Part shown: one piece after another, positions 1 through 64,000 of the stretch
Numbering within the stretch: the stretch's first letter is position 1
Layout: each line of letters opens with the position of its first letter
Origin: Ascidia mentula
Taxonomy: Eukaryota > Chordata > Ascidiacea > Phlebobranchia > Ascidiidae
Length of the DNA stretch: 64,000 nt
Direction: 5' to 3'
Assembly: GCA_947561715.1 (NCBI GenBank)
Contig: OX387200.1
Span: 21,578,501 to 21,642,500, forward strand
Made by a program: the position numbers and the translations under genes
The notes under the pieces: model-generated
Seen by the model: only the letters and a program-made list of their open reading frames with translations
Databases searched by the model: none
What the model was told of the DNA's origin: nothing

Positions 1-2359
1 GCAAAGACCATCCAAGAGGCGTCTTCACGGCATGTGGGCATTCGTCGTTTCCAGGACGACTGCACTGTACACGATGTGCCACAGGTACATTAGCACCAAT
101 CAACAATGTGACAGTTCCACCAGCAATGGAAGACAGTTGTATACTCCTTATTGATGGGTGCATCTTCCGAGTTTTCCAGGTGGGAGACTTGTTCGGTTTC
201 ACAGGTATTTGTTCAACAACTACTACTTCTGGCAAGTTTATTTGCTCACCTCCATCAAGTGGTTCGACTGACACGGAAATTGCGATTGTGTCCAGTTTTT
301 GCGGTGTCGTCAGTGTGTTCAACAAAATTTGTTTGGGTCGTCCAGACGCACCTAATTTGTCTACCAACTTACGTTCACAAAACGTTGTGGTTGAACCCTG
401 ATCCAGAAAAGCGTACGTGTCAATGGAAGTGGCTCCATGGCGAACAACGACAGGTACAACATTCAGGTACACACTAGACGCGTTGACACTTGCACTGTAC
501 TCGCGACTTCGGATCGTAGCACAAGCAGGATTGTCATTCTTTACCCCTTCGGATACAGTAGGAGGGGCCGGGTAATGCAGCAATTTGTGGTGCGATTTAC
601 CATCGCATCCGTTGACAAAACAACTTTGACTGGAATCACAGTCACTAGCACGGTGGCCAGCGTTTAAACACTTAAAACACAAACCCAATGAACGCACGAA
701 CCTGCGTCGATCATTCCACGACATTTTCCTAAACTGGACACATGAGTCAAGAGAATGGCTCCCGTTGCACAACAAACACTTCATTTGCACGTGTGTTTTG
801 TCCTTAATTTTCGGCGCAGAAGTCGCCACAGTGCTGTGCGCAATTGCCTTCCGCCGGCGGCTTCCTTTGTTGTCTTCCTTCGATGAATACAGCGCCTTAC
901 CAAAAATTGAGTTTGCAACCTTGCTTTTAGTGCTACAAACTCTGTAAGAGTCGCAAAGGTAGCTCGTTTTTCAGTGTCATGCTCAATCTGTGCGGACATC
1001 GAAACCCAGTCCTTTCGCATGCTAAACGGAAGTTTCCTAATAATAGCCAACATGACATCCATGGAATCAACACTAGAAGCATGTCTTATATCACCATGTA
1101 GTGCCGTACAGCATTTGTCCAACAGCACAGATAATTTCATGAGACCATCGGGGTCGTTGTCCTTGACAACAGGAGCTGACATCAGCTGTTCTTCGCATCT
1201 TTGTGCGATAATGTGAGGTTGGCCATATTCGTTATACAAGGTTTGCCAGGCCAGCCTGTACCCTTCGGCTGGAGCTTTCGCGTTGAAGCGTTCAATTTTT
1301 TCACGAATATGGGGCTTACAGTGCTGTACCAAATACAACAGTCGCATCTCATCATTGTGGGCCTTCTTAGCAATGTAGGTATCAAACTGTCGTACGAATA
1401 GCCAGTAATTTAGTGAATCACCATCAAATTTGGTTACTTCAGGACTTGGCAAGTTCACATGGTATGCGTCCTGATACATCTTCGGTAGTGGCGAGATATT
1501 TTTGGGACTAGGGCAACATCTATTTGCGTCTGCACGAGGGATTTCATCAAACGTACCAGTCTTCTCGATGCGTGGTGCGGGCACGTTCACAGGCGCTTCC
1601 ATGTGTTGCACATTTGACCTAATTTGTGGGCACGAGCGACGTACAGCATTTGATACCAATAGCGAGCTGGTATGTTGAAAAACATTTGACAGTAGTTGTG
1701 GGCAAGGGATAGAAATTTTACTACCTTTTGTAACAGACGCTAGGCTTGAATTACCGGTAGACTCTTCCTCCCATGCCTCCACTTCAGCTTCAGCGAGTTG
1801 CAAATCGTGGCGCCTTTGCGCAGCGTGCTTCTCCGCTTCTTCGCTGATGCGCCGGGCTTCATTCTCTGCTTCACGTCGAATTCGTTCAGCCTCCAGCTCG
1901 GCCGCACGTCGTGCACGATCTGCTTCCAGCTCGGCCGTACGATGTGCACGATCTGCTTCTTCTAAGGCCCCTCGTACATTTTCGGCTTGCTGAGCACTTG
2001 CGAATTTCGCAAGCTGTAGTTTCACCTTACTGCGTCGAATTTCACTTCGTATAGAACTCGAGGTTGAATTTCTACTCGAGTGAACAGACAACGCGTCGAC
2101 TGGTGACAATGGTAGGGGAAAGGATCTAGGCTGCGGGTCATGCAGCTTCGATATCCACGTTGCGATCCTTTCAACGAATTCTTGTTTGTCTTGGCAATAA
2201 TCTCGCTCTCTCAGGTAGTTTATCACTATCCGACATATTTGAGTGAAGTTCAATTAGCTTATCAAACTTTGCATTTACTTGGGGCAGGAACTCACGTAGC
2301 GCTGAAAGATCTTGCGGCTTTTTCATAAGACTCTCTGCGCAAACGTAGAGCCTTTAAAG

Positions 2360-2772
2360 CATTGGTTCTCAAACTGTGGTACGCGTACCACTAGTAGTAC
2401 GCGAGAGCTTTTCAAGTGGTACGTGATTTAGTCTACTCAAAACAATTTGCCGCACTTTGCAGAAGTCAAAACCGCTGCAAATACATGATGTCGGTTTTCT
2501 TTATTTTGCATTTGTGACGCAATAGTATCAACGTGAAATTGTTGCACTGTTGAAGTAATTCTGACATCGTGTATTCAACTGTGCAACAATTTCATGTTGA
2601 TACTATTGCGTCACAAATGCACAATTAAGAAATCCAAGCAACTGGTGATATTGGCTAAATTGGTATTCGTTGGTGTTATGTCATAACAGTTATGGTATAG
2701 TAATACGGTGGTACGCAGTGTATTAAAAAACAAATGAGCGGTACGTGATTGGAAAAAGTTTGAGAAACACTG
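2360..2772. mobile_element. hAT-type MITE inserted in the BEL/Pao fossil
   Basis: The 413-bp element starts CATTGGTTCTCAAACT and ends AGTTTGAGAAACACTG, so its 16-bp ends are inverted repeats of the common hAT type (CAGTGGTTCTCAAACT). It is flanked by an 8-bp target duplication with two mismatches, ctttaaag at 2352-2359 and ctttaatt at 2773-2780. Eight bases is the hAT target-site length. There is no transposase. A large internal palindrome fills its centre. It must be younger than the retroelement that hosts it. Confidence 0.85.
2507..2621. repeat. 48-bp-arm palindrome inside the hAT MITE
   Basis: The arms at 2507-2554 and 2574-2621 are reverse complements with only two mismatches in 48 bp and a 19-base spacer. 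Transcribed from either strand this would form a strong hairpin. It sits in the middle of the MITE and probably arose from an inverted duplication within it. Confidence 0.9.
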
Positions 2773-2909
2773 CTTTAATTGCTATTTCGTTTTCTTGATC
2801 TTCCGTCATACGGTTTATTTGTGATGCAATTTCACGGCGTGGCAATGTCCGTCGTGACCAAATCAATCGTCGATCCTTCGCTTGTTGACGATTCCTAGTT
2901 TGTTAACGA

Positions 2910-3330
2910 TGTAACACGGCTAAGCTAGCCTTGTCACAGGGGTTTGACCGCACCGTCAGGAAAGAACAATATTCTTTTATTCTGCGGCACAGTTAACAAA
3001 CTGTGACACATTCACTAAACAAACAAACACATATTAGCGAACAGTCACACATGCAACATGACATACGGTATTAAACTCACCAATACAAGATGCACAAAGG
3101 ACCGACTTCGAATAGCATTCGGTTGCACCAGGTAAATTTACGTTAGGCAGTCACTATTTAAGTTTTCAAATAAAGTCAATTCACTGCAATTCACAACAGA
3201 TATTTAACCACCAAAACAGTTTAATGCACGCGGACAAGTTCAACAGGTGGCAAACATTAAGACTGCTGGCACTAGCCTTGCATCATACAGGTGGTAGGCC
3301 CTACCAGGTAGGGGCATTATGACGTTTATA
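2910..3330 (-). repeat. Probable 5' LTR of the BEL/Pao fossil
   Basis: A TGTAACACGGCTAA edge at 2910 lies about 240 bp upstream of the gag start once the MITE is subtracted, as expected for a 5' LTR and leader. The same edge motif and scattered similarity (for example gcgaacagtcacac / cgaacagtcatac) occur in the solo LTR within gene B at 35646-36191. The outer end is not clear and merges into the sequence before the tandem array. Confidence 0.55.
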
Positions 3331-3384
3331 TTGTTGTGATATTTCCTCACATGGAAAGTTACGCGCACAGAAATCTAACAACGT

Positions 3385-6300
3385 GTTTGTTTAAGGATGC
3401 AAAACCACCTGATTAAATCGATTCATTGTGAGAACAATTATGACATTTTTGAACTGTCATGCTTTCAATTTGCAATGAAAAAACATTTTTGTGACGTGTT
3501 TCCGTGTAGGCGTCTGCATTCTGCTTTCCTGAGCGCACGTAGCGCTGAATCATTGTAAAGTTTGTTTATCAGAATAGGTGTTGTTCCGTGGTTTCTTTAA
3601 TACTTGTTCTCCAGCAAAGAAATTACGTGTTTATTTCATATTTTTGGATGTCGGCGAAACAGAGAATGTCATGGGAGTTATGGAATAGTTTGTTTCTGTT
3701 TGAGGTGCTTGTTTGATAATTTACTGATTTGTGACAATGTTTGCCCCGACGTCACGAGTTACATCCTCCATGTGCCTCTGCTCAGCTTCCTGATAGTTAA
3801 ACTGCGACACTTTGCAAAACTTATACCGAGGCACGAAGTAATTTATTTCGTCGCTAATCCGGTGAATTACTACAGGCTTATTCGAAATTTTGGAAACGAG
3901 AATAATCCTTCGTAACGTGGGCGACAAAGGGGCTAAATTGTCTGATTTAATTCTGCATTGTTTTGAAAAACGAAACAAAAAAGTAAACACTTATATTTCA
4001 ATCCAAGCAAGTCAAAATTGGGGTAAATTCAATAAAGGCAAATGGGAACAAGACATGTTTGTTTTGGGATGCAAAACCACTTGATCAAATCGATTCATTG
4101 TAAGAACAATTATGACATTTTTGAACTGTCATGCTTGCATGTTTTTTAAAAACCACTTTTTTGACGTGTTTCCGTGTAGGCGTCTGCATTCTGCTTTCCT
4201 GAGCGCACGTAGCGCTGAATCATTGTAAAGTTTGTTTATCAGCATAGGTGTTGTTCCGTGGTTTCTTTAATACTTGTTCTCCAGCAAAGAAATTACGTTT
4301 TTAGTTCATATTTTCGAATGTCGGCGAAACAGAGAATATCATGGGAGTTGTGGAATAGTTTGTTTCTGTTTGAGGTGTGTATTGTTCATTTGATAATTTA
4401 CTGGCAACAATAATGTTATTTCAGAATGCGCCAAAGCAAAGTTTATTAAAAAGTCTGCGAAGCATTTTCAAAACCAAATCGCAAGAATTTAAATAAAACG
4501 AAATTTAAAGAATAATTCGATTGAACCTAAACACAACAAGGATCTGAGTTGAGGATCCTCCAGGGGCAGCCAAAGCAACTTTCCTGTGAAATTTTTTCGT
4601 TATTGCATATTGAAGGGGTGGCCCCAATGCGTAATTTCCAAGTGAATCAGTTTTGTGATCAATGTTTCACAAAAGCAACCTAAATTTTTTGCAGTCTTTA
4701 TCGCGAAAAGTTTCCGACCGGGCGGCACTTCATGTAACTGTCCTGGATCTAATTTTAAACTAAATGCGTAAACAAATGGGCGGGCCAAACATAAAATATC
4801 AAATGCAAGTAGGCTATCTGCGGTTTAAATTTTAGCTACATCCACTTGAACATTGTGAAGCTTTTTGACGATTTTTTTACCACAGCCAGCACCGCATTAC
4901 CAGCTGACCAAACGTCGTTTCTCACAATTACGTGTTGAATATCAAGTTTTGAAGGGCACCCACCATTTTTAACCTGGGGGCAGTTTTGCTTGTTTGCCAA
5001 AAAGCAATTGCTTGCTGGGGCTTGTGGGGCAACGTTACTATTACTCATAACAGAAAATATTTGATTGCAGCTGCATTATGGCCGTATTTCACAATTAAAT
5101 CTTAAATATTGAGCATTAGAAGTCACTTGCCTTCATGCACCTTTCATCCCTTCCTATTACGGCAGTTCGAAATTTATTGAAAGAGAGATATCTTGCTGTA
5201 CCAAGGTTCATTTCACAAAACAATTGCCTCAGAGTGTTTGTGACAATGTTTGCCCCGACGTCACGAGGTACAACGTCAAGGTGCCTCTGCTCAGCCTCAT
5301 GACATTCAAAATTGCGACACTTTGCAAAACATATACATAGACCGACGCACAAAGTAATTTATTTTGCCGTTAATCCGTTGGATTACTGGAGGTTTCCTCG
5401 AAATTTCGTAAACGAGAATAAACCTTTGCAACGTGGGCGACAAGGGGGCAAAATTGTCTCATTAAATTCTCCATTGTTTTGAAAAACGAAACAAAAAAGT
5501 AAACACTTATATTTCAATCCAAGCAAGTCAAATTGGGGTAATTCAATAAATGCAAATTGGAACAAGACATGTTTGTTTTAGGATGCAAAACCACCTGATC
5601 AAATTGATTCATTGCAAGAACAATTATGACATTTTTGAACTGTCATGCTCTCATGTTTGCAAAAAACATTTTTTGACGTGTTTCCGTGTAGGCGTCTGCA
5701 TTCTGCTTTCCTGAGCGCACGTAGCGCTGAATCATTGTAAAGTTTGTTTATCAGCATAGGTGTTGTTCCGTGGTTTCTTTAATACTTGTTCTCCAGCAAA
5801 GAAATTACGTTTTTAGTTCATATTTTTGGATGTCGGCGAAACAGAGAATATCATGGGAGTTGTGGAATAGTTTGTTTCTGTTTGAGGTGTTCATTTGATA
5901 ATTTACTGGCAACTATTATGATGTCAGGATGCGCAAAAACGAAGTTTATTGAAAAAGTCAGCGAAGCATTTTCAAAACCAAATCACAAGAATTTAAATAA
6001 GATGAAATTTAAAGAATAATTTGATTGAACCTAAACATAACAAGGATCTGAGTTGAGGATCCTCCAGGGGCAGCCAAAGCATTATTTCGTTATTGCATAT
6101 TGAAGGGGTGGCCCCAATGCGTAATTTAAAAAGTAAATCAGTTTTGTGATCAATGTATCACAAAAGCAACCCACATTTTTTGCAGCCTTTATCGCAAAAA
6201 GTTTCCGACCAGGCGGCACTTCATGTAACTGTCCTGGATCTAATTTTAAGCTAAATGCGTTAACAAATGGGCGGGCCAAACATAAAATATCAAATGCAAG

Positions 6301-7395
6301 TAGGCTATCTGCGGTTTAAATTTTAGCTACATTCCCTTGAACATTGTGATGTTTTTTGACGAATTTTTGACCACAGCCAGCACCGCATTACCAGTTGACT
6401 AAACGTCGTTTCTCACAATTACGTGTTGAATATCAAGTTTTGAAGGGCACCCACCATTTTTAACCTGGGGGCAGTTTTGCTTGTTTGCCAAAAAGCAATT
6501 GCTTGCTGGGGCTTGTGGGGCAACGTTACTATTACTGATCACAGAAAATATTTGATTGCAGCTGCATTATGGCCGTATTTCACAATTAAATCTTAAAAAT
6601 TGAGCTTTAGAAGTCATTTGCCTTCATGCACCTTTTGTCCCTTCCTATTACAGCAGTTCGAAACTTATTGAAAGAGAGATATCTTGCTGTACCAAGGTTC
6701 ATTTCACAAAACAATTCCCTCAGAGTGTTTGTGACAATGCTTGCCCCGACGTCACGAGGTACAACGTCAAGGTGCCTCTGCTCAGCCTCATGACATTCAA
6801 AATTGCGACACTTGGCAAAACTTATAAATAGACCGAGGCCCAAAGTAATTTATTTTGCCGTTAATCCGGTGGATTACTGGAGGTTTCCTCGAAATTTCGT
6901 AAACGAGAATAAACCTTTGCAACGTGGGCGACAAGGTGCTAAATTGTCTTATTTAATTCTCCATTGTTTTGAAAAACGAAACAAAAAAGTAAACACTTAT
7001 ATTTCAATCCAAGTAAGTCAAAATTGGGGTAAATTCAATAAAGCCAAATTGGAACAAGACATGTTTGTTTTAGGATGCAAAACCACCTGATCAAATCGAT
7101 TCATTGTAAGAACAATTATGACATTTTTGAACTGTCATGCTTTCATGTTTTTATTGAAAAACACTTTTTTGACGTGTTTCCGTGTAGGCGTCTGCATTCT
7201 GCTTTCCTGAGCGCACGTAGCGCTGAATCATTGTAAAGTTTGTTTATCAGCATAGGTGTTGTTCCGTGGTTTCTTTAATACTTGTTCTCCAGCAAAGAAA
7301 TTACGTTTTTAGTTCATATTGTCGGACGTCGGCGAAAAAGAGTACGTTATGGAAGTTATGGAGTAGTTTGTTTTTGTTTGAAGTGTTCATTTGAT
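3385..7395. repeat. Tandem array of about 1.5-kb units
   Basis: The landmark gacgtgtttccgtgtaggcg recurs at 3493, 4163, 5675 and 7171, spacings of 670, 1512 and 1496 bp. A second landmark, tttgccccgacgtcacgag, recurs near 3739, 5249 and 6740. The units therefore repeat head to tail: about 3385-4054 (internally deleted, about 0.67 kb), 4055-5567, 5568-7063 and a partial unit to about 7395. I see no convincing protein; the short ORFs repeat passively with the unit. A diverged relative of the central part of the unit lies at about 30290-30620, so this is an amplified dispersed repeat rather than a unique tandem sequence. Confidence 0.85.
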
Positions 7396-7594
7396 AATTT
7401 ACTCGCAAATATCTTTTCTTCGAGAAGCGTTTTGTTGACCGCAGCAATGAGAGATACAAGTTATGGTGATGACGTTCTATTGTCCACAACCAAAGTGAGA
7501 TATTACATTTAGGGGTAGGAACATGATATTGTCACGGACACTAAAAAAAGCAGCTGCAGTAGCTTTTTATTACTGGATGAGCCTGTCTTATAAT

Positions 7595-7635
7595 CAGGAA
7601 TATATATTTCGCCCCTTGGGCATCTTCAGTTCCTG
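7595..7635 (-). ncRNA. Hammerhead ribozyme motif (left arm)
   Basis: Read on the minus strand: stem I CAGGAA pairs with TTCCTG, the core is CTGAAGA, stem II is GCCC/GGGC after one unpaired U, then GAA, then a very short AT-rich stem III ending in an H17 of A. The order matches a type I hammerhead with a minimal stem III. Hammerheads of this kind are known in the terminal repeats of Penelope-like elements. Catalytic activity is inferred only. Confidence 0.65.
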
Positions 7636-8190
7636 CAGTAAACATAATAAATGATTTTTAACCGTCTAAAACACAATAACAGTGAAGAAATGTCTAGTAA
7701 TAAAAACCACAACTTCGACCTCTCGCTATGCTATATGTGCCAAGGCAAAACACTGAGTTACCACCATTCTATGAAAAGGTAAGGGAATTGCGCACACGGT
7801 GGAGAAACAGCACCAGACGCGGGTGGAGATAAGGAACGCGCTGATAAGAGGAACGGCGTAAAACCACCTTAAAAGCTCACACGAAAAACATAGAACCATT
7901 AAAACGATTAAAAGCAATTAAAAAAGGATCTTAAAAAGCATTAACGCACCCTAGGCAATATCATTTTCTGTATGTTTTAATGGTGGCACCTGCAAGGTAA
8001 AGCCACTTTGCCTCGCACATGTCTAAATCCCAAAAATGTGGTTGTTCTACAAAAATTATATAAAAACAACCGCAATGTTCGGTCGATTTACGATAGTGGA
8101 CTTGTGCTGGGTTGCGTAGTGCTTTAGCAGAGCTACGTTGTCATCCCCTTTGGCAATGGAAAAGCTCTTCCACTTTGCTCTGTGGCCACG

Positions 8191-8496
8191 CTACCTTACG
8201 GCGATCTTTTTTTTAGTTTGGCCCACGTATTTATTTCCACACAGCGTGCACACGGCTACGTACATGCCGTAATTCTGGCAAGTCAACTTTTGTAGGAGTT
8301 TTTTTGTGCTGGTCTGGAGGGTGATATAGGACATTGCTGGAACCATGTCTTTCCCTTTTCCGTGGCACCCACATAAACTGCAATGCCCACTAGGGCCAGA
8401 ACTGCCTTGAACAGTAGTTTGATCTTCAGATAGTGTAATTCGCTTGTAGTTTGTTAATATACAGGATATTGTCGGTGGTCTTTTGTAGGCGATCAT
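8191..8496 (-). pseudogene. Penelope-type GIY-YIG endonuclease fragment
   Basis: The 101-residue reading frame contains a Cys/His cluster (CSLCGCHGKGK). About 50 residues further on it has CQNYGMYVAVC...NKYVGQTKK, which matches the GIY...YVG core of the endonuclease that Penelope-like elements carry after their reverse transcriptase. The Cys-rich linker followed by GIY-YIG is the known domain order of that family. The fragment lacks the reverse transcriptase and the rest of the nuclease, so it is a relic. The right arm has a shorter, degenerate version near 8690-8760. Confidence 0.7.
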
Positions 8497-8602
8497 GGCA
8501 CTATGCTTAAGTGTTCTTTCTTTTCTGTATGCTTGATAAGATTAGGAAACCACGTAGCCCGCGCGCAGGGATCTTATTTTTTGTGTGCTGTGCGGATAGT
8601 TA

Positions 8603-8688
8603 GGTTGGTATCATCTTCTATCCACTGCAATGCCTTCGTTATACCCAGTACGTTGTCGGATTGCAGTGGATAGAAGATGATACCAACC
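8603..8688. repeat. Perfect 29-bp palindrome at the centre of the inverted pair
   Basis: The arms 8603-8631 and 8660-8688 are exact reverse complements around a 28-base loop. The palindrome lies at the junction of the two Penelope-like fragments. About 320 bp of the left arm (8283-8602) has no partner beyond the right palindrome arm, so the right copy is deleted there or started further in. Confidence 0.9.
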
Positions 8689-9443
8689 CAAATATCCAGA
8701 ATTATGGCATATACGTAGCCGTGTGCACGCTGTTTGGAAATAAATACGTATACGTAATAAATAAAAATAAAATAGTTTCGCCGTCAAATAGCGTGGCCAC
8801 AGAGCAAAGTGGAAGAGCTTTTCCATTGACAAAGGGGATGACAACGTAGCTCTGCTAAAGCACTACGCAACCCAGCACAAGTCCACTATCGTAAATCGAC
8901 CGAACATTGCGGATTGTTTTTATATATTTTTTGTAGAACAACCACATTTTGGGGATTTAGACATGTGCGAGGCAAAGTGGCTTCACCTTACAGGTGCCAC
9001 CATTAAAACATACAGAAAATGATATTGCCTAGGGTGCGTTAATGCTTTTTAAGATCCTTTTTTAATTGCTTTTAATCGTTTTAATGGTTCTATGTTTTTT
9101 GTGTGTGCTTTCAAGGTGGTTTTACGCCGTTCGTCTTATCAGCGCGTTCCTTATCTCCACCCGCGTCTGGTGCTGTTTCTCCGCCGTGTGCGCAATTCTC
9201 TTGCCTTTTCATGGAAGGGTGGTAACTCAGTGTTTTGCCTTGGCACATACAGCATAGCAAGAGGTCGAAGTGTTTTTTTATTACTAGAGCTTTCTTTACT
9301 GTTATTGTTTTTTAGACGTTTTTAAAATCATTTATTATGTTTACTGCGCAGGAACTGAAGATGCCCATGGGGCGAAATATATATTCCTGATTATAAGCCA
9401 GGCTAATCCTGTAATAAAAAGCTACTGCTGCTGCTTTTTTAGT
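8689..9443 (+). mobile_element. Penelope-like element fragment, right arm
   Basis: This plus-strand fragment is the inverted partner of 7540-8282. It contains a degenerate piece of the GIY-YIG segment (QNYGIYVAVC near 8695-8730), then the shared untranslated region, the ribozyme motif and the same end (taataaaaagctactgc...). Identity to the other arm is high by eye but includes small indels, so the pair is not brand new. It is non-autonomous. Confidence 0.7.
9349..9389 (+). ncRNA. Hammerhead ribozyme motif (right arm)
   Basis: This plus-strand copy has stem I CAGGAA (9349-9354) pairing with TTCCTG (9384-9389), core CTGAAGA (9355-9361), stem II GCCC/GGGC, GAA (9374-9376), and a two- or three-pair stem III in ATATATA with the expected cleavage after A9383. 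Only the stem II loop differs from the left copy. Retention of all paired and core positions in both arms supports a real structural motif. Confidence 0.65.
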
Positions 9444-10215
9444 ATTTTGAATAAGTTACAGTGATCGCTAGGCCTGCATCCGCCGGATTTGGTAGATCGT
9501 CACAGACTATTTTGTCTTGCTTTCAACTTTTTTCGGTAAATTGAAATATTTTAAAGGAATCTGAGCAAAATTTTTTTTAGTCAATCTTTCAGACAGCTCT
9601 TTTAAAGATGTTTTTATGTTTAGCAGAAAAATATATTTTGCCCTGAAAAGGGCATCATGAGTTTCCGCAAAGTGTACAAAACAACGTAAAATAACCAAGT
9701 AAAAGCGAAGGTCTGTCACTTGAAGGAAAATACCTTAATAAAAATATTATACAAAAAAAATATAAGAAAAGAACTGGTAAATTTCCAACAGAAAATGTAT
9801 CGCACAAAGCCTGACAAAACTCTACAGCAAGTCGATACGCGACGCTAAAAATGCAATAAACCGTAAAGAGGAAAAAAAACACAAAGAAGGGAACACGAGG
9901 TTCGAACTTTTGAGCCTTTAGGCGCACAATCATTGTATGTTGGTAGTGCCACACAATTGTGACGACGTAAAACGCTACAGCAAAACAACAAAAGCAATCG
10001 AAAACAAACCAGGCACATTGCAAATATACTATTTGCATACAGGTATGATCATACTCTGCACGTTGATCTGTGCCCGTGTCCTATGCAACCACATATCCTC
10101 ATATACATCCAAATTCTGCAGACGGTTTGTGCACGAATGTCACACTGTAACACCGTGATAATGAGGGTTTCTGGTGGAAAAGATGAATATGCTTTGTTTT
10201 GAAGTAGTTGCCTAA
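9444..10215. other. Non-coding; one arm of a distant inverted repeat
   Basis: I find no credible gene. The short frames here are AT-rich and show no family. The stretch 9563-9610 is the reverse complement of 11388-11433, with a few differences, so sequences flanking the Harbinger-type element are related as a distant inverted pair. Confidence 0.6.
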
Positions 10216-11284
10216 AGGCTGATTCCCACTGGCTAACGATACGACGACGATTGGGAAATACCCGCGCCTCGCCCGATTTCTCAAACCGTCTCTGATAGGA
10301 CGCTGCGACAGCCCATGCACATTGGTACGATTGTTCGCTACGCAAGTGCTTCGGTGTGTTTTATATATAGTTCCAGTAACGCTAAATGTTCGCGTGCAAA
10401 CCTACTTCAAACATTTTCACAAAAAATAATTTGTTGGTTTTCGAATGTGGGTCCTTATAAGATTAAGAGATATGACATAGCCTCTCTCACACATAACATA
10501 CATTATGGGAAAAACAACCCAATTTCCAGACTATGGAGTGGGTCACTTCATTGCCAACTGCTTGAAAATATGATCATTTTTTTCTCTTCTGTAAACAGTA
10601 AATATGTCAATTTAATAAAGAACTAAAGATGTTACCAGGAATACATATAAATATATGAACAATCTAAATTATGGGTATTCTGCAAGTAATCACTGTGCCA
10701 TAAGATGATTTACAGTGTTTGAATAATAATGACAAAACAGCTTTGTGGCAAACCACAAAAAGCCACTGACAATGCAATATTAAACTTGATGTAACTTTAC
10801 CATAATTATACTCACATTCTGTGTCAAATATTCAATTACAGGTATATGCAGTTGATGCACAGTCAAATTCCTAGTAATAGTAAATGACTGTAACAAAAGC
10901 ACTTTTTGATAAAATACTGCTGCTACATGCTAACATCTTGTACATATTCACTCTTACATTATATATTGACTCCTAAAAAAATCATTCTTCGCCAGTAGCG
11001 AGCATTAAAACAATCCTAAAACACTTGTGAACAGCACAGCGAATCATATTTTCCACTCTAAAACAAGCTATTTGGCTACGATGTGCTTACGACGCACGAC
11101 GGAGTAGAACTCAATTCTACTCGATCGTAGCGTCGTTAGATTGACTTCTTTCGTCGCAAGCGGCGCCGCCGAATGCTTCTCCGACGGCGCTCCGACGCAG
11201 TGGGCATACAACTGCTCCGACGGTCGTAACCGACGTATCGTAAGGCCCTTACGACGCGCTTACGACGGCAGTGGGCATCAGCCT
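10216..11284. mobile_element. Harbinger-type non-autonomous transposon
   Basis: The ends AGGCTGATTCCCACTG and CAGTGGGCATCAGCCT are inverted repeats. The element is flanked by TAA on both sides (10213-10215 and 11285-11287), a 3-bp TWA-type duplication typical of PIF/Harbinger elements. It is 1,069 bp long and the right 200 bp are rich in short CGACG-type subrepeats. No transposase is visible, so it would depend on a relative elsewhere. The superfamily call is inferred from ends and target site only. Confidence 0.7.
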
Positions 11285-11633
11285 TAATGCTGTGACATCA
11301 TTATCCGGTATGCATTGAAACTTATTTCACGTGGATCTGAGCATATTCCATCGTGTGGAAAAGCGTTTTTTTGTCAACCTATTCAACATCTTTAAAAGAG
11401 CTGTCTGAAAGAATGACTAAAAAAATTTTGCTCGGCAACATACGGTTATTGATCGACAGCCTACCAGGGTAACTCGTTTTTTTAAAGGAATCATTACTTT
11501 TTACGAAAACACAAACAGTACTTTCTGAAAATCTAGATGCCACTGTGTATATAGTTACATTATCAGCATTTGTGATAGATTACCGAAATTTTTTAACGCA
11601 CACAACTATTTTTGTGGTAGGTATTAAGTAACC
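11285..11633 (+). other. Upstream region of gene A
   Basis: This 349-bp interval lies between the transposon and the start codon of gene A, so the promoter is probably here or within the transposon end. It includes the second arm (11388-11433) of the inverted repeat begun at 9563. No clear TATA box or known site stands out. Confidence 0.4.
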
Positions 11634-12113
11634 ATGGCTAAAAAGGGAGGTTTTGATCGAAACTTTAAATCAACCAATCAAAGTTCATCCCAAAGTTCAT
11701 TTTCGTCACCACTTAAAAACAGCAAAGCGTCAAAGCGAAGTAAAATTAAATTTAAACTGCAAGGTTGGTCACCAAGATCTACAGGAAAGCATGGAGACAA
11801 CGAACAAGTGTTTCGAATAATTCAAGATACGGTGAAGGAAGTCACAGGAGCTTCTGTGGAAAATTTCGATCAGAATAAAATGATTTTAACTCTTTCACAT
11901 GAAAATCCAGCAGTAATTACCCGTGTTGAAAATAAGTGCAGAAGTGGCGACCTGAAGGAAGAGATATACAACAGACTGAAAAGACACAACGTGACGAGAA
12001 CAGCACCACTAAAATTCACTTTCATTAAAATTCTAACCAAAGAAAATATTCTGCGAAGCCCAAGCAAAAATGCAGATCCTACAAAACAAAATATCAGAAG
12101 TGCAGCACAAACA
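11634..12113 (+). CDS. Gene A exon 1: conserved N-terminal domain
   Basis: Exon 1 gives 160 residues. After a Ser/Lys-rich start, residues about 40-140 form a compact, charged segment: [18 protein letters not shown], then [19 protein letters not shown], then NRLKRHNV. It is clearly shared with exon 1 of gene B ([20 protein letters not shown]...[16 protein letters not shown]). Conservation between the paralogues suggests a folded domain, but I do not recognise its family. The donor is at 12114 (gtgagt), phase 0. Confidence 0.8.
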
Positions 12114-15100
12114 GTGAGTTAACATATCATATGTAACACCGGAATGAAACGAAACCTCAACTCGTGTTTGCTTAAGTTTAACTTTATAGAATTACTTTTA
12201 CTGTTATTTAAGTGTATGGAAAGGAAGTTTATGAATATCTGAATCAGCTGTGTTGATAGCAACGAAAAATACTTGTAAATGGTATTGGAAGGATTGCTGT
12301 TACAGAATCACATTGCATTTGTTGCTAATCACTTGAATCTCCTGTCGTGCTATTGTTTAAAGTTTTTTATGTTGTCTTTTTAGGGGGGTACTAACTCTAC
12401 TGGGACTACACAAACACGTACACAGCGAACTGGGCCACATTATGGGTGGAATGTACGGGCTGGAGACACACCAAAAGGTCTACAAACAGTTCCTAAAACT
12501 AAACCACTAGTTTCTGAGAAACCTTTAAGCCGCATGATTAGTGGTGCAATACACAAGACGAACAAACTCATTAAGTCCCTGCCAGGTGGGTATAAATGAC
12601 AGCACAAAAAGTTGTTTTTGTTTCTGACGGAGAAAAACTTTGAAGGTATGAAATCATCTGATGGAGCAATGGCGAAAATGGACGAAAACATTTTGGCATA
12701 CTTTAAAGAAATGGGATATTCAGAAACTCGAGTTTTGAGTGCTGCTAAAAAAGCATGTACGGGTGATAATAATTTCTAAGCATAAATCAACATCCAAATT
12801 TTAAAGTTGAAATATGAATGACATCAATTAAAAACAGGTTCCCCATTTCATTTTGTGTTTAACAGATGCAGAAGAAAGAATGGCATACATCAATCAAATA
12901 CTTGACATCCTTAAGCAAGGTATGGAAACGAAAAAAAAAGAATATTTACTAATACATGTGTAATTTGTAGAAGAGCGTGAATATCAAGCAGTGCAAATCG
13001 TACTACCTGACGTCGATACAAATGGGGGTTATTGCATCAACGATCAAGAAATTGAAAGGATATTCGGACAACCCAGTGTGGCTAATACCCCTGTTGCTAT
13101 CTACTCAGTGGCTGGGGCTTTTCGTAAAGGAAAATCTTTCATACTGAATTTTTTTTTGCGATATTTATCTGCGGTGAACGGAAACGCAGTAAGAAATTTA
13201 TTTCTAATTTTCTTTAAAATTTTTCTCAGAGACAAAAAGCTGGTATTCTGATATACCAACATTTTAGACTGAGGATTGGTTGAAATCGAAAGAAGATAAA
13301 CTGAACAAAGGATTCATTTGGAGAGGAGGATTGGAGAGACACACGGAAGGAATTTGGATTTGGGATGAACCATTTTTTATTCAAACACCAACGGGAAAGG
13401 TAAGGTTAAAATCTGGTGAATACAACCATATGAAAAAGGAGGATGTGTAAAGTATTTTTACGAAATGCAAAGTAAAATACAAATTTTCTAACGTTGTACT
13501 GTCAGATTAAATTTGTTTCCAGAATTTTGAAAAAATGGAAATATGTTTAGGTCGCTTTGTTTCTGATGGATACTCAGGGTGCGTTTGACAATCAAAGCAG
13601 TGTGATGAATTGCTCTGTTATATTTGGTCTCAGCACTCTTCTCAGTTCTGTACAAATTTACAATATTAAAGAACAAATACAGGAAGACACTTTACAGTTC
13701 CTGCAGGTAAGCAAAGTTCTTTGATTTTGTCGAAAATGTATATTTTTGGTTTTCTACATATCCATTTAACAGCTTTTCACGGATTATGCCAAACTGGCCA
13801 AACAAAACCAGAACGACAAAGAGAAAACATTCCAGGTAAGTTAGTCCAAAACTCCATTAAAGATGTTTTTAGACCATAAAATAACAAATCGGTTGTTGCA
13901 TCAAAAGATGTGCGGATTTTGCCACTTTGTGGATTCTAAAGCCTACATCAGAATTGAGAAAACACATATGCGTGTTATAAATTGCTATTTTTAGCGGATG
14001 GCACAAACCATAATTATAGTAAAGCCGGTTTGATGATTTCAGGAATTGATGTTTCTTATTCGGGACTGGCAAGACCCAGCGTATTCCTATGGATTTAAAG
14101 GAGGAAACAAAGTTTTGAAAAAATGGTTGCAACCTCAATTACAACATCAGGACACAAAATCTGTTCGAAACGACATACAGAATTCTTTCGAAAAAATAAC
14201 ATGTTATTTGATGCCCCATCCTGGATTTAGCGTGTCTAGAAGAACTGAAAATCAGGGAAATGATTTGCGAATATCTGGTAGGAAAAAAGTTATTAACATT
14301 GGCCTAAACTTCCTAATTGATTTCAAAATTGAGAATAGACGTGGAGACTGATTTCTTACAAAGTGTTGACATCATGGTGCGGGAACTTTTTTCTCCGGAT
14401 AAAATTGTGGCGAAAAGAATCAACAAAAAACCCGTGACTGGAATCGATCTCATCAACATCACTCTTTCCTATTTCGATGTATTCCAAAGCGGAAAAATGC
14501 CGGAAGTGCAAACAATTTTGCAGGTAATGAACGAAAAGTCAGACGAGTGAGTTTTTTCTGGCGTGACATAAAAATAACAATAAAACAAAACGTTATTGAT
14601 ATTTATCTATCACTGATGCTTTGGGGGCTTGTAATATTCATGATATATATATATAGACACAAGATAAGTACATGTTTCCACACACATTTCCTCCTTTTCA
14701 CAATAGGCTACAGCCGAAATCGCTATTTTGAAAATGCTTGAGGAATGCAAAGATGCATATCGGAATCAAATGAATTTAGTAAGCTTCAATACATGCAGCA
14801 AATTCGTGTACATATTTACAAGAGTTAAACTACTTTAAAGAAACTAAACAACGAATACCAAAGTTTGACAGAAATACATGCGATGCATGAAGATTGCAAG
14901 GAACAAGCTTTGCAACAATTCGATAAACAACGAAAACTGTGTGAAAATGACAAAACGTTTGTTGCGAAGCATCGGGAAAACCTCATTAAAAACATAGACC
15001 AAAAATTAGCCGAGTTTGAGCAATTTAACAAAACACTTATGGTAAGCAAAGTATTTCTTGTGCAAATTTCAAGGAATACATTATGTATATTTCAAGGAAA

Positions 15101-18100
15101 ACTGTAAGGAAACAGTTCGTCACGGATTGGAAGACGCAAGGAACAAATACATATATTATATGGAAAAAGTGAGCTTTGTATGGATTTTAAAATTGAAATA
15201 TAAAAAAAAGACCCATGAATTTAAGTAGTGGTTGATGATTACAAAAGTTTGTGTCTGCTGCTAATTACTTTTTGAAGCAGTTTATATTTGTTTTTTTTAT
15301 CAATTTGTTACAAATTTATCACAACCATTTAACAAAGGTAAATTACTGCTTTTTTTCTTCTCATTTTTCAGTACATTGGTAATGAGTATGTTGATGAACG
15401 TTCACTTAGTAATGAAGATCAGAAGTGCAAAGAAGAGGTTTTGGAATCTTTCGACAGGAAAACAACCAACCTCCCACCGGAAATTGTCGTAATTTACACA
15501 AATCAACTTAAGGTGGAAATTGCTCTGGAATTTAATAAGTTTAAGGAAAGCAACAAACACAAACTGGTAAGTTCTGCGCAAGATACAACTCTCGTTTGTT
15601 CAAATTTGACTTCGTCGGTAAAAGTTTTTTATTTTTAGGAGAGACGCAAACAACGTCTTGAAAAAAGTTCTCTGAATGCATTCAAGATGTACAAAGAAAT
15701 AATGGAAGAAGTAAGTGGCTAGATAGAAATGTTGTTTAGTTTTACCCAAAAACCGTAATGAACAACATCAAACTGTGGTCTCGTTATTGTAACACTTCCC
15801 ATCGCTTTTTGGGGCATTATAACAAGGTTTTTTTTAATCTGGGTGGTCTGTGGAAAAATAAAGCTTGATTAAAACAAAATATGAAGAATAAATGAAGAAC
15901 AATGGTGAAAATACCTGGGGATGTGAAATGAACCTTTTATGTTGCGCTGTGTACATCCGAGTGCAAAGCAAAAAAATCTATTTCTGGGTCAGGGCAGTGT
16001 CGATACAACCCAGAACTCTTTGAACAGGGTGGAATTTCCTGTCGCTTTCATGCCTTAACGGCCACTTTCGGTGTGACTCCATGCTTGACGTGAGCTGTAC
16101 TTTTTGTGATGTGCTTGACTTGGAAAAATTGTGCTTTTCGTGCACAGTTATTGAATGAGACTTTAACTTTGTGACAGATTAAAGGGGATAAAAGCCTTAA
16201 AATAGAGAAGCTAATTAAAAATATACCATTTTTGTAGAAAATTGATCAAAGCATATTAACTGACATTGAGTATGCTGATGTTCACAAACTTGCTCAAAGC
16301 AAAGCCTTGGATGAGTTTGATTCTACACTCAATGAACAAAACGATGACTACAAGGACACAGAAAGAAAAAACTTACTCAAATGGATTCAACAAATTAAAG
16401 GCAACTATCAAATATCAAACGAAACAAAACGGGTGAATATTTATTTAAATGCGGGTGATACCATTTTGAGCATTGTTGAAAGGAATGTTTTGTTTAGAGT
16501 ATGTTTCAAAGGAAACTTATTGCAGAAACGATGGAAAATGTCAAACAACTATACGTTGCTGCAAAGAAAATGGTTTGTGACATATTTGTCTATCTATGGA
16601 ATAAGTATTTATCAATAAAATACGGTTGTGAAACTTCCAGGCAAACTGTACCGAAGAAAGGAAACTGGAACAATTCCATCTGGACAACAAAAAGAATGCT
16701 GAAGCATATCTGGTTTCTTTTCTTTATAAAGACAAGCTGTATGAGAAATGCAAGGAGCAGTTTAACGCAATGATCGAAAGTGAATACAGAGAGATGAAGA
16801 GGGTCAACAGGGACAAAAAGGTAACTTATGCTTGAACCAACGTCATGAAAGGAAACTTATTTCTTGGAATTTGGGTGAATATTTACTAAATGATTAGTAA
16901 CTAAACAATTGAATGTAATCAGCAACTTCCAAACTCAATGAACAGGAAAACGTTTTACTGTAGAATTTGAAAGGGGGCTTATTTCGCTTTGGCATGAAAC
17001 AAATGTTTGGAAAAAATTGTAATGAACAATTTCAATCGACGTGAAGAATATATTAACATTCTTCTTCTGTCAACGTTTTCTTTTGTTTATGATTTAGATA
17101 AGGTTGGATATGGAAGGAAGAACGGCTGTTGGATATGCCAAACTTGCCTTCTCAGATTGCCTGCAAAGTGTAATTGCTTTTATTACATAGTGACTCATAG
17201 TTCTTGAGGTTGATGGTAAAATAGTTCGAAATTTCTCCTTGCGTTGTCAACTTTGCATTTACATTCTATTATAAAGCAAAACCATAGGCGATTTACTTTT
17301 TTGATAACTTCGATTAATGTTATTGTTTTTTCCACTCGAGTAAATGGACAAACTGAAAATACGAAACGACACCATAATAAGCACCACGTTTAAACTAAAT
17401 TAAATACGACGGGAATGCTTGATTAATGACTTTATTCTTTATAGGCTACATATGGAAAGTATGTTGACCAGAGTTCTCAACTTCACGTTGAGAGGAAATC
17501 TAGAAACGAGGCCTTCAAAATATTCGAGAAAAAATCAACAAACTTACCGCCAGAAGTTAAAGAAATCTTCCGACAAGAACTGGAAGAAACCATTGAACAG
17601 CAAAAGGATGAATTCAACCGGAACAACAATGACAAGCTTGTAAGTTAACGAGTTGGTGGTCTGTGTATTTGTAATGATATTAATTGTTTATTTGGACATG
17701 AACATGAGGCTTTAAGTCACTGTAACTTAGGAGCAACTGCCAAACATAAATGTCAAAAGAAAACAGTACATACACCTGGACAAGAACAAGAAACCACACG
17801 GACAGATCAACCTTGTTGACAAATACATTTGAATTTCAGGAGAAAATAAAGATTTCTCTTAAAAAGAAGGCGGATTTCTGCTTCAGCATTTACGTGGAAG
17901 TAATGAACTCAGTAAGAAAATAAATTGTTGCAAGCATTTCTGCATTTACAGATAAAGGATTTCTTGTGTAGAAATGTGCAGAGCAGATCATGTCCGATGA
18001 AGATTTTAACGAAGCTCACAAGAAAGCAAATACCGAAGCATTGGAAACATTTGAAAGCTCAGATGTTGGTTTGAACACAAGTGAAAGAAGCGAGACAAAG

Positions 18101-21100
18101 GAAAAACTTCTACTGCGAATCAGTGATCGTCAAAGTAAATTCAAAGCTGCAGTTGAAAGTAATAGGGTAAGTAAATTCACAAAATCGGTTTACTTCTAAC
18201 AGTTGTCATATGTGTTTCCGGTAAACATGTATATTATTGTCAAATCATATTTTCTGGCTTGGGTCGAGCCGATATGTCTACTTGTGGTCACTGTAATATG
18301 TCTAGTGAAAGTAACGTGGAATTTAAGTTAACTTTTGCTGACTCAATTACACACTTATAATTGCAGAAACAATTTCACACCAAAACCAACGAAACACTAA
18401 GTGCTGCAGCAATTGCGTATTCCTGTGTAATGGACGAGGTGCGCATGCAAGAAATGAGTATATTTTAGTTAAATATCAAACGAAGTTATTCTGTCCTATA
18501 TCAGTTTACCAGATTCTTTGCTTGGTGTATGATTGCAACATTCTTATTTCACTTTCTGATTTAATCAAACGTTATTTTCTTAAGACTTGTAGTCACGGTT
18601 ACGCCACGGAAGAGTCCCTTCAACAAGCATCTGCCAGAGGCAAACAAAAAGCTAAGGAAATTATCTTTTCAGTGTATGATAAATCAATCGTAGATAAATG
18701 TATGGAACTACTAGAAGATATCATCGACAACAAATTTGAGGAAATAAAAATAAGAAACAAGGTTTGTCTCGACCGAAACCAACCAAGAAATTTTATTTGG
18801 AGCAAGGATTTTTATCGTTAGAAAGTCATCACTGATGTACATCGAGATTGGTTGCACCCACGGCATGTTTTAATCATTTACTTTAATACTGTATTTAAGG
18901 TCGGGTTTCGTACAAGATAATAGTTTAGTTTGCAGTTTTAAGCAGTGAATGGGGTATATGCATTCATTGCAAACTTGTATTTTTAATTGTTTAACTTTTT
19001 GAAGCAGAAAGCCTAATAATAAACTTTTCTGGCGTTAAATTATACATGAGTTCTACGTCCCTGTACTACGAATATACCCTAAAATATATAACTTACATAT
19101 AGGAGCACATGGAACATAATATAAACGAGATCATGACCAAATCTGTGGAATTTCATGCCTTCGAGTTAAAAAAGGTATAATTCACTTGTATACGGGACAA
19201 ATTTAAGGATTTCTACATCAAACTTTTGTCAGCAGAAAAGCGGTGGGGAATACGTTGAAGAACGTTTGATGTCGGGATTGGAGCAAAGTTGCCTGGTTGA
19301 AACTCTTGACGTTTTTAAAAAGGAAACCGAACAATATCCAGGGGAGGTAGTTGCAAACTATCAACGTGAACTGGAGATCCTGTTGTATCAGAAATGGAAG
19401 CAGTTCCAGGAGGGAAATTATCGCAAGTCTGTAAGTTGTAAAAATGAGATAGAAATGTATTTAATATTTAAATTAATTTTTTGTTTTGCGCTAAACATGG
19501 ATAGATTATAAGGTTTCAAAACAAAAATCCATCGCATTTGTAATTTTTCAGGTTGAAATAAGACATGAACTTGAAAGGGCAGTAGAGTCTGCATCTAGCA
19601 AGTACAACGAAATTATGCAAAAGGTACATTGGTGCGCATCGTGGTTCTTTCCCCGCAAGTATAACAGTTTTAGATCGTAACATCTTCCTCTGCTTTTTTA
19701 TACACATAGGCTACATCTACAGCTTTTCATTACTTTGAATAAGGAGTTTACGGCACTAATATGCTAAGAATATTATAATTCTTGTTGTAGGTTATTTGTA
19801 AAAACACAACAATAGTTCGCTATATTAGCTGCAAACATACAAATGTCAATTTTTTTTTTCAGGATTTGCTCAAATAAAATTATGACTGATGAGTCCTTTG
19901 AGAAAGTTCACCAAAAAACTCAACGAGAAGCGATGGAAGAATTCGTTGGCCTAAAAGTTGGCCAAAATTCTCATCTTAAGAATGAAGAACAGAAGAGATT
20001 GGCCACCTTGATTCAACAAATGCAAAATAACTGCAAAAAAGACAATGACATAAAGAGGGTAGGCCCACTTCATTATCCTTATTGTGCCTAAACATCTTGC
20101 ATGAAAAAGGGAAAGTGGTTGTTGTTGTTTTTCAGAGGACGGCTCAGGTCGCAGCATTAGAAAAATTGGAAAAGGCTGCAAACACGTATCAGCTAGAAAT
20201 GAAAAAGGTAAAGAAGAAGTTAAACCACCATCTACAATATTGATTTTTTTCCCATTCTGGAAGAAATGTTGATGTTATTTAGCCTAATCAATAGGTATTT
20301 TTTCAAGCGTTGTTCCTTACGTTCTTTTGACAGACTTGCAACGACAAATACGTTGATGAAAGCATACTTGAACAAGCTCACAATGAGGGAAAGAAGAAAG
20401 CTGAAACTGTTTTAAAATCCTTTGAAAGAAAGAATCTTGTTGAAGACCTAATGTCACAGTTCGAGAAATTAATCAACAACGAATACGAAAAGATGAAAAA
20501 TCAAAACAAACATTTAAAGGTAACGCAGTTAGTTTTATAAAATGCTTGATTTTCATGCAGAAAATGATGTGAGTTGCTTTTGAAACCCACAAGTTGTCAA
20601 AATATCTCTATTTTTACAGGAAAAAGCAATCAATCAATTTCGACAAAACAAGCTTGATGCATACGAAAGATACCAAAAGAACATCGACAGCGTAAGTAAA
20701 CCACTTGTATCTCTTCTAGTATGTTAAATGTTATTGGGAAGTAACGAAGTGATATGTTCGGATTTAATAAGCCAACATCTCATCTTTATACAATGGTACA
20801 TGAAATCATGACTTGCCGTTAAACTTCATATGTTTGGATTCTTCGGATTCGGCCAAATCTATGCTGGATTGGCTCAACCCTGAAAAATAATAGATTTGAC
20901 TAGAAAGGAAGGTGTAAACATAAGAGCTTAAACTCTAATTCAATATTAAACATTCGATGAGAAGTTAAGAAAGCTGATTGACACTCGACTTGATGTTTGC
21001 GTAGGCGACTCAACAATACATGGTAGCAGGCAAAATTCAAAACGTTCACCAACAGGAAATGGCCAAAGCATTGGACGAATATGATAAAGGGGGACTTAAT

Positions 21101-22127
21101 GAACCTCAAAATGATTTTAAGTTGTTGAGGAATCACCTAAAAGGAGACATACAGAGACATTACCAGCTTGTTTCCAAACGAAACAATGACTTGAAGGTAA
21201 AAAAAGCACATTTTCAAAATGTGTTTTATAAGCACGAGTGCACGGCCATATTTATAACTTATCAGTTTTCACCACAGCAAATTTAGCACGGTGATTTTGT
21301 TTGCGTATATTGATCTCAAGTATCTTTGATACAGTGGATGCTTGAGGAAAAAGGGGAGAAGGTTTTACAAAACATCAAAATGATCTACATCAAGTTAATG
21401 GATGAGGTAAGTTGGTTTGAGTGATTACAACCAAATGCTTTTTCCATGAATGTGTTTGCACACTCTGTAAATTTTCGACGATTAATGGTCATTTATAACA
21501 TAATAAATTACCTGCGCAGATTTTTTGTAAACATTGCATGTTGTTACGTTCTATTTTACATTATTGCCTGATTTACTGTGTCAGAATCAAATATTGCCTG
21601 ATACTTATACAACATATGTTTTTACAGATTTTTTTATAGCGTTTGAAAACGATTGCAGGCAGTAAGAAAGAGAGTAAATTTTGTGGGACAAAGTAAAAAA
21701 CCTGTAGTCTCGTTACACGTTCTCAATTTTGTTTTTGTAATTCCAGATGTGCAATAGAACATACGTTGAACCAGCACCTCTGCAGGAAACACATCAACAA
21801 TTTAAGAACGATGTTGAAAACAGTTTTACTGAACAACTCGGAGCGAGTGCTTCCGGCATCGTCCAGAAATTGGTTGAAAAATGCCACAATGAGTTGGACG
21901 AACATTTCAAAGGCGTCGAAAAACTGAATGAAGAGAACAAGAAAGTGCTAAAGCGTAAGCGGAGAAAAAAAATCGCAAATATTTTGGGTGGAATTGGTAA
22001 AATTGCTGGAGGGTTTTTGGGAATCCTGCTTGGTCCCAGTGGTATGAAATCTGGCGCTGATGTTGGTAATGCTATAGGCCAAGCAATAGGGAGTTTTTTG
22101 GCGAAAATTACTGAAAGTAAAAAATAA
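11634..22127 (+). CDS. Gene A: atlastin-like GTPase with tandem middle-domain repeats
   Basis: I read 34 exons with consensus splice sites, giving about 1,727 residues against roughly 550 for ordinary atlastins. Order: unrecognised N-terminal domain (exon 1), low-complexity linker (exon 2), UBA-like module (exons 3-4), atlastin/GBP-family GTPase (exons 5-10), about eleven three-helix-bundle repeats (exons 11-33), and a glycine-rich hydrophobic tail (exon 34). Atlastins fuse ER membranes by GTP-driven dimerisation; a membrane-remodelling or large scaffold role is only inferred here. The start ATG has a good context (aaccATGG). One irregularity: exon 28 reads in frame only from 19864, but the AG acceptor ends at 19862, leaving one extra base; canonical splicing would end the frame within five codons, whereas skipping the phase-0 exon would keep it. 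A tandem paralogue, gene B, lies 12 kb downstream. Confidence 0.85.
12646..12919 (+). CDS. Gene A exons 3-4: UBA-like module
   Basis: Exons 12646-12762 and 12866-12919 encode about 57 residues containing [19 protein letters not shown] and then [16 protein letters not shown]. The MGY/F...V..A...A pattern, followed by a helix ending in IL, resembles a ubiquitin-associated domain: a three-helix fold with an MGF/Y loop. If so, the protein may bind ubiquitin. Gene B has no equivalent between its exons 2 and 3. The domain call is by pattern only. Phase-1 junctions on both sides would allow clean gain or loss of the module. Confidence 0.5.
12971..14523 (+). CDS. Gene A exons 5-10: atlastin-type GTPase domain
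   Basis: Exons: 12971-13188, 13268-13399, 13551-13706, 13773-13835, 14043-14277, 14339-14523. The P-loop [10 protein letters not shown] is the atlastin form. The switch I region has [22 protein letters not shown], the G3 motif is [11 protein letters not shown], and the guanine-specificity motif is FLIRDW; all match atlastin rather than classical GBP signatures. LLPHPG-like residues (LMPHPGFSV) and the region before the middle domain (MVRELFSPD...[12 protein letters not shown]) also align with atlastins. All catalytic motifs are intact, so GTP binding and hydrolysis are likely. Confidence 0.9.
14707..21406 (+). CDS. Gene A exons 11-33: tandem three-helix middle-domain repeats
   Basis: Exons: 14707-14778, 14841-15041, 15109-15168, 15372-15566, 15639-15710, 16238-16432, 16498-16572, 16641-16820, 17098-17169, 17445-17639, 17840-17911, 17972-18166, 18367-18438, 18585-18761, 19103-19174, 19236-19430, 19552-19623, 19864-20058 (acceptor irregular), 20136-20207, 20334-20519, 20620-20691, 21005-21196, 21335-21406. 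After a leading short exon, a long exon (177-201 nt) alternates with a short one (60-75 nt) eleven times, all phase 0. Each pair encodes 83-90 residues with recurring features: a start like C..xYVDE..L...H, then an A...F helix, a helix near L...I...F..., N.....L at the long-exon end, and a 24-residue helix. The same plan matches the single three-helix bundle that follows the GTPase domain in atlastins. Confidence 0.82.
21747..22127 (+). CDS. Gene A last exon: half repeat plus glycine-zipper tail
   Basis: The last exon gives 126 residues and a stop. The first 75 or so form another long-exon repeat half ([18 protein letters not shown]...), then a basic KRKRRKK patch. A hydrophobic Gly-rich stretch follows with [19 protein letters not shown] and [15 protein letters not shown]. 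The GxxxG spacing suggests two packed helices, possibly a membrane hairpin replacing the usual paired transmembrane segments of atlastins. An AATAAA signal (22123-22128) overlaps the stop codon. Confidence 0.85.
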   Translation: MCNRTYVEPAPLQETHQQFKNDVENSFTEQLGASASGIVQKLVEKCHNELDEHFKGVEKLNEENKKVLKRKRRKKIANILGGIGKIAGGFLGILLGPSGMKSGADVGNAIGQAIGSFLAKITESKK

Positions 22128-22128
22128 A
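22123..22128 (+). terminator. AATAAA overlapping gene A stop
   Basis: The poly(A) hexamer shares the TAA stop codon. If it is used, the 3' UTR would be only tens of bases long. Confidence 0.5.
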
Positions 22129-22540
22129 GTTGGTATCAAACAGTCGAATCCTTTATGCCCATGTTAGTTGAACTATACTTCCAAAAGCTTATTCCATAAC
22201 GCAAATCATACACAACATACATTGTCAGAGTCCGCGAAGACTCTTTAGTCCCGCCCACGACTGCTTAACGAAGTGAGGAGCAAACAAAATCAAATGTTGC
22301 GCAACTTCACCTCGGGTTCAACCACTACTCGAATCGCTATTGATGGGGAATTGTCATCCTGTTGTAGACAAATACATTGGAGAATGTACCTGCACTTAAC
22401 TGTGCAAGCCAGACTAACAGAGGACGTGAACGTAATTTCTCACAAACTCTCTAAATTCCTTGAGTTTCTCATCATGAAATGTGCTTTCTAACGCAAGGTC
22501 ATATTAGCGAGGTAAAAATATGCACTGATACGAGGAGCTT
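22128..22540. other. Gene A 3' flank before the LINE
   Basis: The first 100 bp match the 3' flank of the second terminal-exon copy (27276-27376), so they belong to the duplicated block. The remaining 300 bp hold no recognisable gene. Confidence 0.5.
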
Positions 22541-22794
22541 TCTTTTTTTTTATTTATTTTTTTTTTATTCGGGCGCGCTAAAACACATCCACGAATATCA
22601 GACGCGGTATACAAAAAATATAACGGTAATAAATAACAATGTAAGGTACAACGACAATAATATATATTTTACACGAATATTGAGAGGAAAGGAAGAAAGA
22701 TAGAAGTTTTGAAGAAGTGGTGTGGAGAGCGGAAAGGTAAAAAAGGACATAGTTGAATAAGTACAATGTTTAGCTTAATTTGCCGGGGAGAGTG

Positions 22795-25700
22795 TCAATT
22801 GTATTTCAGAAAGGTGGCGGTGGCGGTATCGGCCAAGACGCCTTCGAGAAAAGGGTCGTCCCTGTTTCGTTGTATAGCCAGTTTAAAGTTGATAGAGGAT
22901 TTAAAGGATGTTATCAGGTAATGAGGGATGTTATTCAAGGGGCGGGGGTCGTGTTGGATTCGATTGCGTGTTTTCCAGATGATGTGTGATAGTGCGGTGT
23001 TGAGAAGGGCGGTGAGGATTGTGGCGTATTTTGAGGTTGGCTCTGGGAGTTTGGGGAATCTAAGGTGTGCCGGGGTGTCAAAGTAGGTGGAGGTGTGTTT
23101 TAGGAGTGTATTTAGGGTGTTTTTAACTAGAAATAATAGGGGCTGGATAGAGGGACAGTTGTGGAACAGATGGGTAAAGGTTTCGAAGGGAAAGGCGCAG
23201 AAGTGACAATGGGGGGTCTGGTCTAATGGAAGAAAGGATTTTTGGCATTTTAGGGGGAGGATTCTGTGTGTGAGGCGATAATTAAAGGTTTTCAAGTAAT
23301 TGGGAAAAATGGGGTTGTGAATTTGTTTCCAGTCTGTGATATTGAAGGGATTCTGAGGGGGGTTTGTTAATCTAATGTAGAGGGGTTTTGATTTGGGGGA
23401 AAGAAGTTCTAATTCAGATGGTTTGATTAAAGATATAAGGGAGAGTAGGTATTGATAATGGGGGGATGGACGGAACGCGTGAGGGAGGTTATTTCTAATT
23501 TTGAGGTCGAGTAATTTAGACGGCAAAGTCTACCACGATGCCGTCGATCCGCTCTCGCTGCTGGGTTGATAGGGGGTAGGTTTTGGCCAAATAAGAAATG
23601 TGTGGTAAAAGTATAGTTTTGGTAAGAATGCATTTGGAGTCAAAAGTGAGAAAGGGGTTGCTGATAGATGTGGCTCGGGTTCGTAAAGAGAGAATTGGTT
23701 TGTGCCATGCCGCTTTGATTGCAGAGGGTTTTCCAATGGGTACGTTAAGTGGCTCTATTTTATCATCGTTCCAATTAATCTGACCTAATAGGGGATCGTT
23801 CAAAGGCGGGTGGAGAGTGGCAATTGCTTGGGTCTTGGTATTGTTTAGCTTAAGAGCAGAGAATTTACTAAATTTATCAATAAGGAGTAGGGCCTGTGAT
23901 AGGGAGTGCCGATGCGCCACCATAAGGGTGACGTCATCGGCATAAGCAATTGCCTTGGGGGTGTTTCGACATGGCACGGGGATAGATGATATAGAAGGGT
24001 GGTGTTGGAGGGCAACGAGGAGCGGATCTAAGGCGATCAGGAAGAGGTTCAGGCTAAGGGGGTCACCTTGCCTGACTCCTCTCCTGACCGGAAAGCCCAT
24101 CGTGGCAAAACCGTTGACGAAGGCCCGGGAGGTGGCGGAAGAATGGAGCGCAGAAAGATAATTAGTAAAGAGAGGGGGAAAGCGTTTGAGTTTGAGCTGG
24201 CGAGAGAGCCAAGGGAAGGAAATAGAATCAAAGGCTTTTTGAAAGTCAAGAGAGACGAAAAAATAATCTGAATGAGTGGAGGAGGCATGATGATATAGGT
24301 CGCGTAATAGGGATGTTAAATCTGATGTGGAATTTCCGGTTGTTGCAAATTGATTGGGGGAAAGTATGGAGGGTATGAAGGGCTTGAGTCTAAGGTTGAG
24401 GATTTTATGGAGGATTTTGAGATCTGTGTTGAGGAGAGAGATGGGGCGATAGTTAGTTAAGAGGGTTGGGTCGTTTTTCTTGTGTATGAGGGTGAGATGG
24501 CCGAGGTTAAATTCTGAGGGGATGTATGCGTGTGTGTAGGAATAGTTTAGGGCTTGGGTGAGGTCGGCCCCGATAAAGTCCCAGCAGAGCGAGTAGAACT
24601 CGATGCTGAGACCATCGGGACCGGGGGTTTTACCAGTGGGGAAGAGAGATAGGGCTTTTTTAACTTCGTATTGTGTTATCGGGTTTAAAAGAACGTCAAG
24701 GTATTTATCGGGAATGGGATTTTGAGGAAGGTTATTAAAATCATAGCCGGGGTTAGGGGGGAGGTGTTGATCTGAATAGAGGGCTGTAAAGAAAGTGCGT
24801 GTATGTGATAGGATTTCTTTGGGAGTTGAGAGAGGGAGTCCATGGGGGTCCTATAATTCTAATATGGGGGGATGTCTGCGTGTGGGTAAGAGTTGTGAGT
24901 AGAGGGATTTGTCTGTTATATTTTTAAAATGGGGATCAGAGGAAAGGGATTTGATTAAGGAAGAGCGTGCTTGGGAAATGTAGTTATCTTTGAGGGATTT
25001 TTTAAGGGATTGAAAAAGGGCCAAGTTCTGGGAGGTTGGGTAGTCGTTTAATGTTTGGCGGGCGTTATTAAGTTGTTGTTGTAGGGAGTGTGTAAGGGTG
25101 CGGCGTTGGAGGGCTAAGCGTTTCGAAAGAGTCTGCAAGAGGGATTTAAATTTAACTTTGAGAGCGAGCCAATGGTCCATGGGGTTGGGATGGAAAGAGG
25201 GAGCCAGGGTTGTCCAGAGGGGGTAGAGGCGTGCGAGGTCTTCTAGAAAGGCGGGATCTGTGAGGGTGGATGTGTTGTTTTTCCAGGAGCCTTTGCCCCT
25301 GGGAGGGGAAGAGATAAGGTTAAGGGTTATAGTTACTGAGTCGTGATCTGAAAAGGGACAAGGGATGAAGGAATGTTGTTTAGGGATTAAGGAGGGAGTT
25401 AGGTAAATTCTATCTATTCTTGATTGGGAATTGGTGGCGCGGCGGGAGAATTGACATAAGGTTGGGTGGAGGGTGCGGAAGGAGTCGTGAAGGTCGAGGG
25501 TGGCTAATAGTTTAATTAAGGTTTGACTAGTATGGCGGGTCTGTACGAGGGGGTGTTTATCAAGGGCTGAGTTGAGGACGCAGTTAAAATCTCCGGCAAG
25601 TATTGAGGGGTAGAGGGAGTCAAAAAAATTATTGTTTAATGCGGCCGGCAAGAGTCAGAAAACTGAAGTGAGAATTTGAAGGTTGGAGGAGTTTAGAAGA

Positions 25701-25936
25701 ACTGCGACACCTCCTAAAGCAGAGCCTTTCAGAGGTGCCGAGTTTAAGAGGATGGGGCCGGAAGTCCATTCAGACTTCCAGAGAGATTCGGTTTGGGGAG
25801 TAGAGTGAGTTTCTTGAAGACAATAAAGGTCAAAGTTCAAAGAGGAAAGGTACCGGAACAGGGCTTTTCTCTTAGGTGCTCGGCCTAGGCCGTTTACATT
25901 TAAAGTGCACAGGCGTATATACGATGTGGGCGCCAT
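22795..25936 (-). pseudogene. LINE ORF2: endonuclease-reverse transcriptase
   Basis: From the ATG at 25936 the frame opens with LCTLNVNGLG and LYCLQETHS, then ILAGDFNCVLN, SRIDRIYL and FSDHDSVTI, which are endonuclease motifs. The reverse transcriptase shows NYRPISLLN, FVSLDFQKAFDSI, RQGDPLS and YADDVTLM (catalytic YADD). The tail has a CHFC...HLFHNC zinc-knuckle-like motif typical of L1/Tx1 ORF2. One frame runs from 25936 to 23516, with in-frame stops at 25655-25657 and 24851-24853. A frameshift near 23520 moves the C-terminus to 23526-22795. The endonuclease is also short by roughly 50 residues near 25655, suggesting a deletion. It is not functional, but damage is light, so insertion was fairly recent. 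Confidence 0.85.
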
Positions 25937-26036
25937 TATAAAACAAGAGAAAAAAAAAGTGGAAATTTACGTTGGGGAAAACAAAAAAAAATTATAGTAA
26001 ACAAATAATTTTTGTCCGCTAGGGGGGGTGGGGGAG

Positions 26037-26629
26037 TTAAAAGCAAGTCGAATTAAAGTCATGAGGGATAAGTGCTGTACATGTATTACACGTGACTTTC
26101 TCTCCCGGTCTCAAGTTATAATATGCGCCGCAACCGCATGCGATAAGCAGCCTTCTACAGTTACTGTTTGCGCACGTCGAGGGGCTCGCGTAGGCATCTT
26201 GGGACGCCCATTGGCCGCACCGGCATCTCATATGAAGAATGCCGCATAAACATTTGATATTCTTGCCCGTGGTGCTGTATTACAGCATGGTGTCGACTTC
26301 CGTTGTGTTCCGGGGCTGCTCTTTCGTTTGTTGCGGCGGGTGACCTCGGTGAATCCTTGGTTGTCCCGGTTTGCCTTTGGGGTAGAGGTCGCTACCGGGA
26401 TATCAGCTGTTGTTATTGTTGTTATTGATGATGACGTTGTGGCGGTATCAGCCAACATTGGCATTTGCATGCTACGTCGCACCGCCTCTGGAGTCTTGTC
26501 GACGAAGGGCGTTGGGACGCGGGAGGTTTGTGGCGCCTCTGGTGTCTTCTTGTCAGAGGGAGTTGGGGCGCTAGAGGGATTTGGCGCCTCTGAAGTCTTC
26601 GCACCGCTTCCCATGACGTCAGCTGTCAC
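26037..26629 (-). pseudogene. LINE ORF1-like region
   Basis: Two overlapping frames are visible. The upstream one (26629-26228) is Pro/Ser/Thr-rich with tandem APTPSDKKTPEAPQ-like units and ends with GFTEVTRRNKRK, a signature often found near the end of LINE ORF1 proteins. The downstream one (26231-26037) is Cys-rich (CRCG...C...C...CGCG...CNTC) and could be a zinc-binding tail. ORF1 proteins bind element RNA. The frame change and short length suggest damage or 5' truncation. Confidence 0.6.
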
Positions 26630-26894
26630 GGTTGGCTTATAAAGTTATTGCATAGATTGGAAAAATGGTTTATGGTAAACATTGAATGTTGTTACGTTCT
26701 ATTTTACACTATTGCCTGATTTACTGTGTCTGAACCAAATATTGCCTGATTCTTATACAACATACGCTTTACAGATTTTTTTTATAGCGTTTGAAAACGA
26801 TTGTAGGCAGTAAGAAAGAGAGTAAATTTTGTGGGACAAAGTAAAAAACCTGCAGTCTCGTTACACGTTCTCAATATTGTTTTTGTAATTCCAG

Positions 26895-27275
26895 ATGTGC
26901 AATAGAACATACGTTGAACCAGCACTTCTGCAGGAAACACATCAACAATTAAGGAACGAAGTTGAAAACAGTTTTACTGAACAACTCGGAGCGAGCGATT
27001 CTGACATCGTCCAGAAATTGGTTGAAAAATGCCACAATGAGTTGAACGAACATTTCAAAGGCGTCGAAAAACTGAATGAAGAGAACAAGAATATTCTAAA
27101 GCGTGAGCGCAGAGAAAAATTTGCGAATGCTTTGGGTGGAATTGGTAAATTTGCTGGAGGGCTTGTAGGACTCTTGCTTGGTCCCAGTGGTATGAAATCT
27201 GGCGCTGATATTGGTAATGCTGTAGGACAGGCTGTAGGGAGTTTTTTGGCAAAAATTACGGAAAGTAAAGAATAA
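26895..27275 (+). CDS. Second copy of gene A's terminal exon
   Basis: The 126-residue frame is fully open, starts at a preserved acceptor (taattccag) and keeps the C..TYVEP start, the basic patch and the glycine-zipper tail (GGIGKFAGGLVGLLLGPSG). Substitutions relative to the first copy are largely conservative, and AATAAA again overlaps the stop (27271-27276). It could be an alternative last exon spliced from 21406 over the LINE, or a recent dead duplicate. It cannot be a separate gene in the usual sense, because nothing upstream encodes a GTPase. Confidence 0.65.
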   Translation: MCNRTYVEPALLQETHQQLRNEVENSFTEQLGASDSDIVQKLVEKCHNELNEHFKGVEKLNEENKNILKRERREKFANALGGIGKFAGGLVGLLLGPSGMKSGADIGNAVGQAVGSFLAKITESKE

Positions 27276-27276
27276 A
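27271..27276 (+). terminator. AATAAA overlapping the second terminal-exon stop
   Basis: The hexamer shares the TAA stop exactly as in the first copy, so this exon could support its own 3' end. Confidence 0.45.
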
Positions 27277-27376
27277 GTTGGCATCAAACGTTCGAATCCT
27301 TCATTCCCATGTTAGTTGATCTATACTTCCAAAAGCTTTTTCCATAATAAAAATCATACACAATATATATCGCCAG

Positions 27377-30289
27377 TTTTGAAGATAGTTTTAATCGTTA
27401 AGACTTGTATACACGCCCATGTACATATATTACACTGATCGTTATATGTCCCATTTCGTAGTGGAGCTGTACCATTAACAATTATATATAAGCAAAAGAT
27501 TTTTAAATGATTTTAGTGAGCTGCGGACTCGGCCCCTGTTACGATTATTTCTGACTTTTTGGATACGATATGTTTTGTATTCATTCTTTTCATTTGATAC
27601 ACAAACTATGTCGTTGTATATTTTGTGAGACGTGTAGAAACTGTAAAAAATAACTGCATTAAACTAACCTAGCATACTTGGTGTTGTTTCTTAAATTGTG
27701 AGATGTAGTTGGTCAAAATACTATATAGGTTGAACTTGTGATGATCACAAACAATACAGATGACATAACTTGCATGACATATCATGGACAGGGAATTTGC
27801 AGATTTACCAACTTTTTAATTCATAAGGATAACACAGGATATTGTACTTTCTAGCACATGGTCATTGAGAGGTAGAATATGTGTACCATTGCGAGGAGCT
27901 TTTCTTAAAATATTTTTTTTAACTTTAGATCAAATTGATCTTGTTCCGTTAGAGCTCATTTAGCTTTAAAGTAGACAATATTGTTCTTGAGCCCCCATTT
28001 GGTATACATGTACCCTGAGAGGTATGGGGTATGGTGGACCGCACCAGCTGCATCCCTTATCGTGGGGCCTAATACCCTCAACTTCAGAATCAGAATACGA
28101 GACTGGATTAGAAATGCGTCAAGTGCACTGACCTGCGTTACTGTTTAAACAAAGACTGTAGACCTTTAAGATTTATCCTTCAATTTAATTCGTTGAACAC
28201 AAACAAAAACCATCGACAACTTACAAACCACGCAACAAATCGGTTCCGAAACAATAGCTCGTACAGCTAGACGACAATCAATTCAATCGTTTTTTGATCT
28301 GCTCTTTGCTTATGGTCTCTTCGTATCTTAGTTCGGTCTTTGACTTTGTCTCTCTCTCTCTCCTTCTTACTCTATGTTGACTTCTTGTTGACTCCTTCCA
28401 GACTGGTTGTTGACTCTTGTTGACTGATTGTTTGATTAATATGCATGGAATATATAGCCAGGGCGAGAGCAGTTAATTGAGTTCAGGTAAAAGGAAAAAA
28501 TGACGTTGGTGTTGACGTATGACGTTGGTGTTAAAGGTGATGACAAGATTGTTGTCACACGTCTTAATGAGGTAGACAGGGCGCAGCATAAATGATGAAA
28601 TGACTTGATAGATGCACAAGTAATCCAGGTTGCTTGTCACAAATGTAATGTTAAAGATCCTTTGTGTTGAAACTTAGGTTTTTGTTTGTGGCCTTACTTG
28701 CCTCAATCATTGCATTGCTTTGACTACCGTAGGTCTTTTTGATCAATGTTTATCGTAACCAAGTAGTTATGACTCAGCAAATCATATTAAGTAGACGTAT
28801 TAAGTTAATTGTTGGTTTCTTTAATGCCAAAAGTTAAAACAAAAAAAATTTACTAAGTACATAAAAATACTTAAAAAGGCAATGTCAATGCTATATTTGC
28901 TAAAATTACTAAGAAACATCCCTTGCTTTGTCTCATCCGACCGACAGGGGACAGCCCCTAATTTACATTGTAGTTTTGCTGAGTCATCGAACTCTAGAAC
29001 GATTTTTTGAGCGTTGGAACCACTGGCAATGATGCATGGATTTCTATTTGGTGAAAACTTAAAACTAAAAGAAAAAAAAAACTTAATACTAAGTAGTTAT
29101 TATTTGTTAATGTATTTTTGTGTTTGTGCGTTTATCTTTCGAAAATTTGTGCAAATTTGTACCATTTATTATTTATACGTGTGTATGCAAATAATGCCTG
29201 TAGCACACACAGAAGTTTCAACCAATGTGTGACTTTGAGCTATAGCAGGATTGCAAAAGCCCCAATTATTTGCGTAATTATTACCTTCAGTGCTGGCTTG
29301 TACGGATCGCTATAGGTTTCAATAAGTATGTGCTTTATGTGACTAAAAATCCAACTCGCAGACTAAAAAAACAACAAAAAAAAAACAAGTGTGTTGTAAC
29401 CATAGGGAAGGGTATAAGAAATAATTTTTTTTCTACAACTTAATTGAACCTTGCTGCAATAACAAGCATTGGGGTGAAAGGGGGTATGTTGTCTAGTCAG
29501 TTTTAAAGCCTGGTTAAACAGGTTTTTACTGGGATGAAGTTTTTGTCCTGCTTGATGTCATTTTACCAATGTCACCAATTAACTAAAGTTTGTACTTATC
29601 AAGTATGAATGCATGTGCTATTATTCACAACAACAATTTCTGTTATTAATCCATGTTTATAATATCTTGGATTAAATGTTGCTAATTTTCTTTGGTTCAA
29701 ATAAAATTATTCATAACTAATCAAATAAAATTATTTTATGAACTAAGCACTGTGCATATTGTCACTGAAGGTAGTGAAATATTGCAGTGTGAATATACTT
29801 TGTTTAAAATAGGGATCTCAATACTTTCACTTTTGAAACTAATGCAATTCATGTTAGTCATATGTGCTTCGCTAGTATACCAACATAATAGTTCCTAGTT
29901 TCATTTAAATAATAATTTTAGACAATTAATTCTTTGCAATGAATTGTAGAGTACTTAATGGCTTGTAGAATGTCTGTGTAGTTGTGTGTTGTGGACATGG
30001 TGTGTGATGAAAATTTTATATTTAAATATGGTGCAGTCCAAAACTTTTTATTTATTCACAAAAAAAAACAATTTTAAATCTAGTGTCTGGTTGTGAATAA
30101 ATTGCTTGTTGAATTAAGACATGTCTCATTTTGCCAATTGTTTAGAAATGAAAAAGTATCTTAGTTAAGTCCCCATATCTGTATTAAATTTCCCAAATCA
30201 AGTTTTAAAGGTTATCAGCATTACTCCCATACTGATTGATTTGCTTTTTTGATCCACTAGTACCATTTAAAGGATAAAAATGATTGCAG
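27377..30289. other. Intergenic DNA between gene A and gene B
   Basis: AT-rich sequence with no recognisable gene. There is a short CT microsatellite near 28348-28362. A cluster of ttgttgact repeats follows at 28376-28432, and a duplicated tgacgttggtgtt at 28501-28535. Small frames such as 29014-29232 show no family features. Confidence 0.5.
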
Positions 30290-30620
30290 CTGCATTGGAC
30301 AAAACACAAGAAGGATCTGAGGAGCCTTCAGGAGGATCTTATCTCCGATAGGATAGCAGGAACAGACAGGGGGGCTAACGAAACAACTTTCGTGTGACAA
30401 ATTTTTTCGTCATTGCATAGAAAAGGTTTACGACCAACATTAAATTGCAAATTGGATGAGGTTATGTGATTCATTTTTTCACAAAACAATTTACATTCTT
30501 TGCAGCCTTTTCAACTAAAATAATGTGAACAAGGGGCCGAGATGCCCCTTGGGGAGTGCCTTGAGCAACTATCCTGCAACTAATTTTGATTGATGCATTC
30601 AACAAACCTTTTGTTAACAC
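30290..30620. repeat. Dispersed relative of the 1.5-kb array unit
   Basis: The order gattgcagctgcatt, aaggatctgag, ccttcaggaggatc, caactttcgtgtgacaaattttttcgt and ttctttgcagccttt parallels the central part of the array units at about 4530-4760 and 6030-6250. Divergence is much greater than among array units. It marks an old dispersed copy of the same repeat family. Confidence 0.6.
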
Positions 30621-33204
30621 ACAGCACTAAATGACCAGCTGAATGAAAAGGGCGAAATTGCACTAAAGGACGCATATTGGTATTTCTATGAAAATTAGTT
30701 TTGGTGCTGGGAAATGCCCACTGCGTAGACCTGTGTCACAATGGAAAGTCATGCATGACCAAGAAAAGCAGTCACGCAATTAAGTTAAATTTACGGTTGA
30801 ATGAGCGCACATGTGCGTGTCATGGCGAATTTTAGGGTGTTTGTGGGGTTTTGGGCTATTTTAATGAGGTAGTTACTTGATGGTGGGTGCTGTTGAAAAC
30901 TATGGTGAAAATGGAGCAAAAAAAATCAGGCTGTATTTGTGGAAAAAAAGAATAATTTTGGTGTCCAATCATTTGTGATTTTATGAAAGATTCATCCAAT
31001 TTCTACAAATTTTGATCAAAATTAGTGTGTGAAAAAATGGTTTAGCCGCCCCCCTAGGGCCATTTGCCACCCTGATTACTCAGTATTTTTGTAAAACGAG
31101 CAACAAAAAATGAAACCTAATTTTGCAGAAAATTGAATCGTTTAACTGCCCACTCATTTGCGTTTTTGTGTAAGTCCCAACTCTTCTCTATGCAATGGCA
31201 ATCCCCCAGGGCTGTTTATGACCCCCCTGTTAGTGATATGATCTTCCAGGAGGCGTAACAAGTCCTTGCTCTGTGCAGTTTCATCCAGGAGCAGCAATTT
31301 TTTTTACCTCGAAGAATACTAGGTCCCTATGTAAGTCACGAGACCCATCAACGGTTGTTGGAAAACAAGTGGAACAGTCACCAGGTGCATTATTGCAGAG
31401 GGCCTTGAAAACAGAATTTGCCCAATTTAATACCTACATAGGTCCTAAAACTGCACCAAACACGCTGAAAATCATCCTGGCAACAGCACGTATCTCCCTG
31501 CTCATTCAACCCTAAATTTGGCCTCCATGCACCACCGGTTGCCTTGTTACGTGGGTGAATATCTTTATTACATTAGAAAACTCTTTTTTTTAATAGAAAT
31601 ACTGATATGCGGTTTGAAGTGCTTGAATTTAACAAGGACATTTTAACCGTGGACAAGGAAACTGTTGACCGCAAGTAGTAACACACAGTCATAATCTCAT
31701 TGTTGGAAGTAGGATTAAAGTAATGTACAAGTGCTTGAGGCAGTGTTGATGACCCTTGCATTATCGTGAAAACATCATATCCTTGATTGTTTTTTCACCA
31801 TAACGCAATAGCACCCATTGGGTTACGACAGAGGTTTTCTAAGTGTGCGTTGTGACTCCCTGGTGCGCTATTGTAAGTTTCCAAGGGGCTCGCGTTAAAA
31901 ACTCTAATAAAAATTTTTTTGGATAATAATGCAGGCAAATAAAGTGGCATGAAAACAAATCGTAACTTCCTGATAGATTTATGATTTGTGTGTCGAGTGT
32001 TCTGTAAGTTTTTCAATGTGTGTCGCACGTGAAAAACGTTAAGGGACAACTGGTCTGCGCCGGTTACCGACCGATACCCATCCCCGGATGGGACAAGTTA
32101 ACCAAACATTTTTTATGATAAATCGCCAGTCTTGCGAGGTATCCGTATAATTTTTACACAAACCATAGTTTATTGACGGATCTTTACAACGACATAAAAT
32201 TATACAACTTTCAAAAACGGAAGCTCTATAATATGTGGCGTGCTATAAGTGGTATAATAAAAAGTTTTGTTTAAATTTGTTTTCAAAATTCGCTTGAAGT
32301 TTCTTACATTGAACACTGACTTTTTCGCATTTACCCGCGCTTTATGCGCCTTTACGTTTTTATCAAAATCGCAATTATTTCGCCCAATGTTTAACAAGAC
32401 AAATGTTTGCTGGTGGTCGTATATTATGTCGCATGCAACATGCAGAGACGACTGTCAATTATTCACCTACCAACGACGTATCGTTCTGCGTGATCGATAA
32501 TAAAAAATCGTCAATTGCGCATTTTAAGCAGTTTATGACGTTGAACAAATCGACATTTATTGAAACTATGCCGTAAAGTCCTTGCACACGCAGGAGAAAA
32601 ACAAATCTTCTCTGTTTGCAAACAAACGCACCAGTTTTAGTGTTGTTATCGCTGTTCTTACATTAAGAGTTGTTCAGTTAACGTCTGTTTTTACTTGAGA
32701 ATCTAATTGGGCCCTGTTTAATGCCAATGTTGAGTACAAAGGAAAATTTTACTCTCTTTGGGTTAACATAATGGTTGATGTAAAATCAATGAACCCTTTG
32801 GTAAAATATAAAGCAGATTTGGTTTTGTAAAGAAATTTATATTTTAGTACATCGCAACCAACTTTGTTTAAATGTCTACAATTTGGTTTCATTGTCAAAA
32901 ACAATGCGTGTCATTGTGTGTAAATCACCTGACGGAATGGAGTTTACTTTACCATAAAGTTTACCTCACCCCCGTGAAATTGTTAACCTTTTCTGTTTTG
33001 CAAGCACACGAGCTAGCTTTAATGTTGACAAAGTAAAGTTTTATGACGTTGTAAGAGTTTATGTTTGTTTGATGGCATCTCCATTCAACTATCCCCGAAT
33101 GCACATAGTCCTGATAATTTTGCGCGTTTATGCAGAACTAAAGTTATGAGCACGTCATTTTTTACTTTAACTGTATCAATGATATTATTTTGCGTTTCGT
33201 GAAT
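30621..33204. other. Intergenic DNA upstream of gene B
   Basis: No gene can be supported. Runs such as gggccgagatgccccttggggagtgcc and repeated poly-C/poly-G patches suggest further old transposon debris at 30530-31260. The segment 31800-33160 is plain AT-rich sequence. Confidence 0.45.
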
Positions 33205-33815
33205 TTACAGAGTGTTGTTGGTTTGAGGATGGAGTGTTGTTGGTTTGAGGATAGAGTGTTGTGGGTGTGAGGATAGAGTGTTGTTGGTGTGAGGATGGAG
33301 TGTTGTTGGTGTGAGGATGGAGTGTTGTTGGTTTGAGGATAGAGTGTTGTTGGTGTGAGGATATTGGTGGTACAAGGATGGAGTGTTGTGAGTGTGAGGA
33401 TAGAGTGTTGTTGGTGTGAGGATGGAGTGTTGTTGGTGTGAGGATGGAGTGTTGTTGGTTTGAGGATAGAGTGTTGTTGGTGTGAGGATATTGGTGGTAC
33501 AAGGATGGAGTGTTGTGGATGTGAGGATAGAGTGTTGTTGGTGTGAGGATGGAGTGTTGTTGGTTTGAGGATAGAGTGTTGTTGGTGTGAGGATATTGGT
33601 GGTACAAGGATGGAGTGTTGTGGGTGTGAGGATAGAGTGTTGTTGGTGTGAGGATGGAGTGTTGTTGGTGTGAGGATGGAGTGTTGTTGGTTTGAGTATA
33701 GAGTGTTGTTGGTGTGAGGATATTGGTGGTACAAGGATGGAGTGTTGTGGGTGTGAGGATAGAGTGTTGCTGGTGTGAGGATAGAGTGTTGTTGGTGTGA
33801 GGATGGAGTGTTTTT
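33205..33815. repeat. 22-bp minisatellite with higher-order structure
   Basis: About 27 copies of a 22-bp unit (gtgttgttggtgtgaggatg plus 2 bases) form a plus strand almost free of C. Variants alternate tttgagg/tgtgagg and atgga/ataga. A distinct variant (tattggtggtacaag) begins at 33361, 33488, 33593 and 33720, giving higher-order periods of 127, 105 and 127 bp that differ by one unit. The array ends about 240 bp before the start codon of gene B. The long minus-strand reading frame over it is only the repeat translated. Confidence 0.95.
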
Positions 33816-34056
33816 GGTCCGTTTAGCGGTGATTAGTACCGTTCCACAACTTCATTGTCGTGAAACAAAATGCGCTTTTTAATTCATTTCAAAAATGTTT
33901 TATCGAGATCAAAACATAATAAAATATTGTACCGAAATTCTGCTGTAATAGATCTGCTATTCCATACAACTACATTGTAAGCAATGGCGTCAAGTTAATA
34001 GAACTTTTTAAAACCTAACTGCTTATTGTGGTAGATAACAAAAGGGTAGCCTAGCC

Positions 34057-34554
34057 ATGGAAAAAAAATACGGTTTGGGTGAAACGTTTATGAATGCTCG
34101 TGAAAAGTTTGGCCCAAGTGGTTGGGCCAAAAGTTCATCCGGAGCGTCGTTTCCACTACCCAAAGCATCAAAATGGAATGAAATTCAAATTAAACTGCAT
34201 GGTTGTTCAAGGTCGGCTACAGGCAAACATGGAGACAGCGAGAAACAGTTTCGTTTAATTCGCGAAACCGTGGAAGAAGTTACTGGAGGGTCTGTGAAAA
34301 AACTAGATCAAAATGAAATGATATTAACCATTGCACATGAAAGCCTTAAAACATTAGATTGCGTAAAAACCAAGTGCCGTAATGGCGAGCTACTCGAAGA
34401 GATCAACACCCGACTGAAAAGTTGCAAATATAGAGATGCAAAACCCGTCACATTCATTGAAATACTCTCTAATGGAAGTAAGAAGACAAAAACTAACATT
34501 CAAGGAGCTCGCGAAAAATGGTTCGTTGGCGAGAGTGCAAAACACAAGTTGGAA
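34057..34554 (+). CDS. Gene B exon 1: conserved N-terminal domain
   Basis: Exon 1 gives 166 residues. Residues about 45-145 match exon 1 of gene A closely ([54 protein letters not shown]). The flanks are Ser/Lys-rich and diverged. Exon 2 (34735-34879) is a lysine-rich linker of 48 residues with little similarity to A. The conserved block is probably a discrete domain of unknown family. Confidence 0.8.
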
Positions 34555-37500
34555 GTAAGTAAACTTAAAACAAAGTTACTAACTAAAAACAAAACAGAGA
34601 TCATTAATTACTGCTACTAATGGTTTAAGCTTTTCTTCCACAATTATTTAGCAGTAATCTTGACGATCTAAACTTATCCAAAAGCCTGTTGATGCAGTAG
34701 CTATAATGTGCCTTTGTTAAATTCTGGTTTTAAGAGTGGTACAAACACTGAAATAACACAAGAAAAAGCACAAAATTTAAACTCTGTGCGGAAGAAACTT
34801 GCCTGCAGAACAGGGGTGATCCTTCGACATGCGGAAAAATTGCAAAGTAAGCTTACGAAATCCAACGTATCCATTCCAGGTGAATAAAGATAACTGAAGG
34901 ATAAACTGTGCTTGAACAAAAAAATGGTTTTCATACTATAATAATTTCTTTCGGGGCAGCAGTAAAAGTAGAGCTTTTGACTTGCTTGAAGAAAATGCCC
35001 CTAATGCATGTATTGATTACAGAAATCGGTAAGCATGAATATCAAGCAGTCCAAATCGTGCTACCTGACGTCGATACAAATGGGGGTTATTGCATCAAAC
35101 GTCAAGAAATTGAAAGGATATTCGGGCAACCCAGTGTCGCTAACACCCCTGTTGCTATCTACTCCATGGCCGGAGCTTTTCGCAAAGGAAAATCGTTTAT
35201 GTTGAATTTCTTTTTGCGGTATTTATCTGCGGTGAACAAGAACGCGGTAAAAGATAATTAAATTTGTGCAAGCGAAAAAAAACAGGTCAACGGTATACCA
35301 ACATTTTAGACTGTGGATTGGTTGACATCAAAAGAAGATAAACTGAACAAAGGATTCATTTGGAGAGGAGGAGCTGAGAGACACACGCAGGGAATTTGGA
35401 TTTGGGATGAACCATTTTTTATTCAAACACCAAAGGGAAAAGTAAAACTGCTGTTTAGTTACTCGCTATGGATAAGTGTATCAGCATCAATATGTACAAC
35501 CAACATAGTTTGGACAACTTTTTTTGCGAGGCTCCGTTATATTAATATGCAGTTTATTGGGTATCTCTATAATTTCTGACAACTTGGTAACTTTTGTTAC
35601 CGCCTGGTGCAGGTCAAGAATAAATCCCAAAGTTTGGTGAAGTCATATAACACGGCTAACTTTACAGGTTCCACAGCCAATTAACCCCGCCACAAGGATT
35701 TAACTGTAATCTCCAGATTAAAAATTTTTTTTTAATCTGCAGCCCAGTTCATGGAATGCGACGCGATCAGTAAACAACGCAAATTTAAAGTATTAACGAA
35801 CAGTCATACTTGGCGAACAGGTTGAGTGTGAATAACACGAAATTTGCAAAGGGACAACTTCGGTACACGACATCTTAATTCACTTTGGTTATAACAGTCC
35901 GGTATCATACACAGTATTAATTAGCAATTTAAATCACAGTGGACTGCATTACATACGAAGATATAACATAGACTTGGTGGGTAATTGTGAGGTATTTATT
36001 GTTGCGTAATATATTCGCGCGTAAATCACTTGGGGTTTCACGAATATCACCACGCTCTTCGGTGGGTTAGTCGACCCTTCCTGCTTTGTTTGTTAAGTTA
36101 AAATTCACGGGACTTCTTTTCATTATCTTTTTAAGGTACTAAAACCTTAGCCCATATTTACTAAAACCCTAAAAAACTACGCCGTGTTATAGGTCGCATT
36201 GTTTCTGATGGACACTCAGGGAGCATTCGATCACCAAAGCAGTGTTAAGGATTGTTCTGTTATATTTGGACTCAGCATTCTTTTGAGTTCTGTACAAATA
36301 TACAATGTACAAGGTCAAATACAGGAAGATACTTTGCAGTATCTGCAGGTAAAGCTCCTTTTCAAATATAATTTAATTTTTTTTGTGACATCGCTTGTTT
36401 TTCATTCATATTCCTGCTTATGTTTTAGCTTTTTACGGAATATGCCAAACATGTCAAGCATAGTGATGAAGAACCACTATTTCAGGTCAGTTAAGTAGTT
36501 GGTTATCGCTTTTCTGAAATAAACCAATTAAACTGCGCTGGGCGGTAGATTGGAGAGTAAACCGCAAACAGTATACACTGTTTCGACATATCAGGTCTCT
36601 TTAGTGCAACTGGTACATCATGTTGCACAAGCAATGTACATGTTTTTAGGAACTAATGTTTCTTGTTCGCGACTGGTCAGACAGTTCTGCTTCATTCGGA
36701 TTTGAAGGAGGAAATAAAGTTTTGAAAAACGTGCTACAACCTAAGTCAGAACATCAGGACACTGAATCCGTTCGAAACGACATAGAAAAGTCTTTCCAAC
36801 AAATAACATGCTGCCTAATACCCCACCCTGGACTTAGTGTAACCGAGAGAAGTGAAAGCGACGGAAACGACTTAAAAATATCTGGTATAAATAACCCTGC
36901 TGGGAAATTATTTGTTTTTCTTATTATTGCTTTGGAACAGACGTGAGAGACCTTTTCTTACAAACTGTTGACATCATGGTGCGGGAACTTTTTTCACCGG
37001 ATAAAATTGTGGCGAAACGAATCAACAAAAAACCCGTGACTGGAATTGATCTCATCAACTACACACTTTCCTGCTTTGAAGTATTTAGTAGCGGAACAAT
37101 GCCGGAAGTGCAAACAATTATGCAGGTATTGTGCTACTGACATTTGTATTTGGAGTTTAGACATATATTTGCGAAACCAAACTTATAAACTATAAAGTTT
37201 CTTTCATAGCATAGTATGTAAGTTAACGAAGTATGCTGTAGCATAAGTAGTGCATTATTTTCAATGAACTTTTGTCTTTAATAGGCTACAGCCAAAGCTG
37301 CTATTTTAAAAATCATTCAAGAATGCAAAGAAACCTACAGGGATCAAATGAATTCGGTAAGTTTCTGCCGAAATCTATTCAGCAATCTTGCAATTTTTTT
37401 TTAAGAAATTGGAAAACGAGTACCGAAGTTGTGCAGAAATACACGAATTCCATAAAGAGTCCAAGACGCAAGCTTTACAAGAATTTGATAAACAACGTAA

Positions 37501-40500
37501 ATTAGGAGACGAAGGGTTTATCGCCAAGTACCGGAAAAACCTTGTGGAAAACATAGAACAGAAATTGGCTGAGTTTGAGCAATTAAACAAAACTGTTAGG
37601 GTAAAGATATGTTTATCTGCTTGTTCACAACTGTCATGCTTGTTTCCCATTTTAAAAAGCGTAGTGTAGCCTTCAATAATATAGGAAATTACTCATATAT
37701 TTATTGTAAGAAATACTTATCATTACTTTTTCTTTCCCTTTGAAAATCTCCAGGAAACCGTCAAGGATGAAGCCCGTGACGAAATGGATAACTCAAGGAA
37801 CAACTACATACACTGGATTAAAAAAGTGAAGTCTGATTTCCTATTTAGTTTTTGGCACGAGCTTTGTCAGTTTTCTTAACAAATAGATCGAAGATAATTA
37901 TTAACGTTGGCTCTTTGTTGTGATGTGCTCGCTTAAATACTGTTTGATGGTTTTATTAGGTTTGACTTGGAGGAATTCGTCGAAACGTAACGATAACTAT
38001 TAACTTAACACTAATTTTTTTTGCCCTATTTTTTAGTACATTGGTGATGAATACGTTGATGAATTGTCGCTCATTAATGAAGATCAGAAGTGCAGAAAAG
38101 AGGCGGTAAATTCGTTGCAGACGAAAACAAGCAATCTCCCACTGGACGTTGTTTTAACCTATAAAAATCACCTCAAAAAACAACTTTCTCTTGAATTTGA
38201 AAAGTTTGAAGAAAGCAACAAACACACACTGGTAAGTTCGGATCTAGGCATATTTTTTGTTTAAAAACATAGTTTTTGAATTGTTGACAAATAGTTACAT
38301 GTTAGGAGAGACATAAACAACAGCTTGAAACAAATTCCAAAAATGCATCCAACTCATACAAAAGAATGATAGAAGAGGTATGTGATTATTTTGGAGTTCC
38401 GGTAATCTCATTCTATTAGTACTACTTTTGTGAAGGCAAAAAAAATCATTAATGCCATCGTCAATTTGCCACATAATGTGGTACATTCATATCGCTGTAA
38501 ACTATAACATAGAAACCTAATTTCAACGTTTACGAGTGTCGTTGGCGTAATTGTTATGTTCAACCGCAATATAATACTGTTTTTTACACATTGAAGTTAA
38601 TTTCGTGCGCGATGTAAGCTGCCAATGTAAAAATAATTGCAACATTTGCGTTTTGTTTTTTTATCAGAATAGCAAACAGATAAAACAAAGAGGGGCATTG
38701 TTTTGTGCGCTAACGTAAGTTCATTAAAATACGGCAGAAAACTAATCAGTGCATATTGTCCGACGATGAGTTTACTGATGTTCACAACCTTGCTGAAAAC
38801 AAAGCCTTGAATGAATTTGATGTTGCATTCACTGATAATAACGATGAATACAAGGATTTGGAAAGAAGGGATTTACTAAAACGTATCCAACAGATCAAAG
38901 AAAACTATGCAAAGTCCAGTCAAACTAGAAGGGTAAAGCTAATCGCCACTTTATTTTAAACAAGGAAAGTTTTTAAAATGCGAAGTATTTGTCAGGAATT
39001 GGCTCAGAAAAAAATTATAGCGGAGACGTTAGAAGATGTGAAACAAGAATACGTTTCTGCAATGACAAATGTATGTTTTATACTTGACTGTAAAGTGTCT
39101 ATATAAGTATTTTTTATTATGAAACGTATTTGTAATTTAGACAAACTATGTTGAAGAAGGCGAACTCGAACAACTACATTTGGAAAGCAAAACAAACGCA
39201 GAAACTTATCTGGTTTCCAAAGACAATTTGTATGAGAAATGCAAGGAGCAGTTTAATGCAATGATCGAAAATGAATATAAGGATATCAAACGGGTAAACG
39301 AAGAGGCAAAGGTACTTTTACACATTTACACATCTAAACAACTTTAATCTCGGAAAAATAATTCACTTAGCATAGTGCGCCCCTCCAAATTCGAATTATA
39401 CAATTTAAATGGTTTAATGTAAAAACCTAACTCTCAATACAAAAAGGTATTAAAATGAAGTTGCCCAGCGACTAATACTGGACATCAGGAAAAGCTATTG
39501 CATTCTCACCGGGCATACAACAGTTTTGCCTCAACAAATTTGCGTTGGCATCAAATGAGTTTAATCAGTATTTAAAATATCCACCAATCCGACCTGACTG
39601 CGAGATCGTTAAGTAGGGGCTCGCGCATTAAGGTGACCATGCTTTATCATGCGATAGCATAAAACACTTTGTCTCATGGCTGTTGGTAGATATTCCCCAC
39701 ACGTAAACGTGAAGGTCATTTTGCAAGTGTACGCTTTACGCAGCAACGTTACGTGACCACAATACACCCATGCACTAAAATGGTCCCACATCTCACTGGT
39801 TACAGTCAGTCGTAATGTGTCTACTTCATTCGACTACAATAATACTGAAAACTGTTCGTTTATGCATTAGATAATATTGGATCAGGAAGGAAAAGCAGCT
39901 GTCGGAACTGCTAGCATCGCCTTTGAAGATTGCCTAAGAAATGTAATTACTTTTATTACAAGCTAGCATCACTCTTGTCATATTTGTTTAGTCGTCGTAC
40001 TTGTTTACTTCAAGTCGTACTTGTTTAGGCTCCTTTAAAACACAGTGTTTTTTATATTTATTGCGTTGTCGACTTTGCCCCATAAATTTAAACAAATGCA
40101 TGTGTCTAATTTGTTGAATGCACATGTTGTATTTTATGTACCATGGTGAGCATTGCTGATCTTTCATTCTACTAAAGTAGTAAAATTACCAATCCGCCAG
40201 TAAAAACACTTTTACAATAACGCTTATTTCACAGTCCACCTCTGGAAACTATGTTGACCAAAGAACTTTGCTTGAGGTCGAAAAGAAATCTTGGAGTGAA
40301 GCTTTAAAAATATTTGAGGAAAAAACAATAAACCTACCCAAAAAAAATAAAAATGATTACCTGCAACAACTTAAAGAAATATTGAGTCGGCAAGAGCAAC
40401 AACTCAAGCAAAATAGCATCGAAAAGCTCGTACGTTGATGCCTTTGTTTTGGTACATAATTGGTCTGTGCACATTTAGGGTTAGAGCCTATGCCCGAAAC

Positions 40501-43500
40501 TTTTGGGTAATTTCGAATCCAAAATAAATCCGATACATATTTGCACAGCTGGAAAATAAGTGCTTGTATGAAGAAAATTGGGAACAGATTTTATGTTTTG
40601 TTTAAATTTAAACAGACACTGCGAGAAAAATTGGTAAAACTCACAGTCCTTTTTCTAGGGGAGCTGTATGACCGTTTACTTTAGGGTTTTTTACAACTTG
40701 TGTAGCATTGTTTATTTGCAGTTTGAATTTGTTTACACTTTAATGCATGTTTACTATTTTCCACAAAGTAGGAGGCGTAATTCCTGTACATTGGATTTCC
40801 AGCTGCTTATTTTACTGGATATCAAAATGATTCTAATTTGGACGTTTTGTTTGCTGACTAGTGTGGGGACGTATCACATCAGTATCGCAAAATTTGTTTG
40901 GAAACTTGTTAGGTGTCGTTATCAGTAAAATGATAATAGTATCAGAAAAGTTACCATTTGTTTTTTATGTAAACAAAAACATTTTAATTTCAGGAAAAAA
41001 TGAAGAATTCTTTAGAAAAGTTGTCGGACCTCAGTTTTAAGAATTACATGCAATCAATGAAGTCGGTAAGAAAAAGATCGATTTTGTTGGTCTACAACAA
41101 AATATCATAAACAACTTGTAGGAACAAGGAAACCACCACAAGACACAATATAATGCTGCACGTCATGACTTAGGTGCCAATGTAATATATTAAAAGCAAT
41201 TTATATCTGTAGAAATGTGCAGAGCAGATCATGTCCGATGAAGATTTTAACGAAGCTCACAAGAAAGCAAATACCGAAGCATTGGAAACATTTGAAAGCT
41301 CAGATGTTGGTTTGAACACAACTGAAAGAAGCGAGACAAAGGAAAAACTTCTACTGCGAATCAATGAGCGTCAAAGTAAACTTAAAGTGGCCGGAGAAAG
41401 GAATTGGGTAAGGAAATTACAAAAACTGCCGTACGGACAACGAATGTTATTTTTTAGCATAGTGGAATAGTAAATATCCTGCAAAAAATGTATCGGGCCT
41501 ATAGAGAAAGTAACAACATAAAGGAGAAGTCTTAACACAAAAAATGTAGTTTTGGAAAAATCATTGCAACCTAAAACAATCATTTAACAACTCTGCACTC
41601 AGGAAACCTGTATAAAATACATATTTTAATGGTTCGGTGTAAGTAAAATATCTTGTGTCCATCAATGTCAAAAAAACAACAACCAGGGTTCACGTTTCGT
41701 TTTGCTCATTTAGTTACATGATAATTATTTGCAGGAACAAGTCCAAACAAAAACTATCGAAACACTGAACGCTGCGGCAATTGTGTATTCATCTAAAATG
41801 GAAGAGGTAGCTATGCAAAAATAAGTGCAAACAGACAATTCTTTCCATACCGGGATTCGTACCCTGGTTATCCTGGTCAAGGAATGCGGTCAAAGTCTGT
41901 TTTTCCGCGTGATACACTGTATTCGTCAAGACCCGAATTAGAATAAATTTAATTTTTTGGCTTGGACCAAAATCGCAAGGACCAAAAACAAACTTTACGT
42001 TTTCAGACATGCATTCAAGGTTACGTTAAGGAACTTCTCCTCGAAGAAGCATCTGCCAGAGGCAAACAAAAAGCTAAAGAAGTTATCCATTTGGTCAGTG
42101 ATAAATCTATCGTGGATAAATGTATGGAATTACTAGATGCCATCATTGACAACGATTTTGAAGAAATCAAAATGAAAAACAAGGTTTGCTATTTGAACAT
42201 TTGGTTTGAAAAGTAAAGCGATCTGTCAGCAATTATTTTGATGTAATTAAATCTAACACAACTGCCTTATGCTGCTTCATATATACGCAATACGAATGTT
42301 TTCTAACAACTTTAACATAAACCAACAACCTAACTTTAGGAGCGAATGGAACTGGAATTTAGCAAGCTCATAACAAAAACCATGGAGTTTCATACTGCTG
42401 TAGTGAACGAGGTAGTCTTTCAATCACCTTTGTACAGGGTTGTGTCATAATTGTTAACGACCAATAAAAAATTTAATACCGCCGATAAATGTTAGTCAAA
42501 TATTATCTGCAACCGGCAGGTAACTGGTTCGACGCCGATTTTTTGTGTTGGGACGTCCCTACGATTCACATTCAAATCTTAATCTTTCGGCCACTGCCTA
42601 CGCTGGCTAAATATATTATCAAACTGTTGGGTTTGTAGGGAAGTGGCGGAAAGTACGTGGAGGAACGTTTGATGCCAGGATTGGAGCAAAGTTGCCGGGT
42701 TCAAGCTCTTCAATTTTTAAAGAAGGAAACCAAACAATATCCAGGGGAGGTTGTTGCAAACTATCAACGTGAACTGGAGATCCAGTTGTATCAGGAATGG
42801 AAAGAGTTCCAGGAGGGAAATTGTCACAAGTTTGTAAGTTCAGTGTTACAAATGTGGAAGACATACATTAAAAAAAGACATAGGAACTAAATCTGAATCA
42901 GATGTGTGTTTTTTCAGGTGAAATTGAAAGTTGAACTTGACAAGGAAGTAGAGTCTGCATGTAACAAGTATCAGGAAATTATGCAAGAGGTGTGTTTTTA
43001 CTAGTGTGTAAGCCCAAGCTGTCTCGCCAAAGTCGTTTCTCGTTGACCGAATCTGTGATGGTACAAACAATTTGGTTTTGAATTTAAGCAAATTTAAAGC
43101 AAACACTTATACACCATTGTATCAAAAGATTCACTTGGAGAGCCAAATGCCAATCTTAGCTATTCCACTAAATTTGTACAATTTTAAAGCTTATTTTTCA
43201 TTTTTTTTCATTAATAAGGTAAACGTAGATATTTTTTTAGACTTGCGCAAATGAAATTATGACCGAGGAAGCATTTGAGAAAGTTCATCAAAAAAATCAT
43301 AAAGGAGCAATTGAAGAATTTCTTAGCTCAAAAGTTGGCGAAAGTTTTGAACTTAAGAATGACGAACAAAAAAGGTTGATAGCTATGATGCAACAAGTCC
43401 AAAGCAGCTATAGAAAAGCAAATGAAACAAAAAGGGTAAGTAGGCCCTATATTGTTTTTGCCAAAATTTCGAAGAACGAATCATACTCATTTGTTTCTAT

Positions 43501-45140
43501 TGTTTGAAGAGGGCAGCTGAAATTGAATCATTAGAAAAATTGGAAAAAGCTGGAAACACCTACAAGCTTGAAATAGCAAAGGTAAAAGACCCATGAGTCA
43601 ATATGGTTTCTACTAAATTTTCAGTTTTGCGTCTAGAATCATGCCATTAGATTCTCTGTTACAGTTAACTTTTACTTTTGACAGACTTGCAACGACAAAT
43701 ACGTTGACGGAGAGAAACTTGAACAAGCTCACAATGAGAGCAAGGAAAAAGCTAAAACAATTGTCACTTCTTTTGATAAAAAACATCTCATCAAAGACTT
43801 CATGTCAAAGTTTGAAGAATTAATCGACAACGAATATCAAAAGATACAGAACAAAAACAAAGATTTAAAGGTAATACAGGCGAAATATCCTAGTTATCAT
43901 GCAAAAAAGAAACTTTATCGTTTTGCAGGATAAAGCAATTTATCAATTTCGACAAAAAAAGCTTGATGCATACGAAAGCTACCAATGTACCATAGACTTC
44001 GTGAGTGACTATATTCTGTTTTTTTGCAAGTAATGTTGCTGCTATTTAAACAATTCTGATATCATACTTGATTGAAAGTACTGTTTGTGCGGAAGATTTT
44101 CATTCGACTTTGTGTGTTGTTAGATGACTCAGCAATACATGGAAGCAGACGAAATGAAGAAGGTTCACCAACAAGAAATGGACAAAGCATTGGACGAATA
44201 TGATAAAGGGGGACTTAGTGAACCTCAAAATGATTTTAAGTTGTTGAGAACTCGCCTGGAAGGAGACATACAAAGACATTACCAACTTGTTTCCAAAAAA
44301 AACAATGACTTAAAGGTAAAAAAACACATTTTCAAACTGTGCTCTGTAAGCACGACCATCTATATTTTAATATTTATATAACACATTATCAGCTCGTTGG
44401 CAAACGAAACAATGATTTAAAGGTAAACGGAGAATATTTAGGGAAGCGTGCAATTTTTAAGCTGAAATAAACTTGACTTTTTTGATACAGTGGATGCTTG
44501 AGGAAAAAGGTGAGAAGGTTTTACAAAGCATCAAAATGGCCTACATTAAGTTAATGGATGAGGTGGGTTTGTTTGTGTGTTTAGAACCAAACAAGATTTT
44601 ACATCATGTTTTGCAATCCATGATAGAATTTCGCCTTTATTACGTGTTACTTTTTTGCAAACAATTGTTTGAAAAAAACTAAATCTGCCAGTAATAATTA
44701 TCATGTGCTTCTGCTGAACCAACTACTAATGTTGTTTCTTTCGGTTTTGCACTTTAAAGGTGTGCAATGAAACATACGTTGAACCGGCGCTTCTGCATGA
44801 AACGCACCAACAATTCATGAATGAAGTTGGTGAAAGGTTTACTGACGAACTTGGCGAAAACGCATTCGACATAGTGGAAAAGTTAATTGAAAAATGCCAC
44901 AATGAGTTGGACGAAAATTACAAAGCCGTCGAAAATCTGAATGCAAGTGGCAAGGATATTCAGCAACGTAAACGCAGAGAAAGGTTTGAATTCATAGCTG
45001 GAGGAGTTGGTAAATTTGCTGGAGGGTTTTTGGGAATTCCGTTCGGTCCTTCCGGTGTGAAAGGTGGAATTGAAGTTGGTAACTCTATAGGCCAAACAAT
45101 CGGGTACTTTTTGGCAAAAGTTACCGAAAGTAAAAAATAA
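34057..45140 (+). CDS. Gene B: atlastin-like GTPase with tandem middle-domain repeats
   Basis: Thirty-two exons with consensus sites give a continuous frame of about 1,652 residues. The plan is the same as gene A: N-terminal domain, short linker, GTPase, eleven long/short repeat pairs, and a half repeat plus glycine-zipper tail. It differs by lacking the UBA-like module. Unlike A, every splice junction keeps frame, so B looks fully functional. The start codon has a good context (gccATGG). Most exon lengths equal those of A, showing that the repeat expansion predates the tandem duplication. Function is inferred: GTP-driven membrane tethering or a giant cytosolic GTPase. Expression is unknown. 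A solo LTR sits in one intron. Confidence 0.87.
35023..37125 (+). CDS. Gene B exons 3-8: atlastin-type GTPase domain
   Basis: Exons: 35023-35246, 35310-35441, 36193-36348, 36429-36485, 36650-36884, 36941-37125. Motifs are intact: [11 protein letters not shown] (P-loop), [15 protein letters not shown] (switch I), [11 protein letters not shown] (G3), FLVRDW (G4) and LIPHPGLSV. The last exon is especially close to A ([20 protein letters not shown] identical). The third exon's acceptor is formed at the edge of a solo LTR. Confidence 0.9.
35646..36191. mobile_element. Solo LTR of a BEL/Pao-like element in a gene B intron
   Basis: The 546-bp insertion begins TATAACACGGC and ends GCCGTGTTATA, an inverted terminal motif. 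It shares its edge and internal words with the LTR at 2910. No internal coding region is present, so it is a recombined solo LTR. It occupies most of the 751-bp intron between 35441 and 36193. Age is moderate: the terminal repeats are still exact, but similarity to the other LTR is patchy. The family assignment is by similarity to the fossil at the window start. Confidence 0.6.
37285..44562 (+). CDS. Gene B exons 9-31: tandem three-helix middle-domain repeats
   Basis: Exons: 37285-37356, 37406-37600, 37754-37825, 38037-38231, 38307-38378, 38750-38932, 38996-39070, 39141-39311, 39871-39942, 40235-40429, 40994-41065, 41213-41407, 41735-41806, 42007-42183, 42340-42411, 42639-42833, 42918-42989, 43241-43435, 43510-43581, 43685-43870, 43929-44000, 44124-44315, 44491-44562. 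All are phase 0; long exons are 171-195 nt and short ones 72-75 nt. Position by position they pair with the exons of A, so the repeats are orthologous rather than independently amplified. Repeat starts such as [16 protein letters not shown] recur. The predicted structure is a long helical rod or solenoid. Confidence 0.85.
44383..44427 (+). pseudogene. Exon fragment duplicated within a gene B intron
   Basis: The sequence acattatcagctcgttggcaaa through gatttaaaggtaaac repeats the last 40 bases and donor of the preceding exon (44124-44315). It lies 70 bp into the next intron. It has no complete repeat half, so it is a partial tandem duplication and probably not used. Confidence 0.6.
44760..45140 (+). 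CDS. Gene B last exon: half repeat plus glycine-zipper tail
   Basis: The exon encodes 126 residues ([19 protein letters not shown]...) with a basic patch QQRKRRERF and the Gly-rich tail [19 protein letters not shown] then [15 protein letters not shown]. It begins with GTG (Val) after the acceptor, where A has ATG; both are internal codons. The tail keeps the GxxxG spacing seen in both A copies. This conservation across three exon copies argues that the hydrophobic tail is functional. Confidence 0.85.
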   Translation: MCNETYVEPALLHETHQQFMNEVGERFTDELGENAFDIVEKLIEKCHNELDENYKAVENLNASGKDIQQRKRRERFEFIAGGVGKFAGGFLGIPFGPSGVKGGIEVGNSIGQTIGYFLAKVTESKK

Positions 45141-45141
45141 A
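45136..45141 (+). terminator. AATAAA overlapping gene B stop
   Basis: The poly(A) hexamer shares the TAA stop, as in both copies of the gene A terminal exon. Confidence 0.5.
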
Positions 45142-48100
45142 TTATATGTAAAACGCACTCACAAAAAAGAAGAATTACCGTCCACAACCAAAATGCAAAC
45201 TACTTTAGTAATAATTTCTATCCTGTATTCGATAATAATCATCCCATTGATACCATTTTCATAGCACAAATGAACCATGTACATAGATTATACGCCTAAA
45301 TGTCATTCTTGTGTGGCGTTTTGACAACAACTTGAAAATGAGTGTAAAAATAACTTTATATTTTAAGAAGGAATTGCGAAGATAATATTTTCTAGGGTTT
45401 TGTTTTGATTTATGTGTAAATTTTAAAACAAATGATTGTTCATGCAAATTTTTCAACGGGCGTGTGTTCATTCTCAGTTTCATTCAATAGCAATAGACTA
45501 CTAACCTTAAAATGTGTATTATTTATGCACTGTTAAAAGGTTTGGTTGCGGAAGTCACATGGAAAGTTTTGGACCAACAGCCTTTATTAATGTGTCAGTA
45601 TGTCATGGTGTGGGAAGATTGGCGGGCTCTTTGGCGTATGACTGTTATTTGTGCTGTTAAATTTTGTGCGTTTTTCTTCTTGTTTCATTTGTCTTTACAT
45701 GAGGATAGGAGGCTGTAGGTTGTTGTTGAACAGATAACTAACCTGATGACAATGACGCTTGACGGAATTTGAATGAAATGCTCCAATTGTGGTTTAACCG
45801 GCTCAATCCTGTAACAACAAATTATTAACTTGTTGAGGGTTAAATTGGTGAAATATTAAACTTCACCGGCAGAAAAATTTAGAATATACGCAGCGTTTCA
45901 TTACCTGTGCTTTAACTTTCGTTGTTATACGTTTTCCCGGACTATTTTACCTGGCAGTAACAATAGTGAAACAATTTTCTGCCTAACTCAAATTAGCATT
46001 TCGTTCTGTTCATTTAAAAGAGACGCAATTTTTTCTTACAAATCAGAAACTATCAAGAATTTTATTGGTAATATTATTATCATGTACTGATATACATTCT
46101 TGTGTAATAGCTTGTCACAGCGAATTTTTGTTTGTATAGAATTTTGCTGAAACGTGTATTCTCGATTAGAGTTTTTTGTCGATTATTTCTTTTATCGTCT
46201 GAGTAAGCCAAATTTAAATGCATGATTTTTGTGACCTTATTATGACCTGCGGCTCATAAAACCAACAGTGCTTTGCCGGATCAAGGCTGTAAAGTTTCAA
46301 ATCATTCATGTATTCATATGATGCCCGATTTCAAACAAATATAAAAGTAACTGTTTTGGTTTGTTACATCTTGTGTTGAAACAACAGCAGCAACACGCAA
46401 CCAACATACAAGTCCACCTGTAGAAATTGTGGCAGCTCCAGTAGCAAACATCATACAAGGACATCGCACTTCCAAAGTTATTTATTGCTTAACCGAATTG
46501 TCACTGGTAAATTGGTGCATAGATTTAATGCATATATCTCGGGTCAATAAGGCCGAGTGTTAATAAATGATTGCAATATGCCTGGCAGCAACAGAAGTTG
46601 TATATTAATAAATGATGTCCACCTTAATGCATTTAAAAGAAATAATGTAAATTTCAGTCAAAATATGAAGTGGGTTCGTTTACTGCATCAGTGAATTGAT
46701 CTCAGACCGGTTAAAACTTGATTTTTTGGTTACTATTACATATTTTCGCAAATTCAAAAATAACTGAATAAAAACTACCAAATTTTGGTGTCACTGCGAT
46801 AATGAGTTTAAAGAGATTTCTTCAGTACTTGTGATTCATTATTTGTAGGCTGTAGGGCTGTGGGTGAACATCGTTTTTTTCCCTAAAAGTTTGTCTTAAA
46901 TCGAACAGTTATCCTAAAAACATTGCATCTCAACTGGAATTCAAACCCGGCTATCACGGTAACCAATCCTCTGGCAGTTTGGCCGTTGTCAATAAACCAT
47001 TACCACAGACTAAAATTGTTCTGTGGAATCTCCTGCTGTGTTTTCTCACTAAACGTCCCAGATCATCCCTCGGGTCAAGGTCAAAAAGAAGTATCATACC
47101 AAGGTCCTCCGTCGGGTGCACTTTCTAGGTGTTCCGGCGGATGAACTCGCACCGAGACTGTTCTCGCGTTTTTGTGCTTCATTCATCAACCATATGCAAA
47201 AAAAGGCGAACTGCTGGCGTTCTGCCTGGCTGTAGCATGGTATATACAAACCTGGCCAACTTACGGTGAAACCCCTAAAAATGGGGGTTATTTGGGTAAA
47301 ACATGCAAAAACCTCAAGGTTGAGAGTGAACACAATTCTTTACGAACAATATTCCCATTTTAAATTATTTTTGTTGACACAAAACCAACATTCTCTGGCA
47401 TATCTCTGTGGTAAAATGGTTGAACAAGAAGGTGATGAAGATTATATATGCAGCAAGTTACAAGAAGCTGGCATTCAAAAAGAGCGACCAAAGACTGTAG
47501 CACCACACGCATGTTTCCCAACTTAATTCTTTACACATTTGGAACACACACGAAGGGTGCTATGCAGAACCCCCGCTGAACTTTTTGCTTGGCTTAAAAC
47601 GTCATAAGTTAAGCGCCGATTGTCGGGCGCTTAAAACCCCGCATAACTTTCAGGCATAGCAACTGCTTCACGATAGCAAAACTCCACTGCCAGGTCCCAG
47701 AGTTCGGGTGTAGTCGACAGTCGGTAAAACGCGCTTGGAACAATTTAAAGTTGCGCCACCTGATATTGCAACGTGTTTTCCTAATTAATAAAATAAGTCT
47801 GCTCACTGAGATTTAGTAGCTATAGTAAAGAACACGCATCGCAGACTTTAGTTCAATTATAGCAGCCCGCTAAACTCATTTGAACGCTGCAGGACTGCTG
47901 CGGAAATCGGTAACTTAAGATTGCTCTGAACGTATACTATCCTATTATGCACAACTTACCTTTTCATTGCAAATTGGCGCACAAATTGATCGGTGTGAAT
48001 GTGATTTTTGCATTTTTTCCGAAGAAAATAAAACTGCTGAAGGTACAGATATAAAAAAAACACTGTAGGAAAAATCGGATGAGAGGATCAATACGCCACG

Positions 48101-48170
48101 ACAAAAACGTGTTGCACTTGCTGTTTATATATTATGTTCATTGTTTTATTGATGACATGAAATAAATGTG
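45141..48170. other. Intergenic DNA between gene B and NOC3L
   Basis: No protein-coding gene is supported. It holds a weak tRNA-like SINE remnant on the minus strand at 46923-47015, a small GC hairpin (taagcgcc...ggcgctta, 47610-47633) and scattered GC-richer patches at 47050-47130 and 47550-47800 that may be old transposon debris. Confidence 0.5.
46923..47015 (-). repeat. Possible tRNA-derived SINE remnant
   Basis: On the minus strand, gtggtaatggttta resembles an A box and, about 45 bases later, gccgggtttgaattcc resembles a B box. The cloverleaf is not intact, so this is not a working tRNA gene. Confidence 0.3.
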
Positions 48171-51100
48171 ATGGGCATGAATCAGAAACGTAAAGGTAAA
48201 TTTGAAGAGGAAGAAAGCTTTGAAAAAAAGCCGCGTTTTACCAAGGGTGAGGAAAATTGTGCTTTGAACAAGGAGAATGTAAAATCAAGACATCTGCTCC
48301 CAATAAAAGTTGCGTCGGGAAAATTTGTTGCGCAAAGTGTCGATGTGGAAAAGGATGACAGTGACACTGAACAAACCGTGTCCCCCAAAGAAGACCCAGA
48401 GCAGCTATTACAAAACAAGCAGGAATTATCTCTCAATAGGAAGCAGAAAATAATCAGGGTCAAAAACAAGATCGCCAAACTAGCGTCGGCCGTCGTCGCT
48501 GAACCACAGGCAAATGTAAAACACATCAAGCAACTACGGTTAATGCTGGAAGATGAAAAATCACCAGAAAGTTGTGTTATTACCAGAAAACTTGTCATTG
48601 CATCACTGGCTTGCTTGTTCATCGACATTATACCAGGTTTGTAAATCCCTTAATTAACTTTCTAAAAGGTGTTAAACATGGGCTATGTCTATGTATATAT
48701 GTTTGTGTAGAAACATTTTAAGCCATTACTTTACTAATATCCATGTTGTGCCCTATTACTTTGTTCTGACTTCTCAGAGGCTACTTAAAGTTGACCAAAT
48801 CCAAAATCCTGAATCCTGTTTATATATATAAATTTGTTACTAATTTTGAAGTTGACCATGGTTAGTTGAGCTTCTCATTGTTTTGTAGGATACAGAATAC
48901 GAGAAAGAACGGAAAAAGAAAAGCAAGTGAAACTTAGCAAAGATGTGAAAGCTCTCACAGGTTTCGAGGAGAATCTTTTGCACCAGTACCAACTGTTCCT
49001 TCAATACCTTGAGAAACTGATCAACAAACGAAAACATCCGGGTAAAAATAATGTAAACTACCGTATTTTACGGACCATAAGGCGCAATTTAAATCCTTTT
49101 TTTCCTCATAAATTGATCGTGCGCCTAATGTATGGATCAATGTATGGATGCTTTATTGCCTACACTCAAAACTAGTACCGATACTATTATTATATAAATA
49201 AACCACCGTCTTACACAATAAACTACGGTAAAAGCAACTAGCAACTGTGATATTCACTAGGCTCATTTTTTCTTTTGCTCATTGTACTATTGTGACTTGC
49301 TTACATTTATTACGTAACAAGTAAACTTGACTTGCTTACATTTATTACGTAGCCTTATAATCGGGTGCGCTTTATGGTCCGTAAAATACGGTAGGTGTAT
49401 TTTTTAAGAAAATTACAATATTTTAAGAAACATAATAATAACTCTCCAATCCAAAACATTTTGTTTCGTATTCTGCCACAATTAGGCAATCATATTCCTG
49501 AAAAACCTTGCATGCTTCTAATTCTAACTATAATTTTCAGGAAAAGGGCAACTGCTTTCGGCAGAAGCTGATCGAAGTCTAGGTGAAGTTGCCATACACT
49601 GTTTATGTGACTTGTACATAAAAACATCTCACTTCAATTACCATAACAACATTACTTTGGTTGTTGTTCCAATTGCAAATGATGACCCTGATGTGGAAAT
49701 AAGAAAACAATGTTGCGATGCCATAGCAACCATCTTCAAAACTGATAAACTCGGTTCATCAACCTATGCTACAGTTAAAGCCATGTCTAATGTCACTAAA
49801 CAAAGGGGGCCTAGAAAAGTAAAAACTGAATTTCTGGACACACTTCTTTATTTAAGGTGAGTAGTGGATGATTTATGTTCAATGCAAGGCATTATTTTGT
49901 TTTTTGGCTGCTATGTTTTAATGTTCAAGGCAATGGCATTCCATTATTTTGAAAATATTTGGTTAATGAGTTTAAAATGTTTAAAATTTTGGTGTGTTTA
50001 TTTTTTATGCTGAATTATGAAGTATATAAATCATTGGTGTTTCAAAAAAAAAATGTGTTTAGAATCACAAAAGTTGATTATTCAATGATCGCGCACACTA
50101 AAACCAAAGCGGAAAGGAAGAAGGCAAAGGAAGCAAAAAAGAAAATGTCGAGAAGGCAATTGAAACACATGAAGAAGCAAAAACTAATTGAAAATGAGTT
50201 GAAGGAGGCAGCAGCCACTGAAGATATTGAGCAAAGAACTCAACTTCACACTGAAACTGTACAACTTGTTTTCCTCATGTATTTCAGAATATTAAAGCAT
50301 AAGGTGAGACCTTCACGATAAACTTTAAGAAATCAAAATATTTGTTTTTAAGCAATGCATATTTAAAAATTTAAATTTGTGTGTGTACTTTGTCAAATTA
50401 AATACAAATCTTTGTGAGAAATTATTGGGATTTAAATGTAAGATACATTTAGCATACAATGGTTTTATAGCTAATCATGTCATTATGTAGTCTGATGAAA
50501 TGGTTCGCTGTCGCTCCATATTACCTTCTGTGTTGGAGGGTTTAGCAAAGTATGCCCGCCTTATCAATGTTGACTTCTTTGGTGACTTGATTCAACATCT
50601 GCAACGTCTTGTTGCCTCCGGTGAACTTACAATCAGGGAAAACCTCCACTGTATATTTACAGCTTTTCAGGTATATTATATATATATATATATAGGAGCA
50701 TGATGTCATGTAACAAATTGTGACATCACAATATAGCTGCCCCCTGGAAATATTAAAACTAGGTGCCTATGTTTAAGTGTAATCATTTTCAAACCTGGCA
50801 TGTCCACTGCTTGGGAAAATGCTAAAAATGATTTTCCCTGTACTTTCATTTGACCCATTTGTTGGTGATATTCTTGACAGCATCAGCGACAAACTGACTG
50901 ACCTGTTTTTAATTTCTGTGTAGATTTTAACAGGTCAAGGCGAAGTGCTTAACATAGATCCTGCGAATTTCTACACGGTCATGTTCACTCAACTTAATGA
51001 TCTTCCATTCAACAACCAATCCAAAAAATCAAACACAGACAACAGCCAGGGAAACTGTTTTACAACAGCCATAGATTGTGTTGAAATGATGCTTAATAAG

Positions 51101-51985
51101 CGAAGAAAACAGGTATGATCTCTAGGTGAATACTTAAAGCAATGGATGTCGTTTCAATTCCAACCCAACTAGCAGTTTGTATTATGTTCATTCCAAAATT
51201 CCCCACCTTACAGATAATGCATCAAACACTAAACATTTTAACAAATGCAAAAAGTTATCATGTGAATAAAATACATTATTTCTGTGAGCTGCAGACAGAT
51301 GCTCACTGTTCAACCTATAAGGTCACATCAGTGGAGTTTGGTATGACTCTTCTAGATGACTTTGTCGGCCAAACGGTCAAGCAAACATTTCCACTTGATG
51401 GTGACTGATCATATTATTGGCTCCACTTTGCTTATGTATAATATATTACATTTGCTTAAACATCAGTTATTTTTGCAGGTGACAATCACTGCTCTCAAAT
51501 CTTTTATCAAGCGCTTGTCAACAATCTCGCTTCATGTACATCAGTCTAAATTTGCTCTTGCAGTATTGGAAGAAACCAGAAAATTACTCAACAGCAACAG
51601 CAAGGCAGCTTCGTTATTTGATGTTGAGTCACAATCGATAGGTTAGTAAATGTGTACAAACACAATATGATGATATTAGAAAGGTCGAAAATGATTGAAG
51701 CGGACCTAAAATTTGTCATTAATACGTCACTAACAGCAATCAGCAAATAACGTTGGCGCAGCCAATATTGTACCACAAACACACAAAGTCACACATGCTT
51801 GACAAAATGATTTTTGTTTTTAATAGTGCTTTGTTTCAGGCACATACGACCCTAAAATAGACGATCCAGAAAGAAACGGAGCAAATTCGGCGGTTTTATG
51901 GGAAAACCACTTGTTGCTTCGCCACTATGTGCCGCTAGTGAGCCAGACGGCTGTACGATTTTTCAAAGATTTCAACGCTCAATAA
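48171..51985 (+). CDS. NOC3L: NOC3L, nucleolar complex protein 3 homologue
   Basis: Eight exons (48171-48636, 48889-49041, 49541-49856, 50063-50303, 50491-50670, 50924-51112, 51479-51641, 51840-51985) encode 617 residues. The Noc3/NOC3L family acts in the nucleolus with Noc2 in maturation and export of pre-60S ribosomes, and in yeast also in replication licensing. Diagnostic segments are KIIRVKNKIAKLAS, RKLVIASLACLFIDI, a long Lys-rich KERRK-type helix in exon 4, LHTETVQLVFLMYFRILKH, LPSVLEGLAKYARLINVDFF and ILTGQGEVLNIDP. Human NOC3L has about 800 residues; this one is shorter at the N-terminus and ends soon after LLLRHYVPLV. A MITE lies in intron 2. The stop is fused to AATAAA. Confidence 0.95.
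49059..49393. mobile_element. MITE in NOC3L intron 2
   Basis: The 28-bp ends (taccgtattttacggaccat... at 49059-49086 and its reverse complement at 49366-49393) differ at one position. The 335-bp element has no coding capacity and fills most of the intron. Its ends resemble a MITE type seen widely in animals. The superfamily is not certain; a TA target is possible. Confidence 0.8.
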
Positions 51986-51986
51986 A
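51981..51986 (+). terminator. AATAAA overlapping NOC3L stop
   Basis: The hexamer shares the TAA stop. The convergent PIERCE-family gene ends only about 160 bp away, which fits very short 3' UTRs. Confidence 0.5.
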
Positions 51987-52143
51987 ACTAGTGTTCTGCA
52001 GGGTGGCCCTTTGTTGTTGTTTTTTTTTTGCCGCTGTTGGTACAAATTATGTCAGTCTTATATAAAACCGCCTGTGATGCCAAATTAACTTTTTGTATCC
52101 AATTTAAACGAACCAAGCGCTACTTGCTTTACCATCAGAAAAG

Positions 52144-52149
52144 TTTATT
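52144..52149 (-). terminator. AATAAA abutting the PIERCE-family stop
   Basis: On the minus strand the stop reads TGAATAAA, so the hexamer begins at the last base of the stop codon. Confidence 0.5.
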
Positions 52150-52457
52150 CAGTTGACCGAATGGTTCCTGTACATTCCACACTTAGCAAGTTTTTTCGTG
52201 AATTTCCTGCTAACACCGTGGAATTGGCTGGGTGATGTATGGTGGTTCGGTCCTCTACTACCATAATCTGAGGCTGTCGTTCGGTAAAGCGGGTCAATCT
52301 TAACCCCGTAACCTTGCATTAATTCAGGTTTCTTGAATCTTTCCGGCAATGCGCCAGGAATAAATTTCCCAAACTTTATCACGGGTTCCTCATCTACAGT
52401 TGGATTTTCTTCAGCCTTTTCCACCTTCACGCAATTACATTGACCGGAAAATGCCAT
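52149..52457 (-). CDS. PIERCE1: PIERCE-family ciliary microtubule inner protein
   Basis: The single exon gives 102 residues. The core LPERFKKPELMQGYG, LYRTTASDYGSRGP, and KKLAKCGMYRNHSVN matches vertebrate PIERCE1 (LPGRFNNP..., YRTS...YGSRAP, GMFRNNTLN) in order and spacing. PIERCE proteins sit inside axonemal doublet microtubules and help dock outer dynein arms. The protein stops right after the RN.S.N motif, about 35 residues shorter than human PIERCE1, so PIERCE1 versus PIERCE2 cannot be fixed by eye. A further C-terminal exon is possible but not seen. It is convergent with NOC3L. Confidence 0.8.
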   Translation of the reverse strand: MAFSGQCNCVKVEKAEENPTVDEEPVIKFGKFIPGALPERFKKPELMQGYGVKIDPLYRTTASDYGSRGPNHHTSPSQFHGVSRKFTKKLAKCGMYRNHSVN

Positions 52458-54973
52458 TATTATAATAATGAAAAATACGATTTTGATGTTGGTTTTACCA
52501 CTGCGTTATGAGCCCAATTCCAATTGTTACGTAATAACCACCCTAAATTACGTCATACACTGACAATTATGAACCCAAGAAAGGACAGCAAATGCATTAA
52601 GACTATCGGCGTGCTGACAAGTCATATCGTTCTTCTTAGATTTGTAATATTTTAACTTCTAATCGCGTGTAGCAAGATTCAGAATATCAACACAATCAAA
52701 TACGTAATTCCGTTAATCCCACACTAACGTAAGGTGGCGCCCGTAACCTGTATGACATCACAATCGTCAATCAGACAATCCTGCCTTTTTGCATGACATG
52801 TTTAACGGAAGCAATTTTGATTGTGTCGACAAATTTGACCAAGCAAATAAGCCATAGCTCATCATGTCAAAATAATATAAATAATCCTAAGTCATCCGTC
52901 TGTTTAAAGTTTCGCCTGTGTTTGCAGGCATCATCAGTATCGCTAAAAACAAACACAAACAACGCAGTTAACCAACAGTAAAACAAGAATACTAATCCGT
53001 TACTGAGTCTCTGTTAGCCATAGAGACTACACAGGCGGTTCAAAGAAATTAAACTCTCACTCACCATGTCATAAACAAAACCATCTAACTACAAAGCAAC
53101 AGTTAAACTTAACTTGGCAGGAACATTTAGTCATTCTCACTTTACAGTCATTATTAACGGGGGATATTTGCTTGACCCTGCGGGACCCTGGATTAACAGC
53201 ACATTTAAAACCAATAAAATAAAAATAGTTACAATTACGATAATTGTGAAAAATATTCGTCAGGTTGTCGTTTATAAAGCAATAAATCGTAGACACGTTT
53301 TTCTGCAAAATGTTTATCTAATGTTTCGGCTCCAACCTTTCACAAAGCAAGTTGTGCAAAACATGAGGCTACAACTCAAGGTAAAGTAATCCCAATCATT
53401 TGGGAGGAATACCCTGACCGCATGACAGAAGCTCAGGGAAATGTAAAGTTAAAATTGCAACAAATTTAACAACCCTGCGGTTTAGAACCCCATATACGCA
53501 CAATAACCACTGTTACCAACGTGGGTTTCACAGAGACATAAATCAAAACGAATGTGAGTTGTTTTGCTGCGCAACCCGGCAAGGCACATACACACATTCA
53601 TACGACGAAGCACGCGCACACTCACGCGCCATGCACACACAACGTGTGTGGTCACCTGCACATTCATTCGAATCCAGCGGCCACCGCCATTTTCGAACAG
53701 TTTTTCTGGTGGTCGGTGGGCAGATTTGTGGGAAAGAATACCTGCCAGTCTTGGGTAGTGTCGCCGACATCGAGTCGCGAAGGGCGGTTCGACTTCTCAG
53801 TAAGGACACAAAACTGTACAGGGTGAGAAAAAACTTTTTCTTGCCACCAGAAGTTGGCGGTTGCCGATGGACGTGTGAGAAGCAAGGTAGTATTGGATGA
53901 AGCATTCGCATGTAGCACGGGTGCGGGGGGTTCAGTGCGAAGTTTGAGGTGTGGAAAGGGGATTTAGAAGCTGTTGGATTAGCGGCTAATCTGGCGGCGG
54001 AGAGAACACCTTTGCCAGGATCCGGTTTCATGAAGGTTTTTATGGATATTTTCCCCTGCGAGTTTTCGGAAGAGCAGGTGTTAATGCTTATCAGTGTGAT
54101 TGAGTTACCCAGTGTTAAGATGCTGGATCAGAAACAGAGCTTTTCGATGAAAGACGCAGACCATGTAATAAGATTATAGGAGAGTCGCCCCAATGCTGAA
54201 GCTACTGCGAGACATTCACGCCCCATCGGGACTAATTTTGCTCCACGTTAATCAAGCTTAGCACAGTGTCCTGTGCGGCTCAAAAGTCTGGCGTTAACTC
54301 ACTTTAGTGGCTTTGTAGGGTGGAGTTGTTTTGCAGGGGCGGTAAAAATTACAGACCACCCGATCTTGTGCCATTCAGACCCCAAGCAACGGGTGCTTGA
54401 CCGCGTGTAAAAATTTAGGTGTGCGGGTGGCGAAATTTTCTTCATGGTCGCCCAAAGACGGGCAAACATTTGCTGTAAACAGCGCCCTACGACACTGGCG
54501 CGTTCGCCCTTCACTTCTATGAAGGCGGGAAGGTTGGCACATTAAACAGGGTGGGGCTGGTGTAGTTATGCAACGCAGGAGTACAAGAGTATGAGCAGGG
54601 CGGAATCCAGACTCAGACAAGGTCTTCGATCACTCGGGTTTGGTCGTGTCTTGTACTCTGCATCCGAGAGGCAGCTGTAATGACAGGTGGATGAGGAACA
54701 GTCAGGTTGTATGTAAATGAGATGTCGAGCTAGTAGAGTGATTCACGCAGTTGTAGTATTTGTGATGTTGCGAAATTGCAGCCTTATTTCCAGTTGACAA
54801 TAAAACATATATTGCAACGACCACCATTTATTAATTTTGTCTTTTTTGCAAGTTTTTTTCCCAGTTTAATTTTATTCACTCATGTTTTTTTTTCTTCAAG
54901 TTGTTTTGCAAAGTTGCTTTAACCGGACTTTTCTATAAACAGGTGTAAAAAACACTAAAACTTCGTTTGCAGA
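52458..54973. other. Intergenic DNA and probable GAS1 upstream region
   Basis: No gene can be supported. A GC-richer segment at 53540-54200 shows overlapping open frames on both strands (for example 53559-53900 plus and 53543-54031 minus) without family features, as expected from base composition. The sequence cttcgtttgcag directly before the GAS1 start codon looks like a splice acceptor, so a non-coding 5' exon may lie here. Confidence 0.45.
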
Positions 54974-56425
54974 ATGACATTCATTGCCTCAATTTTCCAA
55001 TGGTCGCTGATCTTGAAACTCGTATTTTGTTCGAGCGAACACAGCTCTGTGTCCTTGCACAACGACAACCGACCAACGGGTTTCGATCTTCAACAATTCG
55101 GTCTTTCAACTCGGCACAGTTATTACGCGGATGATTTCGATATCGCGAACGTGGCTGATGAAAACCCCTGGAACGAATGGGTCCAAGAACTTGTGCACAC
55201 AACGGATATTAGGGGCAGCATTCAGAAGGCCCTGGATACTCCACGTTGGTGGTTGGCGTGGGAGCATCTTCATCCTTCCACGCGGGAAAAGGTGATAGAG
55301 GATGTGATGCCTCTTCTTCTTGGTGGAGGAGGAAGCGGCTGGAAGTTGCATTGTTCCGACGCCTACAAGTTATGTCAGGTGGACAAAAACTGCCAGAGCA
55401 AGTTCCGGAACTTTGTTTCCTCCTGTTCACCAAACGCAGGGAGCAACATCATGCAGAGGATGCTGAATATCGCCAGTAGCAACGGGTTCCCTCGCAGGAG
55501 GCTGGTGAGATCTGTTCGTGAATTCAAGCAGAAGAGCAGGAGGATAAGAACAAGGAAGAGGAATAAATTTAGCAGGATCAAGAAAAAGGTGAAGAGATTT
55601 CGACCAAAGAAGATCGCCTCCCAGTATCTTCATCATTGGATGGGAAGAAGATGGAAGAAGGTTTTCCACAAGAGGTTGGCGGCTCATGATCAAGATATGT
55701 GTCCTCCAAAGTGCGTCGAGGCTCTCATTCTTCTCAACAACACGATCTACAGCTCGCTCCTTGCGCACTGCGACTGCACATTGGAATCCCTGCTCCGCAA
55801 GCACGCGAATGCGACCGCGCGGAATTCCGTAACTCGTAATCCCTACACGATGCAACGCTTATACGGAACCGAAAGTAGCACGCCTATTCCCACGTGGAAT
55901 CAGGGATTCTGTCAAAGGCAACAAAAGAAAGCGCGCGAGTGTCGACCGCGGTTGTTCAAGGCCCGCGGTGGTCGGCTGGGTTGTACCGAGTCACGTGTGA
56001 GATGTGAACACAACCCTAGGTGTAGGAAAGCGCAAATGAAATTCCTTCGAAGTTGCTCGCAAGTGATTAACGGCTTGCAGTGCACGCGCGCTTGCGTCGG
56101 CGCCATTGCGAATTTGCAAAGAACGTCGCGACATTTCAGCACCTGTGTGTGCGACGGAGCTGAGGGAAGAAACTGCCGCTCAATACGTTCGAATATTTTC
56201 GAGCTATGCGGATGCAGATCGACTGCGTTTCAACGATTTCGCGGCACTTGGCCCACCCGAAGTCCCGCGCGAAGACGATTAAGATGTCCGAGCGGACGTA
56301 ATACTGTAAAACGCGTAACGTCAATAGAAAATGTCAGTAACGACTCTGACAGAAGGCGCCAAGCCTTGCGATATTTAAGCACTATGCTGTTTACTCTTTT
56401 TGCCTTCACAAGTTTAAAGTTTTAA
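54974..56425 (+). CDS. GAS1: GAS1-like GPI-anchored Hedgehog co-receptor
   Basis: The single coding exon gives 483 residues. A hydrophobic signal peptide lies at about 1-20 and a hydrophobic C-terminus (ALRYLSTMLFTLFAFTSLKF) suits GPI anchoring. Two GDNF/GAS1 cysteine domains are present: residues 127-151 plus 243-268 (CSDAYKLCQVDKNC ... CPPKCVEALILLN ... CDC), and 337-414 (CTESRVRCEHNPRC ... GLQCTRACVGAI ... CVCDGAEGRNC ... LC). The second closely resembles vertebrate GAS1 domain 2. GAS1 binds Hedgehog ligands at the cell surface with Patched. The first domain is split by about 90 residues, of which 174-234 are strongly Arg/Lys-rich; vertebrate GAS1 has an Ala-rich insert at the same place. 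Vertebrate GAS1 is also intronless in its coding region. An N-glycosylation site is NNT at 255. Confidence 0.88.
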   Translation: MTFIASIFQWSLILKLVFCSSEHSSVSLHNDNRPTGFDLQQFGLSTRHSYYADDFDIANVADENPWNEWVQELVHTTDIRGSIQKALDTPRWWLAWEHLHPSTREKVIEDVMPLLLGGGGSGWKLHCSDAYKLCQVDKNCQSKFRNFVSSCSPNAGSNIMQRMLNIASSNGFPRRRLVRSVREFKQKSRRIRTRKRNKFSRIKKKVKRFRPKKIASQYLHHWMGRRWKKVFHKRLAAHDQDMCPPKCVEALILLNNTIYSSLLAHCDCTLESLLRKHANATARNSVTRNPYTMQRLYGTESSTPIPTWNQGFCQRQQKKARECRPRLFKARGGRLGCTESRVRCEHNPRCRKAQMKFLRSCSQVINGLQCTRACVGAIANLQRTSRHFSTCVCDGAEGRNCRSIRSNIFELCGCRSTAFQRFRGTWPTRSPARRRLRCPSGRNTVKRVTSIENVSNDSDRRRQALRYLSTMLFTLFAFTSLKF

Positions 56426-59400
56426 ACACATTTGTTTTTCCGCGCAAAAGAGATTTATATTGTTCTAGTTTTTCTTGTTGTTTTGCATCGAACGTCTTCA
56501 AAAATTTCGTGCGTCTTCTTTTATATTTCTTTTTTTGATCAATCAAACTTAACATTTGTTGATTTTACTTTCCAAGTGTTACAGAAAAGTAGAGAATGAA
56601 AAGGCCAAAAGTTTCGGCTTTGTCATTAAAATGTCGCTGTCATAAACAACGACGCTGAAAATCTTCAACAACGATATTTAATAAATCAGGGTCTCTTTCG
56701 TACATTTCCTGCACCTTTTCTTTATACATTTATATATATTATATATGTTGTTGCGCACAGACCATCTCTTTTCTTTGGGTCACATTGGCCTCAAAATGCG
56801 CAAACACGGAAAACTCAATCACTACGTTTACCTTTGGTGAAAGAATTCTCACTAAGCAGCACTTTGGAAACTTTACAAAAAAATGTATAGATGGTGATAA
56901 AGTTTGACCACAAAGTTTACAAATTGTTGTGGGATGTTGTCCGCAAACCACAGTTTGAGAGATTTAAACTTGATATAGGAATTCTGTAACGCGCCCACTG
57001 GAAATAACAGCACCGCTTGCAAGAGTTGTCACAGTAAAACCAAGCATGTTTTGAATGCGGCGTTCACAAAAACTTGTCCATGTTTGTTCAAATATTCGTT
57101 AATATTCCAGTTATTTTTCAGTGGGTATTTTCAGCAAACCGAAGTTGCAGAAATTTAAACTTGATATAAAAACTCCACAAACATCCACCAAAAGTAACAA
57201 GTAAATGCGTCCTTGCCCATGCTCTAGTGCCGTTTCAGACTTCACCACCAACAGTTCCCCGCAAATGGTTTCAATCGAGCGTTCACTCATCGGCCGTGGC
57301 ACTTACTTCACGAACGTGAAAGTGATTTTGAACCTGGATACTGAAAACCAAGAAGCGATGACTGTGGATGTTTTCATCGCTTTCGTATTTACGTTTGTTA
57401 CCGGGAGGCGTGTGGTTTGCACCCTTCACTGAATCTTGCGATCATTAACGTTGAATCCACGCCAAATATCGTCCCCAGTCACGTAAGCTTCCACAAAAAC
57501 ACCAGCAGAAATTGCAATGATTTCAATTCTTCTTTGACAAGATTTTTACTTAACTTTAAATTGAACATTCGAAATGGTTTCTTTCAACGTGACGTCATAC
57601 ATATCCATAAAACAAACAAAAATATTTAACGGAGCAAAACAGTTGGAAATTCCCCCATGAGTACAGAGCATATATCGCACGTGCATAAGTTATGATTTTG
57701 TAGTCGTTTGTATTGTAACGGTCTGATAACACTGAAGGAAACGTAGCGGCCAAATCATCGCATATCCCTGTGTGTGTTCTCATTCTATATGAGGCGATCA
57801 ACGCGAAATCCAGTCTATGCAAGCCATGGAACTTATCGTGGGTACGATACCTTGGATTTGGGTAATTAAGGTATCCGATTTCTCGATTTCGGGATCGCCG
57901 CAGACGATATGGGTGCGAAGACGATTTTTATCGACGGTGAATGGCGATAAAAATTCCTGAATGCGGTGGGTCGGACACGCAATTATAATCGCGATAACAT
58001 AATTATTATTCTATGTAAGGTAAACCCCGAAACATGCAAATGCCAACCGAAAGTAACTGGGGAAGAGGCTGCTTATGGCGCTGTGGTCAATAAACAATGA
58101 GAACTTGTTGTAATTTTTAAACACGATGCAAGGTTTGCGTTGCATTGAACAAACCTATGCAAAGCAACAAACAAATCCACAGCAATGTAAAACATCAACA
58201 AAAGCGTCCATATAAATTGATACGTTCTACGCAGGTTAACCGAAAACTGTTATCAGTGCAGTAGAATTTCAATATTTTGTCACCGTTGTAGAGAAGACTC
58301 GAGTCGTCCGCCGTCTGTCAATATGTGACCATGGGCGTGGAAACGGGTTTACAGATTTCCACCCGTCGGATTTGACTGTGGATTAAAACTGTGGGTGGGT
58401 TGGCAACCATTCATAACAACGACTCCCGACTATTTGGAGGAGAATCGTGGCCTCCCCAATGTCAACAAGCGCCCCACCTTCCGGCAAGAATAATACGCCC
58501 ATGTGAGGATTAAAGACACAATCGAGCCCCAATTCATCATTCTAGAGTATTCTCGTGCTTCGCGAAGAGATGTGATGGAATCTTGTTATGGCACAGCTTC
58601 CGCGCGATGTCTAACGCCATCGCGATTCGTGACGTATTCGAAAATGAGATGACGTATCGTGCGCGAATTGGCGAACGTCAAAATGCGTCGGTCGTCAACA
58701 AAAATGTGAAGACCACCCAAGGGATGTCAATTTAGAGACATGAGGAGCCGGTAAAGTTGCCTGGGTCGTTTTTGCTCTCCGCCGGGAGGTTTGTTGTCTG
58801 GCTTCCAGATGAGCTTCGGGTTTCTGAGGACATGTCTTCACCCTAAACAACATTGACGGGTTTTAAGCGAGAGACGCAAGTCGTTAGCGGTGTCTGCTTG
58901 GAGAGCCTTGCGGCCGAATCTTTTTCGGTTGTCCAAGTCTCCCTTTGCCCGTCGCCCTGCTTTCAATCCCCGCTCATATTGTTTTCAAAACAATCTCCTT
59001 TGTTTCGAAACAAGCGGGGCGCGCGAGTCGGGGTTAAGAACGCGCGAGTGTCAGAGGCCGCACGTTCCACTTTTACGTTCGTTGGTCTGTTGAAAATCCG
59101 CCAGTAACAACTGAGGCACTTTCCTTCGATACGCATCGTTCACTAATACAAATACCCAATGAAAATTTGTTACAACTCCTAAACCCTCCAAAAAAATTAG
59201 TACGAAATTGTGAATATTGACGCAACAAACCAAGCTCAATTCATCGAAATATTTGTTGGGTTATCAACACAAGAACTCCGCTGACCCTGAGAAAAAATAT
59301 CCATAGAAGTTCTGTTGGTTCGTTTACAGCTTATCTTAGAACACTTGGAAACGTCGCGACATCCGGAACGTCGCTTTTGACGAGGTTTATCGCAGATGGC

Positions 59401-60862
59401 GACAAGCTGCATGCGACAGAAGGCTGGCCACACAAACCGCTGAAGGGGTTTTGCTACAAAAATAGCGACCCCACATAGCTTGTGTGTCCAAATCGTACAA
59501 GACCACCCACTCGGCGTGAGAGAGCATGCGCGCCTCTATTGCGAATCATCCCACTGTCAGAGGATTGATACCAATCTGACCTAAGGCTTTCAGAGGGTAA
59601 AACAGGAGACAATGCAAGCTAACAAGGTCAAATTTAAACGTTATGCCTTGTTTGAAACAACCCGATAGGAGAAAAGAGGGAAAACCCGGAAAGCAAACAA
59701 CGATGTTTTCATGACAAACCGCCTGATGAACTTGGCCTAGTTTGCTGAAGTTTTACATAAATCTCTTCATCACTGTAACGGACTTGAAGAAAAAGGAAAA
59801 CAATTTAGTTTTGAACTTTGGCGACGACGACATAAAAATCCTCCGGATAAGTGGCAAGTTGACTCCATTCGCAAAACTACACTTGGCTTGCATGATTCAA
59901 ACATCAGGTGAGTAAAATAAAATCCAGCACCCCGCATTTCCAAACGATCAGCTCTTGTTAATTCAACCGCAATGGAAGTTTAGCAACCGTAACCCGAAGC
60001 ATTGAATGTTATTATTTCCGATCGTTTCACGCCCACCGTGTGTGGTCTATCCAACCAATCGTCGCATACTCCTATTGTTGCGTCACAGAGCATTGGCAGA
60101 CAACTTGTGCGATATGCTGTCGCCAGTGTGTTGGTGAGTTATAAATAGAATGTTGTCTGTGAGATGTTTTAAAATTAAAATTTAGGCAAAATCCAAAAAA
60201 TGTTCAAAAAAGGGTTTGGATACAAACATTCAACGAGATATCAACAACTGCGTGTTTTGAATGTTCGCACTGAAGTTTTCCCAGCAAAAAAATCCATTGC
60301 TTCAGCAATAACAAAGTTTTTTCGACAGATGAAATCCCAAAATACCTTGGGTAGATTTGGTTCAAGCTTTTGACTGTCGAGCGATGATCGTGTTATTAGA
60401 CGGAAGGTTTATTACACACCAATACCCCCTCACATACAGAAAGAAAGTAGGCAAGAAAAGTTTCAAATGTTACAAGCCTGTCTTTCGTAAAGCTCCCTAC
60501 ATGTTTCTCCATCAGAATTGATAATGTGGACATTGCCTGGAAATCGCGCAGATGTGATCTGAACATTGGAAAACAGAAATATCCGCTGGTGATTGTAAAA
60601 CAAAGTAACTGAACATGCCATGATAACAATAACTGCATATAGTTGGCATCACTTTATGATTAAAAAAGACGAAGACAGTCTTGTACAAAATTAAACATAC
60701 GACACCTCATTGCTTCAACCAAGCCCACAGTGGGTGCAAGTTATCTTACAAGTATGTTGAACGCGTGTGACCCCCAAAAGTGTGCAAGTTGATTTAGGGC
60801 AGATGACGCCTGCATGCCATCGTCGCAAAACTAACAGGTATTCAGATTCGCGAATACTTTGC
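56426..60862. other. Non-coding region downstream of GAS1
   Basis: I see no gene here. A short motif (gcaaacc...agtt...atttaaacttgatata) occurs twice, near 56943 and 57136, as a diverged direct repeat. The block 58300-59600 is richer in GC and CpG than the surroundings and could be regulatory. The frames 58853-59107 and 58890-59093 overlap in different phases and are not convincing. Confidence 0.4.
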
Positions 60863-61010
60863 GTGGTTGTGGGTCGCACAGTTGATAGAGCGGCGACGCG
60901 GAAAGCCCGGTACGAGCCTCTCGCGATTAACAGTGATTTCAGGCGACTCTCGCGCGCAAACAAACATCGCAGTAGTGGCACCGCGAGATGCGATTGTGAC
61001 GTCACAGACC
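60863..61010 (+). repeat. tRNA-derived SINE-like element
   Basis: The segment gtgggtcgcacagttgatag at 60869-60888 looks like a tRNA A box (TGGCNCAGTTGGTAGAG type). The B box is matched by ggtacgagcct at 60909-60919, at the right spacing. The anticodon arm does not give a clean cloverleaf, and unrelated sequence follows, as in SINEs. The 3' limit is uncertain. A CRE-like palindrome TGACGTCA lies at 60997-61004. Confidence 0.5.
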
Positions 61011-64000
61011 ACACGCAGGGTGATTGACGCGGGGAGCGTGGGGCATGCAAAGTTGGCGCGCTGGATTTAGGGATAAGCGGATATCGGGGGAAGCGGATTA
61101 TGATGTAATAATGAGCGATGGAGGGGCCCCACATGGTAGGGAGTTGGAACGAAGTCTTCACCCCTAATCACCATCTCCTTCCCCGCCCCGGATTGGGGTT
61201 CGAGATGTTGGCTTTGTCACGATTTGTAAACTTGATGCGACGCGATTTGTTTAAAGCGGCTCAATGGAATTCTGCTGTTGACGGAAGCAGTTCGGGTAAA
61301 ATCAACAGGTTGAGGTGAAACGACACGTGCGCGCAAGCTTGAACGGTGATTTCATGGAATTCGCCATATTTCACGTTCGGCTTAGCGTGCTAGAGCGCGA
61401 CCTGACAATGTGCGCACTTCCAAAACATCAAATTACGTCTGTGATGTTCCAACAGTTGGCATATTGGTGTGGGGTCCACAATGAAAAGGCCCTTCCAAAA
61501 TACAAAATAGTTTGTTTTGTACAACATTTATATTTGTCTCGTGTTTGATAAATGCAATAGGTTCATGATATTTGTTGAATGCATTTTTACCAACCAATTA
61601 ACAACTCCAGTGTTTTTATGGTCGTGTACGCGTTTGAGCATGAAACAATCATGAGTCGTAACAACAAGTTTTTCAGGACCACACAATACAAGGACGGGAC
61701 ATTGTCAGAAAAGCTAAACGAAAATCGCATTCATCCAACGTATTTGCAACATGTCACAATGCGTCATCAGACGAAACACGACACCGATAAGCTGCAGACT
61801 CAAATAACAAATATCCGCATTTAAAAACAACAAAGTGGAAAACCTTCCGGCTGAAGAGTATTTTTGCAAATCCAATTAAATATGGCGGAAAACTTTCGTG
61901 GAATTCGATGCTCCTTAGTTGCGAGTAGCAAGCTGGAGTCAGTGTCGTGTGTGAACCCCTTATGCTACCGGCGAAACGTCAGTTATCGAGTAAGGCATGC
62001 ATCACCACCCAGCAGAGGCACTTACGCGATTAGCTGCTGTTATGCCATGGCGCCCAAAAATTAACAAAATTCCCTTCTAAATTAGCGCTAACATCACAGA
62101 CCTCGACTGGGGGTAATTGCTCGACGTTGGGGTCCGGGGCGTTCGGGCGCCGTGGGGGCCACATTGTGGTGGGGGCCCCTTCTCGGGTGGTAAATGGAAG
62201 AAGCGTGCAAACAAACCACTTTGATAATCCATGCTTAAGGAATTAAAACCAGATTAAGACCAATTAGCAGGGGGGGAGGGAGGCAAGGGGAGCGCTGTAA
62301 AAACAACGAGGAATTTCTGCTCCGTGAGCAAAGCTGGTGTAAATGAGCGCCAGGGACGTGATGACTTGTTGTCAACAACACTTCAACCTTGTTCCTGGTG
62401 TAGTGATAATTGCCTTGGGTTTTGTGCCAGAAACAAAACGGTTAATGTGTTTTGCCATTGCTGCGCTGGTTTGAAACAGGGCTTCTGTTGTTCGCCCCGT
62501 GAACTATTTGCTCTTCTCGTTAACCTGACCGCAAAGAGAATACGCGAAATTCTTTGCTTGTGATTTGCATCTGCGCAAGTGTTGATTGACAGCCTTGCAC
62601 CGGTAGGTCTTGGCCGTTTTTCCAACCCCTAAAATGGGGCCTCAACACTCGAGACAAACGGTCCGAAGACCTCCGCGCGATCATCGGCTCCTGTGCCATT
62701 TTCCAGTCTTCGTATGATGTCACAATGCCGTGCGAAACAAGCTCTGTGACGTTTTGTTGAAATAGCGTGACGTCGCGGTTTCGGCACATTGAAATGTTAA
62801 GCGACCATTTTGGCCCCCGAAGTTCGACAACACGTGTCAAGTTTTCCAATGAAATAACCTTGCGTCAAGGTCAGTGAGGGGGCGCCACCCCAGCAGAGGT
62901 TCCGTCAAGATTTCAACCCAAACACGTGTGTTGGACAATTTTTCACAAAGATTCATGTAGCTTACTCATTAAAACAACTCCAATCGTTGTGTTCCCACCG
63001 TGGAGTTAAGTTTCATATGCAATGACAGGCTGGGAGTTCCAAAACGGAATTGGGCTAAAACAGGAACAGAACGCGTCGGAAGGTCAAGGGTTGACAAATT
63101 GTGTTGATCGGTTCTCCGGTCAATATAACTTGGAGTGGGAAACTCTACAATTTCACTATTCACTTCACATTTGCTACTACTGCATGTTTCGGGCTGTGGT
63201 CTCAAGGTCATCGGGGGCATTCGTGTGGCAATATTTGCGTGGGCGCTATTTTTCACATCATAACGTCACAAGTGTGATTTTGCAGCAATTCCAACAACAT
63301 GAGCCGTGGGACTGTTGTGACGTCAGTTGTACTTCAGGATTTCGAGCTTGGAAATTTTACGACATCCTGGATCAATAACAAATTCGTTTACTTTCGAAAT
63401 TGCGCAACAGCATTGAGGTACACTTCTACCGATAACAGTAATTTTAAATTGCAGTTTGATTCAAGTTACGCCACAATAGGCTCGGTAAGTTCGCCAGGTA
63501 CTTTCGCCTCCACTGAAAATCGTTAAACAGTGGATCTGTCAACCGATTTACCTGGGTAGCCGTTTACCCAAGCTTTGTTTAGATGCAGAAAATTTCAGCA
63601 ATACCCACGTTTGTGTGCGGAAGGGAAGCGGGGACGGGGATGAATGTTGACGTTGTGTGCCTGTGTGGTCTCGTATGTTTTGTTGTGGTACCTGTGTAGC
63701 CTCGGTGAAAGATGACTGCCTAACTACAGCAAAGCGCGAGACTGGCTCGTGTTCAAATATTTTTATTATGGGATACAATAATACCACCAACTAATGTCAG
63801 AAGGTTAAATTCAAAAAAATTCGCAAGGGACGTAGACTGATAAACATGAAAATTCCCGAGCTTTAAAAAGCACAAAACCTCTAGATCAGTTAAAGCTCAG
63901 TGAACACTAAAGCTTCTACAATGACAAGCATACTTTTCCCACAGAAATATGTTTTTTAAACAGCATCGAGAATTGTTGGACATTTGTGGTTGACAAATCC
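61011..64000. other. Non-coding region at the right end
   Basis: No gene can be supported. GC content is higher at 61080-61340, 62090-62330 and 62600-62900. The largest frame (63022-63378 plus) has no recognisable domain or splice context. These bases may be regulatory or belong to a gene beyond the window. Confidence 0.4.

Follow-up and report, generated by a model that had tools for sequence, protein, structure and literature searches.

The window analysed here, a stretch of 64,000 nucleotides of the Ascidia mentula genome (C67:21578501-21642500), carries two large genes on the forward strand, each encoding an atlastin-type GTPase followed by twelve tandem units. The gene models were built by hand from GT-AG introns and then checked by script, and this bore out the positions that the initial annotation had given for both genes, with the start of gene B corrected to 34057. 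Gene A (11634-22127) was found to have 34 exons and to encode 1734 amino acids, and gene B (34057-45140) has 32 exons and encodes 1656. The proteins begin with an N-terminal domain some 105 residues long, which a linker joins, through a UBA-like part in gene A only, to the GTPase; the twelve units come next, and the tail that ends the protein is basic and Gly-rich.

In gene A, exon 1 (11634-12113) encodes the N-terminal domain, which is TRADD-N-like, with the order beta-alpha-beta-beta-alpha-beta predicted, exon 2 (12384-12585) the linker, exons 3-4 (12646-12919; 12646-12762 and 12866-12919) the UBA-like part that is missing in the gene B model, and exons 5-10 (12971-14523) the atlastin-type GTPase. 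Unit 1, of class U1, lies at 14707-15041. It is followed by units 2-4, the first A-B-C cassette, at 15097-16820 (15097-15566, 15639-16432, 16498-16820), by units 5-7, the second cassette, at 17098-18761 (17098-17639, 17840-18166, 18367-18761), and by units 8-10, the third, at 19103-20519 (19103-19430, 19552-20058, 20136-20519). Unit 11 (class U11; 20620-21196) and unit 12 together with the C-terminal tail (class U12; 21335-22127) complete the gene. An irregular splice site was encountered in unit 9 (19632/19862), where the acceptor of the long exon (19863) is shifted by one base relative to the close paralog g50; the usual donor then gives a frameshift, and the frame is kept with another GT that lies eight bases farther downstream. 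Because the shifted acceptor needs this second donor, gene A may be truncated in life.

Gene B shows no such irregularity, its introns being GT-AG and its reading frame uninterrupted throughout. Its exon 1 (34057-34554) encodes the N-terminal TRADD-N-like domain, exon 2 (34735-34879) the linker and exons 3-8 (35023-37125) the GTPase. Unit 1 (37285-37600) is again followed by three cassettes, namely units 2-4 at 37754-39311 (37754-38231, 38306-38932, 38996-39311), units 5-7 at 39871-42183 (39871-40429, 40994-41407, 41735-42183) and units 8-10 at 42340-43870 (42340-42833, 42918-43435, 43510-43870), then by unit 11 (43929-44315) and by unit 12 with the Gly-rich tail (44491-45140). Between the two genes, one LINE and one orphan last exon were found that belong to neither of them; the orphan exon (26895-27275, forward strand) consists of a unit 12 long exon plus tail and is the remnant of a third family member.

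Intact GTPase motifs had been reported for both genes from the initial inspection, and this was confirmed, as the motifs, RDW included, are complete in gene A and gene B and the G1-G4 motifs of an atlastin-type GTPase are present in both. When the GTPase of gene B was searched together with its first bundle, atlastin was matched with E 8.5e-86 and the best GBP with E 3.9e-16, and by this comparison atlastin is by far the closer of the two to the GTPase. Over the region of the first bundle, the Pfam family GBP_C was matched above its cut-off in each gene (E 2.9e-7 and 2.9e-8), and of the 297 positions of the profile the match covered 4-126 in gene A and 4-117 in gene B.

Each unit is encoded by an exon pair, usually of 24 + 65 codons. 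The short exon has 24 codons in 21 of the 24 units, and the long exon has 57-67 codons in the 22 units that carry no tail. The rod introns of the two genes are in phase 0 in 45 of 46 cases, the exception being the one before the unit 9 long exon of gene A. The initial annotation had counted eleven units of 83-90 residues; we found twelve per gene, and the count of eleven was rejected, as the exon pair of U1 is part of the series. Units 1-11 measure 82-92 residues.

The resemblance of the units to the three-helix bundle of atlastins, which had been proposed from the letters alone, was borne out as homology by both profile search and exon structure. A profile of the 24 units matched atlastin 3x1d (E 3.2e-10) and atlastin-3 (1.8e-8) over the bundle when searched against PDB sequences. 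That the similarity is due to unit 1 alone was rejected, since a profile made without unit 1 still ranked atlastins first, in the right register, among 177635 PDB sequences (E 3.8e-8 and 6.3e-7). A match of the unit profile to GBP5 was also obtained at its first bundle (E 1.4e-4), and spectrin was not found among the PDB sequences that it matched. In the canonical atlastin gene found at C67:11.38 Mb in this genome, one 89-residue bundle is followed by a hydrophobic exon; the first bundle exon of this gene resembles those of the rods in having 24 codons and phase 0 at both borders, and the other 65 bundle codons are interrupted by a phase-2 intron where the rods normally have one exon. An alternative reading of this canonical bundle as 42 + 23 whole codons rested on a poorer donor and was rejected. 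When the units were compared one by one with the canonical bundle, z-scores of at least 3.0 were obtained for 19 of 24 and of at most 0.7 for the other five; units 4 and 11 of both genes and unit 5 of gene B showed no individual similarity to it. Homology of the units to the atlastin three-helix bundle is supported.

Units 2-10 fall into three copies of a three-unit cassette, with classes A (units 2, 5, 8), B (units 3, 6, 9) and C (units 4, 7, 10). This grouping ranked 1 of 280 possible triple partitions in each of the six 12-unit genes, which are related and do not amount to six independent tests. The mean identity of the long exons was 29.3-32.8% inside the A/B/C triples versus a mean of 18.0-21.0% over all partitions. 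In a cassette tree, which is unrooted and places the six-unit genes weakly, cassettes 2 and 3 each formed a clade that spans every gene carrying them and has an ultrafast bootstrap of 100%. As read from these comparisons, the twelve-unit plan is U1-[A-B-C]x3-U11-U12. Among the shorter relatives the locus C2:15.38 is matched best and reads U1-A-B-C-U11-U12, with six units matching these classes in order, so that the long form looks like the short form plus two A-B-C cassettes. Nine units as an ancestral step were not favoured, as the second cassette of the nine-unit gene g56 nests in cassette 3 of the 12-unit genes (97%), a position that fits the loss of a middle cassette.

Twelve units were found in six genes of the cluster at C67:21.44-21.652 Mb (g46m, g49, g50, g53, gene A and gene B), with unit 11 of g46m split into two pieces. 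The class profiles had been trained on five of these genes in the given order, which makes the class order there circular; g46m was outside the training and gave the identical order, and the partition test is independent of the profiles. In the same cluster, g56 (U1-ABC-ABC-U11-U12) has weakened units and looks partly degraded, and g52 and g55 have six units each, the fifth of which scores best as class C and not U11. No GTPase exon was detected for g52 in the analysis of the cluster or in the genome-wide DTQG-exon search. Outside the 12-unit genes all unit counts are lower bounds, since weak units may escape detection: at C52:17.88 there are six units (E 0.1 for the fourth; the sixth, at E 0.01, fits no class clearly), at C67:10.02 seven with two U12-like, at C52:21.01 at least four, at C72:13.02 and C2:11.10 six mostly weak matches each, at C71:9.02 two, at C67:7.48 one, and at C70:4.61 and C2:17.00 one marginal match each. 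Three of the four six-unit arrays fail to match all six classes cleanly, and length steps of whole cassettes are clear only within the window's own cluster.

Across the surveyed genome (195.8 Mb, 79 contigs) at least 107 matches to the DTQG exon were obtained, counting the query and the canonical atlastin, and many of them are clustered; multi-bundle rods occur in part of this family. The N-terminal domain was found at five places in the genome by single-sequence search, with a weaker profile match at C2:15.38, and was not found in g46m and g49 when the cluster was searched. The genome also gave two matches to glycosyl hydrolase family 6 (E 9.2e-6 and 1.1e-4), the second with an internal stop, and these fit a tunicate, whose cellulose synthase has a domain of this family. 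The period-three cassettes, the TRADD-N-like and UBA-like parts, the Gly-rich tail and the genome-wide expansion are additions to what the initial annotation had described.

The N-terminal domain of gene A was modelled with a mean pLDDT of 66, and the model showed the beta-alpha-beta-beta-alpha-beta order expected for the RRM-like TRADD-N fold, which had been suspected from the sequence ahead of the structure search. Foldseek gave no match under E 0.001 for this domain. Among the best 50 of 1049 matches, the TRADD-N structure 1f3v stood at rank 11 by E-value (E 0.12) and came first by query-normalised TM-score (0.45), by probability (0.98) and by rmsd, which at 3.6 was the lowest. The best Pfam match for the N-terminal domain of six members was no better than E 0.11. 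The uS motif of the beta2-beta3 turn, which is defined for TRADD-N in PMC8195603, is missing in the window genes, residues 80-83 of gene A being QNKM; a C2 paralog has NS near this position. A TRADD-N-like assignment of the model is plausible, because that paper reports fusions of TRADD-N to GBP GTPases. For the UBA-like part, the searches used exon sequences joined by hand; paralog g53 matched UBA-like families with E 9e-6 to 0.013, above cut-off for PF07223 only (9e-6), and gene A matched UBA_N4BP1 at 1.7e-4, below cut-off.

At the other end, the tails are basic, Gly-rich and mildly hydrophobic, with 19-residue maxima of 1.61 and 1.24. These values do not stand out from those of a stretch within the GTPase itself (1.52 and 1.63), and a canonical atlastin exon reaches more (2.29). 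By hydropathy, neither a clear transmembrane hairpin nor two transmembrane segments after the bundles were found in either gene. Pfam gave no convincing match for the tails of gene A and gene B, and Gly-zipper_Omp was matched (E 0.001) for the orphan exon only. No C-terminal CaaX box is present in gene A or B, and both end in ESKK.

We are highly confident of the anatomy as described. By sequence, the two genes belong to a large family of GTPases that derive from atlastin and have expanded locally, and in both the bundle exon pair was multiplied into a chain of twelve. In the explanation that we favour, helix 3 of each bundle would, as in spectrin, continue into the following bundle as its helix 1, and the resulting rod would measure very roughly 50 nm (12 units x ~28 helical residues x 0.15 nm per residue). 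At its far end the rod may be anchored in a membrane by the Gly-rich, basic tail, and at its near end the GTPase heads would pair upon GTP binding, as they do in atlastin and GBPs, and could act over a long distance to bridge or coat membranes; we infer head dimerisation and lever motion by analogy with these two families. The TRADD-N-like part beside the head, joined in gene A by the UBA-like part, could connect the protein with ubiquitin-marked targets or with immune signalling. Cell-autonomous defence would be the most likely role, with a reach set by rod length. Taken together, anatomy, tether and defence, as atlastin-derived, immune-type GTPases with a long spacer, make up the reading that we moderately favour; an extended rod is probable, and a defence role on its own is tentative and falls a little short of an even chance. 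A bolder version is doubtful, in which GTP-driven tethers come in three-bundle blocks (6, 9 and 12) as rulers of about 25, 38 and 50 nm, made by one gene family, that would sense or wrap targets at different distances, the A-B-C cassette being a structural turn or binding repeat and the GTP swing of the first bundle being passed along the rod. Our low estimate of this version was lowered slightly further because the six-unit arrays are less clean, one of them is without a detected GTPase, and the nine-unit gene looks degraded.

Two alternatives would undo the description of the proteins itself. The units could be unrelated helical or coiled-coil repeats that seem atlastin-like merely by adjoining an atlastin GTPase; identity between unit pairs is often merely 10-20%, a Foldseek search with a one-unit model (three helices, pLDDT 78, pTM 0.69, with 20 intron-encoded residues included) matched helical bundles of a generic kind, with no atlastin in the best 50 chains, and the five units without individual similarity to the canonical bundle point the same way. 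We consider this highly improbable in view of the first rank of atlastins, in the right register, without unit 1 in the profile, and of the unit length and first-exon borders shared with the canonical atlastin gene. The genes could also be decaying or artefactual, that is, exon arrays produced by unequal crossing-over that do not make one protein, as might be read from the splice irregularity of gene A, the orphan last exon, the weakened units of g56, the split unit 11 of g46m and the undetected GTPase exon of g52. This too is very unlikely, given that gene B is completely open, that twelve units are kept in six genes, and that dN/dS over the long rod exons was 0.25-0.45 in all six gene pairs, which overlap; over three GTPase exons it was 0.04-0.31, likewise in overlapping pairs. 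The values for the rod argue for selection of the repeats as protein, the rod appears to be under purifying selection, and this together with the same 12-unit array in six genes argues that GTPase and repeats form one gene.

Two further alternatives keep the anatomy and differ in how it would work. In one, which we hold to be rather unlikely, the repeats would fold back on themselves like the helical domain of GBPs, and GTP hydrolysis would unfold or swing the whole stack; GBPs likewise extend beyond their first bundle, and the GBP_C matches at the first bundle of both genes suit such a compact lever. Twelve bundles would however require many sharp turns, and Pro and Gly are few at the unit junctions (12/660) compared with two loops (16/236 and 25/197). 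Their rarity there is consistent with continuous helices between units and with a continuous rod. The other would have the same proteins as housekeeping or trafficking tethers that keep a set distance between ER or vesicle membranes and play no part in defence. This fits the GTPase being much nearer to atlastin than to GBP, and the ER is where atlastins act according to PMC4926086. It is at odds with the lack of a clear transmembrane hairpin by hydropathy, the 107 or more GTPase-exon matches, many of them clustered, and the TRADD-N-like and UBA-like additions, and we judge it unlikely. Features of this kind are more typical of immune families. The copying of the bundle into a chain of twelve, partly in blocks of three, hints that atlastins have here been remodelled into long, perhaps immune, tethers.

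The 2022 review PMC9005921, in the part relevant here, leaves open whether atlastins assumed GBP-like defence in invertebrates without GBPs, and according to PMC4926086 Ciona yielded no GBPs. The genome examined here has a canonical atlastin and some hundred further related GTPase exons, some of which adjoin TRADD-N-like and UBA-like parts and have the bundle multiplied, and this makes the question directly testable in a sea squirt. The length and first-exon match to the canonical gene also shows how a moving machine part can become a modular rod whose length changes by whole cassettes. In the open-licence literature of PubMed Central, by title and start of abstract, no description of tandem atlastin bundles or of these tunicate genes was found.

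Compared with atlastins (ATL1/ATL3, fly atlastin), the window genes share the GTPase motifs and whole domain, the 89-residue three-helix unit and the 24-codon, phase-0 first bundle exon of the canonical gene in this genome. They differ in that the single bundle has become twelve, that hydropathy shows no clear transmembrane hairpin, and that an N-terminal domain and a Gly-rich tail are added. Spectrin repeats are tandem three-helix bundles of a size similar to the window units; unlike these, the window bundles derive from atlastin, and the rod bears a GTPase head. GBP1 and GBP5 belong to the same superfamily and have a helical extension behind the GTPase, and the GBPs form tandem gene clusters, as here, according to the part of PMC9005921 consulted, but the window GTPase is much less similar to them (3.9e-16), lacks their CaaX box and is followed by many more bundles. 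The silkworm BmAtlastin-n, an atlastin relative without transmembrane segments that is reported as antiviral in the cited portion of PMC4926086, is much shorter at 770 amino acids. Also comparable are the invertebrate fusions of TRADD-N domains to GBP GTPases in PMC8195603, in whose main text tunicate, urochordate and Ciona are absent and 'ascidian' occurs once. They likewise join a TRADD-N-like domain to a GBP-type GTPase, but no repeated bundles are described for them in the part cited, and the uS motif given there is the one missing from the window genes. Set beside all of these, the plan of gene A and gene B is an architecture new to a superfamily that is itself known.

The rod of gene A, one of the two atlastin-like GTPase genes of the window, was compared with that of its close 12-unit paralog g50 from the same cluster (C67:21593341-21600441 vs C67:21505252-21512387, C67 being the contig in genome coordinates), and dS was found to be 0.06 in the rod but 0.30 in the GTPase part. 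From this lower rod divergence, the two rods look as if they had been homogenised by gene conversion. In the seven-unit paralog outside the cluster (L029, C67:10018848-10019755), an extra unit resembling the last class, U12, was observed adjoining the final one, giving two U12-like units.

Directly upstream of gene B, the second of these genes, lies a 22-base tandem repeat of 28.6 copies (33210-33818), and the intron following the long exon of its unit 11 carries a partial duplicate of that exon's end (44384-44422). Two other open frames were noted on the plus strand: one at 48156-48644 matching NOC3p, a nucleolar complex-associated protein (E 6e-11), and a single long frame at 54959-56425, whose 488 aa include a GDNF/GAS1 domain (E 4e-6).

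A minus-strand non-LTR retrotransposon (22795-25966) sits in the stretch that separates the orphan last exon, the remnant of a third family member, from gene A; it has reverse transcriptase (E 9e-33) and endonuclease (E 2e-7) matches, and its coding sequence is split over several distinct open frames. Also on the minus strand, a 490-residue open frame (781-2253) contains DUF1759 (E 4e-8), a family known from BEL/Pao-type elements.
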